Below the pieces are notes generated by a model. It saw nothing but the letters and a program-made list of their open reading frames with translations, had not been told where the DNA came from and ran no database searches. A stretch of DNA of 64,000 nucleotides, from assembly GCF_017592825.1 (NCBI RefSeq), contig NZ_JAGFMD010000001.1:496001-560000 (forward strand), in the 5' to 3' direction. This stretch comes from Roseivirga sp. E12 (GTDB taxonomy: Bacteria > Bacteroidota > Bacteroidia > Cytophagales > Cyclobacteriaceae). This document shows positions 1 to 64,000 of this stretch, piece by piece (position 1 is the stretch's first letter; each line of letters opens with the position of its first letter). A program made the translations under genes and the position numbers.

Positions 1-1
1 A

Positions 2-706
2 AAAATGGTGGTATGCGCTTTTGACAATGAAGAGGAGTTGGAACTGATCGGGATCGTAAAAGATTTCAATTATAACACCCTCAAAGAAGACATAGAACCA
101 TTGGTTATCATGCATCAGGAAAATGACAAGATCTGGAATTATGGCTTGGGAAGAGCTTTCATTTCCTTACGCTTGAATTCTGAGCTTATCAACTCTTCAG
201 AAAGCCTAAGTTCCTTTTTAAATGAAGTTGAATCTGAAGTCCATAATGTGGATACTGAAACCATGTTTGAGTACAGCTTTATGGATCAGGATTTTGAGGC
301 TACTTTCAGAGAAGAAAAAAGGATGGGCAAGGTGCTAAACCTTTTCTCCATGATGATGATGGTGATTGCTTGTTTAGGCCTATTCGGATTAGCGACTTTT
401 TCGGCAGAACAGCGCTTAAAAGAGCTTTGTATAAGAAAAGTCCTTGGAGCGAAGGTTTCAAATCTAGTGATTACATTCTCTTCAGAGTTTACCATTTTGG
501 TCGGGGTCTCAATTTTAATTGCTATCCCAGTATCATACTTCTTGGTGGATAGTTGGCTCAACGGATTTGCTTTTCATACGCCCATTCAAGCCTGGGTATT
601 TGTGCTAGCTACTGCACTGACCATGGTACTTGCAGTACTGACAATTGGCTATCAATCTTTTGCTAACGCGAAGAAAAATCCGGCAACTGTATTGAAGAAT
701 ACTTAG
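2..706 (+). CDS. FtsX/MacB-type ABC transporter permease, C-terminal part (gene cut by window start)
   Basis: The reading frame is open from the first base and has no credible start, so this is the last ~235 residues of a longer permease (the complete homologues in this window are about 800 residues). It begins within the second periplasmic domain: the IGIVKDFNYNTL segment matches IGVVKDFHQESL in the complete paralogues. The terminal FtsX domain follows, with three hydrophobic helices and the conserved ELCIRKVLGA loop after the first. The product would be an inner-membrane subunit of a MacB-like exporter or mechanotransmission complex. No ATPase gene is visible next to it. Family assignment is firm; the substrate is unknown. 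Confidence 0.9.
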   Translation, partial: KMVVCAFDNEEELELIGIVKDFNYNTLKEDIEPLVIMHQENDKIWNYGLGRAFISLRLNSELINSSESLSSFLNEVESEVHNVDTETMFEYSFMDQDFEATFREEKRMGKVLNLFSMMMMVIACLGLFGLATFSAEQRLKELCIRKVLGAKVSNLVITFSSEFTILVGVSILIAIPVSYFLVDSWLNGFAFHTPIQAWVFVLATALTMVLAVLTIGYQSFANAKKNPATVLKNT

Positions 707-856
707 GATATCCAACCCTTCGTCTAAGCTGCTTCCTAGGTCCGCTAAGTTTATCAAAAAAGTATTAGTAGAAATCTTTTGGTATAATAGATTAAGTAAA
801 GCCAAGCAAATTGGCTAAATTGCGCTGAACCTAATTATCAAAGATTTATAGACTGA

Positions 857-1309
857 ATGGCAAGATCACAAAACACGTTCCAGAAGAAAGAAAGAGAGAA
901 GAAGCGCTTACAGAAGCGTAAAGAAAAAGAAATGAAGAAGGAGGAGCGAAAGGCTAATGCTTCTGGTGGTGGTCTTGATGAAATGATGGCTTATGTTGAC
1001 GAGTTCGGTAATATCTCCGACACTCCGCCAGATCCACTAGCCAAGAAGAAAGAAGTCAAAGCTTCAAGTATTGAAATAGGAGTTCCTAAGCAGGAGAAAG
1101 AAGATATGACGGCCGAGCGAAGAGGCAAAGTGTCTTTCTTCAATGACTCTAAAGGTTACGGTTTTATCAATCAAGATGGAACGCAAGAACGCTTCTTTGT
1201 TCATGTTAATGGCTTAATGGAGCCGATTCAAGAAGGGGATAAAGTGAGTTTTCTCTTAGAGAAAGGAATGAAGGGTATGAATGCCGTTAGTGTGAAAGTT
1301 ATTCGCTGA
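857..1309 (+). CDS. Cold-shock-domain protein with basic N-terminal extension
   Basis: A 150-residue protein. Residues 1-35 are almost entirely Lys, Arg and Glu, probably a flexible RNA-binding tail. Residues ~88-150 form a cold-shock domain with the RNP1-like KGYGFI and RNP2-like RFFVHV motifs, so it should bind single-stranded RNA or DNA and act as an RNA chaperone in the cytoplasm. CspA itself is ~70 residues, so this is a two-part variant of a kind often seen in Bacteroidota. It stands alone and ends just before a shared hairpin terminator. The domain call is solid; the role of the charged tail is inference. Confidence 0.9.
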   Translation: MARSQNTFQKKEREKKRLQKRKEKEMKKEERKANASGGGLDEMMAYVDEFGNISDTPPDPLAKKKEVKASSIEIGVPKQEKEDMTAERRGKVSFFNDSKGYGFINQDGTQERFFVHVNGLMEPIQEGDKVSFLLEKGMKGMNAVSVKVIR

Positions 1310-1343
1310 TATTCTGAATTACCTCAACAGCTAAAAAATAAAA

Positions 1344-1370
1344 AAACGGAAGAATATTATTCTTCCGTTT
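1344..1370. terminator. Bidirectional hairpin terminator between convergent genes
   Basis: A perfect 12-bp inverted repeat (AAACGGAAGAAT, 3-nt loop, ATTCTTCCGTTT), flanked by A-runs on the left and T-rich sequence on the right. It lies between the convergent cold-shock gene and the minus-strand gene. The right arm and loop also encode the last Glu codons and stop of the minus-strand gene, so coding sequence and terminator overlap. Confidence 0.8.
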
Positions 1371-1755
1371 CTTTTTCTGCCTCTTCTTCAGGGGCATCTT
1401 CAGTTTCGTTAACTACAGGAGTGCAGCTGATATTGAGCATAAACTGCTTGTCTAATTCGATGTGATACGTAGCAGTACTCATAAGTTCAATGGCTTTGCC
1501 AGACTGTCTGATCATTTCCATAAAGTCCTGTGCTACCAAAGAAGTTTTGATTGCTACCAAAGGCTTGCTTTCGAAAATATCGATCTTAAACGAGTATACA
1601 ATGTTCTTCTTAGGAGCTAGATCAGTAAACTCATGCTTTGAAAGAGGGTAAGACTGAGGTCCATTTTCGGCATCTACCATTAATTTCAGAACTACAGGCT
1701 TGTATTTTTTCCACAAAGGATAGAAAGCACTAATCTGGAGGTTATCGTTTCGCAT
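1357..1755 (-). CDS. Conserved-type hypothetical protein with acidic tail
   Basis: A 132-residue protein that I do not recognise. It has no signal peptide or membrane helix, so it is probably cytoplasmic. Residues 1-110 look like one compact mixed alpha/beta domain; the last ~20 residues are almost all Glu, Asp and Ala, and the terminal Glu codons lie inside the shared terminator hairpin. The ATG at 1755 is the only good start. It is monocistronic, with a 223-bp gap to the upstream AI-2E transporter gene. The gene is probably real, given its sensible composition and converging arrangement, but no function can be given. Confidence 0.65.
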   Translation of the reverse strand: MRNDNLQISAFYPLWKKYKPVVLKLMVDAENGPQSYPLSKHEFTDLAPKKNIVYSFKIDIFESKPLVAIKTSLVAQDFMEMIRQSGKAIELMSTATYHIELDKQFMLNISCTPVVNETEDAPEEEAEKETEE

Positions 1756-1978
1756 AATTTGTTATGACCTTAGAGAGGTCCATTTGTTTTTAGAGAGGCT
1801 TAGAGCTGAACAAAAAATCGATGTTTAAGGCCAGCAGCAGTTAGTTATATTTTAGGCCTCAGGTTTTGTTTAAGCATAATTGTGATGCAAGTTAATGAAA
1901 CCGTAGAGATATGTCGGGTAAACCAGCCAATAAGTTTGTATGCATGACTAATATTTTCGCCTTTAGGCTTGCAACAGA

Positions 1979-3010
1979 CTAGTCTTGCTGAATGTCTCCA
2001 TTTTGAGAAAGTATAATCGCCACCCTTCGCGTTTGAGCAAACTGAGAGAATATTATCACCATTACAACAGTGATCGGTGTACTTAAGAGCATTCCTGTAA
2101 TGCCCCAAATTTGCCCCCAAACGATCAGTGCGAGAATGGTAACCAAGGGACTCAAATTTAGAGAATTGCCCATAATCTTAGGTTCCACAACATTTCCAAT
2201 TACCCATTCAATAAGGCCTAAGCCGACTAGAATGATAAAGAATGGACCAAACTCACCGAATTGCATCAAACTAAATACAGCAGGAAAAACAGTCGCTACC
2301 AAGGAACCAATGGTAGGGATATAGTTGAGTAAGAACATTAATAAGGCCCAAAAGAAGGGAGAGTCGACACCCATAATGGCCAAGAAGATATAACCCACAA
2401 CCCCTGTAAGTAAACTCACATAGGTTTTGAGCCTAATGTAATCACCAAATGAGTTCCCAATCTTGTTCATGATTTTAGTTGCCCTTGACTCTTCATCTGG
2501 CGTATTGAACATCTTGGTGAGCTTGTTTTTGAAACTGGTCTCTTCTGAGAACATAAATGCTGCGTATACAAGAATAATGATGGCATCACCCAAAATGCCA
2601 GATATCGATCCGGCAATACTACCTAGGATATCACCATAATCGAAGCCGTCTTGAGCTGTATTGAACTGCTCCTGAATATTTATATTAAAACTCTCATTGA
2701 CTTGATCTAATAAGCTGTTAATGTTGACTTTATAGCTCTCGTATGATAGCATTAAAGAGTCAATGCTAGAGGTGATCAACTTCGAAAGACCAGCGAAGCC
2801 CACGACCAGAATAATAAACACTATTACATTGACCATAGTAGTGTTAAGCTTTTTGCCAATCACCGGAATCTTTGTGGTCAAAGACTTTAACGAAGTACCC
2901 AAGTACCACAAGATCACCCCGAAGACAAGCGGGATGAGAATACTTTCAGCATAAATGAGTAGTGCTAAGACACCGGCTATCGCGATGACACTGTAAGCAA
3001 GCTTTTTCAT
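1979..3010 (-). CDS. AI-2E family transporter (PerM/YdiK-like membrane protein)
   Basis: A 343-residue inner-membrane protein with the standard layout of the family: two N-terminal helices, one more near residues 60-80, a soluble stretch at ~85-135, then a cluster of helices to ~330. The conserved FLLNYIPTIGSLVA segment and the VVEPKIMGNSL loop are typical of PF01594. Members include TqsA, linked to autoinducer-2 export, and Na+/H+ antiporters, so the substrate cannot be predicted. The gene is alone on the minus strand. The 3' end carries a shadow frame (1845-2120) that I do not count as a gene. Confidence 0.9.
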   Translation of the reverse strand: MKKLAYSVIAIAGVLALLIYAESILIPLVFGVILWYLGTSLKSLTTKIPVIGKKLNTTMVNVIVFIILVVGFAGLSKLITSSIDSLMLSYESYKVNINSLLDQVNESFNINIQEQFNTAQDGFDYGDILGSIAGSISGILGDAIIILVYAAFMFSEETSFKNKLTKMFNTPDEESRATKIMNKIGNSFGDYIRLKTYVSLLTGVVGYIFLAIMGVDSPFFWALLMFLLNYIPTIGSLVATVFPAVFSLMQFGEFGPFFIILVGLGLIEWVIGNVVEPKIMGNSLNLSPLVTILALIVWGQIWGITGMLLSTPITVVMVIIFSQFAQTRRVAIILSQNGDIQQD

Positions 3011-3112
3011 GGAGTTAGAATTGGGTCACTGATGCGTGAAGGTAATCCATGAAGCTAGTTATTCCAATTGACCTAAGCTGATCTTAGTGAATTGGCATTG
3101 ACAAGCGGATAT

Positions 3113-3145
3113 AAAAAAACAGTGATCCGAAAACTCGAACCACTG
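3113..3145 (-). terminator. Rho-independent terminator of the secreted-protein gene
   Basis: Read on the minus strand, an 11-bp stem (CAGTGGTTCGA with CGGATCACTG-side pairing, two G-T wobbles, 4-nt loop) is followed directly by seven T residues. It lies 34 bp downstream of the stop codon of the 3179-4024 gene. Confidence 0.8.
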
Positions 3146-3178
3146 CCTTGCAGAACTCAATCCAAAAAAGAAGCTAAT

Positions 3179-4024
3179 CTACTTCCCATCCAGGTATTCA
3201 AAGCTCTGAAGCTTCAACCACCAACTTGTCACTTTCTTTTGATCTGCATTATAAAGCCCCTGAGCCAACACATAAGGCGCTTCGTTGATGATATGAAATT
3301 GATGCATGATAGCAGAAGTAGGGTTGTTGGTGTTTTCCACGATAAATGGTCTCTTCTTCTTTCTATCAGGCATTGTATAATCCACTTGTTCAGTTACAAT
3401 TCCAACAGCCAGTGTACTTTGTGCCGATGGGGCATTATATAAGGGTTGTAATTTGATCTTCTTGCCGACTTCCAAGTCCATGGCACCCCACATAAGAAAG
3501 CGGAGCTGACGAAAGCCAAAGCTAGGATCCGTAGTCGCCAGTTCCTTAAAATCAACTTCTCCCGTAGCCGTATTAATCCTCGATGTAGTGATTTTATCAT
3601 CGAGCACTCTTACGCTTGTATAATCCTGAGGTGTACCCGCTTTCGGCCCTACAGCCATATACATTTGAAGTGTCTTTTCATCCAGATAATAGAACTGCGT
3701 TCTCGCATTGGTATCTGGAAAGTCTTTAGCACCAACATCATGGTATTCGAAAAGGATAACTCTTTTTCCATACCAGTAGACATGCTGTGCAGACATGATA
3801 ATTTGGTCATTTACTTTTTCTCCCTTAGCATTTGTATATGTTCGGCCATATACCGCTCTATAGGGGCGGAAGTTTTTAAAGTTAATGTCCTTAGGACCCG
3901 TTGGAGCCCAAGTCTGCATATCAGCAAACTTCTGTTTGTATGGATGCAAGCCCTGGGCAATTGCACCATTAGAGATAAAGGCCAGCACCAAGGCCAACAG
4001 TATTGTTTTTGAGTTTTTCTTCAT
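3179..4024 (-). CDS. Secreted protein of unknown function
   Basis: A 281-residue protein with an N-terminal signal peptide (MKKNSK, a hydrophobic core, then cleavage around the AIAQ sequence near residue 24). The mature part is rich in aromatic residues and beta-strand-like alternation, without a catalytic motif that I recognise. It probably folds as a soluble periplasmic or extracellular beta-rich domain. It has its own terminator and diverges from the CadC-like regulator at 4169 across a 144-bp gap, so that regulator could control it (inference from arrangement only). Confidence 0.75.
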   Translation of the reverse strand: MKKNSKTILLALVLAFISNGAIAQGLHPYKQKFADMQTWAPTGPKDINFKNFRPYRAVYGRTYTNAKGEKVNDQIIMSAQHVYWYGKRVILFEYHDVGAKDFPDTNARTQFYYLDEKTLQMYMAVGPKAGTPQDYTSVRVLDDKITTSRINTATGEVDFKELATTDPSFGFRQLRFLMWGAMDLEVGKKIKLQPLYNAPSAQSTLAVGIVTEQVDYTMPDRKKKRPFIVENTNNPTSAIMHQFHIINEAPYVLAQGLYNADQKKVTSWWLKLQSFEYLDGK

Positions 4025-4168
4025 GATTATGAGTTTTCTTGTTTAAAACCTCTCAAATCTTGGGTTTTAGGCAACTCTAAAAAGGAAGGAACGAGACTTT
4101 TTATGTGACGATTTTGTGACTTGACCAATCCAAAATGTTATCTACCGTATATTGTATCAAAATCTTAA

Positions 4169-6250
4169 ATGGGTATAAAGGAGTCATTCAAAGTAGGAGA
4201 TTGGCTGGTTGAGCCAGAGTTGTTGAGTATTTCCAGAGGAACTGAAAGTCGTAAGTTGGAATTCAAGACAATGGAGATTTTGATTTGCCTTGTTGCCAAC
4301 AAAGGTCAAGTCGTTAGCAAAAAGAAGTTACATGATGAAGTCTGGGCTGAAGTCTATGTGACAGACAATGCATTGACTCGGGGTGTCTCCAAACTAAGGA
4401 AGGCCCTTGATGACGATCCCTTGGTTCCAAAATACATCGAGACCATCAGCAAGTCAGGATATCGTTTGGTGGCTCCTGTGAGCTTAAACTATTCACCGAC
4501 TAAGAAATTAGATCCATCACAAAGTACGGTCAGCAGTACGCCAAGTAGGAGATGGCTTTGGCTATTAATCTTAATACTAACCGCCAGTACCATTGGCCTT
4601 GTCAGCTCTCTTTCTAGAGATATTTATTCCAGTTACTACGACCCGGTTCCGGTATCCACATTAGTAGGTCCAGAGCGCGCCTTGTCCATTTCTCCAGATG
4701 GCCAAAAGATTTCATTCAGCTATGCGGAACCAGGTAGTAATGATGCGGATGTCTACATAAAGCTTTTGGGCGACCTGAGTCAAATCAAATTCACAAAGTT
4801 GACAAGTCCGCAGGCTTATGGAGTTTGGTCGCCAGATGGTAATTATATGGCTTATGTAAGTGCCGAAAATGGTAGTTGCGAGATTTTCAAAGAGCCAAGC
4901 TTTGGTGGGGAAAAGGTTAAAATTGGTGCTTGCTTTCAGTCTCCCGAGGACCTCGTTTGGTCACCTGACGGAAAGACCATCGCTTTTTCCGATGTCAAGT
5001 CTCAATATGAACAGCGACAGATCTTCTTCTTAGATATTGAAACTCAAGTGTCCGCAGAGGCAGTATCCCAAAAGGGTGGAATAGCAGATAGAGACCCTGT
5101 GTTTTCGCCAGATGGAGAGCAGCTCATATTCCGCAGAACGGTAAGTGGTCAGCAAAGAGATATCTATAGAATGGATCTGATCAGCGGAGATTTGACACGC
5201 CTCACTTTTGATGATGCACAAATACTTGGCCTAGACATCTTTGACAAGGGAAGACAAATTGCTTTTTCCTCCAATAGAACTGGGACTTGGGCACTGTGGA
5301 GAGTAGGGATTGAAGGTGGTGACATTTCTAGGCTTCATATTAATGACCGTGTTCCGACAGAGCCAAGGTTTTCGAAGAAGGGAGATCGAATGGTTTATAA
5401 AAGTCTTCGGGATCAAACCCGTATCTGGTCAATTGAGAAAAATGAGGGAGGCTATTCTGAACCTTCACAGGTGGCTAGCTCAACACGTGCCGAAATCCAC
5501 CCATCCTTGTCCCACGATGGCAATAAGATCGCTTTCATTTCAGATAGATCGGGGCATTTCGAAATCTGGATAAAGGACTTTCGTGATAACAACCTTACAA
5601 AGCTGACATCACTCAACGGTAGCTATATAAGCATGCCGTCATGGTCTGCAGATGCTAAGTACATCACATTCGATGCTAGGATAGATGGAGATCACACGAT
5701 ATATCAGCTAGATATTGCTTCGAAGATGATAAGCCCATTGGTTGACCTTGAAGGCGATCAGGTCAATGCTCGGCCTGCTCTCGATGGCAATAGTCTTTAC
5801 TTCGCATCTAATCACAACGGCTCATGGCAACTTTGGAATCAGCCGATGGACTCTAATGATGAGCCTAAGGCAGTAACTAAGAATGGTGGCTACTTTATGC
5901 ACGAAAGTCCTAAAGACGGACTAGTTTATTATACTAAGATAGATACGATCGGCATATGGAGAGTCAATGATCAGGGTAGCGAAGAACTCTTCATTCCGAA
6001 TTTAAGTAATGTTGATTGGGGCAATTGGATTCCTACTGAGGAAGGCATCGTCTATATTGATAGGAGTTTTGGCCTGCAGATTTTACTTCAGCCCTATGAT
6101 AAGGAATTGCCTCCTGTGAGTGTGTTTACTCCAGAGAAGCGTATTCAAGGCGCAAGCCCCAGTCTCTATGCCAGTCCCGATGGTCAAAGCGTCTTTTATG
6201 TTCAAATTGAGCAAAGTGAAGATGAGATCATGATGGTGGATTTTCGGTGA
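4169..6250 (+). CDS. CadC-like membrane transcriptional regulator with PD40/TolB-like periplasmic propeller
   Basis: A 693-residue one-component regulator. Residues ~5-105 form an OmpR/PhoB-type winged helix, with the typical KLHDEVWAEVYVTDNALTR helix and a YIETISKSGYRLV hairpin. A single membrane helix lies at ~128-148. The remainder is a beta-propeller with repeated SPDG motifs (SISPDGQKISF, VWSPDGKTIAF, VFSPDGEQLIF) typical of PD40/TolB blades. The HTH domain would be in the cytoplasm and the propeller in the periplasm, sensing a protein or peptide ligand. The S9 peptidase gene starts 83 bp downstream on the same strand and may be its target. Architecture is clear; ligand and target are inferred. 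Confidence 0.88.
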   Translation: MGIKESFKVGDWLVEPELLSISRGTESRKLEFKTMEILICLVANKGQVVSKKKLHDEVWAEVYVTDNALTRGVSKLRKALDDDPLVPKYIETISKSGYRLVAPVSLNYSPTKKLDPSQSTVSSTPSRRWLWLLILILTASTIGLVSSLSRDIYSSYYDPVPVSTLVGPERALSISPDGQKISFSYAEPGSNDADVYIKLLGDLSQIKFTKLTSPQAYGVWSPDGNYMAYVSAENGSCEIFKEPSFGGEKVKIGACFQSPEDLVWSPDGKTIAFSDVKSQYEQRQIFFLDIETQVSAEAVSQKGGIADRDPVFSPDGEQLIFRRTVSGQQRDIYRMDLISGDLTRLTFDDAQILGLDIFDKGRQIAFSSNRTGTWALWRVGIEGGDISRLHINDRVPTEPRFSKKGDRMVYKSLRDQTRIWSIEKNEGGYSEPSQVASSTRAEIHPSLSHDGNKIAFISDRSGHFEIWIKDFRDNNLTKLTSLNGSYISMPSWSADAKYITFDARIDGDHTIYQLDIASKMISPLVDLEGDQVNARPALDGNSLYFASNHNGSWQLWNQPMDSNDEPKAVTKNGGYFMHESPKDGLVYYTKIDTIGIWRVNDQGSEELFIPNLSNVDWGNWIPTEEGIVYIDRSFGLQILLQPYDKELPPVSVFTPEKRIQGASPSLYASPDGQSVFYVQIEQSEDEIMMVDFR

Positions 6251-6333
6251 GTCCCGATCCCCTTGTCTATGGGTTTATTTATGTAGTATATTTAGCGTGT
6301 CTTTAAGACGCATTCTCAACCAATATACCAATC

Positions 6334-9066
6334 ATGAAAACCATCCTCAGTCACCGCTTTTATACCCTTATTCTTGCACTGTTTGTTTTTGGCCAACTGG
6401 GTCACAGTCAAGAGAAAAAAGCACTCAACCTAGAAGATTACGCACAATGGAACCGCATTAGAAATGCTAGTATTTCCCCCAATGGTAATTGGGCTACTTA
6501 TACCTATTCTCCCAATGAGGGAGATTCAAGACTTCATGTACGCACTATAGATGGAGATACGCTGCGAACAACCATCAATGGTAAGCAGGTGGCTTTCTCT
6601 GATGATAGTCAATGGCTTGCTTACTTAGTGGACCCTGCTAAGAAAGAGGCTGATAAGTTAAAGGCGAGTAAAAAGCCTGTGCAAAGTCACTTGCAGCTTT
6701 TAAAGCTCTCTGATAACACAGCCAGCGATGTGAAGGGCACTCGATCTTTTAGCTTTTCGAAAGCCTCTAATTACATCGCCATACATAAATATGCCAATGA
6801 CCCGAAAGCAAAGCATAAAGGCAGTGACTTAATCCTCAAGGATTTAAATGGTAACCAAAGCCTCAATATTGGTAATGTATCCAGTTACGCTTTCAATAAG
6901 GTTGGAAGCCTATTCGCATATATAGTGGATGCTGATGAAGGCAGTGGCAATGGCCTTTATATGGTCGACCTTAATAGTTTGAGGACCATCCCTATGCACA
7001 CGAGTTCTCACAGCTATGCACAGATGAGCTGGAATGATGCTGGAGATATGATAGCGGTGCTTTATGGAGAAAAAGAAAAAGGTAAGGCGCAGCGCAGTAA
7101 TACGCTTTATTGGGCATCTGGCTTAACAGCTGGAATGACAAGCCCTCAACAATCGACTTACTCTGGAGTGAATGATGCCAACTTTTCCGAAGCCATGGTA
7201 ATCAGTGAATACGGAAGATTGATTTGGAATGAAAGCGGTTCTCAGATCTTTTTTGGAGTGAAGGAACAGGCAGAGGAGGTTAAGAAGGAAGATATGCTGA
7301 AAGCCAATGTCGATGTTTGGCACTGGAAAGATGAGCAGGTTCAATCGCGTCAAATAATTCAGGCCAATAGAGACCGAAGGGCTACTTATACTGCCGTTCT
7401 GAATCTGAACAATAAGACTTTCTTTCAGCTTGAGCATGATAATATGCGGAATGTCAACTTTAGTGAGTCCAGCAAATGGGCTCTGGGTTTTGACAATACG
7501 AAATACCGCAATGATGTGAATAACCCTGCTGGCTATGCTGACTTGTACAGTGTTAATACTGAGACAGGCGCCAAGCAACTGATTACAGCAAGAAATTACT
7601 TTGGCGTAAACCTTTCACCTAACGGTCAGTGGGCAATTTTTACCAAAGAAGGGGAGCTAATGAGCTATAATTTTGAGAGCGGAGCGACTGATAACCTAAG
7701 TAAAAAAGCTGGTGTAAGCTTTATTGACAAAGACTTCGACAAACCCACCGAACTTTTAACATATGGGATAGCGGGCTGGTCCGATGATGGCAAATGGGTG
7801 CTTGCCAATAACAAGTTTGACCTGTGGGCAATCTCTCTAAATGACAATGAGACAACCAACATTACGCAGGGAATGGGAGATGATGAAAGCATTCGTTTCA
7901 GGGCAGTACAATTAGATCCTGAAGCCAAAGGCTTCGACATGTCTGAGCCTCTTTTGCTTTCGGCATATGGCGAATGGACTAAGAAATCGGGTTACTATCA
8001 GGTGAAATTGGGTAAGAAGCCGAAAGCACTTCGCTATGAGGATAAGATGATCGGAAGATTGACCAAAGCCAAGAGTGCCGATAGAGTGATGTTTACCGAA
8101 CAGACCTTTGTTGACTTTCCTGATTATTGGGTAGCTGACCTCTCTCTAAAGCGACCGAAGAAAGTTACTGATGCCAACCCTCAACAATCTGAATACAAGT
8201 GGGGAAGGCGTGTGCTTGTTGATTATACCGATAAGAGAGGACATAAACTTCAAGCTACGCTGGCTCTACCAGCAGACTATGAAGATGGGAAGAAGTACCC
8301 TATGGTGATCTATTTCTATGAGCGAATGTCTCAAAGACACCATCAGTATTCTATGCCTACCTATGACGATAGACCTCATATGTCTACCTACGCAAGCAAT
8401 GGATATTTGGTGTTAATGCCAGACATTGTTTACGATGTGGGATTGCCGGGTTCTTCAGCTTTGGATGATGTGACTAGTGCAACTCAGGCAGTTATAGATC
8501 TTGGTTATGCTGATCCAGAACGAATTGGTTTACAAGGACATAGCTGGGGAGGTTATGAGTCTTCATTTATAGTCACTCAAACAGATATGTACGCTTGTGT
8601 GATTACTGGAGCACCTTTGACCAACCTGATCAGCATGTACAATGTGGCCTACAAACGTTCAGGCAACTTGAATGGGCCTATTTTAGAGTGGTCTCAAGGT
8701 AGAATGGGTGTAAGTCCATGGGACAATATGGAACTGTATAGAAGTCAGTCTCCAATCCATCATGCGCAAAACATCAATACTCCGTTTATGATTCTGCATG
8801 GTACTGCTGATGGCGCTGTTGACTGGGTACAAGGTCTTGAGTATTACTCCACTGCCCGAAGACTGGGCAAAGAAGTAATTCTATTGTCTTATCCAGATGA
8901 ACCGCATCATTTAGGCAAAGAAGCCAATCAGAAAGACTTTCAGGTTCGTATGAAGCAATACTTCGATCATTACCTAAAAGGTGCAGAGGCACCGCTATGG
9001 ATGAAAGAAGGCGTAAAGCACTTAGACAAGAAGAAGATCAAGCCTGAAATGATGGAGAAGAAGTAA
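6334..9066 (+). CDS. Secreted S9-family serine peptidase (prolyl-oligopeptidase/dipeptidyl-peptidase type)
   Basis: A 910-residue exported peptidase. The signal peptide ends near GHSQ (residue ~25). A long beta-propeller fills residues ~30-600, and an alpha/beta-hydrolase domain lies at ~620-890. The catalytic triad can be read: Ser737 in GHSWGG, Asp826 in HGTADGAVDW, and His858 or His859 in DEPHHLG. The family cleaves small peptides that enter through the propeller, so a role in peptide scavenging in the periplasm is likely. A Lys-rich C-terminal tail ends the protein. A hairpin terminator follows 22 bp after the stop. The family call is strong; exo- versus endopeptidase specificity is not clear. 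Confidence 0.93.
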   Translation: MKTILSHRFYTLILALFVFGQLGHSQEKKALNLEDYAQWNRIRNASISPNGNWATYTYSPNEGDSRLHVRTIDGDTLRTTINGKQVAFSDDSQWLAYLVDPAKKEADKLKASKKPVQSHLQLLKLSDNTASDVKGTRSFSFSKASNYIAIHKYANDPKAKHKGSDLILKDLNGNQSLNIGNVSSYAFNKVGSLFAYIVDADEGSGNGLYMVDLNSLRTIPMHTSSHSYAQMSWNDAGDMIAVLYGEKEKGKAQRSNTLYWASGLTAGMTSPQQSTYSGVNDANFSEAMVISEYGRLIWNESGSQIFFGVKEQAEEVKKEDMLKANVDVWHWKDEQVQSRQIIQANRDRRATYTAVLNLNNKTFFQLEHDNMRNVNFSESSKWALGFDNTKYRNDVNNPAGYADLYSVNTETGAKQLITARNYFGVNLSPNGQWAIFTKEGELMSYNFESGATDNLSKKAGVSFIDKDFDKPTELLTYGIAGWSDDGKWVLANNKFDLWAISLNDNETTNITQGMGDDESIRFRAVQLDPEAKGFDMSEPLLLSAYGEWTKKSGYYQVKLGKKPKALRYEDKMIGRLTKAKSADRVMFTEQTFVDFPDYWVADLSLKRPKKVTDANPQQSEYKWGRRVLVDYTDKRGHKLQATLALPADYEDGKKYPMVIYFYERMSQRHHQYSMPTYDDRPHMSTYASNGYLVLMPDIVYDVGLPGSSALDDVTSATQAVIDLGYADPERIGLQGHSWGGYESSFIVTQTDMYACVITGAPLTNLISMYNVAYKRSGNLNGPILEWSQGRMGVSPWDNMELYRSQSPIHHAQNINTPFMILHGTADGAVDWVQGLEYYSTARRLGKEVILLSYPDEPHHLGKEANQKDFQVRMKQYFDHYLKGAEAPLWMKEGVKHLDKKKIKPEMMEKK

Positions 9067-9088
9067 GGCCGAGAACAAAATATTCTGT

Positions 9089-9119
9089 AAGCCTGACGCA
9101 TTAAGCGTTGGGCTTTTTT
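9089..9119 (+). terminator. Rho-independent terminator of the S9 peptidase gene
   Basis: An 11-bp stem (AAGCCTGACGC with GCGTTGGGCTT, two G-T wobbles, loop ATTAA), followed by a run of T residues. Confidence 0.88.
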
Positions 9120-9160
9120 ATGCTGTTCTTAGTCTCTCTTAGTCCCTTGATGTCATTCCG

Positions 9161-9222
9161 AACGCTTGCGCATTAGCTAGGGCGTTGGTGCAACGCTTGC
9201 GCATTAGCTACAGCGTTGGCGC
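9161..9222. repeat. Two tandem 31-bp palindromic units
   Basis: Two adjacent 31-bp units (9161-9191 and 9192-9222), each starting AACGCTTGCGCATTAGCTA and ending in GCGTTGG, so each can fold as an AACGC/GCGTT hairpin. They differ at only a few positions. They form the left edge of the repeat-filled gene-free stretch 9120-9842. Confidence 0.75.
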
Positions 9223-9240
9223 ATAGAGGTACGAACGAAG

Positions 9241-9428
9241 CCTGCCTGCCGCAGGCATGGACCCCCCAAACAACCAGGAGATTCTTTCCCCCTGAAAAAC
9301 GGGGTCAGAATGACGGCAAACAAAGTGAACGTCATTGCCGCGTAGGCGGTAATCTCTTTGAGTCTTAGAAAGACTAGTATTAGATCCTTGTCTGCCGATA
9401 GGCAGGCTTCGCTGCACTCAGGATGACG
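9241..9428. repeat. Dispersed intergenic repeat, copy 1
   Basis: A composite REP-like element: a head with paired CTGCC/GGCAG arms, a body AGGAGATTCTTTCCCCCTGA followed by an AAACGGGGTCAGAATGACGG block, then AACGTCATTGCCGC and a tail GATCCTTGTCTGCCGATAGG ending in AGGATGACG. The same blocks recur at 9516-9714 and 15021-15120. Apparent open frames inside it are not genes. The GTCATTCTGA-type blocks between copies 1 and 2 (9460-9500) belong to the same class of short intergenic repeats. Confidence 0.8.
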
Positions 9429-9515
9429 TATAATTGAAAGACACAAAACATCGTTAACGTCATTCTGAATGGAGCCTAGCGAAATGAAGAATCTGGTCCT
9501 TCAATTGGGTAGACC

Positions 9516-9714
9516 CCTGTCTGCCGATAGGAGGGGAATCGCCAAAAAATCAAGAGATTCTTTCCTCCTGAAAAACGGGGTCAGAATGACGGCAAACAAA
9601 AAGAACGTCATTGCCGCATAGGCGGTAATCTCTTTGAAGATTAGAAAGACTAGCCTTAGATCCTTGTCTGCCGACAGGCAGGCTTCGCTACACTATGTTT
9701 CGGTCAGGATGACG
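9516..9714. repeat. Dispersed intergenic repeat, copy 2
   Basis: A second copy of the element at 9241-9428, in the same orientation with small substitutions. It has head CCTGTCTGCCGATAGG, the AAACGGGGTCAGAATGACGG block, AACGTCATTGCCGCATAGGC and the tail GATCCTTGTCTGCCGACAGG. The rest of the gene-free stretch up to the PadR gene (9715-9842) is AT-rich and should hold that gene's promoter; I see no further structure there. Confidence 0.8.
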
Positions 9715-9842
9715 AACGAAATACAGTACACTATTTCTTTAAGTTTTATATATCATTAACAGGTGTTCATAATATATTTTATGGTAACTTGTTGATCATA
9801 TAGTGAACGCTTGGCGCTTGAACCTCTAGATAATTTAGTGAA

Positions 9843-10154
9843 ATGGTGAATCTCGGACACTTTGAAGAGCAAATACTGCTTATACTGTTACAAGAAGATG
9901 GTGTGACTGCTGTCGACTTGGTTAAAAAGTTTGATGACCTTATGGGAAAGAGCGTTACATTGTCTGCTGTACATGTTGTACTCAAGCGGATGGAAAAGAA
10001 AGGGCTGGTCACTTCAGAGTTTGGCATTCCAACAGCAGAGAGAGGCGGTCGTAGGCAACGTCATTTTAATGCTTCTGATAAAGCGAGAGAAGCAGTAATG
10101 CACATTAATTCTGAGCGTCAATTCTTATGGAAACTCATTCCGGATGTCAAGTAA
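9843..10154 (+). CDS. PadR family transcriptional regulator
   Basis: A 103-residue PadR-like winged-helix protein. The N-terminal HTH spans ~8-75, with the family pattern LSAVHVVLKRMEKKGLV followed by a GGRRQRHF wing. It lacks the long C-terminal dimerisation region of larger PadR proteins, like the short PadR_s1-type regulators. The next gene, a permease, starts 11 bp before its stop, so the two are translationally coupled. This pairing of PadR and FtsX permease is common in Bacteroidota and Acidobacteriota, and the regulator most likely represses its own operon. Confidence 0.9.
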   Translation: MVNLGHFEEQILLILLQEDGVTAVDLVKKFDDLMGKSVTLSAVHVVLKRMEKKGLVTSEFGIPTAERGGRRQRHFNASDKAREAVMHINSERQFLWKLIPDVK

Positions 10155-12810
10155 GAACTCACAGCAACAGCCATTTCCCAGGTGGATCAAGAAAGCGTTG
10201 AGACTCATTCTTGATTCTCATGACTACGAAGTCTTTATCGGAGATTTAGAAGAAATCTATCAATGGAAACTACAAAGCCATTCAAAGCTTGTAGCGAATC
10301 TTCAATTGATTCGCGAATCACTGTTATTCCTGCTTCGCTTTCTGGGAAGTAAAGAATCAAGGTTCGCCAATACAAAACTTCAATTCAGTGTACACATGAT
10401 TTATAGAAATATCAAAGTCCTTTTTCGATCTACGAAAAGCATTGGCTATTTCAGCACTAAGATGTTTATTCTTGGGATAAGCATCAGTACTTTTTTATTG
10501 ACCAAAGCTTATGTCAGTCATGAACGAAGTTATGATCATCAGCACCCAACACCAGACTTAATTTATAGACTTGTAGTAGACAGTGAATCAGATGGAGGTA
10601 TACTAAATAAGAGTGCTACCATACCACCAGCCTTGTTGCCAAGGCTTATTGCTGACAACGCAGAGATTGCCACAGGTTTTCGAATGGTAAGGACTCAGGT
10701 AGATGCTGGTATAAAAGTCAATGAAGATTCATATCTGGAAGAAGGCTTCTACTTTGCCGAACGAGAACTGCTTAATGTGTTGAGCTTTGAGTTTCTAGAA
10801 GGAAATAGTGAGGATGCCTTGACTGGACCCAATGATGTGATTTTAACCGAGTCCATTGTAAACAAGTACTTCGATTCAGGCCATGCAGTGGGTAAGGTCA
10901 TTTCCTACCTACAAATCAATGGGCAGTTTGCTAATCTTAAAGTGAAAGCTGTGATCAAAGACTTTCCCAGAACTTCTCATTTTCGACCTAAGCTGATTGC
11001 CAATTACAGAGGCAGTCTTAACCCTTGGTATCGAGGACCTGTAGCGAGTTCATGGGATTTTAATTTGGTCTGGGGCTATTTAAAGTTCAATTCTGATCAA
11101 GCAGCAGAAGCCTTCCTAAAGCGTACCAACACCGAGTATATCAAAACATTGCCATTGTCTGAAGGAATGAAAAGAGTGGAATTTAGGCTGCAGCCAATCA
11201 CCGATATTCATTTAAAGTCTCAACTTAAAAACGAAATAGAAGCAGGTGGAAGTAGTCAATTTGTGCAAATTTTAACTGCAGTAGCATATTTTCTATTAAT
11301 AGTGGGCTGTCTCAATTATTTGATTCTCACCACGGCTGACAACTTAAGAAAGCTAAAATCTGTAGCCGTTCAGAGGGTCTTGGGTGCAAGCAAGAATGAT
11401 CTCTTTATGCAGTTCTTTTCCCAATCACTCTTCCAAACCATTCTAGCACTGGGGCTATCCATTCTCTCGATCTATCTTCTTTTGCCAATGCTGAAAATTA
11501 GTATAGGCACTGAATTGACCATGGGTTCATTATCCGTGCAAGAAGTCTCTCTATTGGCATTGGGTTTATTGCTCTTCAGCGGATTTATTGCCTTACATCC
11601 TATACTGATGGTTTCGAGTTTCAAAAGCTCTGAGTTATTAGGTAAGATCACTTTGACGAAAGGGAATGGAAGGTTTAGCTTCAAGTCAGTTCTCGTAATT
11701 GTTCAATTGATGTTTGCTACGTTCTCGTTGTTTGCCATCTTGGTGATTTCTGGTCAAGTAGCGTATATCAACGATAAAGATCTCGGCTTTGATCAAAGTG
11801 CGATAATGGTGGTGTCGTCCAGAAGGGGCTTGGATGAAAGTACACTCAGAACCGAGTTGTTGCGAAATCCCAATGTCTTAAGTGTAAGTTCTGGCGCTCG
11901 CGTACCTGGAGGAAGGCCAATGCCCACCAGCAAGTTCAGGGCAGATCATATGTCAGAGGCAGATAAAGTAGAAATGATATACATGGCCGTTGACTCATCC
12001 TTCATTTCCCTATTTGACTTTCAACTCATGGAAGGTCGAGACTTTAGCGAAGCCATTACTTCTGATTTGACAGATGCTGTCATCATTAGCGAAAAGGCAG
12101 CTGAACTGTTCGGCTTTGAAGAAAACGCAATAGGCAGCATTATTGAACTCTATGGACGAAATAATGGCCCTTCAATGGGTAAAAAGCAGGTCATTGGCGT
12201 TGTTAAAGACCCGTATTTCGAGTCTTTGTATGAGGAAGTCAAACCTGTGGTTTTTGTAAAGAAGCGCATTGGCGGTTCCAGAATCATGATTAAAATGGCC
12301 AAGTCTGAAGAAGTCGAAACCATCGCTTTTATAAGTAACAAATGGGCTTTGCAATTTCCCGAGTTGCCGTTGGAGTATTACCTATTGGATAATCATATGG
12401 CCACCAAATACAGTGGAGAACAAAATCTAAAAACACTCATTTGGCCCATTACCATCATTGCCATCGTGGCCTCTGCGCTTGGTTTGATCAGCTTAATCGC
12501 CTTCTCCGTACAATTCATCCAGAAGGAGGTAAGCATCAGGAAAGTATTAGGTGCTTCTAGAGAGAACTTATATTTTATGGTGACCAAGGACTATCTGGGC
12601 AATTTGTTGCTGGCCTTGGTGATCTCCATTCCTATCGGCAACTTGGTCATGCAACAGTGGCTGAATAATTATGCGTATCACGTTGATGTAGATTTCACCT
12701 ATTACCTCAATGTGACTATTGCATTATTAGCGATGGTGCTCCTGACCACGAGTTATCATATCATCAAAACGGTGTTCATCAATCCGGTGACCATTTTGAA
12801 ACAGGATTAA
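10144..12810 (+). CDS. FtsX/MacB-type permease with N-terminal permease-prefix domain
   Basis: An 888-residue permease. Residues ~5-75 form an extra N-terminal segment (WIKKALRLIL, YEVFIGDLEEIYQWKL) of the permease-prefix type found in PadR-linked transporters. The core has one helix at ~105-120, a MacB-like periplasmic domain, three helices at ~375-490, a fourth near 525, a second periplasmic domain, and a final FtsX triplet at ~770-880 with VSIRKVLGAS. It overlaps the PadR gene. No ATPase gene lies beside it, so it must borrow one encoded elsewhere or act without one. The transported or sensed ligand is unknown. Confidence 0.9.
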   Translation: MSSKNSQQQPFPRWIKKALRLILDSHDYEVFIGDLEEIYQWKLQSHSKLVANLQLIRESLLFLLRFLGSKESRFANTKLQFSVHMIYRNIKVLFRSTKSIGYFSTKMFILGISISTFLLTKAYVSHERSYDHQHPTPDLIYRLVVDSESDGGILNKSATIPPALLPRLIADNAEIATGFRMVRTQVDAGIKVNEDSYLEEGFYFAERELLNVLSFEFLEGNSEDALTGPNDVILTESIVNKYFDSGHAVGKVISYLQINGQFANLKVKAVIKDFPRTSHFRPKLIANYRGSLNPWYRGPVASSWDFNLVWGYLKFNSDQAAEAFLKRTNTEYIKTLPLSEGMKRVEFRLQPITDIHLKSQLKNEIEAGGSSQFVQILTAVAYFLLIVGCLNYLILTTADNLRKLKSVAVQRVLGASKNDLFMQFFSQSLFQTILALGLSILSIYLLLPMLKISIGTELTMGSLSVQEVSLLALGLLLFSGFIALHPILMVSSFKSSELLGKITLTKGNGRFSFKSVLVIVQLMFATFSLFAILVISGQVAYINDKDLGFDQSAIMVVSSRRGLDESTLRTELLRNPNVLSVSSGARVPGGRPMPTSKFRADHMSEADKVEMIYMAVDSSFISLFDFQLMEGRDFSEAITSDLTDAVIISEKAAELFGFEENAIGSIIELYGRNNGPSMGKKQVIGVVKDPYFESLYEEVKPVVFVKKRIGGSRIMIKMAKSEEVETIAFISNKWALQFPELPLEYYLLDNHMATKYSGEQNLKTLIWPITIIAIVASALGLISLIAFSVQFIQKEVSIRKVLGASRENLYFMVTKDYLGNLLLALVISIPIGNLVMQQWLNNYAYHVDVDFTYYLNVTIALLAMVLLTTSYHIIKTVFINPVTILKQD

Positions 12811-12817
12811 AGTTTAT

Positions 12818-12859
12818 GTCACCCTGCCCCGAAGCTTCGAGGTATTTCAGAGTCTATAA
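12818..12859. repeat. Short intergenic repeat (GTCACCCTG...TCTATAA type)
   Basis: Starts GTCACCCTG and ends TTTCAGAGTCTATAA. The same two ends, closer together, occur at 15117-15147, where they form a perfect hairpin. Probably a divergent copy of a short dispersed element between the permease and M1 peptidase genes. Confidence 0.5.
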
Positions 12860-12962
12860 TACGCTTGGTATGGCAGCCTAACCTTACGCATAATAATGCT
12901 TACAAAATTCCAGTTGAATTGTCTAGCTTAGAATCATTGTCAAAACTAAAAGAGCAATTATC

Positions 12963-14960
12963 ATGATCTCGCGTTTACTTATCTGTCTATTTCTATGCTC
13001 AGGCACACTAGCCTTTGCACAAAAGAAAACTCCACTTCGGACATCTCTTGAAACCACCAAGAGAGCCATTCGCACCGATGTGCCAATGACTAACTCTATT
13101 CGTAAGGCTTTTGCCGCTGGCACACGGGACTTTACGGGAAGCCCTGGTGCTAACTATTGGCAAATTCAGACCGACTATGACATTAATGCAAGCATAAATC
13201 CAAATACACAGGTGATCACTGGTAGTGAAACGATTACGCTACATAACAATAGCCCTGAGCCTATGACAATGATTGTCTTAAAGCTAGATCATAACATTTT
13301 TAGAGCAGATGTACCTCGTGGATCATCCAGGCCAGCTGAAACAACTGATGGCATGGTAGTGACTAGAATTATGGTCAATGGAGATATGGTCGATCTCGCA
13401 CCAATTCCAAGACCACGTCAGCGGGGAATTCGATTAGCCCCACGTTTAGAAGCTAATGGTTTACAACAAACTGTAGCCTACATTACTTTGGCCAAACCCA
13501 TTCCAGCAAACTCTAAAGCAACCTTAGAAATTGATTGGAACACGAAGTTACCGGGTGGAGAAAAAGGCAATGCCCACAGAATGACACAACGCTGGCAAAG
13601 AAGACTTTTTCAGCCAACACAATGGTTTCCGAGAGTCGCCAAATTTGATGACTTAAGGGGTTGGAAAACTCAGCCTTATTTAGGGCCAGCTGAGTTCTTC
13701 AATAATTTTGGCCGATTTGATGTTAAAATCACTGTACCTGCTGGCTGGTTAGTGAGTGGGACGGGAGTACTTCAAAACCCTGAAGAGGTATTAATGGCGC
13801 CAATTAGAGAACGCATTGCAAAGATTACTGACTCTGACGATGAAATTACTATTGTAGGAGAGGATGAAAGAGGCGCTGGCAAAGCGACTACTAATGGAGA
13901 GAGTCTAACATGGCATTATTTAGCAGATCAAGTGAATGACTTTGCATGGGCAACCTCAGCTGAATTTATCTGGAAAGCCACGCGTGCTACGATTCCGGGT
14001 AAAGGAGAAATCCCAATTCATATGTTCTACCTACCAGAAAGAGCAGAACGATTTGCTAGAGCTGGAGAAATAGGGAGACATGCTTTAGAGTTCTACTCTA
14101 ACCTTTGGGCTCCCTACGCTTTTCCTCAGTTGACCTTTCAAGATGGACCTAGTGCCGGTATGGAATATCCTATGGTTGTGAACTCCAATCAAGGAGCTGC
14201 TGATCATGAAATTGCACACCAATGGTGGCCAATGATGTTGGGAACGAATGAAACACGCTATGGCTGGATGGATGAAGGATTCAATTCCTATATGAACATT
14301 CTTTCAAGGAATGATAGCAGAGGTCAACCTTTTAATTTGGATAATAGAGGAAGAAGTTATGGTAGAGTAAGTGGTGGGGAAGATGAGGCTGCTATGATGT
14401 GGAATGCTAATTACGGAGGCAATGGTTATGGTTATCAAACCTACAGCAAAGCACCAGCAATGTTATCCATGCTGGGTGGTATTGTAGGGGACGATAAGGT
14501 GATTGCTGCGATGAAAAAGTATTCAGAGGTATGGGCCTTTAAACACCCATCACCTTGGGATTATATCTTCTTTATGAATAACGAACTGGGTGAGAACCTA
14601 GAGTGGTTTTGGTACTACTGGTTATGGACAACAGAATCTGTTGAAGGATCAATCCAAAACGTTAATACAGGCAGTACGACAGAGGTTACTGTACATCAAG
14701 CTGGAGAAATGCCATCACCTGTAGTATTGAAAGTAGAATTTGAAGCCTCTGGTCCCAAGATCAGATCCATGAAGAACGCAGTGATGATGGATGATAATAC
14801 GGCCATAGTTACTTTTCCAGTAGATGTTTGGATGAATGGCAACAGAACGTATAAAGCAAAAATGACTTTCGGAGGAAGAAAGATTTCAAAAATCACGCTT
14901 GATCCTGCTGGAAGATTTCCTGATAAGGATCCAAAGGATAACGTATGGACGAATAATTAA
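12963..14960 (+). CDS. Secreted M1-family metallopeptidase
   Basis: A 665-residue zinc peptidase with a signal peptide ending near FAQ (residue ~20). The gluzincin signature is complete: His415, Glu416 and His419 in HEIAHQWW, with the third ligand Glu438 in WMDEGFNSY 19 residues later. An AGMEYP segment replaces the usual GAMEN exopeptidase motif and lies at the expected distance upstream. The N-terminal ~350 residues match the M1 beta-domain. It probably removes N-terminal residues from peptides in the periplasm or outside the cell. It is preceded by a 152-bp gap with a short repeat and followed by a repeat and the terminator of the opposite operon. Confidence 0.93.
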   Translation: MISRLLICLFLCSGTLAFAQKKTPLRTSLETTKRAIRTDVPMTNSIRKAFAAGTRDFTGSPGANYWQIQTDYDINASINPNTQVITGSETITLHNNSPEPMTMIVLKLDHNIFRADVPRGSSRPAETTDGMVVTRIMVNGDMVDLAPIPRPRQRGIRLAPRLEANGLQQTVAYITLAKPIPANSKATLEIDWNTKLPGGEKGNAHRMTQRWQRRLFQPTQWFPRVAKFDDLRGWKTQPYLGPAEFFNNFGRFDVKITVPAGWLVSGTGVLQNPEEVLMAPIRERIAKITDSDDEITIVGEDERGAGKATTNGESLTWHYLADQVNDFAWATSAEFIWKATRATIPGKGEIPIHMFYLPERAERFARAGEIGRHALEFYSNLWAPYAFPQLTFQDGPSAGMEYPMVVNSNQGAADHEIAHQWWPMMLGTNETRYGWMDEGFNSYMNILSRNDSRGQPFNLDNRGRSYGRVSGGEDEAAMMWNANYGGNGYGYQTYSKAPAMLSMLGGIVGDDKVIAAMKKYSEVWAFKHPSPWDYIFFMNNELGENLEWFWYYWLWTTESVEGSIQNVNTGSTTEVTVHQAGEMPSPVVLKVEFEASGPKIRSMKNAVMMDDNTAIVTFPVDVWMNGNRTYKAKMTFGGRKISKITLDPAGRFPDKDPKDNVWTNN

Positions 14961-15020
14961 TCCTCTTCTATTTCGTCATCCTGAGAGAGGTACGACCGAA
15001 GGATCTCGTTCAACATAATG

Positions 15021-15120
15021 AGATCCTTGTCTGCCGATAGGCAGGGAATCCGCAAACAATCAGGAGATTCTTTCCCCCTGAAAAACGGGGTCAGAATGAC
15101 GGCAAACAAAAAAAACGTCA
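15021..15120. repeat. Dispersed intergenic repeat, copy 3 (shorter)
   Basis: Carries the CCTTGTCTGCCGATAGGCAG head and the AGGAGATTCTTTCCCCCTGA and AAACGGGGTCAGAATGACGG blocks of the copies at 9.2-9.7 kb, but stops after ACGTCA, where a different short repeat is joined. It lies between convergent genes. Confidence 0.8.
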
Positions 15121-15140
15121 CCCTGAATTCATTTCAGGGT
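15108..15140 (-). terminator. Terminator of the HAD/kinase/regulator operon
   Basis: On the minus strand, a perfect 8-bp stem (ACCCTGAA with TTCAGGGT, 5-nt loop), then GACG and eight T residues. It lies 21 bp past the HAD stop codon and is built from the short repeat that also occurs at 12818-12859. Confidence 0.65.
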
Positions 15141-15160
15141 CTATAAAACCTTCTGATGGA

Positions 15161-15817
15161 TTAGAAAAGATTCTGGAGTCTGTCAAAGTGTATTGAATCA
15201 AATTCATTGATCACTAAGTCAGCCTTGCTGTAATCTTGATTTTTGGAGTGTATACTGTCGAAACCAATGCAGTAGATGCCGGCTCTTTTAGCTGCCTCAA
15301 TACCATTGGTAGCATCTTCTATTACAATGCATTCCTCAGGACTAAATCCTGTGGCGGTGGCAGCATTAATAAAGATTTCTGGATGGGGTTTGGATTCTTT
15401 GAGTTCTGAGCCACTCAACTTCGCTTTGAAATAAGGATTTAGGCCAAACCGATTGAAGGTTCGCTCTATACTCACCATGGTGGCGGATGAGGCCAATACC
15501 AGTGTGAGACCATTGCTGTGATAGTTATGAATAAGAGACCTTACGCCTTTTATTAAGTCAAAGGTCTTGTCATTATCAAAAATGAAGTCAAAATGCCTCC
15601 TTTTTATCACCGCCATTTCTTGAGCTGTTCGGTTTAACTCAAAGTGCTCTATCAATAGATTGCAGACGTTAATGGTAGACTTACCTGTTAACGATTCATA
15701 GAGGTCAGGGGACACGGAGATGCCAACTTCTTCGAACATCGCGTGGTACGCCTTTGAGTGGAGTGGCTCACTATCTATTATCACTCCGTCCATATCGAAG
15801 ATTACGGCTTTCAGCAT
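15161..15817 (-). CDS. HAD-superfamily hydrolase, beta-phosphoglucomutase/phosphatase type
   Basis: A 218-residue HAD enzyme. The frame is open 75 bp further upstream, but the ATG at 15817 (MLKAVIFDMDGVIIDSEP) is the natural start: it places the catalytic DxD motif at residues 9-11, as in the family, and lies 1 bp after the stop of the preceding kinase gene. A helical cap domain spans ~15-85. The threonine/serine motif is in LVLASSATM, and the acidic motif in CIVIEDATNGIEAA. It probably dephosphorylates or isomerises a sugar phosphate or similar small metabolite. It shares an operon with the two-component genes, perhaps only as a passenger. Confidence 0.9.
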   Translation of the reverse strand: MLKAVIFDMDGVIIDSEPLHSKAYHAMFEEVGISVSPDLYESLTGKSTINVCNLLIEHFELNRTAQEMAVIKRRHFDFIFDNDKTFDLIKGVRSLIHNYHSNGLTLVLASSATMVSIERTFNRFGLNPYFKAKLSGSELKESKPHPEIFINAATATGFSPEECIVIEDATNGIEAAKRAGIYCIGFDSIHSKNQDYSKADLVINEFDSIHFDRLQNLF

Positions 15818-15818
15818 T

Positions 15819-17138
15819 TTACTTTTTTTGTGGTAGTGCAATTGACAATTTCGTGACCTGTGCAAGACGATTGTATTCGAGTACACCACCATGTGCTTTC
15901 ACAATCTTTCGAGATAGCGCGAGTCCAATACCAGAGCCTTCGGCTTTAGTTGTATAGAATGGCACAAAGATCTCTGAGATGGCATTTTCAGGTACTCCAG
16001 GCCCATTGTCTTCCACTTGAATGATAATGTGACCAGCAATGCTATAAAGCCTGAGCCATACCGATGGATCATCAACTTCTGAAATGGCTTCCTTTGCATT
16101 CTTAATCAGATTGATCAACACCTGTGTCATCAGTGCTCTATCAATATGGAGCTTGCCTGAATAATTATTCTCTACTATGAACTTGACTTTCTCTTCGGTA
16201 TCCATCAGAGAGGCAACTGATTCAATCAACACTTTGCTATCAATAGTCTCCAAGTGCGGTTCAATGGGGCGATTGATCTGCTTATAAGCCTCTACAAACT
16301 TGAGCATGCCTGAAGTACGTTCCTCAATGGCTCTCAAGCTAGTTGCCATGTTCTTTTGATCCTTAGGCTCTAATGAGATAAGCTCATCATCCTGAATCAG
16401 TTTCTTGTTTACCACTTTAATTAATGAAAGGATAGGAGTAGTGGAGTTCATGATCTCATGCGTCATCACACGCATTAGCTTTTGATAACTATCCAATTCC
16501 TTTGCATCTAGAGAACTTCGGATGTCAGCAAGGGAGGCCAACTTCAGTGATTTGTCTTTCAGCTTAAATGATTCTGTCTTTACAAAAAGCTTTTGTCCGT
16601 TGTTATGGTCGATCCATTCCGCAGGCATTCGGTCCTTGGAGATCATAACTTGATGAATTTTTGGGAATTCCTCCTTAATACGATTTAGATTGATTAGCCC
16701 CGGGAGCTCCAACAACAGGTCAAACGCTTTGTTAGTGAAGCTAACCTTACCTTCATTGTCATAGCATACTACCGCTACAGAAACATGCCTCAAAACCGTT
16801 TGGAGTAGCCTAAATTCAGCTTCTCTATTGGTTTGGAGAGTCTCCATACTCTCGGTTATCAAATCATAAGCGCCTTGAAGCTCCTTAGAATTCGTTTTAT
16901 TCTGATAGGTGCGATTGAAGTCTCCATATTTGATGGAATGAAGAAAGCTTGCCCAGTTGCGCTCTTGCAGATGCAGGCGCCAGGTAAGTTCAAGAGAGAA
17001 GATTACAATCAGTCCGCCAAACATATATGGCGTTATGGACAGTTCAGTTTCTAGATAGGAGTAGACCAAACCAATGGTAGCCCCAACAATGAGCAAAACG
17101 CGAATAAAAATGAGTAAGAAGCCTTTGTTAAAGATCAT
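15819..17138 (-). CDS. Sensor histidine kinase (NtrB-like, PAS domain)
   Basis: A 439-residue membrane kinase. Two hydrophobic helices at ~7-48 anchor it; a linker and a PAS-like domain occupy ~105-200. The HisKA region has the phospho-acceptor His in MTHEIMNSTTPIL, and the HATPase domain shows NLIKNAKEAI (N box), VEDNGPGVPE (G1) and GSGIGLALS (G2). Almost no periplasmic loop separates the two helices, so the signal may be sensed in the membrane or by the PAS domain. The gene overlaps the upstream sigma-54 response regulator gene by 11 bp, so that protein is the cognate partner. Confidence 0.93.
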   Translation of the reverse strand: MIFNKGFLLIFIRVLLIVGATIGLVYSYLETELSITPYMFGGLIVIFSLELTWRLHLQERNWASFLHSIKYGDFNRTYQNKTNSKELQGAYDLITESMETLQTNREAEFRLLQTVLRHVSVAVVCYDNEGKVSFTNKAFDLLLELPGLINLNRIKEEFPKIHQVMISKDRMPAEWIDHNNGQKLFVKTESFKLKDKSLKLASLADIRSSLDAKELDSYQKLMRVMTHEIMNSTTPILSLIKVVNKKLIQDDELISLEPKDQKNMATSLRAIEERTSGMLKFVEAYKQINRPIEPHLETIDSKVLIESVASLMDTEEKVKFIVENNYSGKLHIDRALMTQVLINLIKNAKEAISEVDDPSVWLRLYSIAGHIIIQVEDNGPGVPENAISEIFVPFYTTKAEGSGIGLALSRKIVKAHGGVLEYNRLAQVTKLSIALPQKK

Positions 17139-18453
17139 ACTTCTTCATTTTTCGGTATAAAGTGTTTCTGCCAATCCCAAGTTCTGCAGCGGCATGAGTG
17201 ATATTTCCCGAGTGCCTTTCCATGACCTCAACTATTTTTCGTTTCTCAACCTCATAAAGATTGTCAGCAGGAGCTTCTGTATGGTCATCTCCTTTAAAAG
17301 CTTCCGTATTATCCATGATTACCATCCTCTCGATATTGTTTCTAAGCTCACGAATATTACCTGGCCAATGATAGTCTTCTAGGTCTTTGAATTGCTCTTT
17401 GGTCAACCCAAAGCCCTTGTCATATTTTCTATTGAATTGATAAAGAAAGTGTTCGGCCAAAGGTTTTATATCATCCTTTCTATTGCGAAGTGGGGGTAGC
17501 TCGATATGAACTGTGTTGATTCGAAACAGTAGGTCTTGCCGAAATTGTGATGGATCGCTTAAAGCCTCCATGGATTTATGAGAAGTACTGATTAATCTAA
17601 TATCTATGGCTCTTGGCCGATGTTCTCCAACGCGGTTCACCTCTCTATTCTGTAATGCCGAAAGGAGTTTAGATTGTAATTCGATAGGAATACTTCCTAC
17701 TTCATCCAAGAGGAGTGTACCCAGGTTAGCGCCTTCCATCATGCCTGTTTTGTCTTCGCTGGCATCCGTAAAAGCTCCTTTAACATGACCAAATAGGGTA
17801 GATTCAAACAGACCGGAGGAGACAGCACTCAAGTCTGCATTAATGAAGGGCTGTGCCGCACGTGTCGATTGCTGGTGTATAAGGCGTGCTAGTACTTCTT
17901 TTCCTGTTCCATGCGGCCCTGTAATCAGCACTGACGCATCTGTGCTTGCAACTTTAGATACAGTGTGCATCACCTGGTCCATTCTCTTAGACTGGCCCAT
18001 AACCATACTGCCTAGCTGGTTGGACTGATTGATCAATAAATCTCTGCTAGAGGTGACGGCTGCTAAGTCACGTTGAGAATTAGAAAGGTTTAAGCCAGCC
18101 TGAACAGTAGCAACCAGCTTTTCATTTGAGAAAGGCTTTTCCAAAAAGTCGTTGGCACCTTGCTTTAAAGACTTAACTGCTATATCCAGAAATCCATGAG
18201 CAGTTAACACAATGATGGAAACATGAGGTCTCATTTCTTTGAGCCTCTTTATCCATGCCAGTCCTTCAGCACCGTCAGAATCACCAATGGCAAAATTGAG
18301 GTCCAAAAGAATGACTTTGATGTCTATGCTTTCTAAAAGGGGAAGTGCGGCACTGGGGTGTTCGAGGGCATGAATTTCTCCGAACGATTCTTCTAAAACC
18401 ATACGAATTGTATGAAGCATTAAAGGATCATCGTCTAGGGCCAGTATATCCAC
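17128..18453 (-). CDS. Sigma-54-dependent response regulator (NtrC family)
   Basis: A 441-residue regulator with three domains. The receiver domain (1-120) has Asp51 as the phospho-acceptor in LLDLN. The AAA+ domain (~145-380) has Walker A GPHGTGKE, Walker B LLLDEVG, and a sigma-54 contact loop reading GAFTDA instead of GAFTGA, a variant found in other active members. A Fis-type HTH (ITHAAAELGIGRNTLYRKMKK) ends the protein. It activates sigma-54 promoters; a good -24/-12 site and a palindrome lie upstream of the divergent permease gene at 18616, the most likely target. First gene of the operon with the kinase and HAD genes. Confidence 0.94.
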   Translation of the reverse strand: MDILALDDDPLMLHTIRMVLEESFGEIHALEHPSAALPLLESIDIKVILLDLNFAIGDSDGAEGLAWIKRLKEMRPHVSIIVLTAHGFLDIAVKSLKQGANDFLEKPFSNEKLVATVQAGLNLSNSQRDLAAVTSSRDLLINQSNQLGSMVMGQSKRMDQVMHTVSKVASTDASVLITGPHGTGKEVLARLIHQQSTRAAQPFINADLSAVSSGLFESTLFGHVKGAFTDASEDKTGMMEGANLGTLLLDEVGSIPIELQSKLLSALQNREVNRVGEHRPRAIDIRLISTSHKSMEALSDPSQFRQDLLFRINTVHIELPPLRNRKDDIKPLAEHFLYQFNRKYDKGFGLTKEQFKDLEDYHWPGNIRELRNNIERMVIMDNTEAFKGDDHTEAPADNLYEVEKRKIVEVMERHSGNITHAAAELGIGRNTLYRKMKKYDL

Positions 18454-18472
18454 GGATAAATATAGTAATTTA

Positions 18473-18503
18473 CTGTTCTAGGTTGGAACAGTTGATTGTA
18501 CCA
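18473..18503. promoter_or_regulatory. Palindromic upstream activator-like site for the NtrC-family regulator
   Basis: Two overlapping inverted repeats: CTGTTC/GAACAG (18473-18491) and TGGAACA-N6-TGTACCA (18484-18503). They lie between the divergent regulator and permease genes, 73-100 bp before the -24 element, the usual place for an NtrC-type enhancer site. Binding is inferred. Confidence 0.55.
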
Positions 18504-18575
18504 GAGCGATCACTTTTTAGGGTTTCTTGATCATAAATCAACTTAATCAACTGAATATCTGATAGTTAAATATTA

Positions 18576-18591
18576 TGGCAGCCTTTTGGCC
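18576..18591 (+). promoter_or_regulatory. Candidate sigma-54 (-24/-12) promoter
   Basis: The sequence TGGCAGCCTTTTGGCC aligns with the sigma-54 consensus TGGCACN5TTGCW: the GG (18577-18578) and GC (18589-18590) doublets are exact and correctly spaced, with one mismatch in each half outside them. Transcription would start near 18602, about 14 bp before the ATG of the permease. Confidence 0.65.
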
Positions 18592-18615
18592 TTATATGGT
18601 CAAATACCTACAATT

Positions 18616-21039
18616 ATGACTAAGACATTCTTCCTTTCGATTATCAGAAACTTATGGAAAAACAGAGTTACCTCGGCTATCAACGTGGTTGCGCTCACCT
18701 TGGGACTAACAAGTCTCTTGTTCTTATATGTTCAGGAACGATATGAAAACAGCTTTGATATGGATCAGCCTATGGGCGATCAAATCTATCGTGTCAATCT
18801 AACCCAGAACTATCCAAATAGACTCTTGAAAACTGGAAACACCCAGTCTATGTTGGTCAAGTCTATTCGTAACGAATATCCAGAACTAGAGGCAGCTATT
18901 CAGGTTATCGGCCCTAACTTTTCTTTAGTCACAATTGATCCAGGAAGCTCTGCCGAGAAGGTTTTTGAAGAGGACAGAAAGATGCTATTTGCAGATAGTG
19001 CCTTCTTGAAGTATTTCGATTACGATTTTATAGCAGGCAATAAAAGAACAGCTCTAGACGATCCAAGTTCTTTAGTGCTATCCAAGCGCATGGTCAAAAA
19101 GTATTACCCAGAGTTCGTAGGCAAGGAAGCTGGACTCTTGGGTAAGGAAGTCGCTTTGTTTGACTCTATGAGAGTCTATATCACAGGTGTTATCGATACA
19201 CCTCCGAGTAATAGTAATACACCCTTCCAGATGCTTACATCAACCGAGATCTATTATCGTATGAACAACTGGGATAGGGATAATTGGGGGAATGTTTCTG
19301 CTGGTTTGACCTATGTGGTTTTAAAAGAGGGGCAAAGACCAGAAGATTTTGAAGCTCGCTTTCCCCAGATGGTAGACAAGTACCGAGCTAAGGATGACGC
19401 AGAAATCACGACATATAGCCTGATCAACCTTAAAGATATTCACGGTGATCCACAGTGGGGCTTTTCAGGTAACTACACAAACGATCCTTCAATATCCATA
19501 GCCTTTTGGGCGCTAAGCTTGTTTATTGCCCTTTCAGCATGCATTAACTTTATTAATATTCAGACTGCTCAGGTAGTAACGCGTGCTAAGGAAGTGGGTG
19601 TAAGAAAGGTGTTGGGAGGCAGTAGGCTGCAATTAATCCTGCAGTTTCTCGCGGAGACTATTTTTCTCACTACTATATCATTCTTTCTGGCCATCTGGCT
19701 GACGGAATTGGCATTGAATGGCTGGAATGATTTACTCTCCATAGTACAAATGAACATGGAGATTGATAATTCTGTATGGGTATTCGGTATAGGCCTTATC
19801 TTATTTGTGAGTCTTCTAGCCGGTATTTACCCTGCTATAAAACTCTCAGCTTATCGTCCTTCGGAAGCCCTAAGAAGTGGTTTCTCGGCATTGACTAAGA
19901 ATAAGTCTGGATTAAACCTGCGTCAAGCATTGGTACTTACCCAGTTCTCCATCACACAATTAATGATTATTGGCACCATAGTGGTTTCTGTCCAAATGGA
20001 TTACTTCGTGAACAAGGAAATGGGCTTTGATAAAGAGGAGATGATTACCATCACTACTTTTAGTCCTGATAAAAGGCAGATGGACCGTCTTTCACAAGCA
20101 ATGGAGTCCATGCCGGAAATAACCTCTTATTCCTTTGCGTCAGGACCTCCAATGGATGCTGGTCGCTATTCAACTTCCTTTAGAGAAGTAGGACACGAGG
20201 ACAAGGGCGATATTAGGGTTAGGAACAAGTGGGTTGATCACCGATATCTTGATACTTATGGTATAGAACTCGTTGCAGGAAGAAATTTTCGTGCCGATGA
20301 ATACAATGACACCATTGACAACTATATCGTTAATGAGACCCTAGTAAAACAGCTTGAGGTAGACAGTCCTCAGGAAGCGATTGGCAAACTGTTACGTTGC
20401 TATGGTACTCAGGCTCGAATCATAGGTGTCACAAAGGACTTTCATATAGACAGATTGAACTTACCTATTGAGCCAATGATTATGTTCCCTTGGCGTGATC
20501 AGGTGAATACTGCCAATGTAAAGGTGGCATCGAGCAACTTACCTAAGGTATTGAAAAGGCTAGAAGGTGAGTGGCTTCAAGTTTTTCCATCGCGTTCATT
20601 CCAATACGAAACAGTTGATGACTTCATTAAAGAGTCATACATAGTAGAAGACATTATGCTCAAGAGCATTCGAATCTTCTCATTGGTCGCCATCATTATC
20701 GGTTGCTTAGGCCTATATGGTTTGGTTTCTTTCATGGCGGTAAAGCGTACCAAGGAGATTGGTATCCGCAAGGTGTTGGGCGCTTCTTTTGGACAGATTC
20801 TATTTAGCTTTTCAAAAAGGTTCTATGTGCTGACCTTTATAGCCTTTCTTTTAAGTGCTCCGTTGGCATATCAGGCAATGACCTTATGGCTAGATAACTA
20901 TATCTACAGAATACCCCTAAGCTGGGACCTGTTTGCCATTGGATTGACCGTAACCCTCATGTTGACATTGATAACTGTTGGCTACATCTCTTTCAGAGCA
21001 GCACGTACAAACCCAGCTGTGACTTTGCAGGTGGAATAG
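18616..21039 (+). CDS. FtsX/MacB-type ABC transporter permease
   Basis: An 807-residue permease. I chose the ATG at 18616 (MTKTFFLSIIRNLWKN), because the TTG 30 bp upstream lies within the candidate sigma-54 promoter. Layout: helix at ~15-40, periplasmic domain, helices at ~300-440 with VGVRKVLGGS, then a second periplasmic domain and a final FtsX triplet with IGIRKVLGAS. It is divergent from a sigma-54 regulator and kinase pair and probably under their control, so this permease would be made only on an envelope or peptide signal. No ATPase or membrane-fusion gene is adjacent. It ends 10 bp from a convergent CPBP gene. Confidence 0.92.
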   Translation: MTKTFFLSIIRNLWKNRVTSAINVVALTLGLTSLLFLYVQERYENSFDMDQPMGDQIYRVNLTQNYPNRLLKTGNTQSMLVKSIRNEYPELEAAIQVIGPNFSLVTIDPGSSAEKVFEEDRKMLFADSAFLKYFDYDFIAGNKRTALDDPSSLVLSKRMVKKYYPEFVGKEAGLLGKEVALFDSMRVYITGVIDTPPSNSNTPFQMLTSTEIYYRMNNWDRDNWGNVSAGLTYVVLKEGQRPEDFEARFPQMVDKYRAKDDAEITTYSLINLKDIHGDPQWGFSGNYTNDPSISIAFWALSLFIALSACINFINIQTAQVVTRAKEVGVRKVLGGSRLQLILQFLAETIFLTTISFFLAIWLTELALNGWNDLLSIVQMNMEIDNSVWVFGIGLILFVSLLAGIYPAIKLSAYRPSEALRSGFSALTKNKSGLNLRQALVLTQFSITQLMIIGTIVVSVQMDYFVNKEMGFDKEEMITITTFSPDKRQMDRLSQAMESMPEITSYSFASGPPMDAGRYSTSFREVGHEDKGDIRVRNKWVDHRYLDTYGIELVAGRNFRADEYNDTIDNYIVNETLVKQLEVDSPQEAIGKLLRCYGTQARIIGVTKDFHIDRLNLPIEPMIMFPWRDQVNTANVKVASSNLPKVLKRLEGEWLQVFPSRSFQYETVDDFIKESYIVEDIMLKSIRIFSLVAIIIGCLGLYGLVSFMAVKRTKEIGIRKVLGASFGQILFSFSKRFYVLTFIAFLLSAPLAYQAMTLWLDNYIYRIPLSWDLFAIGLTVTLMLTLITVGYISFRAARTNPAVTLQVE

Positions 21040-21049
21040 ATGATTGACA

Positions 21050-21802
21050 TCAATCTGAACTTGAAATGAGCACGCTTGAGATGAAACCAATAATATTATT
21101 GGCTGCATGTATGGCGAAGCTATAAATGAACCCATAGTTTATTCTGGCATAACCAAAGCATACTGCGCTTACCAGCTTTGGTAAAGTAATGAGAGGCATG
21201 AGAAGTAAGTGGCGCGTACTCAATTCATAATTGAAGATATGCATCCAAGCGAATGTTAAGCAAAAGATATAGAATATCCATTTGAAGTGCGTTTGCCACA
21301 AACGCTCAAGTTTCTTTTTAACCTTCGGAATGGAGAGCAAGGGGTAACTGATTATAAGAATTGCTCCTATGACGGTAACTCGTTCAGTAAAATGAGTGTG
21401 GATATCACTTAGCTTGACATGATAAAGGGCTTTACTAGCGATATAATAACCGAATACACCCAAGGTTAAAGCCAAAAAAACTGGCCTGAACCTGAGTGAC
21501 AGCCGAAAGCCAACCTCTTCCAATAAAGGAAGTGCAATTACTGTAACAAAGAAGAGTTCTGAAGCGGAAAATCGGGCCGCCATGCTAATTGTAGTCTTAT
21601 TCTCAGGGTCGAAAAAAATCCCAATTGTTACACCAACAATGATCGCTAACAAGAATTTCACGACAAATAAGAACCACGTACCTTCAATTTTCTCTGATAT
21701 GGTCAAGGATTTATATGGATTGTGATCTGGAGCAATGACGAATGCTTTCAGCCGTTTGAACTCGCTCCAGTAATACCTTGGTCTTAATAAATTTAATCTC
21801 AT
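21050..21802 (-). CDS. CPBP-family intramembrane metalloprotease
   Basis: A 250-residue polytopic membrane protein with the motifs of the CPBP/Abi family (PF02517): EEVGFR at residues 95-100 (the EExxxR motif), FAWMHIFNY, and HAANN near the C-terminus, which together supply the Glu and His residues for a metal-dependent intramembrane protease. Eukaryotic Rce1 belongs to this fold; bacterial members act in peptide maturation or immunity, often with unknown substrates. The neighbours do not identify one. It converges with the permease gene and diverges from the DJ-1 gene. Confidence 0.85.
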   Translation of the reverse strand: MRLNLLRPRYYWSEFKRLKAFVIAPDHNPYKSLTISEKIEGTWFLFVVKFLLAIIVGVTIGIFFDPENKTTISMAARFSASELFFVTVIALPLLEEVGFRLSLRFRPVFLALTLGVFGYYIASKALYHVKLSDIHTHFTERVTVIGAILIISYPLLSIPKVKKKLERLWQTHFKWIFYIFCLTFAWMHIFNYELSTRHLLLMPLITLPKLVSAVCFGYARINYGFIYSFAIHAANNIIGFISSVLISSSD

Positions 21803-21872
21803 GATGCCAGTATGGGTTGGTCACAAGTTTAGGTATCAAGCCAATAAGTCTCCAATGTAATGATCATTAACT

Positions 21873-21896
21873 CTGACGGAATTATAAATTCGTCAG
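21873..21896. promoter_or_regulatory. Inverted repeat in a divergent promoter region
   Basis: CTGACGGAATT and AATTCGTCAG form a long stem with a one-base bulge. The region lies between divergent starts (CPBP gene and DJ-1 gene), so it is more likely an operator than a terminator. Confidence 0.4.
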
Positions 21897-21946
21897 CTTT
21901 TATAGCCTCCGTTACTTTGTTTCGCTAAACAACAAAGTAAAACGTC

Positions 21947-23041
21947 ATGCTTAAAAAACGCCCCATCCTTAAATGGACAATAATTTCAATTACCAGTCTA
22001 ATAGTAGTACTCGCTTCCTTTGGAATCTGGTTTATTAGCTTACTTCCCTCAGAAGAAGCAGAAATAGATGTGAAAACAAGCTCGGTTGAGAATCTGTCAT
22101 ATCTATCAGAAAACATTATCCCGCATCGAGGCAAAATATTAGCTGTAGTAACCAGTAGCGCTGAAATGGGAGCCAGTGGTAAAAGTACTGGCTATGAATT
22201 AACAGAGTTATCGCGTGCCTATTATGTCTTTAAAGCCAATGGTTTCGATGTTGATATAGCAAGCCCCCTAGGTGGTAGACCACCAGTTGTTCTTGATGAT
22301 GACGACATGGGGAAATTCGATTACGCCTTTTTAAATGATTCGGTTGCTCAATATAAAACAAGTCATACCATTGCGATGAAAGATGTGGTTGCAGAAGACT
22401 ATCAAGCTGTGTTTTTTGTGGGTGGAAAAGGAGCGATGTTTGATTTCCCGGAGAATAAAGATATCCAGGCATTAGTGCTGAATCACTATCAATCTGGTAA
22501 AGTCATTGGTGCTGTATGCCATGGACCAGCCGCTTTGGTCAATGTAACTTTAGACAATGGTCGTCCGCTAATTGAAAACAAAGTTGTAAGTGGATTTACA
22601 AACAATGAGGAGTTACTGTTAATCAAAGATGCAAAGACAATATTTCCTTTTCTTCTTCAGGACAAACTTGCCGCTCAGGGTGCACGGTTTAATGAAGGGC
22701 TGATGTATTTGGAGAATATTAGTCATGACAAAAATTTGATCACAGGTCAAAATCCATGGTCTACCTGGAAACTGGCAGAAACAATGATTGAACAATTGGG
22801 ATATACACCTAAGCCCAGGCAAATCACTGCAGAAGAGAATGCAATAAAAGTGTTAGAGGTTTTCGAAAAGGAGGGCTCAGAGCAAGCAAAAGAACTAATA
22901 ATGTCTATGGCATTAGAAGGTAACAAACCAATCGATAGAATCGTCATTGCTACACATGGTGTATTGGCGATTATGCAAGGAAAAGTTGGACGATTTTTCA
23001 GCATAGTCGGATTAGTTTCTTTCTCAAAGAATAACGCATAG
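21947..23041 (+). CDS. Membrane-anchored DJ-1/PfpI-family (class I glutamine amidotransferase-like) protein
   Basis: A 364-residue protein. An N-terminal membrane helix (~9-35) is followed by a DJ-1/PfpI domain at ~60-280. The nucleophile elbow holds Cys191 in GAVCHGPAALV, and an earlier acidic residue and GGKGA loop match the family, close to the Hsp31/YhbO-like branch with chaperone, deglycase or glyoxalase activities. A ~75-residue C-terminal helical extension is additional to the usual domain. The anchor suggests a periplasmic location. It is monocistronic and ends at a strong terminator. The biochemical activity cannot be settled from sequence. Confidence 0.85.
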   Translation: MLKKRPILKWTIISITSLIVVLASFGIWFISLLPSEEAEIDVKTSSVENLSYLSENIIPHRGKILAVVTSSAEMGASGKSTGYELTELSRAYYVFKANGFDVDIASPLGGRPPVVLDDDDMGKFDYAFLNDSVAQYKTSHTIAMKDVVAEDYQAVFFVGGKGAMFDFPENKDIQALVLNHYQSGKVIGAVCHGPAALVNVTLDNGRPLIENKVVSGFTNNEELLLIKDAKTIFPFLLQDKLAAQGARFNEGLMYLENISHDKNLITGQNPWSTWKLAETMIEQLGYTPKPRQITAEENAIKVLEVFEKEGSEQAKELIMSMALEGNKPIDRIVIATHGVLAIMQGKVGRFFSIVGLVSFSKNNA

Positions 23042-23084
23042 AAGAGACAATAATATTCTAATAACCCATCAGTTGGGTTTGTTT

Positions 23085-23121
23085 AGAGCGCATAGACCGT
23101 TTATGGTCTATGCGCTCTTTT
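23085..23121 (+). terminator. Strong hairpin terminator
   Basis: A perfect 14-bp stem (AGAGCGCATAGACC with GGTCTATGCGCTCT, loop GTTTAT) followed by TTTC. A smaller AACCCA/TGGGTT hairpin sits immediately upstream (23063-23079). Confidence 0.85.
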
Positions 23122-23157
23122 CGTGTAAATATTTCTAAGTTGAGTAAAATTTAAGCC

Positions 23158-24210
23158 TTGAATTCTCTAGACATACTTCTGGTCATAGTAAGTAGCGCAG
23201 GCCTCCTTCATGGGGTTTTATTTGCGGTCTATTTGTGCTTTTTTAAAAAGAAAAAGACACTACCCAATCAGTTGTTAGGGTTGATCTTGGTTTTGATGGC
23301 CTTTAGGATAGGAAAGTCTGTCATGATGAACTTTGGGGATGGATTAGAACCTATATTCATTTATGCAGGCTTAGCCACTTTGTTACTGATAGGACCTCTG
23401 CTCAAGTGGTATGTAATGGGCTTAACGCGCTCCAGTTTTAAGCTATCCAAAAATCATGGACTAGAGCTCATTCCATTTATTTTCACTCTTTCTTTAGGCT
23501 TCCTTGTAACACAAGAGTCGTTACAAAATGAAAAATGGGCCATCATCATATTTGGGAGTGCCATTCTCTTCATTTACCTCCATCTAGCCTTGTACATATT
23601 TATGGCCTGGAGGATTGCCAGAAGCACTGGTAAGAATTACAAAAAGTCAGTTCAAACCAAATCACAAAAAGCCATATTGGATTGGTTAAAATTGTTGGTT
23701 ATAGGGTTTGTATTGATCTGGATCTCCTATGTGCTAAATATTGTTGATGAAGAAGTGCCTTATATCATTGGCCCGATAGTCTATTCAATGGCTATATACT
23801 TTCTCAGTTTTAAAGCTTTTCAATTGAAGATTACGGACATAGGTGGGGGAGTTTTTAAAGTTGAAGATGATAACACTGAACTGTTTGATAGAATTTCCAG
23901 ACTAATCGTTGATGAAAGAAGATATTTAGAATCTGATTTATCACTTGCCGGAGTGAGTAAATTAGTTGGTAAAAGCGCTCAAAAGACATCTTCAGTAATC
24001 AACCAATATGCCAAACGAAATTTCAATGATTTCATTAACTATCATAGAGTTCAGGACGCTAAAAAAATGCTTTCCGATATAGAGAATGAAAAATTTACTA
24101 TCTCCTCAATTGCCTTTGATACAGGCTTTAGCAGTATATCCTCTTTCAATAGTGCCTTTAAAAAGTTTGAAGGTATAACGCCCTCATCCTTAAGGAAAAA
24201 TAAAGCTTGA
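23158..24210 (+). CDS. AraC-family regulator with N-terminal multi-helix membrane domain
   Basis: A 350-residue protein. Residues ~1-225 hold six or seven hydrophobic helices, and the last ~100 residues form an AraC/XylS double HTH (SLAGVSKLVGKSAQ and ISSIAFDTGFSSISSFNSAFK). This membrane-linked type is common in Bacteroidota and would sense a signal in the membrane. The start is TTG at 23158; the next ATG would remove the first helices. The terminator of the preceding gene lies ~40 bp upstream, so the promoter must be short. No target is evident nearby. Confidence 0.85.
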   Translation: MNSLDILLVIVSSAGLLHGVLFAVYLCFFKKKKTLPNQLLGLILVLMAFRIGKSVMMNFGDGLEPIFIYAGLATLLLIGPLLKWYVMGLTRSSFKLSKNHGLELIPFIFTLSLGFLVTQESLQNEKWAIIIFGSAILFIYLHLALYIFMAWRIARSTGKNYKKSVQTKSQKAILDWLKLLVIGFVLIWISYVLNIVDEEVPYIIGPIVYSMAIYFLSFKAFQLKITDIGGGVFKVEDDNTELFDRISRLIVDERRYLESDLSLAGVSKLVGKSAQKTSSVINQYAKRNFNDFINYHRVQDAKKMLSDIENEKFTISSIAFDTGFSSISSFNSAFKKFEGITPSSLRKNKA

Positions 24211-24236
24211 GGTCACAAATGTTCTTTGCCCCTTGA

Positions 24237-24273
24237 TACTATACCTGCAGGGTGAAACGCTTCAGGTATAGTA
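24237..24273. promoter_or_regulatory. Perfect 11-bp inverted repeat in the gap before the sigma-factor gene
   Basis: TACTATACCTG (24237-24247) and CAGGTATAGTA (24263-24273) with a 15-nt loop. There is no T-run, so it may be an operator or RNA structure rather than a terminator. It is 27 bp after the AraC gene. The rest of the 294-bp gap (24274-24504) is AT-rich with no other clear structure. Confidence 0.45.
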
Positions 24274-24504
24274 GGAGGTATCCAATTGACTTCTTCCAAT
24301 AGGCTCAAGAATAAGGCAGTGCCTGAATTATGATTAATTGTTATTTATCAGAACATCACCTGATTGATAAGACTAGCGGTGAAAATACTGAGCGAGTACT
24401 CACTTGATATTTTAGGCTATGACTTTATGGCTTTTAAATTAATTTAGGTCTCCGTGTGACATTTTTTAGAAATGTGATACTAACCTATCAAAGACAGCTT
24501 AACT

Positions 24505-25008
24505 ATGATTTCGGATAAGGAGCGATTTATGAGTTTGCTTGATAAGCATCAAGGTATTCTCATAAACCTATGCTCTGTCTATTATCATACACCAGCAGAT
24601 CAACAAGATGCCTTTCAAGATATTGCTTTGCAGCTATGGAAGTCTTTCAAAAGCTTTCGGGGCGAAGCTAAAGTCAGTACATGGATTTACCGAGTAAGCC
24701 TAAATACCCTTTTGACAAAAAGGAAGAGCGAAAAGAGAAAGTCAATTGATCTTACTTCACTCGATCAAGCATTGGTTCTGCCGAGCGATCAACACTGGGG
24801 TAGTGATGATGATTGTCAACTATTAATGAGGTTTATTTCAATCCTCAACGATAAAGACAAAGCCATCCTCGTCATGCATCTTGAAGGTTATTCTAACAAG
24901 GAAATCGCTGCTACGCTGTCTACAAGTCAAACCAACATTAGCACGCGTATCAATAGGGCCAAAGTCGTGTTAAGAGGAAAGCTAAAAAAAATTGAACATG
25001 GAGATTAA
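24505..25008 (+). CDS. ECF-type RNA polymerase sigma factor
   Basis: A 167-residue sigma-70 family protein with region 2 at ~10-80 (DAFQDIALQLWKSFKSFRGEAKVSTWIYRVSLNTLL) and region 4 at ~105-160 (LNDKDKAILVMHLEGYSNKEIAATLSTSQTNISTRINRAK). It would direct RNA polymerase to a small regulon. The next gene starts inside its 3' end and encodes a short membrane protein that resembles the N-terminal part of an anti-sigma partner. Its promoter is probably the sequence just before 24505. Confidence 0.93.
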   Translation: MISDKERFMSLLDKHQGILINLCSVYYHTPADQQDAFQDIALQLWKSFKSFRGEAKVSTWIYRVSLNTLLTKRKSEKRKSIDLTSLDQALVLPSDQHWGSDDDCQLLMRFISILNDKDKAILVMHLEGYSNKEIAATLSTSQTNISTRINRAKVVLRGKLKKIEHGD

Positions 25009-25189
25009 AGATCTGAAACCAGCATGGGAACACTTTAAAGTTCAAAGCAGCATTATGGGAGCGCAAATGTATGATGCACAATCGATATTGCAGTTGCTGG
25101 ATGCAAGCGAACCAAAATCAGCTTCACAGAGAATCATAGGAGCCGGTGTGATGCTCGCCTTGATCTTGTTGTTCTGTCAAGGGGGCTAA
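24998..25189 (+). CDS. Small single-pass membrane protein, possibly truncated anti-sigma-like partner
   Basis: A 63-residue protein starting at the ATG at 24998, which overlaps the last 11 bp of the sigma-factor gene. Its N-terminus (MEIKDLKPAWEHFK) is like the short soluble head of Bacteroidota membrane proteins that follow ECF sigma genes (an E-L-K-x-x-W pattern), which are usually 150-200 residues. A single hydrophobic helix (GAGVMLALILLFC) ends the protein only a few residues later. The next gene (Lgt) starts 1 bp after its stop. It could be a complete minimal anti-sigma factor or a truncated remnant; the coupling supports a functional link to the sigma factor. Confidence 0.65.
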   Translation: MEIKDLKPAWEHFKVQSSIMGAQMYDAQSILQLLDASEPKSASQRIIGAGVMLALILLFCQGG

Positions 25190-25190
25190 C

Positions 25191-25991
25191 ATGAACGCTT
25201 ATCTTATTTGGAATGTAGCTCCCGAGATTTTTCCGGGGTTCGAGTTTTTGCGCTGGTATGGCCTCTGCTGGGTTATAGGATTATTGTTAGGCATTCGTCT
25301 ATTAAGGAATCGGATTGAGCGAGAAGAGGCGAGCATCGATATAGAAAAGCTTACCATCTATATGATCGTAGGCATCATGATCGGGGCAAGACTTGGCCAC
25401 ATCCTGTTTTATGAACCACAATTCTATTGGGAAAACCCAGAAGCACTTTTGCCTTTTCGGCTTAATCCATTTGAATATACAGGAATACAAGGGCTAGCAA
25501 GCCATGGCGGTGTAATTGGAACAGCCATAGCACTGTACTTATTCTGTAGAAAGACAGGCCATAGGTTCTTGTATGTCATTGATAGGCTAGTAATTCCAGG
25601 AAGCATTCTAGCCGTATTTATCCGCATAGGTAATTTTATGAATTCGGAGATCCTTGGGGCTCCAAGTGATGTACCTTGGGCTGTTGTATTTACTCATGTT
25701 GACAATACACCAAGACATCCTTCTCAACTTTATGAAGCGTTCTTTTACCTTCTAATTTTCTTTGTGCTTGTTCGTTTGCAGAAGTCAAGCCGGATCAGTA
25801 ATAGGGAAGGAGCACTATTTGGAGCAGGGCTGGGGCTGGTTTTTCTTATGAGGTTTGTAATAGAGTTTTTAAAAGAAAATCAGGTGGCTTTTGAAAGTCA
25901 CATGCCCCTAAACATGGGGCAGTTGTTGAGTATTCCTATGATCCTGCTAGGGGCTTATTTTTTATTCAGGACACCTCGACTTAAGTCATAA
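25191..25991 (+). CDS. lgt: Prolipoprotein diacylglyceryl transferase
   Basis: A 266-residue inner-membrane enzyme with the Lgt signatures: FLRWYGLCWVIGLLLG near the start, GLASHGGVIGTAIALY, and the hallmark RIGNFMNSEILGAPSDVPWA followed by PRHPSQLYEA. It transfers diacylglycerol from phosphatidylglycerol to the lipobox cysteine, the first step of lipoprotein maturation, a fitting function beside so many lipoprotein genes. It starts 1 bp after the small membrane protein gene, so it appears to be in an operon with an ECF sigma factor. The C-terminal helices are complete. Whether this is the main Lgt or a second copy cannot be seen here. Confidence 0.95.
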   Translation: MNAYLIWNVAPEIFPGFEFLRWYGLCWVIGLLLGIRLLRNRIEREEASIDIEKLTIYMIVGIMIGARLGHILFYEPQFYWENPEALLPFRLNPFEYTGIQGLASHGGVIGTAIALYLFCRKTGHRFLYVIDRLVIPGSILAVFIRIGNFMNSEILGAPSDVPWAVVFTHVDNTPRHPSQLYEAFFYLLIFFVLVRLQKSSRISNREGALFGAGLGLVFLMRFVIEFLKENQVAFESHMPLNMGQLLSIPMILLGAYFLFRTPRLKS

Positions 25992-26009
25992 ACACTTGGT
26001 CTTTGCTTT

Positions 26010-26783
26010 TTAGAGTCCAGCCTCTTTTAAGAATTTCCGCTCTTTTCGGGTGGCTAGTCTAAAATCGAAAAAGAGGCTTACCTCTTGTAATGGCCATGAA
26101 ATTCTGTGGTACCCATGAAGCTCTTCAGATTTTTTAAAGAATATCTTACCATAGTATTCTTCCCCTGGGTCAATCACCTTTCTGTCAAAGAGTTCTTCAG
26201 GCAGATAATTCAATTCTATTTCCGCTCTATCGGCATCCTGATGGGCCGCTTCAGACAAAACCTCAGTAGTCAGTATACCGACTCCCGAAACAATATCGCG
26301 AGTCACAGACCTTCTTTGATCAGATCTTGTCCAAGATTCTTTAGAATTATCTCTAGCGTCTAGCACAGCATCCAATGTACCTATAGCTGCCCCCATTAAG
26401 AAAAGTAGAAAGCCGGCTGATCTTCCATCCTTACGTTTTGTTTCAAATAATTCGAGTGCCTGCTGTGGTGATAATATGGGTTCTATTTCTTGAGACTTTC
26501 TTTGCCCATTATCTTCCTGATGGGAGACATAGCTGGCAAATTTCAGGATTCTATCCGCGTCAATCAGCATGCGCGTTTTACTGTTGTTTCGGATGCCAAC
26601 ACCGAATACATAGTGATCATTTTTTACCTCTAGATTTTCAATCGAAATGGTAGCATCATCCAGTTCAATATAGGTTTGAAGGTTGTTTTGCTCAATGCTG
26701 TAATCATAGGGGACAAGCCTACTGGGAGCACAACCGATGACAATAGTTATGAGGATAAGAGTGAGTGTGAGTCTTGGCTTCAT
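26010..26783 (-). CDS. Putative lipoprotein of unknown function
   Basis: A 257-residue lipoprotein: a basic start, a hydrophobic stretch and a lipobox ending in VIGC with Cys18. The following ~85 residues look beta-rich (an immunoglobulin-like or DUF-type domain), then a Gly/Ala-rich hydrophobic helix at ~120-145 (GFLLFLMGAAIGTLDAVL), and a second beta-rich part. I do not recognise the family. It converges with lgt and lies 69 bp downstream of the LytTR regulator gene on the same strand, so it may be read from that operon. Confidence 0.7.
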   Translation of the reverse strand: MKPRLTLTLILITIVIGCAPSRLVPYDYSIEQNNLQTYIELDDATISIENLEVKNDHYVFGVGIRNNSKTRMLIDADRILKFASYVSHQEDNGQRKSQEIEPILSPQQALELFETKRKDGRSAGFLLFLMGAAIGTLDAVLDARDNSKESWTRSDQRRSVTRDIVSGVGILTTEVLSEAAHQDADRAEIELNYLPEELFDRKVIDPGEEYYGKIFFKKSEELHGYHRISWPLQEVSLFFDFRLATRKERKFLKEAGL

Positions 26784-26852
26784 AGCTCCTTTAAAAGCAA
26801 GAATGAGGCCAATTATCTCGTCTAGAAAACGCTTTAAGTAACTCTAAAGGCT

Positions 26853-27551
26853 TTACAGCCACTTGGCTTTCAGGTCTTTATACTTGGTTCTACCTATAGG
26901 GAGCTGTTCGCCATTATCAAGTTTCGCAATGTACTTACTCCCTGATTCCACCCGGATTTCCTTAATCGCGGACATTCTTACCAAATATGATTTATGAATG
27001 CGTTCAAAGGAGTGCGAGAGCAGATGTTCCAGTTTTTCTAATGACTTGTCGTGTAACTCTTTGGAGCCATCGGTCAGAAAGAGTTCCGCATAAACACCTG
27101 CCCCTTTGATGTACAGTAAATCTTCGATAGGTAGTAACTGTATCCTCTGTCTCTTCCTAATCGCCAAGAATTTAGTCTTAATCGACTCAGTACTTTCTTT
27201 GTATGTGCTTCGCTTAAAAGCTTGCTCCAGCCGAGCTTGGTTGAAAGGTTTAGGTACGAAGTCTAAAACCCCATATTCAAAAGCAGTAATGGCCTGATCT
27301 TTATAAGCTGAAATAACTATTGTATCAAATGACCCAGACACAGCCGTTTTTAGCAGGTCGAAACCATTTTCTCCATTGAGATTCAGGTCAAGAAGCACTA
27401 GGTCTAATGGATTGTTTTCTAGAAACTTCAAGGCTTGCTGAAGTGTGTTAGCAAGAGTTAATGACTGCAAGTCATTGCCAAAGATATCTTGAGTCATCCG
27501 CTCGATTCTCTTAGCTATTCTTGATTCATCTTCAACAATCAACACCTTCAT
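26853..27551 (-). CDS. LytTR-family response regulator
   Basis: A 232-residue regulator. The receiver domain (1-115) has phospho-acceptor Asp55 in LLDLN; the LytTR DNA-binding domain (~130-232) has typical HKSYLVRMSAIKEI and GEQLPIGRTKYKDL segments. LytTR proteins bind pairs of short direct repeats about two helical turns apart; three such pairs (AGAGCAGTT, period 20) lie upstream of 29401, 32339 and 33792, the first directly beyond the adjacent kinase gene. The kinase gene ends 4 bp upstream, so the two form an operon. Confidence 0.94.
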   Translation of the reverse strand: MKVLIVEDESRIAKRIERMTQDIFGNDLQSLTLANTLQQALKFLENNPLDLVLLDLNLNGENGFDLLKTAVSGSFDTIVISAYKDQAITAFEYGVLDFVPKPFNQARLEQAFKRSTYKESTESIKTKFLAIRKRQRIQLLPIEDLLYIKGAGVYAELFLTDGSKELHDKSLEKLEHLLSHSFERIHKSYLVRMSAIKEIRVESGSKYIAKLDNGEQLPIGRTKYKDLKAKWL

Positions 27552-27555
27552 TTCC

Positions 27556-29241
27556 TCAGTGGTATATTTTTATGACGTTCTTCCATCCATGATTCACCCG
27601 TTCAGCGTCTAATTCCCATTTCGCACCATAACTCTCCGTCAACCTTGCCTTAATATATTTCAGGCCGGTACCTTCTTCCTTGATAGTCGTTTGACTAGCC
27701 ACATTGGCGAAGGTTAAAAAGGTATAACTTTTATGATCATCAGCGGATTCAAAAATGAGTTTAAACTTGATGTTGTTTTCTTCCAGTGGCAAGCTGTGCG
27801 TAATTCCATTTTCTAAAAGGGTATGGAGTATAGCTGGTGGAACCTTTTGTTCAAGTTCTATTCCTTCTTCTTCCCAAGTGTAATTGATCTCCTTCCTATA
27901 CTCCATGATCTCAAGATGCGTCTTACAAAGTGCTATTTCTTGAGCAATAGGTATCAGGGTTTGGTCTTCTATCTGGTTGAAAAGATCAAATTCCTTAGCC
28001 AAGGCTTCAATAAACAAGACACCCTTCTTGGGCGATTCTTCTACCCAGTCCAATAATGAAGTTAGGGTGTTCATTAGAAAATGCGGTTGGATGTTCTTCT
28101 TCAACAATTCCAAACGTAAGCGTGTGGATTGAACCAATGAATTCTCATAAGCCAATCGCTGCGCCTTGATATTAAGTGTTAATAGGTATAGCATACCTAA
28201 CAGAATAAGGCCCATCCCAGTGTACATGCTAACAACAAATCCGGAGGCAAGAAATACCGCAATCGACAAAAGTAAGGTTCCAAGAACAAGGCGTGCTCCT
28301 CTTACATTTTTATAGGCTCCATAGGCAACCATTCCAAAGGAAAAGCACCACATACTCAGTACCATAGAGACTGTTTTGAAATCAAAAGCATGACCATCTT
28401 TGAGCCAAAAGAATATGAGTAACGCTGCATACAGAATTAATGACAATCCACGTCTTGGATAGGGGAATTGGATGGAGAAGTAATAGGGAATCAAAAACGA
28501 AATACCCAGCAAAAATGAGTTAATGATTTGTAATCTTATGACATGCAAACTGTAGTGTACGGGCACGTAATCCTTACTAAATACGGTTAGAACAAGAGCA
28601 AAAATGAGAAAGCAGCAAATACTAAAAATAAGTGTGGGATATTCTTTTCTATTGTTTAAGAATAGAAAAAGGAAATAGATGGATATGATAAGAAATGCTC
28701 CTGCAAAGACGTGCATGTAGGAAGTTTTAATCAGTAGGTCGGTGAGCAAATCATCATAATCTGCTATCTCTAGTTCGTATCGCCCAACATGATCCGGAAA
28801 ATAATAGTTACTTAACCTTAAAGCCAGTACATGTTCTCCTTCGGTCGCCAGATGCCTGGGAATACCGTAGGTAATCCACAACTCACCTTCAGGAGGAAGT
28901 TCTGCCTCTTGCCCAGGGTTTCCGTTTTCCCCAATCAGCACTCCATCCCAAAAGATTTCATACTCTGCGTAAGGGTCTATTTGAAGGCCGTAAGGTCTAA
29001 ATTCCTCAGGAGCGGTGAGAATATCAATCTTGGTTCGGGACCAGAAAATCTGACCATCCGGAACGTATTTAATTCTCCTTTCCCAAGTGTTGTCATTCCA
29101 GTCCTTCTCGGCCCAAGCCGGATGGTCACCTATCTTGAACACCGTTTGATGTTCCTTGAATATAGGCGGATCCTGAGAGCATGAAGATGCCAATAGCACA
29201 AGGGATATTAAAAGAAGACAAGGCCAGAGTTTCTGGATCAT
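27556..29241 (-). CDS. LytS-type sensor histidine kinase with periplasmic jelly-roll and 7TM domain
   Basis: A 561-residue sensor. The N-terminus is a signal/lipobox-like sequence (LLASSC, Cys21). Residues ~30-165 form a beta-rich domain resembling the extracellular DISM sensory domains, with a carbohydrate-binding-like fold. Seven helices follow at ~175-365, then a His_kinase domain (PF06580) with NIQPHFLMNTLTSLL containing the acceptor His, and an ATPase end with LLENGITHSLP and GTGLKYIKARL. It should sense an outside ligand and signal to the LytTR regulator encoded next to it. It diverges from the PD40 array. Confidence 0.9.
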   Translation of the reverse strand: MIQKLWPCLLLISLVLLASSCSQDPPIFKEHQTVFKIGDHPAWAEKDWNDNTWERRIKYVPDGQIFWSRTKIDILTAPEEFRPYGLQIDPYAEYEIFWDGVLIGENGNPGQEAELPPEGELWITYGIPRHLATEGEHVLALRLSNYYFPDHVGRYELEIADYDDLLTDLLIKTSYMHVFAGAFLIISIYFLFLFLNNRKEYPTLIFSICCFLIFALVLTVFSKDYVPVHYSLHVIRLQIINSFLLGISFLIPYYFSIQFPYPRRGLSLILYAALLIFFWLKDGHAFDFKTVSMVLSMWCFSFGMVAYGAYKNVRGARLVLGTLLLSIAVFLASGFVVSMYTGMGLILLGMLYLLTLNIKAQRLAYENSLVQSTRLRLELLKKNIQPHFLMNTLTSLLDWVEESPKKGVLFIEALAKEFDLFNQIEDQTLIPIAQEIALCKTHLEIMEYRKEINYTWEEEGIELEQKVPPAILHTLLENGITHSLPLEENNIKFKLIFESADDHKSYTFLTFANVASQTTIKEEGTGLKYIKARLTESYGAKWELDAERVNHGWKNVIKIYH

Positions 29242-29299
29242 TTTGAGGTGACTTTATTATGTAAAGTAACTTGATAAATCTGTCTTTTCTAAGAAGCAT

Positions 29300-29331
29300 A
29301 GAGCAGTTCACTGATACCCAGAGCAGTTGAC
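29300..29331. promoter_or_regulatory. Direct-repeat pair, candidate LytTR site 1
   Basis: AGAGCAGTTCAC and AGAGCAGTTGAC start exactly 20 bp apart, followed by AAATTAAA. The core CAGTTNA agrees with positions 2-8 of the published LytTR half-site pattern [TA][AC][CA]GTTN[AG][TG]. It lies 70-101 bp before the 29401 start and 59 bp from the kinase start, so it could control both. Confidence 0.65.
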
Positions 29332-29400
29332 AAATTAAACAATGACTATTTACAACGAATCAAGAGGTTTGGAGTAAAATCTTCAAAACCCAAACATACC

Positions 29401-31185
29401 ATGAACATTTCTATAGGCCAATTCAGGAAAAGAACTATCAAAAATACTAGGTGCGTTAAGCTGGTGTTAACGCTATTTATAGCCAACCTAATAACGTTAA
29501 GCACTGCCTTTGCACAGGACAATACTCAAGACAAACCTAAATCAGCCGTCTATACGATCGCATATTCATGGAATGGAATTAACCTGACTGATAATGAAGG
29601 CAAATCGAAAAACAAAATAATAACTCGTGGAGGATATGCAGCTTGGTCGCCTGACGGACAACGTTTCGCTTACTATGCAAAATATGATGAAAGAGCGACA
29701 TGGTCTATCCATACAATGAATAGTGATGGTACGAATAGGAAGAGATTAACTCATGAAAAAAACAAATGGGATAATTCACCAGCATGGTCACCTGATGGAA
29801 CAAGAATTGCATTCTCAAGGGAATACGAGGATTCGGAAGGAAATTGGACGCAAGAAGTTTGGATTATGAATTCAGATGGAAGCCAGCAGACTCAAATAAA
29901 ACCAATCAAAGGTGGTGGCCCTTACTTTACACCAGATGGTAGAATAGTCTATCACTCGGAATCCGAAAACGGAAGAACTCAGATAAGCATAGCTGATATT
30001 GATGGTAACAACATAACTCGGTTAACATATAATGAAGCTGAAGAACAGCATCCTGAGGTTTCACCTGACGGCAAGCAAATCGCCTTTATGTCTGATAGGG
30101 ATGGAAGCAAGGAAATTTATGTGATGGACATAGATGGCTCTAACCAAAAGCAACTGACGTTTAGTGAGACTGCCAAATGGTATCCATCTTGGTCGCCTGA
30201 TGGCTCTAAAATAATTTTTTCATCAACAAGCTCAGATGGAGAAAGAAATATCCATATGATGAATAAGGATGGTTCTTCACTAAAAAAAATTGTCTCTAAT
30301 GGTACACAACCCGCATGGTCAAAAGTAAAGACTACAAACAACAGTGATTCAGCTCCCGATAGTTACCAGAGTAAGGCAAACTCATATTTTGGACAAAAGC
30401 CGCCCGGCTTAGTTCCTGAAGTTTTTGCGCCTGGTATTGTTTCATTAAAAGGAAGAGTTCAAGGGTCTGTTTCTTTTTCTCCTGATTTAGACGAAATGTA
30501 TTTTTCGGCTAAGAAAAAAAGCGAGAACTGGGTAGGGACTGTGTATTTTTCAAGACTAGAAGGCAATAAATGGACTGATCTTAAAAAAGCAAATTTCACA
30601 AAAGGCGGGAGTAACGCTGAAGGGAGTCCGTTTGTAAGCCCTAGTGGTAAAAGAATTTATTTTTTAGATGATACTGACAAAATTCAGTACGTAAACCGTT
30701 CTGACGATTCCTGGAGTGACCCAATACAAGTTGATTTGCCGATAAATGACAAGGATGTGATTTTCAGCCCGAATGAAGCTGAAAATGGAGATCTCTATTA
30801 TTTCAACCTGTCAACATTCAAAATGTATTATGCACCCAACCAAAACGGTGAATTTCCCGAAGTAAAGGAAGTTGACGTTGAGTTTGGGGTTCATAATTTT
30901 ATTTCTCCATCTCAAGACTTTTTACTAGTTGATGATCGAGATCATCATGAGGACAAGACAAGAAAAGACAACGATATTTATGTCTATTTCAAGAAGAAAG
31001 ACGGAACCTGGACAAGTCCAATTAACCTTGGAAGTGAGGTAAACTCTGAATTCCCAGACACATCCCCGCGAGTCACTCCAGATGGTAAATATTTATTCTT
31101 CAGCAGATATACGGAAAATTCGGCAGCAGATATTTATTGGGTAAGCACAGAAGTTATTCACAGGTTGAGGCCGGATGACTTATGA
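29401..31185 (+). CDS. Secreted TolB-like propeller fused to QKPPG-type PD40 module
   Basis: A 594-residue exported protein. The first ~40 residues are an unusually long signal peptide ending in STAFAQD and almost identical to that of the gene at 32339. Residues ~45-310 are a TolB-like propeller (AWSPDGQRFAY, AWSPDGTRIAF, EVSPDGKQIAF, SWSPDGSKIIF). Residues ~329-594 are one copy of the module of this locus: opening GQKPPGLVPEVFAPGIVS, inner SPDL/SPSG blades, closing IYWVSTEVIHRLRP. Probably periplasmic or surface-bound, binding peptides or glycans (inference). Carries candidate LytTR site 1 in its promoter; its stop overlaps an ATG of the next frame. Confidence 0.85.
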   Translation: MNISIGQFRKRTIKNTRCVKLVLTLFIANLITLSTAFAQDNTQDKPKSAVYTIAYSWNGINLTDNEGKSKNKIITRGGYAAWSPDGQRFAYYAKYDERATWSIHTMNSDGTNRKRLTHEKNKWDNSPAWSPDGTRIAFSREYEDSEGNWTQEVWIMNSDGSQQTQIKPIKGGGPYFTPDGRIVYHSESENGRTQISIADIDGNNITRLTYNEAEEQHPEVSPDGKQIAFMSDRDGSKEIYVMDIDGSNQKQLTFSETAKWYPSWSPDGSKIIFSSTSSDGERNIHMMNKDGSSLKKIVSNGTQPAWSKVKTTNNSDSAPDSYQSKANSYFGQKPPGLVPEVFAPGIVSLKGRVQGSVSFSPDLDEMYFSAKKKSENWVGTVYFSRLEGNKWTDLKKANFTKGGSNAEGSPFVSPSGKRIYFLDDTDKIQYVNRSDDSWSDPIQVDLPINDKDVIFSPNEAENGDLYYFNLSTFKMYYAPNQNGEFPEVKEVDVEFGVHNFISPSQDFLLVDDRDHHEDKTRKDNDIYVYFKKKDGTWTSPINLGSEVNSEFPDTSPRVTPDGKYLFFSRYTENSAADIYWVSTEVIHRLRPDDL

Positions 31186-31241
31186 TCAATCCTAAGGATA
31201 AAACCGATTCCTTGTCAATCACTAATGATCAATTCAAACAT

Positions 31242-32108
31242 ATGAAAACCATCATACTATTGATGTCCATCTGTATGTTATTGCTCAACACCGCCTGTAC
31301 TCATAAAAAGACAGAACAAGACCCTAGTTTTCCACGTTTTGAGGGTCCCATTTTCGCACAAAAACCACCAGGATCAACCCCTGAAGTTTTTGCCCCCCGT
31401 ATTGTTTACACAAAAGAAAGTATGCTAGCCTCTGCGTTTTCACCCAATATAGAAGAGTTCTATTTCCGTAAAATAGATGAGGGCTTAAAAGATCAGGCAA
31501 TGATTGCTATTCAATACAATGATAATCTATGGGCTGAAACTTTTGTGATACCCAGAGGTGAGATTTCGCCTGACGGTAAGATTCTGTACGTAGGAAATGA
31601 ATACAGAGATCAAACCCCTTCTGGGTGGTCAGAGACAAAAAGCCTTGGTGCACCGTTTGATTCTATTCCCATTATGCGTCTCACGGCATCATCGCAAGGG
31701 GCTTACTATTTTGATGATGTATCATCCTTTGGTGATAAGCCGCCTGTAGTACATATTCGTTATTCACGATTAATAGACGGCATACGTGAAGAACCAATAA
31801 CCTTGGACATTGATACAGGAACAAGTTTGAAATTCCACCCATTCATCGCTCCAGATGAGTCCTACCTCATATTTGATAGTAAACCAGAAAACGGCAATGC
31901 TGATATATATATTAGTTTTCGCCAGAAAGATGGTTCATGGGGCGCTGCCATTAAGTTAGGCAATCAGATAAATACAGAGCTTTCGGATGTCTATGGGAGT
32001 GTGACATCAGATGGAAAATACTTTTTCTTTAGACGGACTCTTAGCAATGGTAAGAAAAATACCATGTGGGTAGATACTGGGTTTATTGAGGCACTCAGAC
32101 CTAAATAA
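31242..32108 (+). CDS. PD40-module lipoprotein
   Basis: A 288-residue lipoprotein. The frame opens at 31182, overlapping the previous stop, but the ATG at 31242 puts a normal lipoprotein signal first (MKTIILLMSICMLLLNTAC, lipobox Cys19). Residues ~35-288 are one module: QKPPGSTPEVFAPRIVY opening, HPFIAPDESYLIFD and YISFRQKDGSWGAAIKLG central motifs, MWVDTGFIEALRPK end. The 4-bp frame overlap suggests co-transcription with 29401; the alternative start would add 20 residues ahead of the signal peptide. Confidence 0.83.
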   Translation: MKTIILLMSICMLLLNTACTHKKTEQDPSFPRFEGPIFAQKPPGSTPEVFAPRIVYTKESMLASAFSPNIEEFYFRKIDEGLKDQAMIAIQYNDNLWAETFVIPRGEISPDGKILYVGNEYRDQTPSGWSETKSLGAPFDSIPIMRLTASSQGAYYFDDVSSFGDKPPVVHIRYSRLIDGIREEPITLDIDTGTSLKFHPFIAPDESYLIFDSKPENGNADIYISFRQKDGSWGAAIKLGNQINTELSDVYGSVTSDGKYFFFRRTLSNGKKNTMWVDTGFIEALRPK

Positions 32109-32233
32109 GAAGCCATAGACTACGGTACGAGGTGTGACTTGCTTATCAGCTATTGATAAAGCTATAAGCCCTTATCAAAAACGTATCCTTTTTTTCCTGA
32201 AAAGACACTTGGATTACACTCAGGTGAGTATTC

Positions 32234-32265
32234 AGAGCAGTTCGTTCACGCATAGAGCAGTTGAC
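32234..32265. promoter_or_regulatory. Direct-repeat pair, candidate LytTR site 2
   Basis: AGAGCAGTTCGT and AGAGCAGTTGAC, 20 bp apart, followed by AAATTAAA, 73-105 bp before the 32339 start. Sequence similarity to site 1 continues through the leader into the coding region. The stretch 32109-32233 holds only a weak imperfect hairpin (32141-32169). Confidence 0.65.
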
Positions 32266-32338
32266 AAATTAAATGGTGATGAATTACAACCGACCATACA
32301 GGTTGTGAGTAAAGACATCAAAAAAACTCCAACATACT

Positions 32339-33550
32339 ATGAACATTTATATAGGTCAATTCAGGAAAGGAACTAGCAAAAACATCAGGAGCCTTAAGCT
32401 CGTGGTAACGCTATTTATAGCCAACCTAATTACGTTAAGCACTGCCTTTGCACAGGATAATATTCAACATAACACCAATTCAACAGAGCAGGGTGAACCT
32501 GCAGTTACCCTAGGTGAAATATCTTCACTTCAGTCAAAAGTGTTAGACAAAACCGTTCCATTATCCATCCATTTACCTGCTAACTACGATAATTCCAAAA
32601 AAACCTATCCCGTGCTGTATATGTTAGGTTCAGATTACCGAGCTCGGTTCGCCATGTTGGCTTCTACGCTAGACTACATGGGCGAGGGACAAATTCCTGA
32701 GATGATACTTATTGGAATGGATTTGCCCGAAGGAAATCGCATTTTGTTGCCAACAAGGGAGAATCAAGACACAACAATTCCTGATAATTATATTAAGTTT
32801 TTCGAGACCGAGCTGATGCCGCACGTTGATAATAACTACCGGACGGCTCCCTATAATGTGCTTTATGGTGGTTCTAACAGTGGTTTTTTCACTGTTTATA
32901 CACTACTCAACAACCCCGTTCTGTTTAATGCCTACCTAGCAAGTAGCCCATCCCTGATGGTTATACCGGAAGTGCTTCAACAAAAAATAAAATCAGGTCC
33001 GTTAAAAACGCTTAGGGAAAACAGATTTCTACACATCATTTACAGCGATGATGAGGGATTAACAAATCACGTTTCTGAATTCTCTCGTGTTTTAGCGGAC
33101 CATAAACCAGAGAGTTTTACATATAAAGTGGATGAACTGGAGAACCAAGGTCATGTACCAGCGGTGGATTTTATACAGTTTCTTCTGACCTTATATCCCG
33201 ACTTTAATCCCTTCAATCCCGGTGAAAACCTGGAATCTTTAGATAAAGTGACACAACATTTCGATAGGTTATCAAAACGATACGGGTATGAAATCAAGAC
33301 ACCCATAGCGGTCCTATTTAACCATGGTTTTCATACGATACTAAGTAAGGATTTAATTGCCGCTGAAGAAATCTTTCAATATTCCATCGAAGTGTATCCT
33401 GAAGGGAAGGAATCTTATCTCGGAATGGGTCTTGTACGCAGGGCTCAAGGTCAGTTTGAAAGTGCTAAGGTTATGATCGAAAAAGCACTGATAATTGATC
33501 CAGATTTTTCACTTGCTAAAAGGTGGTTACAAAGAATCGAGGATCAATAG
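32339..33550 (+). CDS. Secreted esterase (PF00756-like alpha/beta hydrolase) with TPR tail
   Basis: A 403-residue protein. Its first ~42 residues copy the long signal peptide of the 29401 product, although the mature proteins are unrelated. Residues ~55-290 form an esterase D/IroE-like alpha/beta hydrolase (VPLSIHLPANYDNSKKTYPVLYMLGS; nucleophile elbow YGGSNSG with Ser179, where the last position of the usual GxSxG is Ser; GHVPA for the His). The last ~75 residues hold TPR-like helices (AEEIFQYSIEVYPEGKESYL). Members hydrolyse esters such as siderophores or acylated sugars; the substrate here is unknown. Confidence 0.87.
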   Translation: MNIYIGQFRKGTSKNIRSLKLVVTLFIANLITLSTAFAQDNIQHNTNSTEQGEPAVTLGEISSLQSKVLDKTVPLSIHLPANYDNSKKTYPVLYMLGSDYRARFAMLASTLDYMGEGQIPEMILIGMDLPEGNRILLPTRENQDTTIPDNYIKFFETELMPHVDNNYRTAPYNVLYGGSNSGFFTVYTLLNNPVLFNAYLASSPSLMVIPEVLQQKIKSGPLKTLRENRFLHIIYSDDEGLTNHVSEFSRVLADHKPESFTYKVDELENQGHVPAVDFIQFLLTLYPDFNPFNPGENLESLDKVTQHFDRLSKRYGYEIKTPIAVLFNHGFHTILSKDLIAAEEIFQYSIEVYPEGKESYLGMGLVRRAQGQFESAKVMIEKALIIDPDFSLAKRWLQRIEDQ

Positions 33551-33580
33551 TCATAATCTCCATCTCTCTTTATAATTCCT

Positions 33581-33612
33581 AGAGCAGTTCACTCAAGCCC
33601 AGAGCAGTTCAC
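33581..33612. promoter_or_regulatory. Direct-repeat pair, candidate LytTR site 3
   Basis: AGAGCAGTTCAC occurs twice, 20 bp apart, again followed by AAATTAAA. It is 180-211 bp before the 33792 start, farther than sites 1 and 2. The stretch 33613-33791 shows no other clear structure. Confidence 0.62.
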
Positions 33613-33791
33613 AAATTAAAGGCCTGCGGGCAGCAACTCTAATCACGTTTCAGCTGTAAACCCCAAAATACATTGTCAGTAAATACCAGGATTTGAAACG
33701 AAACACCTTAGTCAACTTAGCTTCTGGTTAGAGTTGAGAAAGTAACCTAAGAAGAATTAGTAAGAGCAAACAACCCTAAACAATTGAATAA

Positions 33792-35795
33792 ATGAAAAAC
33801 AAAACTCGGGTACTTCTTATAGCCTTTCTTGTGGCTGTCAGTAGTGCCTTTGCTCAACAAATCACAACCCAAGCACCAGAGACCAAAGGCAATGAGGCCC
33901 AACTCTCGTTTGGGGACATTCCAGAACTTGAGAAAGCATATATCTCCACTTCACCAAATAAAAGAAATGATGGTATTCCTGTAGGTAGATTGGGTGTTGA
34001 TGGTGGCGACAAGGCATTGATTCTTAAGCTGGCAAAAGCCATTGTGGATGGTAAGCATGGCAACTTCGACAGCTTTCTGATTGCCCATAATGGAAAGCTC
34101 GTCTTTGAGTCCTATTACTCCCGTGGACGTGTTAATCTGCCTCATCCGCAAGCCTCAGCAACCAAGAGCTATACAAGTCTAGCACTCGGTCGGGCTATCC
34201 AATTAGGCTATCTCTCCATGGAGGATTTACACAAGCCAGTGATCAGTTTTTTGAAAGACTTAGATCCGTCAAAGCTCGTAGCTGGTGCTGACAAAATCAC
34301 GCTGCATAAGGCACTTACTATGCGTTCAGGGATCCAACTCAGCGAAGAACAGCACGAAGAATTGGAGAAGAGCCCCAGGATGTTAAAAGGGCAGGGGCAA
34401 GTCCAAGCCTTTCTAGAGCATTCTGAACCTATTACCGAGGCAACTCAGGTTTTCGACTATAAAGGCGATCCAATACTGGTTATGCAAGTCATTGAGGCAG
34501 TTGTTCCAGGCTCTGCAAGAGACTTTATCAAAAATGAGCTGCTCAATAAAATGGGCATCATCAATTATAGCTGGGAAACTGATGTTAGTGGTTTGCCCAA
34601 ATCAGGAAATGGAACGAGAATGTTACCCCGAGATATGATCAAGTGGGGGACCTTGGCTCTTAATAAGGGTAAGTGGAATGGTGAGCAGTTGGTTCCGGAA
34701 GCTTTCATAGCCACATCAACCAGTAAAATAGTAGATCAAAGTGAAGAATATGATGACACCACAAGGGGAGTCTCTGGTACGGCATATGGCTATTTCTGGT
34801 GGCAGGCCGATTTTTCCATAGGAGATAAAAGCTATCTCGCTAAATCTGCTAGAGGTGGCAGTGGACAGAATATCTATGTGATTGAAGAGTTGGACCTGGT
34901 TGTTGTAACCACTACTCATCGTCCGGTTGATAGTTCTGTAGCAGTAACTGCGGAAAATGTAATCCCGGCTTTTATTGAAAATGCTATCTCAACAAAGGAT
35001 AGAATTAATGATGCTCCAGATGAATTCCCACCCCTTGAAGATCGTTACCTAGGTCAAAAACCACCAGGAGAAACTCCCGAGTTGTTTGCTCCCGGGATTG
35101 TTTCCACTCAGGATCAACTTGAAACTGAAGTCTTGTTCCTACCAGATATGACAGCACTTTCTTTCAATAGGGGTGATGGAGAAAATGGAGATCCTACCCT
35201 AATTATGATGGAATACAAAGACCATGATTGGGCTAGGAAACCAATTGCCTTGTCTGATATGGATAATTACAGAGAACAGTTCAGTCCTAGTTTTACAGCA
35301 CTAAATGGTCTTGAACCTTTCAAAGACATTCCCATTAGAGGAGGTGCGCTCTCGGCTAAAGGAACTTATTATTTCTACGTTTTAGATTTATCTGATGGTA
35401 CTGGCTACATGAGTTATTCCCGTCTTATCAACGGTCAATATGAACCCCCACAGAAAATGAGCAGCGCCATTAACAGAGGTAAATACATCGCACACCCATT
35501 CATAGCACCAGATGAGTCCTACCTGATGTGGGATGCCGAAAAAGAAGGTGAAGATAGGCCCGATGTCTATATCAGCTTCAGGAAGCAAGATGGTTCTTGG
35601 GGTGAAGCAATCAATATGGGAGATAAAATAAATACCCCAGTATTTGAACAACGCCCTAAAGTAACACCCGATGGAAAGTATATAACCTTTTGGAGAGGAT
35701 ACTTTGAGACCAGAGAAGATGGAAAGAGGTATTTATTAGGAAATCCTTATTGGGTGGATGCGAAGATTATTGAAACGCTAAAGTCCGAACAATAA
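33792..35795 (+). CDS. Class C beta-lactamase-like serine hydrolase fused to QKPPG-type PD40 module
   Basis: A 667-residue exported fusion. A signal peptide ends near AFAQ (residue ~22). Residues ~65-395 form a serine beta-lactamase/DD-peptidase fold with Ser122 and Lys125 in SATK, a YKGD segment at the place of YxN, and an ARGGSGQ segment at the KTG-like position. Such proteins act as esterases, amidases or peptidases as often as lactamases. Residues 419-667 form one module (GQKPPGETPELFAPGIVS to YWVDAKIIETLKSEQ). The first gene of a probable operon running to the permease at 40902, with LytTR-like site 3 ahead of it. Confidence 0.87.
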   Translation: MKNKTRVLLIAFLVAVSSAFAQQITTQAPETKGNEAQLSFGDIPELEKAYISTSPNKRNDGIPVGRLGVDGGDKALILKLAKAIVDGKHGNFDSFLIAHNGKLVFESYYSRGRVNLPHPQASATKSYTSLALGRAIQLGYLSMEDLHKPVISFLKDLDPSKLVAGADKITLHKALTMRSGIQLSEEQHEELEKSPRMLKGQGQVQAFLEHSEPITEATQVFDYKGDPILVMQVIEAVVPGSARDFIKNELLNKMGIINYSWETDVSGLPKSGNGTRMLPRDMIKWGTLALNKGKWNGEQLVPEAFIATSTSKIVDQSEEYDDTTRGVSGTAYGYFWWQADFSIGDKSYLAKSARGGSGQNIYVIEELDLVVVTTTHRPVDSSVAVTAENVIPAFIENAISTKDRINDAPDEFPPLEDRYLGQKPPGETPELFAPGIVSTQDQLETEVLFLPDMTALSFNRGDGENGDPTLIMMEYKDHDWARKPIALSDMDNYREQFSPSFTALNGLEPFKDIPIRGGALSAKGTYYFYVLDLSDGTGYMSYSRLINGQYEPPQKMSSAINRGKYIAHPFIAPDESYLMWDAEKEGEDRPDVYISFRKQDGSWGEAINMGDKINTPVFEQRPKVTPDGKYITFWRGYFETREDGKRYLLGNPYWVDAKIIETLKSEQ

Positions 35796-35846
35796 CTCAG
35801 CAAGCTTTTAGATCAAAGAAAACCAAGATTCATCAACCATTAGACA

Positions 35847-37346
35847 ATGAAAAACAGAACGTGCATGCTCCTTTCAGTGATGCTTATACTGACAAATAGT
35901 GCTTTTGTTCGACAAAGCAATGCACAAGTATCCAAGACAGCCGAAACCATTGCCATTAATACAACTGACAAAGCTGGGCTGTTAGATGGGAGTTGTGGTA
36001 ATGATGAATGGGATGCAGCAACAAAGGTGGAACTTCCAGGGCAGGCGGCTATTTTTCTTATGCACGATAAAGACTATCTCTACTTTTGCGCTTCAGGCAA
36101 AGCTGAAGACTACACCGTTCTAGACCTCTACATAGAAAATTCAGAAACTGATCGCCTGCATAAGTTTCATCTCTCTGCCCAAATGGGGGAAAGCATACTC
36201 ACCGGTAAAGAATGGGAATCTGCATCTGGAAAATGGGAGCTCCAAGATTATGCTGGTTTCTGGGTGCCTTATTCCGGACTTGAGGATGTTGAGAATAGGA
36301 AGGGTCCAATATTCCAAAAGGGGACCCATCGTCAAATGCAGATATCACGCAAAAAATTCGCTGGCAATACTTGGAATATGATGATTGGCTTGAGTGCAGT
36401 AAGACATGAGGGGGAAGGACCACTTAACTATCCTCAGTATGCAAAAAGTGATGATAATTCCACTTGGGCCCAGTTTTCATTCTCTGAAAATCAGGCATCA
36501 AAAGACCATCATCCCACACCTGAAGAAAATCTCTATTTGGGTCAAAAACCACCAGGTTTAACCCCAGAAGTTTTTGCGCCCGGCATTGTTTCAATCAATG
36601 GAAGGTTTGAGGGTGCAATTTCATTTTCTCCCGATTTAAAAGAAATGTACTTCGGAGCTGGCAATGAAGATGATGAAACACATATCTATTTCTCAAAGCT
36701 CCAAGGCAATGAATGGACTCCTATAAAAAGAGTGAATTTCACAAAGGGAAACAAAAAGGAGGAATTACATCCATTTGTTAGCCCTAATGGTGAGACGATT
36801 TATTTTACAGCCTTGGATTCTGCTTTTTCGGATGAAAAAATTTGGTCTGTAAATCGTCTGGAGGATTCCTGGAGTGAGGCCATTCTACTTGACTCACCTA
36901 TAAATGACGACATGGTGTTTTATCCTAATCAGGCAAGAAACGGTGACCTTTATTATTTCAATTTGTCACAATTCAAGATGTATTCTGCTCCCAACAGAAA
37001 CGGAGCGTTTCCCGAAACAGTAGAAATGGGAATTGAATTTGGTCACCACGGTTTCATTTCCCCATCGCAGGATTACTTGTTAGTGACTGATCGAAATAAA
37101 GAAGATGAAGGCAGAAAGGACAACGATGTTTATGTCTACTTCAAAAACCAAGACGGAACATGGACGAAGCCCATTAACCTGGGGAACACAATCAATACTA
37201 ACTGGAATGAAAAAAGTCCGAGTATCACGCCTGATGGTAAATATTTATTCTTTGGCAGAGACGAAAGAGACATAGAGCCAGGCTTATCAAATATCTATTG
37301 GGTCGATGCTCAGATTATTGAGACACTTAGGCCCAAAAAACAATAA
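35847..37346 (+). CDS. Secreted CBM9-like domain fused to QKPPG-type PD40 module
   Basis: A 499-residue protein with a signal peptide ending near NAQV (residue ~27). Residues ~40-210 resemble a carbohydrate-binding family 9/DOMON-like sandwich (LDGSCGNDEWDAATKVELPG, LDLYIENSETDRLHKF), an assignment I hold loosely. Residues 230-499 are one complete module with GQKPPGLTPEVFAPGIVS, SFSPDLKEMYF, TPDGKYLFFGR and IYWVDAQIIETLRPK. It is most like the module of 29401. The gene lies 51 bp after the serine hydrolase gene and 14 bp before the next lipoprotein, so it is inside the operon. Confidence 0.82.
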   Translation: MKNRTCMLLSVMLILTNSAFVRQSNAQVSKTAETIAINTTDKAGLLDGSCGNDEWDAATKVELPGQAAIFLMHDKDYLYFCASGKAEDYTVLDLYIENSETDRLHKFHLSAQMGESILTGKEWESASGKWELQDYAGFWVPYSGLEDVENRKGPIFQKGTHRQMQISRKKFAGNTWNMMIGLSAVRHEGEGPLNYPQYAKSDDNSTWAQFSFSENQASKDHHPTPEENLYLGQKPPGLTPEVFAPGIVSINGRFEGAISFSPDLKEMYFGAGNEDDETHIYFSKLQGNEWTPIKRVNFTKGNKKEELHPFVSPNGETIYFTALDSAFSDEKIWSVNRLEDSWSEAILLDSPINDDMVFYPNQARNGDLYYFNLSQFKMYSAPNRNGAFPETVEMGIEFGHHGFISPSQDYLLVTDRNKEDEGRKDNDVYVYFKNQDGTWTKPINLGNTINTNWNEKSPSITPDGKYLFFGRDERDIEPGLSNIYWVDAQIIETLRPKKQ

Positions 37347-37360
37347 TCCATAAACCAACT

Positions 37361-38212
37361 ATGAAAAAGCCTCACATTATTCTGATGCTAGCAGGGACCC
37401 TGTTTTTAACTGCCTGCACTACTAAAAAGCAGGATGCCTTTGACAATGATTCACTAACCGTAGAGGGCCTTTATCATGGGCAAGAACCTCCAGGAATGGT
37501 ATCAAAATCCTTAGATCAGGACATTGTATACAAGGAAGGCTGGGAACTTGGAGGGGTTCACGCCCCAAAAATGAAAGCGTTCTATCTGACCTCCACAACA
37601 GATGCTCCTTTTCGTCCCCTCGTAGTCAGCTTTAGGGAGGAAAACCGTGTCTTGAGGAAATACGAATTTTATAATTCGGGTGGCGATACGCTGTACACAA
37701 AAGACAAATACATAGAACGAACCGAGTCTGGGTGGTCGGAGATAAAGAGCCTAGGTGCACCTTTTGATACTATTCCCATTATGCGCCTTATGGCTTCATC
37801 AAATGGCACACTGGTGTTTGATGAATTCACAAGAAGTGGAAATGGTGTCCTTCGATATTCACGGCTGATAAACGGCAAGCGTGAAGCACCGAAACCTCTC
37901 AGTGCAGCCATAAACACTGGTAAATGGAACGCACATCCATTTATTGCGCTAGACGAGTCCTACATTATTTGGGATGGTGAAAGAGAAGACGGATATGGTG
38001 ATAGTGATATGTATATCAGCTTCAAACAGTCGGATGGTTCATGGGGTCCTGCCATCAACTTCGGAGATGAGATAAATACGGATGGTGAAGATGGTGGTGG
38101 ATATGTAACCCCAGATGGAAAATACCTGTCCTACTGCCCCCGTTGTAAACCCCCTTATGACAGAAAGTGGGTCGATGCACAGATTATCGAGGATCTCAGG
38201 TCAAAGCAATAA
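37361..38212 (+). CDS. PD40-module lipoprotein (divergent opening motif)
   Basis: A 283-residue lipoprotein (signal MKKPHIILMLAGTLFLTAC, lipobox Cys19). Most of it is one module, but the opening has drifted to GQEPPGMVSKSLDQDIVY, and the penultimate blade has CPRCKPPYD where others have FFNRAV-like sequence, with two extra Cys residues. Central motifs HPFIALDESYIIWDG and MYISFKQSDGSWGPAINFG and the end KWVDAQIIEDLRSKQ are intact. Its binding face may therefore differ from its neighbours. It is inside the operon, with gaps of 14 and 22 bp on either side. Confidence 0.82.
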   Translation: MKKPHIILMLAGTLFLTACTTKKQDAFDNDSLTVEGLYHGQEPPGMVSKSLDQDIVYKEGWELGGVHAPKMKAFYLTSTTDAPFRPLVVSFREENRVLRKYEFYNSGGDTLYTKDKYIERTESGWSEIKSLGAPFDTIPIMRLMASSNGTLVFDEFTRSGNGVLRYSRLINGKREAPKPLSAAINTGKWNAHPFIALDESYIIWDGEREDGYGDSDMYISFKQSDGSWGPAINFGDEINTDGEDGGGYVTPDGKYLSYCPRCKPPYDRKWVDAQIIEDLRSKQ

Positions 38213-38234
38213 GTCATAAGAAAAGCTGAAAATT

Positions 38235-39980
38235 ATGAAAAGGTCACATCTCATTCTTATGCTTGGAACAGTAGCTTTTCTGAACGCTTGCAATGCCGGT
38301 AAACAGGTCACAAAAAGCAGTGATTCAGCAACAATAGCAACAGCCTATTTTGGGGAAAAACCACCCGGTTTAACGCCTAAGCTATTTGACCCTGCTATTG
38401 TCTCCCCAGAAGGATTTTTCGAAGGAGGTTCATTCACGCCAGATATGAAGGAGTTCTATTTCACTAGGAATAATGGAAAATATAAAAGACGTGCATTTTT
38501 TGTTATTCGGTATGAAAACAACCGTTGGGGGCACGAATCTGAGACAGATATAAGATGGCCAGAATTCTCTGAGGATGGCAAAATCATGTATATAGGAAAG
38601 GAATATATGGAACGAACCGACACTGGCTGGTCGGAACTCAAAAGCCCTGGAGAGTTCTTAAAAGACATGGCACATGGTAGGTCAGTTTCATCTAATGGAA
38701 CCTATTATTTTACTGTTTATAAAAAAGAAGACAAGGGAAAGGGTTCCATGTATTATTCACGCCTCATAGATGGCAAACATGAAAATCCAGTAAAAATGGG
38801 CCGAGAGATCAATACAGGAAATGATATTGCTCATCCATACATTGCTCCAGATGAATCCTATTTAATATGGGATGTAGTACGAGAAGACGGCCATGGGCAA
38901 GCGGATCTCTATATCAGTTTTAAACAGAAGGATGGCTCTTGGTTACCCGCAATAAATATGGGCTCAATAATAAATACTGAACTGCAGGAAAGCGCTCCAC
39001 ATGTGACACATGATGGGAAATATCTATTTTTTACTAGGGGAGAGTGGAAGGTTAAAGAAGATGGAAATACTAATTATGTAGGAAAAAAGTATTGGGTAGA
39101 TACTCAGGTCATTGAGAATCTCAGACCCAAATCATTTGTTCAAGAAAAAAATGAAAACAATTCTAGCTCCTCACTCTTAGAGGGGCCCTATCTTGGGCAA
39201 AAGCCACCGGGGTTAACCCCAGAAGTCTTTGCACCTGGTATCATTTCAACCAAAGGTTGGGAAATGAGCGGTGTCTTTACCCCGGATATGAAGGAGTTCT
39301 ACTTTATCAGGGAAGTTGATATAGAGACAAAACCTAGACAGGAATTTGTTGTTTTTAAATCTCAAAACAACCGGTGGATTGAAACAATTATATCGCCTAG
39401 AGTAGGTGAGCCTTTTATCTCCCCTGATGGCAAAACCTTGCATTTAGGCCGGAAATATATGGAGCGCATCGGTGATGGCTGGTCAGAACTAAAAAGCCTT
39501 GGCGGCCATTTCGAAGAAGAACCTCTCAAAGATGTTTACATCATGCGCCTTACCTCATCTGCTAAAGGCACCTATGTTTTTGATGAAGCAGTTGAACATG
39601 GTAATAGCGTTCTTCGATACTCACGCTTGATTAACGGTAAACGTGAAAAACCAAAACCCCTTAGTAAAGAAATTAACACCGGACAACACAATGCTCACCC
39701 CTTTATAGCACCAGATGAATCCTACATCATCTGGGATGGACAAAGAAATAGCCCGGTTCGTAATGCTGACCTCTTTATCAGCTTTAAACAGGGAGATGGT
39801 TCATGGGGTGAGGCGATCAAAATGGGTGACAAGATAAATACTGAGGTTTCAGAATTCGGAGCAAGGGTAACACCAGATGGCAAATACCTTTTCTTTAATA
39901 GATCGGTAAATTCTCCTGATAACACGGATATATTTTGGGTGGATGCTAAGGTTATCGAGGATCTCAGGTCAAAGCAATAG
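38235..39980 (+). CDS. Lipoprotein with two tandem QKPPG-type PD40 modules
   Basis: A 581-residue lipoprotein (MKRSHLILMLGTVAFLNAC, Cys19). Module 1, residues ~37-300, opens GEKPPGLTPKLFDPAIVS and ends YWVDTQVIENLRPK. A ~17-residue Ser/Asn-rich linker follows. Module 2, residues 319-581, opens GQKPPGLTPEVFAPGIIS and ends IFWVDAKVIEDLRSKQ. Module 1 is most like 46332; module 2 is most like 40000 and 45425. The gene therefore looks like a fusion of two neighbouring lipoprotein genes, with the internal signal peptide lost. Confidence 0.85.
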   Translation: MKRSHLILMLGTVAFLNACNAGKQVTKSSDSATIATAYFGEKPPGLTPKLFDPAIVSPEGFFEGGSFTPDMKEFYFTRNNGKYKRRAFFVIRYENNRWGHESETDIRWPEFSEDGKIMYIGKEYMERTDTGWSELKSPGEFLKDMAHGRSVSSNGTYYFTVYKKEDKGKGSMYYSRLIDGKHENPVKMGREINTGNDIAHPYIAPDESYLIWDVVREDGHGQADLYISFKQKDGSWLPAINMGSIINTELQESAPHVTHDGKYLFFTRGEWKVKEDGNTNYVGKKYWVDTQVIENLRPKSFVQEKNENNSSSSLLEGPYLGQKPPGLTPEVFAPGIISTKGWEMSGVFTPDMKEFYFIREVDIETKPRQEFVVFKSQNNRWIETIISPRVGEPFISPDGKTLHLGRKYMERIGDGWSELKSLGGHFEEEPLKDVYIMRLTSSAKGTYVFDEAVEHGNSVLRYSRLINGKREKPKPLSKEINTGQHNAHPFIAPDESYIIWDGQRNSPVRNADLFISFKQGDGSWGEAIKMGDKINTEVSEFGARVTPDGKYLFFNRSVNSPDNTDIFWVDAKVIEDLRSKQ

Positions 39981-39999
39981 ATAAGTCAAATTGAAGATT

Positions 40000-40881
40000 A
40001 TGAAAAAACCACATTCCATTCTGATACTAATGGCGACACTGCTTCTTAATGCCTGTAATGCCGATAAACAGGATGCAAAAAGCCATGATTCAGCAACCAT
40101 AGAAACAACCTTCTTTGGCCAAAAACCACCCGATTTAATTCCTGAAGCATTTGCACCCGGTGTGGTTTCCACTGAACATAGGGACAATAGCGCTTTCTTT
40201 TCACCTGACATGAAGACATTTTATTTTACCCGAATGGATATTAAAACCAAGAAATGGTCTTTGATGATTTTTAAGTATGAGAATGATCAATGGCAAGAAT
40301 CTGTGTTTGGTCCTAGAGTAGGTAGGCCCTTTTTATCCCCAGATGGTCAGACCATGCATTTGGGTGGCAAATATATGGAACGCACTAGGAATGGTTGGTC
40401 TGAGGTAAAAAGTCATGGCCCTATGATTGACCGAGACGATTGGGGTATTATGCGCCTGTCCGCTTCTGCGAAGGGCACCTATGTTTTTGACGATTATAAA
40501 AACAAAGATATAATCCGTATTTCGAGGCTAAAAGATGGCAAACGTGAAAAACCTCGGTTACTCGGCAAAGTCATTAACACTGGCAAATGGACAGCCCACC
40601 CCTTCATTGCACCAGATGAAAGTTATTTGATTTGGGATAGCGAAAGAGAAGAGGGCCATGGAGATTCGGACTTATACATTAGTTTTCGGCAACCAGATGA
40701 CACATGGGGCGAAGCCATCAACCTAGGAGATCAAATCAACACGAGCGTCTGGGAAGGTGGTGCATCCGTCACACCAGACGGCAAGTACCTTTTCTTTAAC
40801 CGAGCCGTAAGTCCCGAAAACACAGACATCTTCTGGGTGGATGCCAAAATCATCCAAGAACTCAGGCCTGAAAACAATTAA
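40000..40881 (+). CDS. PD40-module lipoprotein
   Basis: A 293-residue lipoprotein. The ATG at 40000 gives MKKPHSILILMATLLLNAC with lipobox Cys19; the in-frame TTG 9 bp upstream is unlikely. The module opens GQKPPDLIPEAFAPGVVS, contains HPFIAPDESYLIWDSE, LYISFRQPDDTWGEAINLG and TPDGKYLFFNRAV, and ends IFWVDAKIIQELRP. Last lipoprotein gene before the permease at 40902 (20-bp gap), which suggests that these surface or periplasmic propellers work with the transporter or are deployed on the same signal. Confidence 0.84.
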   Translation: MKKPHSILILMATLLLNACNADKQDAKSHDSATIETTFFGQKPPDLIPEAFAPGVVSTEHRDNSAFFSPDMKTFYFTRMDIKTKKWSLMIFKYENDQWQESVFGPRVGRPFLSPDGQTMHLGGKYMERTRNGWSEVKSHGPMIDRDDWGIMRLSASAKGTYVFDDYKNKDIIRISRLKDGKREKPRLLGKVINTGKWTAHPFIAPDESYLIWDSEREEGHGDSDLYISFRQPDDTWGEAINLGDQINTSVWEGGASVTPDGKYLFFNRAVSPENTDIFWVDAKIIQELRPENN

Positions 40882-40901
40882 ACCCTCAAAGCAAGAAAGT
40901 C

Positions 40902-43295
40902 ATGCTCAAAAACTACATCAAGATAGCCTTCAGAAACCTGTTGAGGCAACCTGGCTACACAGCCCTTAACATCATTGGACTCACGGTGGGCATTGCCTCG
41001 AGCTTGATCATATTGCTATACATCTTTCACGAAACAAGCTTCGATAAACACCATTCCAAAGGAGATCGGATCTATCGCCTTTCAACGGCATTTACGGAGC
41101 CTGACGGCTCATTTAAGTGGGCACAAATGACGATGCGGGCTGCCTTTACCGTAAAAAATGAGAACCCTGAGGTCGTACAAGCTACTCGAATGCGAGGTCT
41201 AAACGCTCAAGGTGAAATGCATTTTGAATTCAACCAAGTAGACTACTATCAAGATAATGTATACACTGCTGATTCTACCGTGTTCGATATCTTTGATTAT
41301 GAGTTTATAGGGGGGAACCCAGAAACCGCTCTCGAAGCACCTAATTCGATTGTCATCAATGAATCGATGGCAAAGAGAATATTCAGGGATGAAAATCCTA
41401 TTGGTCAAATTATTAAAAGTGGCGAAAATAGGGATCTGACTTTGCAAGTTACCGGTGTATTTAAAGATATGCCCATTTCTTCTCACCTGATCGCTGAGGC
41501 ATTGATCTCCTGGGAAACCATCTACCCTGATGGGGATTTAGGTTGGGGTATGTGGGGTGTGTTTTCTTATGTTTTGGTCAGAGAAGGAGTCACGCCAGAA
41601 GCCTTACAAATTAAACTTGATTCTACTGTTGCTAGCTATATAGCGCCAATTTTTGACCCTATCAATATCAAGGTTAAAATGGTTCCGGTTCCATTAACGA
41701 GTATCCATTTAACTTCAGATTTTGAAAATGAACCTGTGCCAGTTGGCAATATTCAATATGTCCAAATCTTTGCCGCTATAGCCATTTTTCTCATTGTTAT
41801 CGCTAGCATCAACTATATGAACTTAGCTACTGCACGATCTACTAAACGATCGATGGAGGTGGGGCTAAGAAAAGTAATGGGTGCTCAAAGAAGTAGCTTG
41901 ATTGGTCAATTTTTGACTGAGTCTATTTTGATTACGTTCATATCCCTAGTCTTAAGTATTCTTGTGGTCATAGTCGTTGTGCCAGGCATCAATGGTGTTG
42001 TAGGTACTACACTGGCTGTCAAGGGTCTGTTGCACACCAATGTGGTATTGGTAATCATCAGTATCGCGTTTGTCACCGGATTTATGGGCGGATGTTATCC
42101 TGCTTTCTTTTTATCATCCTTTCAACCTGCTGCTGTGCTTAAAGGAACAGCAGGAAAGTCAGGCGGTAAATTGTTAAGAAAGGCACTCGTGACACTTCAG
42201 TTTTCTATTTCCATTTTCATGCTGATCGGCACCTTGGTCATCTATGCACAAATGCAGTTTGTTAGGGACAAAGATTTAGGCTTTGACAAGGAACAAATGA
42301 TGAAAATCAACTTTAGGAGCAATGCAAATGCTGAGAAATGGGATCTCCTGAGAAATGAGCTGGTACAAAATACCAACATAGGCGGTGCTGCCACTGCTAG
42401 TTCCACACCAGGCAACGGTTTTTTTAATCGCATATACTCAATAGAAACTGAAGAAGGTGGAATGACACCACTTGCTTTCAATAACTACCTAGTCGACTAT
42501 GATTACTTTTCGACACTTGGAATTGAGGTAATTCAAGGGAGAAATTTCTCTTTAGATTATGCTTCCGACTCTTCTCAAGCAATCATGGTCAATCAGGCTA
42601 CTGTTAGAAGAATGAACTGGACAGACCCAATCGGCAAAAAGATCAGGATAAATAGAAATGATTCAGTACCTCCAGCGCGCATAATAGGAGTGGTCAAGGA
42701 CTTTCATCAAGAATCGCTATATGACCCCATCGCTTCGCTTGTATTTTCCCCAAGCCAAAACAATAGATCTGCCATTGTCAAAATCTCAGGAGACATCACA
42801 TCTAGTGTTGACTTTATTCAGGCTGCATGGGAAAGAACCTATCCCACTACGACTTTTGAATATTCATTTCTTGATGAAGAATTTATGGAGCATTATGAAG
42901 CAGACCAAACCCGTGGTCGATTGTTCTTAGGCTTTTCCGGTATGACAGTCCTTATTGCTTGTTTGGGGTTATTGGGACTGGCATCATATACTGCCGAACA
43001 ACGCGCCAAGGAAATAAGCATTAGGAAAGTATTAGGAGCGAATACACAGGGGCTTATAAACCTTCTTGTTAAGGACTTTGTAATCCTTATTGTAATAGCC
43101 GCAATACCAGCATCTATATTGGGCTATTTCTCTATGATGGGATGGCTGGAGAGTTTCCAATTTCATATCACTCCGGGCTTTACCATATTCTCTACTGTAT
43201 TGGCCGGTACAATGATAGTGACAGTACTTACCACGGGTTATCATGCACGTAAAGCTGCTATTGCCAACCCAGCGCAGAAACTCAGGAGTCAATAA
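40902..43295 (+). CDS. FtsX/MacB-type permease, paralogue A
   Basis: A 797-residue permease with start MLKNYIKIAFRNLLRQ. One helix at ~20-40, a MacB-like periplasmic domain at ~45-280, three helices at ~285-410 with VGLRKVMGAQ, a helix near 430-450, a second periplasmic domain and a terminal triplet with ISIRKVLGAN. It is very close to the products at 47285 and 49839: helices and coupling loops are nearly identical, and most differences fall in the periplasmic parts. Ends the operon of PD40 genes. No ATPase is encoded in the window. Confidence 0.93.
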   Translation: MLKNYIKIAFRNLLRQPGYTALNIIGLTVGIASSLIILLYIFHETSFDKHHSKGDRIYRLSTAFTEPDGSFKWAQMTMRAAFTVKNENPEVVQATRMRGLNAQGEMHFEFNQVDYYQDNVYTADSTVFDIFDYEFIGGNPETALEAPNSIVINESMAKRIFRDENPIGQIIKSGENRDLTLQVTGVFKDMPISSHLIAEALISWETIYPDGDLGWGMWGVFSYVLVREGVTPEALQIKLDSTVASYIAPIFDPINIKVKMVPVPLTSIHLTSDFENEPVPVGNIQYVQIFAAIAIFLIVIASINYMNLATARSTKRSMEVGLRKVMGAQRSSLIGQFLTESILITFISLVLSILVVIVVVPGINGVVGTTLAVKGLLHTNVVLVIISIAFVTGFMGGCYPAFFLSSFQPAAVLKGTAGKSGGKLLRKALVTLQFSISIFMLIGTLVIYAQMQFVRDKDLGFDKEQMMKINFRSNANAEKWDLLRNELVQNTNIGGAATASSTPGNGFFNRIYSIETEEGGMTPLAFNNYLVDYDYFSTLGIEVIQGRNFSLDYASDSSQAIMVNQATVRRMNWTDPIGKKIRINRNDSVPPARIIGVVKDFHQESLYDPIASLVFSPSQNNRSAIVKISGDITSSVDFIQAAWERTYPTTTFEYSFLDEEFMEHYEADQTRGRLFLGFSGMTVLIACLGLLGLASYTAEQRAKEISIRKVLGANTQGLINLLVKDFVILIVIAAIPASILGYFSMMGWLESFQFHITPGFTIFSTVLAGTMIVTVLTTGYHARKAAIANPAQKLRSQ

Positions 43296-43333
43296 GGAGC
43301 ACATTAACTAAAAGGTTCATCCCATAGGTTAAC

Positions 43334-43366
43334 GTAGAAGTTATTGAAAATATCAGACCCAAATAG
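43334..43366 (+). pseudogene. 3' remnant of a PD40-module gene
   Basis: Directly after the permease, the bases translate in one frame to VEVIENIRPK and a TAG stop, a clear match to the conserved closing motif (VDAQVIENLRPK) of the module genes. The sequence just before has no matching frame, so only the last ~11 codons of a former gene survive. It suggests a deletion or recombination between module genes at this point. Confidence 0.6.
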
Positions 43367-43401
43367 GACAGTCCATAGTAAATCAGTCTAATAGATGAGT
43401 A

Positions 43402-44109
43402 TCAATTTTTAATTGACTCAATCACTTCCCTATAAGAGGCACCAATTGGAATTTCAATATCACCAAGTAGTACAGCATCCTTTGTGGTGAGGTAAGAGAT
43501 TTTTTCAGTATTGATAATATAGGAGCGATGAACCCTCATGAATGAGGCGGGGAGCTTTTGAAAGAAAGAACTGATCTTATCTTTTGTGATAATGTTGTCT
43601 TTTGCTGTATGTATCCTCACATAGTCTTTAATACTGTCAATATATAATATGTTATCAAACTCTATTCTTACCATCTTCTTGTTTGAGTTAACATAGATGT
43701 GATCTGATACTTTTTCGAGTTCTGATGCGGTTTGTGAATTGAGCTGAGTAGACGTGTTTAATGCCCTATATTTGTTAATGGCTTTATAGAAACGAATAAA
43801 AGATATTGGTTTAAGTAAGTAATCAATGATATCTAATTCATAACCTTCCAGAGCATATTCTCTGTGAGCTGTTGTCAGTATAACTTTAGGTTGTAAACTT
43901 GTGTTCTTAATAAAATCTATGCCCGTAACCACAGGCATTTGGATATCTAAAAATAACAGATCTACAGTATCATTTTGAAGGAAATCTCCGGCAGTAATTG
44001 GGTTATCAAATGTAGCTGCAAGTTCAAGGCCAGGCACTTGGCTGATATGCTTTTCAATTACCTTAATGGCCAATGGTTCGTCATCTATAACCATACACTT
44101 TATACCCAT
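43402..44109 (-). CDS. LytTR-family response regulator (second pair)
   Basis: A 235-residue regulator: receiver domain with phospho-acceptor Asp55 in FLDIQMP, and a LytTR DNA-binding domain at ~130-235 (LYIDSIKDYVRIHT, FMRVHRSYIINTEKI, GDIEIPIGASYREV). It starts 1 bp after the kinase gene, giving an operon. It lies on the strand opposite to the array that surrounds it and may control the divergent lipoprotein-permease operon at 45425, whose upstream region has a 9-bp palindrome. Confidence 0.94.
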   Translation of the reverse strand: MGIKCMVIDDEPLAIKVIEKHISQVPGLELAATFDNPITAGDFLQNDTVDLLFLDIQMPVVTGIDFIKNTSLQPKVILTTAHREYALEGYELDIIDYLLKPISFIRFYKAINKYRALNTSTQLNSQTASELEKVSDHIYVNSNKKMVRIEFDNILYIDSIKDYVRIHTAKDNIITKDKISSFFQKLPASFMRVHRSYIINTEKISYLTTKDAVLLGDIEIPIGASYREVIESIKN

Positions 44110-44110
44110 A

Positions 44111-45187
44111 CTATTTTAAATTAATGGTTAATGATACCTGAAAATCTTTGTCAGTTTTGGTGCTTTTCAGGTCATAGTTGTTTTTATAATTCAGTTCTAG
44201 TTGTCTCTGTGAATTGGAAAACCCAATGCCAGCACGTGTCTCATCTTCCGTATCAGCTTGCTTGTTTGTCGGAAGTGTATTGAGAACTTTAAAGTGAAGT
44301 TGCTCTTCATTGGTGGTCAATTCAATTCGAATTGTCGAGTCTTTGAGGTTCTTGCTAGGACCATGTTTAAAAGCATTTTCAACAAACGATATGAGTATCA
44401 AAGGTGCGATCATTACGTTGGGAGCATGAAGCTGATGTGTAAAGCTCAACGACAACTTATCCCCATAACGAAGAGACTCTAGGTCTATATAATCCTGTAT
44501 AAAGGCAATCTCTTTTTTTACTGGTACTTCATCGTCTTTACACTGATAGAGCATATAGTCTAACATGCCCGATAGTTTTAAAACAACTTCAGGTGCTTTC
44601 TCTGATCGCTCTAATGTCAAAGAATACAAATTGTTTAATGTATTAAACAGGAAATGAGGGTTGGTTTGTGCCTTTAAGAATTTAAGCTCGGTATTGGCCT
44701 TTTCCTTTTGCAAAACTTCCAGTTGATGGCGCTCTTCAAAACGATCCTTAAAGGCTTTCGTCATAAACATTAAAAAAACGAAGACGTAGACAGAAGGAAA
44801 GTGTACTACGGCTAGATGAAAAGGGTCTTCTAAGATTGATATTAAACTTTTGGGATTATAGTATTGAGGAAGTAGGGCTTTGGACAAATACAGGCTTGAC
44901 AGCCTTGAAATCACTAAAAACACATACACTGAAATGAGAAAGGATACTCCAAACAGAAAGTACTTCTTTTTGAATAGAAGTTTTGGAACCTGATAGTATA
45001 CTAAGAAATAACTGGCTAATAATTGAGCCGGTAAATACCCCAAACCGCTGACCAGAGTCTTTTCAACGCTTCCATCATTTAATACAGCCAGTATAGGCAA
45101 AATTATAAATAGTGAAAACCAGAATATAAAGTGTGAAACCACTCTATTCTGAATGACCCAATCGATTAGGTGCTTTCTTTTGACCAT
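44111..45187 (-). CDS. LytS-type sensor histidine kinase (second pair)
   Basis: A 358-residue kinase with four hydrophobic helices in ~15-160 and short loops, then a coiled region and a His_kinase domain: AQTNPHFLFNTLNNLYSL holds the acceptor His, and the ATPase end shows ISFVENAFKHGP and GIGFSNSQRQLEL. There is no large periplasmic domain, so it should detect a membrane or lipid-soluble signal or a partner protein. It diverges from the lipoprotein gene at 45425 across a 237-bp gap. Confidence 0.92.
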   Translation of the reverse strand: MVKRKHLIDWVIQNRVVSHFIFWFSLFIILPILAVLNDGSVEKTLVSGLGYLPAQLLASYFLVYYQVPKLLFKKKYFLFGVSFLISVYVFLVISRLSSLYLSKALLPQYYNPKSLISILEDPFHLAVVHFPSVYVFVFLMFMTKAFKDRFEERHQLEVLQKEKANTELKFLKAQTNPHFLFNTLNNLYSLTLERSEKAPEVVLKLSGMLDYMLYQCKDDEVPVKKEIAFIQDYIDLESLRYGDKLSLSFTHQLHAPNVMIAPLILISFVENAFKHGPSKNLKDSTIRIELTTNEEQLHFKVLNTLPTNKQADTEDETRAGIGFSNSQRQLELNYKNNYDLKSTKTDKDFQVSLTINLK

Positions 45188-45375
45188 TAAGCATGAATAT
45201 ATAAAACCTGCAGTAGATATTCCTTGAAAAAAGACGAACCCTCATTATCTCTGGCCCAAATCGAATATGCAACAGAGCTATCACATTCTCTGGTGATACA
45301 CATTTTATGGCCTTCATTAAATCTGGTTTGTCTACTTTACACTTTTGCATTGGCTCTATTTACTAGGTTTAGCTA

Positions 45376-45401
45376 AGTACCTTACTCCAGATTAAGGTAC
45401 T
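45376..45401. promoter_or_regulatory. Palindrome before the second lipoprotein-permease operon
   Basis: AGTACCTTA and TAAGGTACT form a perfect 9-bp inverted repeat with an 8-nt loop, 24 bp before the ATG at 45425 and 189 bp from the divergent kinase start. There is no T-run. It may be an operator or a leader hairpin; I see no AGAGCAGTT pair in this gap. Confidence 0.5.
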
Positions 45402-45424
45402 CTTCATAGTAAATAGGTCAATTA

Positions 45425-46327
45425 ATGAAAAAGGTCTACTTCATTCAAGTACTTGCATGGGCACTATTCTTATGTGCCTGTAATACTGAAAAGCTATATC
45501 GCACTGATAATGATTTGGCCAGTATAGCAAGCCCTTATCTTGATCAAAAACCCCCGAGTTTGATCCCTGAACCTTTCGCTCCTGATATGATTGCTAGGGA
45601 GAACTGGCAAGTTAGTGGTGTTTTCACCCCAGACTTAACAGAATTCTATTACATCAGAGAGGTTGGAGAAACTGAAGAAGATAAGAAAATGGAATTTGTG
45701 GTTCTTCAGAAGAAGAATAACCAGTGGCAGGAGTCAGTAATATCCCCTAGAGTAGGCCAACCTTTTATATCACCTGATGGACGTGTTATGCACTTAGGCA
45801 GAAGATATAAAGAGCGTACAGAGACCGGTAACTGGTCAGAAATAAAAAACCTAAGTACTCCCTTTATGGAGATCCCAATCATGCGTCTCACGGCTTCTAC
45901 TAAGGGAACTTACGTTTTTGATGCAATGGGAGAGGGAGTTCTTCGATATTCTCAATTAACAGATGGGAAACGTGAAGAACCGAAGCTATTTAATGAAGAA
46001 ATCAACTCGGGCACAGCAAATGCTCATCCTTTTATTGCACCAGATGAGTCTTACATACTGTGGGATAGCAGAAGAGATAGTGGGTATGGTGATGCCGATA
46101 TCTATGTCAGTTTCAGACAAGAAGACGGTTCATGGGGGGAGTCAATTAACCTAGGAGGCAAGGTCAACACCGAAAGGTCGGAAGGGGGTGCACGTGTTAC
46201 ACCTGACGGAAAATATCTTTTCTTCGGCCGTAACATGGGGAAGTTAAAACCCACTGACAGATATGATGATTCAGACATCTTCTGGGTAGATGCTCAGGTT
46301 ATTGAAAATCTTAGACCTAAAAAATAA
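45425..46327 (+). CDS. PD40-module lipoprotein
   Basis: A 300-residue lipoprotein (signal MKKVYFIQVLAWALFLCAC, lipobox Cys19). The module opens DQKPPSLIPEPFAPDMIA, continues with ISPRVGQPFISPDG, HPFIAPDESYILWDSR and VSFRQEDGSWGESINLG, and ends IFWVDAQVIENLRPK. It is close to 40000 and to module 2 of 38235. First gene of the second operon (lipoprotein, PD40 protein, permease), divergent from the second LytS/LytTR pair, with a 4-bp gap to the next gene. Confidence 0.84.
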   Translation: MKKVYFIQVLAWALFLCACNTEKLYRTDNDLASIASPYLDQKPPSLIPEPFAPDMIARENWQVSGVFTPDLTEFYYIREVGETEEDKKMEFVVLQKKNNQWQESVISPRVGQPFISPDGRVMHLGRRYKERTETGNWSEIKNLSTPFMEIPIMRLTASTKGTYVFDAMGEGVLRYSQLTDGKREEPKLFNEEINSGTANAHPFIAPDESYILWDSRRDSGYGDADIYVSFRQEDGSWGESINLGGKVNTERSEGGARVTPDGKYLFFGRNMGKLKPTDRYDDSDIFWVDAQVIENLRPKK

Positions 46328-46331
46328 GAGA

Positions 46332-47246
46332 ATGAAAACTGCTGTACTTTTAATATTGGCTTGTGTTCCATCGTTCAACATTGTCTCTGCACAAGAGAAA
46401 GTTAAAAACAATACCAGCCACCCAACTACGAAAGAACTGTATTTTGGAGAAGAGCCACCGGGCCTAATCCCTAAACTGTTTGATCCCGCCATTGTCTCCC
46501 CAGAAGGACTTTTTGAAGGAGGTAAATTGACACCGGATGGGAAGGAATACTACTTTACCAGGAAAAATGGAAAATATAAAGAACGCACATCTTTCGTTAT
46601 TCGATATGAAAACGGGAGCTGGGGCAACGAGTCTGAGACCAAGCTAAGATGGTCCAAATTCTCTAAGGGAGGAGATACTTTATACGCTGGAAATAAGTAT
46701 AGAATTCGAACCTACACAGGTTGGTCAGAATATAAAAGCCTTGGGACACCTTTTTCAGATAAGCTAATCATGGGAATATCGTTTTCAGACAATGGGACTT
46801 CTTACTTTGATGAAATTGAGTTTGATGAATCAGGAAAACCTGATACAGTTGGCGCTATCAGTTATTCTGGCCTTATAAACGGAAAATATGAACCTCGCCA
46901 AAAGTTAGGCAAGGAGATTAACACCGGAACATGGCTTGCCCACCCTTACATTTCACCAGATGAATCTTATTTGATATGGGATGTCAGAAGAGAAGATGGC
47001 CACGGTGGATCTGATATCTACATAAGTTTTCGAACGAAAGATGGTTCCTGGGTACCAGCAATTAACATGGGGCCTCAAATAAACACCCCATTAAGTGAAA
47101 GTGGTGCAAGAGTGACAGATGATGGTAAATATCTGTTTTTTACCAGAGGGCAATGGGAGATTAAAGAAGATGGAAGTAGGAATTGGGTAGGTAAGTCATA
47201 TTGGGTGGACGCAAAGGTTATCAAAAATCTCAGGCCCAAAAGATAG
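46332..47246 (+). CDS. Secreted PD40-module protein
   Basis: A 304-residue protein. The ATG at 46332 gives an ordinary signal peptide (MKTAVLLILACVPSFNIVSA, then Gln) without a lipobox cysteine at the expected position, unlike most of its relatives, so it is probably soluble. The module opens GEEPPGLIPKLFDPAIVS, has HPYISPDESYLIWDVRREDG and YISFRTKDGSWVPAINMG, and ends YWVDAKVIKNLRPKR. It is closest to module 1 of 38235. The permease gene starts 38 bp later. Confidence 0.84.
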   Translation: MKTAVLLILACVPSFNIVSAQEKVKNNTSHPTTKELYFGEEPPGLIPKLFDPAIVSPEGLFEGGKLTPDGKEYYFTRKNGKYKERTSFVIRYENGSWGNESETKLRWSKFSKGGDTLYAGNKYRIRTYTGWSEYKSLGTPFSDKLIMGISFSDNGTSYFDEIEFDESGKPDTVGAISYSGLINGKYEPRQKLGKEINTGTWLAHPYISPDESYLIWDVRREDGHGGSDIYISFRTKDGSWVPAINMGPQINTPLSESGARVTDDGKYLFFTRGQWEIKEDGSRNWVGKSYWVDAKVIKNLRPKR

Positions 47247-47284
47247 CTGCTAAATCAAAAGTCAAAAGACAAACAACTACTCAT

Positions 47285-49675
47285 ATGCTCAAAAATTACA
47301 TCAAGATAGCCTTCAGAAACTTGTTGAGGCAACCTGGTTACACAGCGCTCAATATCATTGGCCTCACCGTTGGTATTGCATCAAGTTTAATAATTCTACT
47401 GTACATCTTTCATGAAACGAGCTTTGACAAGCATCATTCAAAGAGCGACAGAATATATAGGCTTTCCTCTGAATTTATTGAGACCGAAGGTGTGACCAAA
47501 TGGTCAAATATGACCATGAGAGCTGCCTTTACTGTGAAAAGTGAAAACCCAGAAGTAGTGCAGGCCACGAGATTGCAAGGCATTGACTTTCAGCGCCCAA
47601 CTCGGTTCGAGTTCAATCAAGTCGTATACTATCAGGATAATGTTTATGCAGCTGACTCCACGGTTTTCGAAGTATTTGACTATGACTTTATAATGGGTGA
47701 TCCCAAGACTGCCTTGGAGACACCAAATTCAATTGTCATCAACCAATCTATGGCCACAAAAATTTTCAAAGATGAAAATCCAATGGGTCAAACAATTATA
47801 AGTGATCGCAATCAGGGAATGTCTCTGCAGGTCACAGGCGTCTATAAAGATGTACCTAAGGCATCCCACCTGATCGCTGATGCCTTAATTTCTTGGAAAA
47901 CTATCTACCCTAATGAAGATAGTTGGGGGGCATGGGGCGTATTTTCCTATGTTTTAGTCCAAGAAGGGGTTTCGCAAGAAGCTTTACAAATCAAGCTTGA
48001 TTCAACCGTTGCTAAATATATAGCTCCCATATTCGACCCAATTAACTTGCAAGTCAAAATGGTTTCTGTTCCATTGACCAGCATCCATTTGGAATCAGAT
48101 TTTGAAAATGAACCAGAGCCTTTGGGTAGCATGCAATATGTGCAGATTTTCACAGTCATAGCCATTTTCCTCATCGTGATTGCCAGTATCAACTATATGA
48201 ACCTGGCAACAGCACGTTCCGTCAAACGGTCAATGGAAGTCGGTTTAAGAAAAGTAATGGGCGCCCAAAGAAGTGGTTTAATAGGACAGTTTTTAACTGA
48301 ATCGATTCTTGTTACACTTATCTCACTAATTTTAAGCATTCTTATAATCATAGTTGCTGTTCCCGGAATAAACAACCTTGTCGGTACTCATTTGGCAATT
48401 GGTGGATTGCTTCACACCAATGTGATACTCGCGGTTATCGGTATCGTATTTGTGACAGGATTTTTGGGCGGATGTTATCCAGCATTCTTTTTGTCTTCTT
48501 TTCAGCCCGCTGCCGCGATGAAAGGTGTACGAGGTAAGTCTGGTAGTAAGATATTAAGGAAGGTTTTAGTCACGCTACAGTTCTCCATTTCCATTTTCAT
48601 GCTTATTGGCACTTTGGTTATTTATTCCCAAATGCAATTTATCAGGAACAAAGACCTAGGTTTTGACAAGGACCAGATGATGCTCATCAATTTTAGAAGT
48701 GAAGAGGATCGGGAAAAATGGGGAGTCCTTAGAAACAAATTAATTCAAAATGCTCAGATCGCTGGTGCAGCCTCATCGAGTTCAACTCCAGGAGACGGTT
48801 ATCCTACCAACTCAATGCCGATCGAAACTGAGGAAGGAACAATGGAAAACCGTAGTATCTTCAGCTACAGGGTTGATTATGATTACTTTTCTACCCTTGG
48901 TGTTGAAATAGTAGAAGGAAGAAATTTCTCATTAGATTATGCCACAGATTCTTCCCAAGCTGTATTGGTAAATGAGGCTATGGTGCGAAGAATGAATTGG
49001 ACCAGCCCAATTGGTAAAAAGGTTCGACTCTCTCGAAATGATTCCATACCTCCTGCATTGGTCGTGGGTGTGGTAAAAGACTTTCATCAGCAGTCACTTT
49101 ACGAACCCATCACCCCATTGATGTTCCGCCCAAGACACGTTAATAATTATGCCATTGTTAAAATAACAGGAGATGTGGCGGCTACTATTGACTTTATTGA
49201 AGCAACTTGGGAAAACACATTTCCAACCACAGCATTCGATTTTGGATTCATTGACCAGCAATTCATGGAATTTTATGAGGCCGATCAGCTCCGTGGGCAG
49301 TTGTTTTTAGGGTTTTCAGGGATGACCATTTTGATTGCCTGCTTAGGATTATTGGGCTTGGCTTCCTACACAGCAGAGCAGCGTTCTAAGGAAATTAGCA
49401 TTAGAAAAGTACTTGGTGCTAATACACAAGGTTTGATCAATCTTCTCATCAAGGAGTTTGTGATCCTAATCTTTATAGCTGCTATTCCTGCAACTGTATT
49501 GGGGTATTTCTCTATGATGGGATGGCTGGAAAATTTCCAGTTCCATATAACCCCTGGGTTCACAATATTTGCAACCGTACTTGTAGGTACTACTCTAGTG
49601 ACGATCCTTACTACTGGTTATCATGCCCGTAAAGCTGCAACGGCTAATCCAGCACAGAAACTGAGGAGTGAGTAA
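47285..49675 (+). CDS. FtsX/MacB-type permease, paralogue B
   Basis: A 796-residue permease. The ATG at 47285 gives MLKNYIKIAFRNLLRQPGYT, identical to paralogue A; the frame is open further upstream only because it runs over the end of the previous gene. Same layout as paralogue A, with VGLRKVMGAQ and ISIRKVLGAN loops. It ends the second lipoprotein-PD40-permease operon, repeating the order of the first, which suggests duplication of the whole gene set. Confidence 0.93.
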   Translation: MLKNYIKIAFRNLLRQPGYTALNIIGLTVGIASSLIILLYIFHETSFDKHHSKSDRIYRLSSEFIETEGVTKWSNMTMRAAFTVKSENPEVVQATRLQGIDFQRPTRFEFNQVVYYQDNVYAADSTVFEVFDYDFIMGDPKTALETPNSIVINQSMATKIFKDENPMGQTIISDRNQGMSLQVTGVYKDVPKASHLIADALISWKTIYPNEDSWGAWGVFSYVLVQEGVSQEALQIKLDSTVAKYIAPIFDPINLQVKMVSVPLTSIHLESDFENEPEPLGSMQYVQIFTVIAIFLIVIASINYMNLATARSVKRSMEVGLRKVMGAQRSGLIGQFLTESILVTLISLILSILIIIVAVPGINNLVGTHLAIGGLLHTNVILAVIGIVFVTGFLGGCYPAFFLSSFQPAAAMKGVRGKSGSKILRKVLVTLQFSISIFMLIGTLVIYSQMQFIRNKDLGFDKDQMMLINFRSEEDREKWGVLRNKLIQNAQIAGAASSSSTPGDGYPTNSMPIETEEGTMENRSIFSYRVDYDYFSTLGVEIVEGRNFSLDYATDSSQAVLVNEAMVRRMNWTSPIGKKVRLSRNDSIPPALVVGVVKDFHQQSLYEPITPLMFRPRHVNNYAIVKITGDVAATIDFIEATWENTFPTTAFDFGFIDQQFMEFYEADQLRGQLFLGFSGMTILIACLGLLGLASYTAEQRSKEISIRKVLGANTQGLINLLIKEFVILIFIAAIPATVLGYFSMMGWLENFQFHITPGFTIFATVLVGTTLVTILTTGYHARKAATANPAQKLRSE

Positions 49676-49783
49676 GAAGTAATATCAGTCTTTTGGAAAG
49701 GGGATGAAAGTGAGATTAGATGTTAATTATTATTAAACTAGTGACTCTAGGTTTCGTAATCGGTAACGTATTTCTAACTTCGC

Positions 49784-49796
49784 AGTTACTGTAACT
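49784..49796. promoter_or_regulatory. 13-bp palindrome before paralogue C
   Basis: AGTTACTGTAACT, a perfect inverted repeat around one central base, 43 bp before the ATG at 49839. It may be an operator. No AGAGCAGTT pair is present here. Confidence 0.35.
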
Positions 49797-49838
49797 AATA
49801 AAGGTTTCAAGACGTCAAAACGTTAAACAACATCTCAA

Positions 49839-52232
49839 ATGCTCAAAAACTACATTAAGGTTGCTTTCCGAAGTCTCCTAAGACAGCCTGGCTATACCGC
49901 CCTCAATATCATTGGACTTACGGTTGGTATTGCCTCCAGTTTAATCATTCTGCTCTATATTTTTCATGAAACGAGTTTCGATAAGCAGCACTCTAAGGCA
50001 GATCGTATTTATCGTCTTTCAACAGAAATAACTGAGCCAGACAATTCATTTAAATGGTCTAGTATGACATGGAGGGCTGCATTCACTATCAAGAGCGAAA
50101 ACCCAGAGGTGGTTCAGGCTGCGAGATTACAAGGTATTAGTGGCCAGGGAGGTAGAAGGTTTACCTTGAACCAGGTTGACTACTTCCAAGAGAATGTTTA
50201 TGCTGCAGACTCAACGCTTTTCGATCTCTTTGATTATGAATTTATAGCTGGTGATCCTGAAACAGCACTGGAGGCTCCGAATTCGATCGTAATGAATGAA
50301 TCAATGGCTACAAAGATTTTCAAAAACGAAAACCCGATTGGTCAAACGATTCAAACTGGAGGTAACAGGGAAACTTCTCTACAGGTCACCGGGGTATATA
50401 AAGACATGCCGAGGAGCTCGCATCTTATTGCAGAGGCTTTAATCTCCTGGAAGACGATTTTCCAGGGGGAAGGTCCCGGTTGGGGAAGCTGGGGTGTACA
50501 ATCCTATGTCCTGGTAAATGAAGGTGTAGCCAAAGAAGCTCTGCAAGTAAAACTTGACTCCACAGTTTCAAAATATATAGATCCAATATTTGCTCCTATA
50601 GGAATTCAGGTGAAGATGATTCCCGTACTGCTGAGAGATATCCATTTGACTTCAGATTTCGAAGGAGAACCTGTACCGGCAGGAGATATTCAATATGTCC
50701 GGATTTTCACGGCAATCGCCATTTTCTTGATCATCATTGCTAGTATCAACTATATGAACCTCGCCACTGCACGATCCACCAAACGTGCTATGGAGGTTGG
50801 TTTAAGAAAAGTAATGGGTGCCCAAAGAGGTGGTCTAATAGGGCAATTCCTGACAGAATCTATCATTATAACACTGATATCTCTGGTCCTGAGTATTCTG
50901 GTTATAATAGCCGTTGTGCCTACCATAAACAGTATTGTAGGTACTGACCTTGTGGTAGAAGCTTTGCTTGACACCAATGTGATTTTGACGGTCATTGGGA
51001 TTGTATTTATTACCGGATTTTTGGGCGGTTGTTACCCCGCATTTTTCTTGTCATCCTTTCAACCAGCGGCAGTGCTTAAAGGTGGGGCTGGCAAATCAGG
51101 TAGTAAACTATTAAGAAAGTCATTGGTAACCCTTCAATTTGCTATTTCCATCTTTATGTTGATTGGCACCTTAGTGATTTATTCACAAATGCAGTTTGTT
51201 AGAAACAAAGACTTAGGCTTTGATAAAGAGCAGATGATGCAAATTGACTTTAGGAGTAGGGCAGACGTGGAAAAATGGAATGTCCTTAAAAATGAATTGG
51301 TACAGAACCCGAATATTGGCGGTACCGCATCTTCTAGCACTACCCCTGGCAATGGGTACAGTAAAAACATCTTCTCTATTGAAACCGAAGAAGGTCCGAT
51401 GGATGATTTAGGTTTAGATAACTATAGAGTTGACTATGATTTCTTCCCCACTTTAGGAGTCGAAGTTATTCAGGGAAGAAATTTCTCTTTGGAGTATCCT
51501 TCTGATTCATCTCAAGCGGTAATGGTGAATGAGGCCATGGTACGCAGAATGAATTGGACAGATCCAATTGGTAAAAGGATCAATCTCACAGGTAATGATT
51601 CCTTACCTTCAGCCAGAGTAGTTGGAGTGGTGAAAGACTTTCACCAACAATCATTATATGATCCAATTTCTGCGCTAATGTTTATGCCAAGTCGTATCAA
51701 TGGCTCAGCAATTGTTAAAATTTCCGGAGATGTTAACTCCACTATTGATTTTATCCAAGCAGCATGGGAGAGAACCTATCCGACTACCGCATTTGAGTAT
51801 GTATTTCTTGACGAGCAATTTATGGAAAACTACGAGGCAGACCAGATCCGTGGTCAGTTGTTCTTAGGTTTTTCTGGTATGACGATTTTGATTGCCTGCC
51901 TAGGCTTGTTAGGCTTGGCTTCATACACTGCAGAGCAGCGTTCTAAGGAAATTAGCATTCGAAAAGTGTTGGGTGCCAATACACAAGGATTGATTAATCT
52001 GCTCATTAAAGACTTTGTCATTCTTATAGTCATAGCGGCAATACCTGCATCTGTGGTTGGCTACTTCTCCATGATGGGATGGTTGGAGACCTTTCAATTC
52101 CATATAACACCTGGCTTTACCATATTTGCTACTGTACTGGTAGGTACTATTTTGGTAACAGTGCTTACCACGGGTTATCATGCCCGTAAAGCTGCTGTTG
52201 CAAACCCTGCGCAGAAGTTGAGGAGTGAATAG
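49839..52232 (+). CDS. FtsX/MacB-type permease, paralogue C
   Basis: A 797-residue permease, again starting MLKNYIK and ending AVANPAQKLRSE. Helices and loops match paralogues A and B nearly residue for residue; the periplasmic domains differ more. Unlike A and B it has no PD40 gene in front, and a 163-bp gap gives it its own promoter. It converges with the NTF2-like gene at 52266. Probably the product of a tandem duplication. Confidence 0.93.
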   Translation: MLKNYIKVAFRSLLRQPGYTALNIIGLTVGIASSLIILLYIFHETSFDKQHSKADRIYRLSTEITEPDNSFKWSSMTWRAAFTIKSENPEVVQAARLQGISGQGGRRFTLNQVDYFQENVYAADSTLFDLFDYEFIAGDPETALEAPNSIVMNESMATKIFKNENPIGQTIQTGGNRETSLQVTGVYKDMPRSSHLIAEALISWKTIFQGEGPGWGSWGVQSYVLVNEGVAKEALQVKLDSTVSKYIDPIFAPIGIQVKMIPVLLRDIHLTSDFEGEPVPAGDIQYVRIFTAIAIFLIIIASINYMNLATARSTKRAMEVGLRKVMGAQRGGLIGQFLTESIIITLISLVLSILVIIAVVPTINSIVGTDLVVEALLDTNVILTVIGIVFITGFLGGCYPAFFLSSFQPAAVLKGGAGKSGSKLLRKSLVTLQFAISIFMLIGTLVIYSQMQFVRNKDLGFDKEQMMQIDFRSRADVEKWNVLKNELVQNPNIGGTASSSTTPGNGYSKNIFSIETEEGPMDDLGLDNYRVDYDFFPTLGVEVIQGRNFSLEYPSDSSQAVMVNEAMVRRMNWTDPIGKRINLTGNDSLPSARVVGVVKDFHQQSLYDPISALMFMPSRINGSAIVKISGDVNSTIDFIQAAWERTYPTTAFEYVFLDEQFMENYEADQIRGQLFLGFSGMTILIACLGLLGLASYTAEQRSKEISIRKVLGANTQGLINLLIKDFVILIVIAAIPASVVGYFSMMGWLETFQFHITPGFTIFATVLVGTILVTVLTTGYHARKAAVANPAQKLRSE

Positions 52233-52265
52233 GGAATGGTTGAGTGAAGGCTCTATTAAGATGGA

Positions 52266-52982
52266 TTAATAATTTGAATCCATTTTGATTTGCCAATTAC
52301 CATCGGCTTGTTTTTCCCATAACAACATATAAGGCAGCGGGTAGGACCCGCTGCATTTCCCTATTTCATAAGCGATATTCTCGGATACAAACGCAACATG
52401 CCTTGGGGTCAGTTTTAATGAGTAATTGGAATCATTCATATAGCTATACTCGGCACTTAGAGCTGCAGGGCCCTGCAGTACTCTACCGCGGTTGTAATAG
52501 TATGCTTCCTGAGTATACAACTCCGTGACCAAAGTACTGGCTTGATGGGCATTGCACAATTCCATCCACTTCGCTCTTCTTTTGTCAATGGCGGCAGAGA
52601 CATCCTGAATACTGTCTTTCTCATATATAACCAAAAACTCAACCTGTTGTGTAGAAGCGATGCCCTGCTGCTTTATGAGCATAACTGAGAAAACATTGCC
52701 ACCGGACCGAATAACACCAATTTCATAGGCTAAAGAGGAATTGACAGCTACACTGAAACTACTTTCATAAGAGCTTTTGGTATTTTGCTTCATGAAAGCT
52801 TTAACAAATTGCTTTGTATCCTTTCTGTTTCGCAAAAGTCCATTCTCAGTTAGAATCAGCACCTCCTCTTTCAAAGCTTTGAAAAAAGCTTTACCCGTAT
52901 CCGTCTGAGCTTGGGTACTGAAGGCCATAGCACACAGGAGTAGGCAAGCAAATAGTCGATATTTTATCTGAATCATATTCAT
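52266..52982 (-). CDS. Secreted NTF2/SnoaL-like protein
   Basis: A 238-residue protein with a signal peptide ending near TQAQ (residue ~26). The C-terminal half (from RRAKWMELCNAHQAS, through LYTQEAYYYNRGRVLQGPAAL, to LLWEKQADGNWQI) fits the DUF4440/SnoaL branch of the NTF2-like fold. The N-terminal half (DTKQFVKAFMKQNTKSSYESS ... AYEIGVI) may be a second, degenerate copy. Such domains bind small molecules or act as simple isomerases; no catalytic residue can be picked out. It is downstream of the S41 peptidase gene on the same strand (59-bp gap). Confidence 0.75.
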   Translation of the reverse strand: MNMIQIKYRLFACLLLCAMAFSTQAQTDTGKAFFKALKEEVLILTENGLLRNRKDTKQFVKAFMKQNTKSSYESSFSVAVNSSLAYEIGVIRSGGNVFSVMLIKQQGIASTQQVEFLVIYEKDSIQDVSAAIDKRRAKWMELCNAHQASTLVTELYTQEAYYYNRGRVLQGPAALSAEYSYMNDSNYSLKLTPRHVAFVSENIAYEIGKCSGSYPLPYMLLWEKQADGNWQIKMDSNY

Positions 52983-53041
52983 CTTCTTTGGCCATATAAT
53001 TTAATGGTTCTTTTTCAGTTACTAGCAACTGCTTGAACCGA

Positions 53042-54394
53042 CTAACGTTCTCTTTTTTCCGTTCTTTCCTCTTGGCCATTGCGTATTGTGGTTAAGGAGA
53101 CAATCACGCCATTAAGTCTATCAAAGCGGAGGTCTGGAACATTACCTCGGGTATTTGGAGGAAGGATAATCTTAAACAATTCTCCTTCTTTTCTTACGAT
53201 TTCCAACTTAATAGGGGTTGTGGATCGCTTAGTAAAGAGTTTTCCGTTTTCCCACGTAATAGTAGTGCCCTCATATGACCCAGCGTATTCAGATAGGTCT
53301 ACTGAAGCCATGTTTTCTTCCTTATTTGAATCACTTTCAAGCTCTTCAATAGCTTTTTTAATTTCATCCAATGCTTTGGTATCATCAATACTGCCGAGCA
53401 AGCTCTGCAGGAGATTTTCGTAGGCAACGTTTAAGGCATCTTCTGCCGGAGTCTCGATATCGGGATCTACTCCATTGGCTCGCCAATTGGTTTTTGTTTT
53501 AGCATTAACCACACGGCCGATCGGAACTAGTCCTACAAAGTCATCTGCAAGCGGATATATGCTTGCACTATGTGCTCCTCTATAGCCAGCCCCAGTATTT
53601 TGACCTACCAATGTTGCCTTGTCAAAAGACTTCATAGTATAGGCCATATTAGTTGCTGCTGAGCCTGTATATCGATTGATTAAAAGATGAACCGGTTTTC
53701 CTAGATATCGCTTACTGCCAAGGCTTTCATGGGTATGATGATGAGAGATAGAATCCCAAGCCATGTACTCACGAGAGTAGAGCAGCTCTTTTTCTTCAGG
53801 AAAAAAATAACTCATTAGATAAGGAATAAAGCCACCAACGCCTCCTGGGTTCGACCGAAGGTCAATAATTAAGGCATCTGTATTTTGTAGAAAGGCCATG
53901 GCCGCATCTACAGTAGGTTTGCCCGACTCAAGCGAGGGGATTTGCTCAATTTTCAGGTAACCTACATTGCCATTGAGGACCTCCAACTTGGTGAAAAAGA
54001 AATTTTTACGATGATCATTCAAGTTTCTGCCTCCAAAGGACATACTTGGAGTATTACCATCAGATGGACCTTGTTGTAAGGCTAATGCCATTCTAAACAT
54101 ATCAGCATCCTGCAATACAGCAAAATGTGCATCCTTCGTAATGCTTCTCAACACTGTTGTCAGGTATGTAGAAAACTGGCTAGGAGTGTGACCTTCCTTA
54201 AACCCTTTGGACTTCTCAATCTCCTTAAGCCCTTTAGCTATTAGACTCACGGAGTCTTGAAGCACATAATTCTTTTGTATCACCTTGGAGAGTTCTCTCA
54301 CAATCTGTTTTTTCTGTTTGAGCTCCATTACCTGGCCAAAACACAAGAATGAATTGATGAGGAGTACCATGCTCAACACTGAAATCCTTTTCAT
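53042..54394 (-). CDS. Secreted S41-family peptidase
   Basis: A 450-residue exported protein, start chosen at the ATG at 54394 (MKRISVLSMVLLINSFLCFG signal). The peptidase core spans ~130-330: NVGYLKIEQIP, the ALIIDLRSNPGGVGGFIPYL strand-turn, the catalytic Ser in YTGSAATNMAYTM, and LVGQNTGAGYRGAHS. This matches tricorn/CtpA-like S41 proteins without a PDZ domain. The last ~100 residues are beta-rich, possibly substrate-binding. It diverges from the small membrane regulator at 54532, which probably controls it. Confidence 0.9.
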   Translation of the reverse strand: MKRISVLSMVLLINSFLCFGQVMELKQKKQIVRELSKVIQKNYVLQDSVSLIAKGLKEIEKSKGFKEGHTPSQFSTYLTTVLRSITKDAHFAVLQDADMFRMALALQQGPSDGNTPSMSFGGRNLNDHRKNFFFTKLEVLNGNVGYLKIEQIPSLESGKPTVDAAMAFLQNTDALIIDLRSNPGGVGGFIPYLMSYFFPEEKELLYSREYMAWDSISHHHTHESLGSKRYLGKPVHLLINRYTGSAATNMAYTMKSFDKATLVGQNTGAGYRGAHSASIYPLADDFVGLVPIGRVVNAKTKTNWRANGVDPDIETPAEDALNVAYENLLQSLLGSIDDTKALDEIKKAIEELESDSNKEENMASVDLSEYAGSYEGTTITWENGKLFTKRSTTPIKLEIVRKEGELFKIILPPNTRGNVPDLRFDRLNGVIVSLTTIRNGQEERTEKRER

Positions 54395-54531
54395 AGACAA
54401 TAGTTTTGGTGGTGAAGAACCATCTTGTCAGGGCTTTACTCGCTATCAAAAACCTTCTTTTTTTATTCTGTTGTGTTAATATGTGTTAAGACTAGCCTTT
54501 TGAAACTGGTATTTTTATTACATTCTAGTCC

Positions 54532-55014
54532 ATGATTTCGAAGAGTAGACACAAAGCGTTTTATATAGACAAGCATACGAATGAAGTCCATATTGATGGG
54601 CAAAAAACTAAGCTTACACCAAAGGAAATGGGTGTGCTTATATTGCTCGATGAACACAATGGTACTACCGTAAATAGGTCGAAACTGTTAGTAGAAGTAT
54701 GGGGCGACAAATACTCTAACAACCAAGGACTTACACAGGCCATATCGCGACTTCGAGAGGTCTTCTCTAAGAGTAAGCATATCTCCATTAGGACCATACC
54801 CAAAAAGGGATATCTGTTGAATAGACACGAGTACAAACCTAAACGCCTAAACTTGGGGACGATTAGAATCAATACAAAGATGGTAGCAGTGGCGCTATTG
54901 GTACTCGTAATTTACATGCTGGTCTTTGTCAAGAGCATTCAGATAAGGGTCGATAAAGCACCGCAGGATACGGAAGAGAGTAGTCTTTCACAACCAAAGG
55001 CCATGGGCAATTAA
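54532..55014 (+). CDS. Small ToxR/CadC-like membrane-anchored winged-helix regulator
   Basis: A 160-residue protein. Residues ~8-103 form an OmpR/PhoB-type winged helix (LTPKEMGVLILLDEHNG, LLVEVWGDKYSNNQGLTQAI, IRTIPKKGYLL). One membrane helix at ~120-137 (VAVALLVLVIYMLVFV) is followed by only ~22 periplasmic residues, too few for a sensor domain, so it would need a partner protein or membrane cue. It diverges from the S41 peptidase gene across 137 bp and is probably its regulator. A second, much larger relative of the same type occurs at 4169. Confidence 0.87.
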   Translation: MISKSRHKAFYIDKHTNEVHIDGQKTKLTPKEMGVLILLDEHNGTTVNRSKLLVEVWGDKYSNNQGLTQAISRLREVFSKSKHISIRTIPKKGYLLNRHEYKPKRLNLGTIRINTKMVAVALLVLVIYMLVFVKSIQIRVDKAPQDTEESSLSQPKAMGN

Positions 55015-55029
55015 GGTTGATAGGCTTTC

Positions 55030-55587
55030 CTATTCAGGCTTTTTACTTGAATTTATTATATCATCTGCGTCTTTTGCTTTATTCAGCATTTGCCTGCTTG
55101 AACCAAGCATTTGTTGGTCTGAAACAACACTTTCTTCTTTTATTTCGACAATAATCCCATCAAGCTTTTTCTTCACACTTCTCAAACGCCCAGAGATAGC
55201 TTGTTGATGATCTATCATTCTTGGTTTCACTATCTGCAATGCATAGAAAAGATAAAGCACTACAATTAGTGGTATGCAAATAAGAAGTACAAAAATCCAT
55301 AGCAGTAGGTGCACTAGAACATTATTACCAGGATTAAAGTCTTCACCAGCATCACTATGATAGGCCATGTGACAATGTCCCGGTCCGTCTACAGGCCAAA
55401 ACGTAAAATTGACAATGCGTTCTAGTATTTTCCAATACCATTGATACCGCTTGCTGCCGTGATTGGCAAAGAAGCCTACTCGAGCCGAAATGGTATTGTC
55501 TGCATCACCACCCGCAAAGGCATTTCCTAATTGATCAATGGAAACAAATAAGTTTCCGAGGTATCGAGCTGCTTTACTTTTGGACAT
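55030..55587 (-). CDS. Membrane protein with phage-type small domain
   Basis: A 185-residue protein. Residues ~8-85 (LFVSIDQLGNAFAGGDADNT, ISARVGFF, then a gHC-type end in GPGHCHMAY) look like a small, widespread but poorly characterised protein found in phage genomes, pattern IDQLxNAxxGGxxDxTISxR. A membrane helix follows at ~93-120, then a helical, coiled-coil-like tail with an acidic end. It seems to be a fusion of the phage-type domain with a membrane anchor. No other phage gene is nearby. It converges with the ToxR-like gene (15-bp gap). The link to phage is from memory of the pattern. Confidence 0.7.
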   Translation of the reverse strand: MSKSKAARYLGNLFVSIDQLGNAFAGGDADNTISARVGFFANHGSKRYQWYWKILERIVNFTFWPVDGPGHCHMAYHSDAGEDFNPGNNVLVHLLLWIFVLLICIPLIVVLYLFYALQIVKPRMIDHQQAISGRLRSVKKKLDGIIVEIKEESVVSDQQMLGSSRQMLNKAKDADDIINSSKKPE

Positions 55588-55748
55588 TGCGTTGTGATTA
55601 TGCTACTAAAGATAAAACTATTTGACAGCACCCAAAATCCACTGCCACGAGACCCCTTCGCGGAGAGATATTGCTCTTTTAAGAAGAGTTGGAATTATTA
55701 AGGCCTATATTGATCAGGTAAATAGACTTAACGCAAGACATCTTATCT

Positions 55749-56666
55749 ATGGGCAAAGACAAAGAAAGTAGGAGTCCCATGAGCCTCACATTAATGGAGC
55801 AAAGTGCTATACAGAATGAGTTTCCTAGTTGGACCTATCAAGCTGAAATGCGAATTGATTTGTTTCAGGGTATTTCTGAAGTGTTGGAAACAGAGGTCTT
55901 TGCTAGAGACAATGACAAGGGCATTGATCTAGAGCTCGCTAACATGACCATCTCGTTCAATGACCTCGGTGGGAATGCTTTTCAATTTCAGTCAGTTCTT
56001 AACAGCACTAAATCAATTGGCACTAGCGAACCCATTGCTAGAATCGGGATTTCCGAAGAACCCAATACTACACCCAAGAAGTGGTGGACATTACAGAAGG
56101 GTAGTATTCATGCAATGAGGCAAATTCCTGTAAGTAGCACCCATACGTTTGTGACATTTTACATTGAAGTATCTGGTCTTTGCTTACCATATGTTCACGC
56201 TGCTAGTACCGTGGCCCATTGTTCCATGGGAGACGTTCGCTTTACAGAGTTACAACACCCAGAACCAAGATACATTGGGGATTTTGAACCCCTCAGTGAC
56301 AATAAGCAATTCTCTTCAATGGATGGGGCCTGTGGTGCAGTAATAGCACGTGTCCTACCAATACCCCTGAAGAAGGTCGGGCTAGGCTGTGAGGTTAGAT
56401 ATAAGCATACCTTGCAAGGTGTCTTACCCACGGAAGTTCCTGTGTGCTTTATGCCTTTGGCTATAGTTGACGATATAGAAGCTTATACGGCAGTTTTAAG
56501 CACACAATTATTGAACTGGCTCAAAGAACAGGGTATATCACTAGGAGATAAACAAGAGTTCATATTCACCTTGTCTATCTATTCACCTGATGAAGATACC
56601 AAGACTCCATGGTTGATTATTGAATCGGTGGCATTGCCTTTGAGCAGTGTTCAGATAGACTCCTAA
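55749..56666 (+). CDS. Hypothetical protein
   Basis: A 305-residue protein with no signal peptide or membrane helix, and with many beta-strand-like stretches. I do not recognise the family. It contains eight or so Cys/His positions but no clear metal motif. Conserved-looking segments include WWTLQKGSIHAMRQIP, FYIEVSGLCLPYVHAAS and EFIFTLSIYSPDEDT. The length, codon pattern and lack of competing frames make it a real gene. It converges with the methyltransferase gene (21-bp gap) and starts 161 bp from the divergent membrane protein gene. Confidence 0.7.
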   Translation: MGKDKESRSPMSLTLMEQSAIQNEFPSWTYQAEMRIDLFQGISEVLETEVFARDNDKGIDLELANMTISFNDLGGNAFQFQSVLNSTKSIGTSEPIARIGISEEPNTTPKKWWTLQKGSIHAMRQIPVSSTHTFVTFYIEVSGLCLPYVHAASTVAHCSMGDVRFTELQHPEPRYIGDFEPLSDNKQFSSMDGACGAVIARVLPIPLKKVGLGCEVRYKHTLQGVLPTEVPVCFMPLAIVDDIEAYTAVLSTQLLNWLKEQGISLGDKQEFIFTLSIYSPDEDTKTPWLIIESVALPLSSVQIDS

Positions 56667-56687
56667 AGCTATAGTTCAATATAAATT

Positions 56688-57608
56688 TTACGAATGCGCC
56701 ATTATTGACTTCGCTATGACGCCAATACCAGAAGGCAACACGTTGAATTGTTCAACTAAAAGACCTGCCTCAGTCAGCCAAATATCAATCTCTTCGGGTT
56801 CAAATCTAAAGCAGTACTTTGGACAATACCAATCGAAGTTAATATTATTCATTTGATCAAGTGTATATTCTTCTCTATAAAAGGCCTTAAAAAAATACCA
56901 ATATAGCAACTCTTGTACTTTGTACTCCCCTTTGGGAATACCCAAAAGCTCTATCTCGTTCTCAACTTTGACAAGTCGTTTTATTTTTCCAAGCTCTATC
57001 CCTAATTCAGTGAGTGGTATCATTTTATTCCAGGCATCCTCCTGTGATAAGCCCTCTAAACGATCACGAACAAAATCATCAACAAACTCTCTCACAGGAG
57101 CCTTCTTTTTATAGATATAAAAAATAATGCGTCCTCCTGGCTTAAGATGATTTATCAAATTAAAGAATGTCTTCTTTGGGTCTTCTGTATGATGAATGAC
57201 TCCTGAGCTGAGGATTATATCGAATCTATCCTTCAACGACATATTCGAGATGTCAGCATTTCTAAATTCTCCATTGAACCCCTCTTCTTCAAATCGTTTC
57301 CTGCCTTCCTCGAGTGCACCGTTAGCATTGTCTACCCCTAGGTACTGAAGCTCGTTCAACATCTCTCCCCATAATACTGAAGCTGTAAAGCCATTACCAC
57401 AGCCAGCATCCATTAAGCTTTTTCCCCTTGTCCAATTAAGGAACTCATCCATTTTATGACGTGTACTGAAAAAACGTTCAATAGACCATTTAATATGGAA
57501 GTCATTGACCTTATTCCCTGAATAAGTGTTCCTCTTTTCTCCCCATTTAAAAGAAAAAGTATTGGCGGTTTGTTGAACATCTTTCAGTATTTTTTCTTCC
57601 TTAGTCAT
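56688..57608 (-). CDS. Class I SAM-dependent methyltransferase
   Basis: A 306-residue cytoplasmic enzyme. Motif I is LMDAGCGNGFTAS (residues ~66-78), the acidic end of strand 2 is GVDNANGALE, and the post-I and motif IV region reads ADISNMSL and LSSGVIHHTEDP, as in methyltransferases of small molecules. The last ~110 residues form an extra domain (QELLYWYFFKAFYREEY, CFRFEPEEIDIWLTEAGL) that may bind the acceptor. It is divergent from the cluster starting at 57760 and may share its function; the 151-bp gap between them is AT-rich and should hold both promoters. Confidence 0.88.
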   Translation of the reverse strand: MTKEEKILKDVQQTANTFSFKWGEKRNTYSGNKVNDFHIKWSIERFFSTRHKMDEFLNWTRGKSLMDAGCGNGFTASVLWGEMLNELQYLGVDNANGALEEGRKRFEEEGFNGEFRNADISNMSLKDRFDIILSSGVIHHTEDPKKTFFNLINHLKPGGRIIFYIYKKKAPVREFVDDFVRDRLEGLSQEDAWNKMIPLTELGIELGKIKRLVKVENEIELLGIPKGEYKVQELLYWYFFKAFYREEYTLDQMNNINFDWYCPKYCFRFEPEEIDIWLTEAGLLVEQFNVLPSGIGVIAKSIMAHS

Positions 57609-57759
57609 ACATTACTTTTAGTAAGTTAAGGTTATGAGGTTAAATGTCTACCTAGTGTTATTTTCAGCTAGCATAATTGCAGACTCCATTAAATTGTAAC
57701 CATTAATCGAAACTCAATTTATATAACATGATTTACATATTCGATATCTTAGCACATAA

Positions 57760-59409
57760 GTGAACCTAATCCGTTATATCACGCAATATATATACCGTAG
57801 AATGCCAGAAATGACTGAAATAGGGTTGGTGATTCTGGTTTATTTTTTTATTGACAATGTACTTTTCTTTACTTTTCATGATGGTTTTATCGGGGGCTTT
57901 GACAATATCCTCGAGCGACTGCAAATAAGCTCCAAATGGGTTTCTAATGTGCCTTATTATGGCAATTCAATTTTTCTTAATTCACTAAAAAATCCAGTTG
58001 TACTGCTGGTAACGGTTTTTCTTGTGCATAGTACTATTAAGGGATGGAAGACTCAAAACTGGCGTGATATTGAGTTCGGGGAATTATTAAGACCTTTCGT
58101 TATTGGCGTTTGTTTTGTGCTTACGTGGAGCTACGCGTTTTATGATTTCAATTACTATCTGAATCAATGGCATCTACTAGATAGAGTCCTAATTGTCGTT
58201 CTAGGTTTTCTTGTTGCATGGAAGCCTTCGTTCATTCCTTTCTTTATTGCTTTGGCTCTGTTGGTCCTTTCACAGTTTTCTTACCCATTCAGTGTTTCAA
58301 TTTTGGATAAAAAACTGCTCTTCAATATGCTGACGTTGATTTGGGCCTATATACTTTTGTTTCCTAGGCTCAAGTTGAAGTTTACTCACCTTGTTCTCTT
58401 AATCCTTTGTCTACATGGTTCAAACTACTTCTTTCCGGGTTTAACGAAACTTTCAATAGGGCCTTGGTTTTATGAATGGGCAATTCAGAACGATTTATGG
58501 ATGCATGCCGTATATTCTCAGAGTAAAGGGTGGTTGGCATTTTTAAGCCCTAACATTGCCAATGACCTGTTAAAAATAATGATAGATTGGAATAAGTTAT
58601 TCCTTGGAGTTTCATTATTCATAGAGTTAATGCCGCTGACTTTACTGCTTTTTAATAGGCGTTGGGCTATAATATGCCTACTATCATTTGATTTGCTTCA
58701 TATCGGTATTTTCTTTGAATCTGGAATCTTTTTTTGGAAGTGGATCATTCTTAACTTCTTTATAATCTTTTTAATAAAGGGGCTTCCAGGCCAGCAAGCA
58801 AGTCAATTGTTTAGTAAGAAATTTTACGCTATGTCCCTCATCATTATATGTTGTGCATTTATGTACTTCAAACCGGTCACATTGGGCTGGTGGGACACAA
58901 GGGCCAATGAGTCATATTCCATCGAAGTTGAATTGGAAGACGGCACTACCATGCCGCTCAGAATGAACGATATGGCACCTTATGACATGATGTTTACCTT
59001 TGCTAGGTTCTCATTTTTAAATCCACATAAGGTCCTTTTTCAGAACGCACACGTGACTCAGGACTATGAGCTATATCAAGCCTTGAGGGCAGTTGATTTA
59101 GAAGGTTTTAAGGAGATAACGAAAAAGGGATTTAGTCGTTTTGACCACGATACTGCAAGTGAATTTGATCAATTCATTCAACAATCTTTTCAGAATTTGA
59201 ATGGTCAAATAATGGAGCAGTGGTCTCCGAGATCCTTTTCCGCTCCAAACCATATCTACACGAAATTTTTCAGTAGAGACCATGTTTTTTTTAAATTCGA
59301 CCAACGAATCATCAATGTGCATGTTAGATACGGTCAGATGTTCTATTTTCGTGGCGAAATTGATGTTGTAAAAGATGAAATAATCAGGACTATCAAGATT
59401 CCCGAATAG
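57760..59409 (+). CDS. HTTM/gamma-carboxylase-like membrane protein
   Basis: A 549-residue protein with about ten hydrophobic helices in ~18-375 and a soluble C-terminal part of ~170 residues. The stretch HGSNYFFPGLTKLSIGPWF corresponds to the YFxxGLxKL...W motif of the HTTM domain, the transmembrane family that includes vitamin K-dependent gamma-glutamyl carboxylase; bacterial HTTM proteins are mostly uncharacterised. The start is GTG at 57760. It heads a co-directional run that includes peptide-ligase-like and reductase genes. The family call is moderate because the overall similarity could not be tested. Confidence 0.6.
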   Translation: MNLIRYITQYIYRRMPEMTEIGLVILVYFFIDNVLFFTFHDGFIGGFDNILERLQISSKWVSNVPYYGNSIFLNSLKNPVVLLVTVFLVHSTIKGWKTQNWRDIEFGELLRPFVIGVCFVLTWSYAFYDFNYYLNQWHLLDRVLIVVLGFLVAWKPSFIPFFIALALLVLSQFSYPFSVSILDKKLLFNMLTLIWAYILLFPRLKLKFTHLVLLILCLHGSNYFFPGLTKLSIGPWFYEWAIQNDLWMHAVYSQSKGWLAFLSPNIANDLLKIMIDWNKLFLGVSLFIELMPLTLLLFNRRWAIICLLSFDLLHIGIFFESGIFFWKWIILNFFIIFLIKGLPGQQASQLFSKKFYAMSLIIICCAFMYFKPVTLGWWDTRANESYSIEVELEDGTTMPLRMNDMAPYDMMFTFARFSFLNPHKVLFQNAHVTQDYELYQALRAVDLEGFKEITKKGFSRFDHDTASEFDQFIQQSFQNLNGQIMEQWSPRSFSAPNHIYTKFFSRDHVFFKFDQRIINVHVRYGQMFYFRGEIDVVKDEIIRTIKIPE

Positions 59410-59445
59410 CCATTGGACCAGCCTTTTAGGTAAACTATTGCATTG

Positions 59446-60285
59446 ATGAAATCTGTCATATACTACTTACTGGGTGCTGAAAGTCCTTCAGCTATTTCAT
59501 TTGCCCAGGCATACCCTGAAATATATTTTTTTTTCGTGTCGGAAGAACGAATTATTTCCGGGCAGGACTTGGAGAATGTCGAGTGTTTGGAAGTCACTGA
59601 ATTAGCTTATGAGTACATTTTCGGGGAACCATGCTCAGGTTTTATTCCTCTGACAAGCTTTTGGTATAAGAGATATTGCGACTACTTAGATATTCCGTCA
59701 CCCTACCTCGATCTTAGCGCTACCTTGGTAAAAATTGAGCAAATATTTCCAGGAGGGGTGCTTCCAATAAGATATGTACCAGATTTTTCTCACGCCTCAA
59801 AATGGATTCTCAAGGGAAACATGGATCATAAAAGTAACGCTCTGGAGTTCTGGGAGGAATCCAGCTACGTTCCAACCTTGGATGAAAATATAAAGTGTCA
59901 AGAATGGAAGGGTGCTTGTGAGAATTATTTGATAACTGGAAGAACTGATGATTACGGCCACTACAAGATGGGGCTTTTTCGAATACATTCTGAAGCATTC
60001 GGTAAGCAAGGCCAAATACTAGCGGCAGAGACGATAGATGATCAGGAACTGTCCAGCATTGTTATAAGCTTGCTAGAAAGACTGGGGTATTCAGGGTATT
60101 TTACATTTAACATCATTAAATCCTCAGAGACTTACCTAATTACCTCTTTCAGGCCCTATGCTCGCAGCTTAATATACTCTTTAAGAAGGGCAGGAGTGAG
60201 CTTACTGGATGAAACAAAGACTAATGAACTTGCTAAATCTGGCATTAAAATGATTGTTCATATTTGTTATAGCGAGTATATTTAA
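59446..60285 (+). CDS. Degenerate ATP-grasp-like protein
   Basis: A 279-residue protein; the ATG at 59446 is preferred to the TTG 3 bp upstream. Its plan follows ATP-grasp enzymes: an N-terminal mixed domain, a nucleotide-binding Lys strand (SKWILKGNMDHKSN), and an end resembling the metal-binding strands (LERLGYSGYFTFNII, then TSFRPYARS). Where active members have Glu and Asn (ExN), this one has Phe-Asn-Ile and Ser-Phe-Arg, so it may be inactive and act as a partner of the complete ATP-grasp gene 36 bp downstream. An unrelated fold remains possible. Confidence 0.55.
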   Translation: MKSVIYYLLGAESPSAISFAQAYPEIYFFFVSEERIISGQDLENVECLEVTELAYEYIFGEPCSGFIPLTSFWYKRYCDYLDIPSPYLDLSATLVKIEQIFPGGVLPIRYVPDFSHASKWILKGNMDHKSNALEFWEESSYVPTLDENIKCQEWKGACENYLITGRTDDYGHYKMGLFRIHSEAFGKQGQILAAETIDDQELSSIVISLLERLGYSGYFTFNIIKSSETYLITSFRPYARSLIYSLRRAGVSLLDETKTNELAKSGIKMIVHICYSEYI

Positions 60286-60321
60286 CCCGGTTGGGACTTT
60301 ATCCGAACATAAAACACCGAT

Positions 60322-61323
60322 TTGACAAAAATACTTATACTCTCGGGAACAGCCTCTGCCGTCAACTATAAGAGAGCCCTTGGCTCTATCACAGATGTGA
60401 CTCTGTTTGTTACAGACTCAAGTAGTTATGCAGCAGTATTGTATGAGCCTGATGTGACCCCCTTTGTAGTGCCCCTTGCTAGGAATATTGATGAGTATCG
60501 TAAAGCCTTAGATTTTATCATCAGAAAGCACTCCATTGATGTTTTAATTCCTACATCAGACCATGATATGGAAGGGGTAATGCAATTGCTAAAGAATGGC
60601 TGGGATCCTCCGGTTTCAATGTTTAAGCCTGATTTCGATGCCTACCATAAATTAACTCATAAGGGCGACTTAATTAGATCCCTTAATAAGTTGGAAATGA
60701 AGTTGCCAAAACTCTACAATTCTTTGGATGAAGTTCATTTCCCTATTGTTTTGAAACCTCCGAGAGAAGGAGGAAGTAAGGGAGTATGGATACTAAACGA
60801 TCAGGACAGACTCATAAAGAAATATCAGGAAGTGACCAGAGTTTACGGTGAGGATGTAGTTTTGCAAGAATACATACCAGGGGGAGCGGGCAGTATTTAT
60901 TTGGCTTTACTCTTATTTGATCAAAAAGGAGGATTGAGAGGAGAGGTTACAAGTCGGTCGACAAGCACATTTATGAGTTGGGGAGGAGGAGGAGTATCTG
61001 GTGAAATTGTTGACGAACCAGAGCTTCTAGAAATGGCCAAAGAAATAATTGCAGCATGCGGAGGGTGGCAGGGCCCAGTGAATCTTGAGTTTAAAAAACA
61101 TGCAGATACTGGAGTATTTTATTTGATGGAAGTCAATTGCAGGCTCAATGGCTATAGTTATCTTACATCCATGAATGGGCTAAATTTTCCTAAAGCAATC
61201 ATAGAATTACTTACAAATGGAAATACAGAATTTTTGTCTTCTGACACTATCGAGCAGCGCAAAAATTTTGTCCTTTCTTTTAGAGAGACTCATTGTGAGT
61301 CATTTTTAGGTAAAAAACATTAA
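60322..61323 (+). CDS. ATP-grasp carboxylate-amine ligase
   Basis: A 333-residue enzyme with TTG start at 60322. The N-terminal domain (1-105) starts MTKILILSGTASAVN and contains DVLIPTSDHD. ATP-grasp elements follow: PIVLKPPREGGSKGVWIL (ATP-binding Lys and Gly loop), VVLQEYIPGG, and the metal site PVNLEFKKH and LMEVNCRLNGY (Glu and Asn). It should join a carboxylate to an amine using ATP, as in carbamoyl-phosphate-synthase-like and dipeptide-forming ligases. It lies in the middle of a probable operon (gaps of 36 and 10 bp), a sign of peptide- or amide-bond synthesis. Confidence 0.88.
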   Translation: MTKILILSGTASAVNYKRALGSITDVTLFVTDSSSYAAVLYEPDVTPFVVPLARNIDEYRKALDFIIRKHSIDVLIPTSDHDMEGVMQLLKNGWDPPVSMFKPDFDAYHKLTHKGDLIRSLNKLEMKLPKLYNSLDEVHFPIVLKPPREGGSKGVWILNDQDRLIKKYQEVTRVYGEDVVLQEYIPGGAGSIYLALLLFDQKGGLRGEVTSRSTSTFMSWGGGGVSGEIVDEPELLEMAKEIIAACGGWQGPVNLEFKKHADTGVFYLMEVNCRLNGYSYLTSMNGLNFPKAIIELLTNGNTEFLSSDTIEQRKNFVLSFRETHCESFLGKKH

Positions 61324-61333
61324 ACTAATTGAT

Positions 61334-62881
61334 GTGAAAGTAAATGTTCTGGGTATATCTGCAAGTCTCAGAAGTGCAAGAAGAGGGCCTGGAACTGATG
61401 CACTTATTGATGACTTGAAAGGAGTAGGTAGCAGAAAAGAAGATCTTTTTGACTACCTCAAACAAGAGGCAAAATATCACTTAGAGAATTTCGAGAAGTC
61501 TGGCCGATTGGAACAATTGACGTTTGACCACATTTACAAAAATCTCCTCAAACTAAAAGGTAATAAGGGTCTGAGTAATTCTGAGGTGGCACTCGCAGCA
61601 GCACTTTGGGCGGCTAAACAAGTCGGTGCCGCTATAGATTGTATCTCTTTAAGTGAGCTTTTTGAAACAAGCCGCAATGAGTCTTCAATGGAAAGACTCA
61701 GAATAAAGTTGTTGGAAGCTGATGCTGTTTTAATTTCGACACCAGTTTATTTTGGAGACCGAAGTTCTTTAGCCCAATCACTGATCCGCTATATCTCCCA
61801 AGATCCTGTATTAAAAGAAAAGTTAAAAGGAAAGGTTTATGGAGGTATTGCTGTTGGTGCAAAGAGAAATGGAGGGCAAGAGACCACATTGATTTACCAG
61901 CTCTGGGATTTAGTTAATATTGGCTTTCTTGGAGTAGGAAACGATTCTGAAACTACTTCACAGTATGGAGGCACTGGACTGGCCGGAGACATAGGAACTA
62001 TGTCAGAGGATCACTATGGGCTTGAAACAGCTATGGGCACGGGAAGGAGAGTAACTGAAGTGGCAAAGTTGACACGCAAGCCTCAATCCGTCCAACTCAA
62101 AGGTGAATGTAAGATTGCGTTTTGGATTTTGCAGGACAAGGATGATAAAGCCTTGAACTTTGTGAAGAAGCTGAATGAACGTTTTAAGGATGATTACAAA
62201 TCAGTTATCATCCCTGTTCATAAAAAGAAGGTACAGAGGTGTATTGGATGTGACATTTGTCCAACCCACATTGATATTGATGAAAAATATCGATGTATCA
62301 TAAATAGCCCTAAGGATGATTTCTCTGAGCTACATCCACAGTTATTAGAATCCGATGCGATCATCCCGGTTGTATATTCAAGTCATGATACAACAACTAC
62401 AATCAGCAACTATCAGAAATTTATTGAACGAACACGATATATCAGGAGAGGAGATTATGCTCTTAATAATTTACTTATTAGCCCCATGGTTTGCGAGGAA
62501 ATTGGTGCTAATCAGAGCATGGCAATGAGAATGATGAGCTCTATGCTTAGACATCATACTGTTGTGTCAAAACCATTAGTATTGTACTATAATGAAGGTG
62601 CTATTATCAACAGTGAGGCATTCTTCAAGCAAATGTCTGAATTCATCATTCTTCTAAAGGACTTTACTACCCGAAAACTGAAGACATATTTATCACGTAA
62701 GGAGCATTTTAAATACAAACCCATCGGTTATGTATTGAGTGTAGTTAAAGAGGATGAGGATGAAAGGTTAGCCAAGCGTTCAAAGATGATTGAAGATAGA
62801 ATTGACAAGAATAAGGCTATGGCAGAAGGTCGTTTGGAATTCATTGATAATAAAGCAAAGTCAAGTAAGAAGTTCTTATGA
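61334..62881 (+). CDS. Two-domain flavodoxin-like NAD(P)H-dependent FMN reductase
   Basis: A 515-residue protein with GTG start. Residues ~1-250 are a PF03358-type reductase domain (VNVLGISASLRSARRG, ADAVLISTPVYFGDRSSLAQ), with an unusual ~60-residue insertion after the first strand. Residues ~260-430 form a second flavodoxin-like domain with a cysteine motif, CIGCDICP, and ESDAIIPVVYSSHD. The last ~70 residues are Lys-rich helices. The Cys pair might carry a metal or disulfide. Probably a dedicated redox enzyme of the cluster. Its stop overlaps the next start (ATGA). Confidence 0.8.
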   Translation: MKVNVLGISASLRSARRGPGTDALIDDLKGVGSRKEDLFDYLKQEAKYHLENFEKSGRLEQLTFDHIYKNLLKLKGNKGLSNSEVALAAALWAAKQVGAAIDCISLSELFETSRNESSMERLRIKLLEADAVLISTPVYFGDRSSLAQSLIRYISQDPVLKEKLKGKVYGGIAVGAKRNGGQETTLIYQLWDLVNIGFLGVGNDSETTSQYGGTGLAGDIGTMSEDHYGLETAMGTGRRVTEVAKLTRKPQSVQLKGECKIAFWILQDKDDKALNFVKKLNERFKDDYKSVIIPVHKKKVQRCIGCDICPTHIDIDEKYRCIINSPKDDFSELHPQLLESDAIIPVVYSSHDTTTTISNYQKFIERTRYIRRGDYALNNLLISPMVCEEIGANQSMAMRMMSSMLRHHTVVSKPLVLYYNEGAIINSEAFFKQMSEFIILLKDFTTRKLKTYLSRKEHFKYKPIGYVLSVVKEDEDERLAKRSKMIEDRIDKNKAMAEGRLEFIDNKAKSSKKFL

Positions 62882-63900
62882 CAATATCAGCTACAATTGA
62901 CAAGCTCAATAATGACATATGCCATGACTCAAGGTTAATTTATCACATCAGCATAAGAGAAAATAGTTACCCCTTAAAAAAGGTGTATGAGCTCTCTTTT
63001 GTGACCTTAGAAAAGTTTTTTGTCATCGAACTTGAAATAGGTTTATCAGATGGAAGCAAACGAACAGCCGAGGTAGTACCACTCCTTGGATATTCCAGTG
63101 AAAGTCCGGATGACATAAAGAACTATCTAGAAAAAATGGCTATCAAACTACAAGGACAAACCTTGTTGAAAGCTAGATATTCTATTATCCCTGATATTCA
63201 AAAGACCCCGTTTTCTACTACCGCTCTCCTTACAGCAATTGATTCATTTTTTTTTGATTCGTTAGAACTGCAGCATGGTTTGCCATTTTGCATCCCCACC
63301 TCTTCTAAAGAAATTCATGAAATGAGTTCCATTGTAACCAACTTGAAAAACAATGACACCATAAAAATAAAACTCTCAGGTGATTATGACTTGGACGTCA
63401 ATGCTCTTAATGTCTTGAGTAGAGTCCCTAATCACTCTCTACACCGCTACAGGCTAGATGCTAACCAAGCTTATGAGCTAGATAGTGCTTATGAGTTTTT
63501 CTCTTTTTTAAGAGATAGTAAATTACTCAGATATGTAGATTATGTCGAACAACCTCTTGGAGCTGAGGACTGGGAAGGCCATGAACAATTGCTAAAAAAC
63601 TATGCCGATATTCCTATCATGTTAGATGAATCTATTGTGACCACTTCCGAAATAGTAAGAGCACATAAAATCGGGGTTCCTTTTGTCAAACTAAAGTTAT
63701 TTAAACAAGGAGGAATCCTAGAACTACTTACAGCTTCTCAATTAGCCAGTGATCTGAATATGGGAATTGTACTGGGCAATGGAGTAGCTACTAAAATCAG
63801 TAATAGAGTAGAAATTGAATTGTACCACCGTTTTAAGGAACTATATCATGCCCCGCTCGAAGCTAATGGCTTTTTAAAAATTCATTCAAAAGGTTTCTAA
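62878..63900 (+). CDS. Enolase-superfamily enzyme (muconate cycloisomerase / dipeptide epimerase-like)
   Basis: A 340-residue enzyme. The N-terminal capping part covers 1-115. The barrel shows the superfamily set in order: KIKLSG (K-x-K type base), RLDANQAY (first metal ligand Asp), VEQPL (Glu), MLDESI (Asp), and VKLKLFKQGG (K-x-K on the opposite face), followed by LGNGVAT. Paired Lys on opposite faces are typical of epimerases and racemases of the MLE subgroup, including dipeptide epimerases. Beside an ATP-grasp ligase, epimerisation of a dipeptide or amide is plausible (inference). The start overlaps the previous stop by 4 bp. Confidence 0.85.
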   Translation: MTISATIDKLNNDICHDSRLIYHISIRENSYPLKKVYELSFVTLEKFFVIELEIGLSDGSKRTAEVVPLLGYSSESPDDIKNYLEKMAIKLQGQTLLKARYSIIPDIQKTPFSTTALLTAIDSFFFDSLELQHGLPFCIPTSSKEIHEMSSIVTNLKNNDTIKIKLSGDYDLDVNALNVLSRVPNHSLHRYRLDANQAYELDSAYEFFSFLRDSKLLRYVDYVEQPLGAEDWEGHEQLLKNYADIPIMLDESIVTTSEIVRAHKIGVPFVKLKLFKQGGILELLTASQLASDLNMGIVLGNGVATKISNRVEIELYHRFKELYHAPLEANGFLKIHSKGF

Positions 63901-63904
63901 GGAT

Positions 63905-64000
63905 ATGTGGGGAATTATTTCTGCTATTTTTTTTATCTCATGGTTAACAACCTTTATTCTCCTTAGGCTGGCTCCGATTAACTCCGATCATCAAGTTAAT
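63905..64000 (+). CDS. Start of a membrane protein gene (cut by window end)
   Basis: An ATG at 63905, 4 bp after the enolase-like gene, opens a frame of 32 codons to the window end without a stop. It encodes MWGIISAIFFISWLTTFILL, a membrane helix, followed by RLAPINSDHQVN. Its tight spacing makes it the next gene of the same operon. No family can be given from this short piece. Confidence 0.7.
   Translation, partial: MWGIISAIFFISWLTTFILLRLAPINSDHQVN

Follow-up and report, generated by a model that had tools for sequence, protein, structure and literature searches.

Two adjacent cassettes of a putative sensor-induced envelope system with PD40 propellers and hydrolases in Roseivirga sp. E12

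The 64,000-nucleotide stretch of the Roseivirga sp. E12 genome analysed here (the window) carries two adjacent gene cassettes (Table 1) that may belong to an undescribed, horizontally spread, sensor-induced system for capture and hydrolysis in the cell envelope, a reading drawn from sequence to which we give about an even chance. In such a system, a signal from outside the cell or from the periplasm would be detected by a divergently encoded sensor pair. The LytTR regulator of cassette 1 would then act via direct repeats spaced by 20 bp to turn on an operon that encodes an esterase (PF00756), a serine hydrolase (PF00144) and several PD40 propellers. The propellers, predicted to be lipoproteins or secreted proteins from signal types assigned by pattern and by eye, would bind the substrate or pieces of it and keep these close to the hydrolases, as fusions and genetic linkage suggest, and in the genus Roseivirga a particular MacB/FtsX-type permease would be added. 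The enzyme families suggest, as our best guess for the substrate, a small molecule or peptide that carries an ester or amide group. The same mix-and-match set recurs in distantly related bacteria, a recurrence that points to an undescribed system for handling some extracellular molecule. The initial annotation of this DNA had also raised the possibility of an undescribed system, and no description of one was found in the open-access literature searched. Across Bacteroidota and Pseudomonadota, genes that would be labelled merely as PD40 protein, serine hydrolase or esterase appear to be parts of a single regulated system.

Table 1. Genes and elements of the two cassettes (window coordinates; module limits in brackets)
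Feature	Position	Strand	Evidence and remarks
LytTR response regulator, sensor pair 1, 232 aa	26853..27551	-	PF00072 + PF04397; best 8 matches among loci compared 75-78% identical
LytS-type histidine kinase, sensor pair 1, 561 aa, divergent from cassette 1	27556..29241	-	PF06580; best 8 matches 67-86% identical
Putative operator-like direct repeat, GAGCAGTT-N12-GAGCAGTT, between kinase 1 and 29401	29301..29328	+	One of three genome sites
TolB-like PD40 propeller + module (30385-31182)	29401..31185	+	PF07676, five stretches; TIGR02800 157 bits (cut-off 343)
Single-module protein (31350-32105), lipoprotein by eye	31182..32108	+	Module profile
Putative second operator-like repeat, 5' of esterase	32235..32262	+	One of three genome sites
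PF00756 esterase with TPR tail	32339..33550	+	PF00756 58.8 bits (cut-off 22), TPR_1; best 8 matches 69-83% identical
Putative third operator-like repeat, 5' of hydrolase-module fusion	33582..33609	+	One of three genome sites
PF00144 serine hydrolase + module (35046-35792)	33792..35795	+	PF00144 61.4 bits (cut-off 27); Ser122 + Lys125 of SxxK
N-terminal domain without Pfam match + module (36534-37343)	35847..37346	+	Pfam, module profile
Single-module lipoprotein (37472-38209)	37361..38212	+	Module profile, lipobox
Two-module lipoprotein (38346-39131, 39189-39977)	38235..39980	+	Module profile, lipobox; second module modelled
Single-module lipoprotein (40111-40878)	39991..40881	+	Module profile, lipobox
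MacB/FtsX-type permease, module-linked subfamily	40902..43295	+	PF12704 + PF02687
Likely module-tail relic, VNVEVIENIRPK then stop	43328..43366	+	8/12 residues agree with VDAKVIENLRPK
LytTR response regulator, sensor pair 2	43402..44109	-	PF00072 + PF04397; best 8 matches 76-81% identical
LytS-type histidine kinase, sensor pair 2, divergent from cassette 2	44111..45187	-	PF06580; best 8 matches 81-83% identical
Single-module lipoprotein (45536-46324)	45425..46327	+	Module profile, lipobox
Single-module protein (46440-47243), signal-peptidase-I type by eye	46290..47246	+	Module profile
MacB/FtsX-type permease, module-linked subfamily	47285..49675	+	PF12704 + PF02687; start set by register with 40902 (open frame starts 47201)
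MacB/FtsX-type permease, module-linked subfamily	49839..52232	+	PF12704 + PF02687

The profile coordinates agree with the initial annotation, which had placed ten copies of a module (~260 residues in that annotation, ~255 here) in nine genes, with a tandem pair in 38235 and fusions to a TolB-like propeller and to a serine hydrolase. The ten copies score 313-398 bits with their own profile; the rest of the genome yields a single near-full-length match (C2:34665, 164 bits), and others that are partial and weaker. The ends were described as fixed and the interior as varied, and mean pairwise identities among the ten bear this out: 60% for residues 1-20 and 56% for residues 253-261, with 26, 38, 36, 53 and 49% for blades 1 to 5, respectively, the blade limits being our own reading. 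Lone modules had been taken for lipoproteins, which fits four of the five single-module genes, namely 37361, 39991 and 45425, with a lipobox by pattern search, and 31182, whose lipobox was seen by eye; 46290 appears rather to be of the signal-peptidase-I type, although the lipobox pattern caught a Cys there. The CBM9-like domain proposed for the N-terminus of 35847 found no backing in Pfam.

Judged from sequence, the kit consists of the module, the TolB-like propeller, the PF00756 esterase and the PF00144 serine hydrolase, fused in several pairings. Besides the two fusion types of the window, we found esterase-module (four proteins), module-hydrolase, module-hydrolase-module-hydrolase and esterase-serine hydrolase (three proteins) fusions, and two with PD40-rich partners. 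The recurrence of the esterase and the serine hydrolase as neighbours or fusion partners was not part of the initial annotation. Both window enzymes score above the cut-offs of their families, which places 33792 in PF00144 and makes 32339 a predicted esterase. The SxxK motif of the former reads SATK, and its Ser122 and Lys125 are nearly invariant (at least 90%) in 25 kit homologues; the motif is absent from the hydrolase homologue of locus L150. The nearest solved relatives of the kit hydrolase (8dc1, 4gb7) are of the Lsa45 and 6-aminohexanoate-dimer hydrolase type; it keeps the SxxK motif but forms a separate, often module-fused subfamily. The kit esterases fall into two sub-types with a mutual identity of 21-27%, and their nearest solved relatives (2qm0, 3gff, 6gud) are BES, IroE-like or siderophore esterases, which is a resemblance only. 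The model of the hydrolase-module fusion has a pTM of 0.55 and a low-confidence linker (residues 397-416), and therefore shows no fixed geometry between the two parts.

We analysed the neighbourhoods of 78 loci chosen via module similarity and not via context, after dropping L136 and L144, which duplicate the records of L059 and L057. Family labels correspond to BLAST clusters, with Pfam run on a sample of members, and because the loci are rich in Aquimarina the counts are not independent. Within 1.5 kb of a module, there are 13.5 serine hydrolase and 8.6 esterase genes per 100 kb, versus 2.0-5.9 and 0-3.4, respectively, further out. A separate esterase or hydrolase gene occurs in the module's own run at 24/43 Bacteroidota, 18/35 Pseudomonadota and 5/20 other loci; hence, many modules stand without one, in a count that leaves out fused hydrolases, omits unlabelled open frames of <130 aa and traces, at each locus, the run of its first module gene alone. 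Conversely, 18 of 22 close serine hydrolase homologues (at least 400 bits) are encoded within 2 kb of a module and four are not near one, in 25 genomes picked partly for having the hydrolase.

Each sensor pair of the window comprises a PF06580 kinase and a PF00072-PF04397 regulator and belongs to the LytS/LytTR type. The link to such pairs, already suspected in the initial annotation, extends beyond the window: a LytS-type kinase is the divergent neighbour of the operon in 24 of the 35 Bacteroidota loci whose upstream gene could be read, and in 6/16 readable loci for the window and its relatives. Kinase genes are, however, frequent in these Bacteroidota, with a density per 100 kb of 14.8 at a distance of 1.5-3 kb from a module and of 3.8-6.5 in the other bins. 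The modules do not behave as a lone, scattered housekeeping domain without a LytTR link, the outcome named in advance as speaking against the proposal. At 10/31 readable Pseudomonadota loci, the divergent gene codes for a CadC-like regulator with its own propeller; 11 such regulator genes were counted up to 3 kb from a module, as against none at 3-10.5 kb. These propeller-bearing divergent regulators may be akin to CadC/ToxR-type regulators; a combination of Trans_reg_C and PD40 domains was seen at the one gammaproteobacterial locus scanned with Pfam. Clustering gave 12 genes of this type, including one in the window that is not beside the cluster.

The direct repeat GAGNNGTT-N12-GAGCAGTT occurs at only three sites in the 4.7-Mb genome, all in cassette 1 and each 5' of a kit gene, and a reversed-pattern control gave none; two of the three sites played no part in motif discovery. 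Among 36 kinase-side intergenic regions, 11 match the repeat at a minimum of 9 of 10 positions with a spacing of 20, versus 0.6 in mononucleotide shuffles and 0-2 for each of the other spacings from 12 to 39. One of these 11 matches, L090:16581, is by its sequence not the repeat motif. In 45 other genomes, we found 18 sites in 13 genomes (control, one), 16 of which adjoin the same kinase class or kit genes, and only 1/20 of these genomes without a strong module has a site, which looks like chance. The exact repeat is absent from 13 of 25 module-bearing genomes, among which are all eight from proteobacteria as well as G010, where the cluster shows a degenerate version. A candidate 22-bp repeat was seen in the intergenic regions of the CadC type, 5/10 of which match it at a minimum of 9 of 10 positions. 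AgrA is reported to bind two direct repeats (PMC4227749), and the kit repeats likewise lie 5' of their putative targets. From AgrA and from BtsSR (PMC10653868), both LytS/LytTR two-component systems, the kit differs by having hydrolases and propellers as neighbours, and by a GAGCAGTT repeat nearly confined, in the genomes searched, to the kit and its kinase class. Present nowhere else in the genome than at this cluster, the repeat offers a handle: the regulon can be predicted from sequence, and a reporter screen could reveal the inducer and, via the inducer, the substrate. In cassette 2, neither a hydrolase nor a copy of the repeat was found.

The MacB/FtsX permeases adjoining the modules form one subfamily (71-90% identity; ~30% to the other two permeases of the window), in a genome with at least 150 MacB_PCD matches. 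This subfamily was found only in the window, in four congeners and on one Cyclobacteriaceae contig. The initial annotation had linked the modules to FtsX permeases, which holds for the genus and that contig; in the 78 loci, a single such gene was labelled near a module, and we rejected FtsX as a general partner. At locus L068, an FtsX run of another kind flanks a divergent module.

A rival reading, which we regard as doubtful, is an inducible defence directed at an antimicrobial with ester or amide groups, e.g. a depsipeptide, in which the sensor, the hydrolases and the binding propellers would be joined in the genus by the MacB/FtsX permeases. It would account for the location of sensor pairs beside hydrolases and permeases of the FtsX/MacB type, for a patchy presence (strong module copies in 7/18 congeners and in 1/294 other genomes sampled from the class) and for regulators that are highly identical across orders. 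In the 78 loci, ABC-ATPase-like genes also reach 1.9 per 100 kb at a distance of 1.5-5 kb from modules, as compared with 0.3-0.5 further out; in Aquimarina, such a gene often adjoins another conserved one on the opposite strand. In Bce-type peptide-sensing modules, an ABC ATPase works with an FtsX permease and a kinase. In contrast, no ABC ATPase was found among the genes of the window cluster scanned with Pfam, and most loci lack the linked permease. Moreover, three repeat sites in other genomes precede a gene for an outer-membrane protein, of the TonB-dependent type in the one scanned with Pfam, and at one of them a module and an esterase follow downstream, an arrangement that fits uptake better. 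Polysaccharide utilization loci, with their SusC/SusD pair, are devoted to regulated capture and hydrolysis at the Bacteroidota envelope, as proposed here for the cassettes; the cluster genes scanned include no SusC/SusD pair, and the enzymes are an esterase and a serine hydrolase, not glycosidases.

The AlphaFold2 model of the second module of 38235 is a confident propeller (pLDDT 95, pTM 0.92), which in our reading would be five-bladed. Foldseek ranked TolB first, with TM-scores of about 0.34-0.55 among the matches listed, and a search of PDB sequences with the module profile gave a best E value of only 0.057. Membership in TolB was rejected: the match of 29401, which lies in its TolB-like N-terminus, scores below the TIGR02800 cut-off, 35847 reaches 17.7 bits and the other seven module proteins have no match at E 0.01. 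The module differs from TolB and TolB-like propellers (TIGR02800, PF07676) in its predicted five blades and its weak PD40 character, 33792 alone having no PD40 match at E 0.01.

The modules might themselves be enzymes akin to lactonase- or glycosidase-like propellers, the cluster then directing several hydrolases at one substrate family. The module has conserved acids at positions 25 and 222 and an invariant His170; speaking against the enzyme reading, position 25 is Glu, Asp or Gln in 7/10 window copies and position 120 is Arg in 5/10. No module protein has a Pfam match to a glycosidase at E 0.01, nor to the glycosidase and phosphorylase families GH43, GH62 and GH130, identity to such folds is 6-12%, and a common fold, with TolB ranked first, proves no function; we thus consider this unlikely. 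Still less probable is a structural role at the outer membrane or peptidoglycan, as relatives of the PorE/CHU_0125 PD40 propellers. In its favour, each of the nine module proteins matches parts of NF053607 (29-75 bits) and of NF052230 (15-70 bits); these scores lie below the cut-offs of 620 and 600 bits, which excludes membership, and Pfam detected no OmpA-like domain in them, their partners being hydrolases and sensors.

Local tandem expansion generating a repertoire of binders, the origin put forward in the initial annotation from ten adjacent copies whose ends are more alike than their middle, is barely credible and, in the present sample, refuted, although a repertoire kept by selection may exist. 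The ten copies occupy ten places on a tree of 170 modules (a set without those <150 bits or not spanning the profile), and none of 117 modules from 39 records with two or more has its nearest relative in the same record. Each window copy is closer to an outside module (55-92% identity) than to any sibling (maximum 64%), which also rejects recent tandem duplication. In favour of the expansion view, the likely tail relic downstream of the first permease indicates that copies get lost. In the capture-and-hydrolysis reading, each cluster would keep several old, separate propeller types, with the ends, blade 4 and His170 as the constant part and blade 1 above all as the varied part; the cluster would therefore probably handle several related ligands. 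An extended form of this reading, which we advance only tentatively and judge rather improbable in full, is a horizontally mobile, modular recognition-and-hydrolysis system of mutually divergent propeller types on a common frame, lacking close duplicates in our sample and served by a dedicated sensor and operator. One signal would call up a repertoire for several related ligands, and every propeller type would pass its own ligand on to a tethered or fused esterase and serine hydrolase.

Finally, two plasmid records match the module at E 1e-20, with 53% and 30% identity. On the former, pSU1 of Agarilytica, the module adjoins a co-directional regulator (PF00486) and a HisKA kinase.

The gene cluster is organized as two cassettes in succession, each with a divergent sensor pair composed of a LytS-type kinase (PF06580) and a LytTR regulator. 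As proposed in the initial annotation, it harbours ten copies of a PD40 module of ~255 residues in nine genes, spanning 30385-47243; they score 313-398 bits against the profile built from those ten, and a profile search found one more nearly full-length match outside the cluster in the same genome, at 164 bits. Eight of the nine module proteins have PD40 repeats by Pfam, and a confident structure model predicts that the module is a propeller. The modules belong to a kit that also comprises a TolB-like propeller, a PF00756 esterase and a PF00144 serine hydrolase, fused in several pairings. Pfam identified PF00144 in module protein 33792 (genes are named by start coordinate) and PF00756 with TPR in gene 32339, which is separate from the modules. 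The TolB-like part of 29401 was also matched by other propeller families, and the N-terminus of 35847, previously described as CBM9-like, has zero Pfam matches. Because VNVEVIENIRPK agrees with VDAKVIENLRPK at eight of 12 residues, the short stretch between the cassettes is probably a module C-terminal tail, the trace of a lost copy.

Organization of the two cassettes in the window
Feature	Position	Strand
Cassette 1 LytTR regulator and LytS-type kinase	26853-29241	minus
Cassette 1 kit genes, in order: TolB-like+module, module, esterase, serine hydrolase+module, unassigned domain+module, module, two modules, module, permease	29401-43295	plus
VNVEVIENIRPK and stop, between the cassettes, just 3' of the first permease	43328-43366	
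Cassette 2 regulator and kinase (second sensor pair)	43402-45187	
Cassette 2 genes, in order: module, module, permease, permease	45425-52232	

The hydrolases are genetically linked to the modules. In 78 loci chosen by module similarity (two repeats were dropped from 80), serine hydrolases occur at 13.5 per 100 kb at <1.5 kb from a module versus 2.0-5.9 farther away, and esterases at 8.6 versus 0-3.4. An extra domain-sized stretch is present in 36 of 168 module genes, 18 of which are serine hydrolase-module fusions (by clustering, with Pfam on three of them). Ten others correspond by Pfam to esterases (four), PF00144 (two), PD40-rich partners (two), ankyrin repeats (one) and no known partner (one); the remaining eight are 29401, 35847 and six genes outside the Pfam scan. 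One of the two PF00144 cases, from a Kangiella MAG (locus L148, 9869-13837), is 1,322 residues long and combines two modules with two PF00144 stretches. The ankyrin-repeat fusion, which has a divergent module, comes from a congener (locus L072, 7637-9022). Three further proteins are direct esterase-serine hydrolase fusions. Among 25 module-bearing genomes, 18 of 22 close serine hydrolase homologues are encoded within 2 kb of a module, a count that is not blind, as some genomes were picked because the fetched locus had a serine hydrolase. The four exceptions are three proteins of one Pseudoalteromonas genome and an esterase-hydrolase fusion opposite a kinase-regulator pair. The kit esterases form two sub-types, with 21-27% mutual identity. 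Their nearest solved relatives are BES and IroE-like esterases, and those of the serine hydrolase are Lsa45 and 6-aminohexanoate-dimer hydrolase, a hint that the targets are ester or amide bonds, with no particular substrate indicated. We infer, as we do for the location of the kit proteins, that the propellers bind a ligand and, together with the hydrolases, serve a single compound. Our searches of open-access papers turned up no description of such a system.

The proposal that the modules arose by local expansion was not borne out. On a tree of 170 full-length modules from the window, other relatives and named genome contigs, the ten window copies require ten changes (shuffled mean 9.8), and the starred branches force ten. 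Each copy has its nearest relative outside (55-92% identity, values raised by close Aquimarina species), siblings being at most 64% identical. Similarly, in 39 records holding two or more modules, none of the 117 modules has its nearest relative in the same record, and mean identities, which are independent of nearest neighbours, are 44.8% within versus 47.6% between records. Window modules share up to 71% identity with those of an alphaproteobacterial MAG contig. Relative to Flavobacteriales loci, the window regulators are 75-79% identical, kinase 2 81-83% and kinase 1 67-70%. Strong modules are patchy, present in seven of 18 congeners and, at E 1e-60, in one of 294 further genomes from a sample of the class (best nine candidates scored per genome). 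Given these identities across wide taxa and this patchiness, the simplest reading is horizontal spread.

Immediately upstream of the module run and on the opposite strand, 24 of 43 Bacteroidota loci have a LytS-type kinase gene (24 of 35 without the eight running off the contig), as do six of the 20 loci from the window and other relatives (four run off the contig). Kinases are common in these Bacteroidota: their density is 14.8 per 100 kb in the bin 1.5-3 kb away from a module and 3.8-6.5 in the other bins. In Pseudomonadota, a CadC-like regulator occupies that position in ten of 35 loci (ten of 31 without the four running off the contig); one example is Trans_reg_C + PD40 by Pfam. Five of ten intergenic regions opposite CadC-like regulators contain a 22-bp-spaced direct repeat; GTCAG or ATCAG cores are found in many of them, and the repeat is a candidate operator of the proteobacterial version. 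The window also encodes a Trans_reg_C + PD40 regulator (4169-6250), 20 kb from the cluster and in the same BLAST cluster as regulators opposite gammaproteobacterial kit operons; it is followed by an S9 peptidase that itself matches PD40 (6334-9066). On plasmid pSU1 of Agarilytica rhodophyticola (L183), a module gene adjoins an OmpR-type regulator gene and a HisKA kinase gene.

A 10-base repeat at spacing 20, with at least nine positions matching, is present in 11 of 36 kinase-side intergenic regions versus 0.6 expected from mononucleotide shuffles; each other spacing from 12 to 39 gave 0-2 of 36. Judged by their sequences, ten of these repeats are the GAGCAGTT motif, and eight more intergenic regions carry it with eight matches. 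Known LytTR sites, such as that of AgrA, consist of two direct repeats (PMC4227749), and the kit repeat has this same form. The LytTR regulator may bind this putative operator. In the window's genome, GAGNNGTT-N12-GAGCAGTT is confined to three sites of cassette 1, before 29401, esterase gene 32339 and fusion gene 33792, the latter two having had no part in motif discovery; none was found in cassette 2. Forty-five other genomes yielded 18 sites in 13 genomes, and the reversed control one match. Nine of the 18 lie between kinase and kit operon, three inside kit clusters and one before a stand-alone serine hydrolase gene. Three separate the same kinase class from an outer-membrane protein gene (L173, G332:C14; L174, G331:C1; L175, G347:C58), of TonB-dependent type by Pfam and followed by module and esterase at L173, and assigned by BLAST alone at the others. 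The last two, without kinase-class or kit neighbour, look like chance, and one of them is the only site in the 20 genomes searched that lack a strong module. The exact repeat is missing from 13 of the 25 module-bearing genomes searched, including all eight proteobacterial ones. The divergent promoter of the second sensor pair (45188-45424 and related intergenic regions) is conserved in a different way and is shared with Aquimarina loci.

With 44 LytTR and at least 150 MacB_PCD matches (150 scored of 208 candidates) in the 4.7-Mb genome of the window, the nearness of such a gene would by itself carry little weight. The suggested permease link holds in part. The three permeases beside the window modules are 76-78% identical to one another and about 30% identical to the window's other two, so that one related group accompanies the modules. 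This group is a genuine but lineage-limited addition, its members being 71-90% identical to module-side permeases of four congeners and one Cyclobacteriaceae contig. The MacB_PCD family of this genome is very large, mostly open frames of ~790-960 residues, often in runs.
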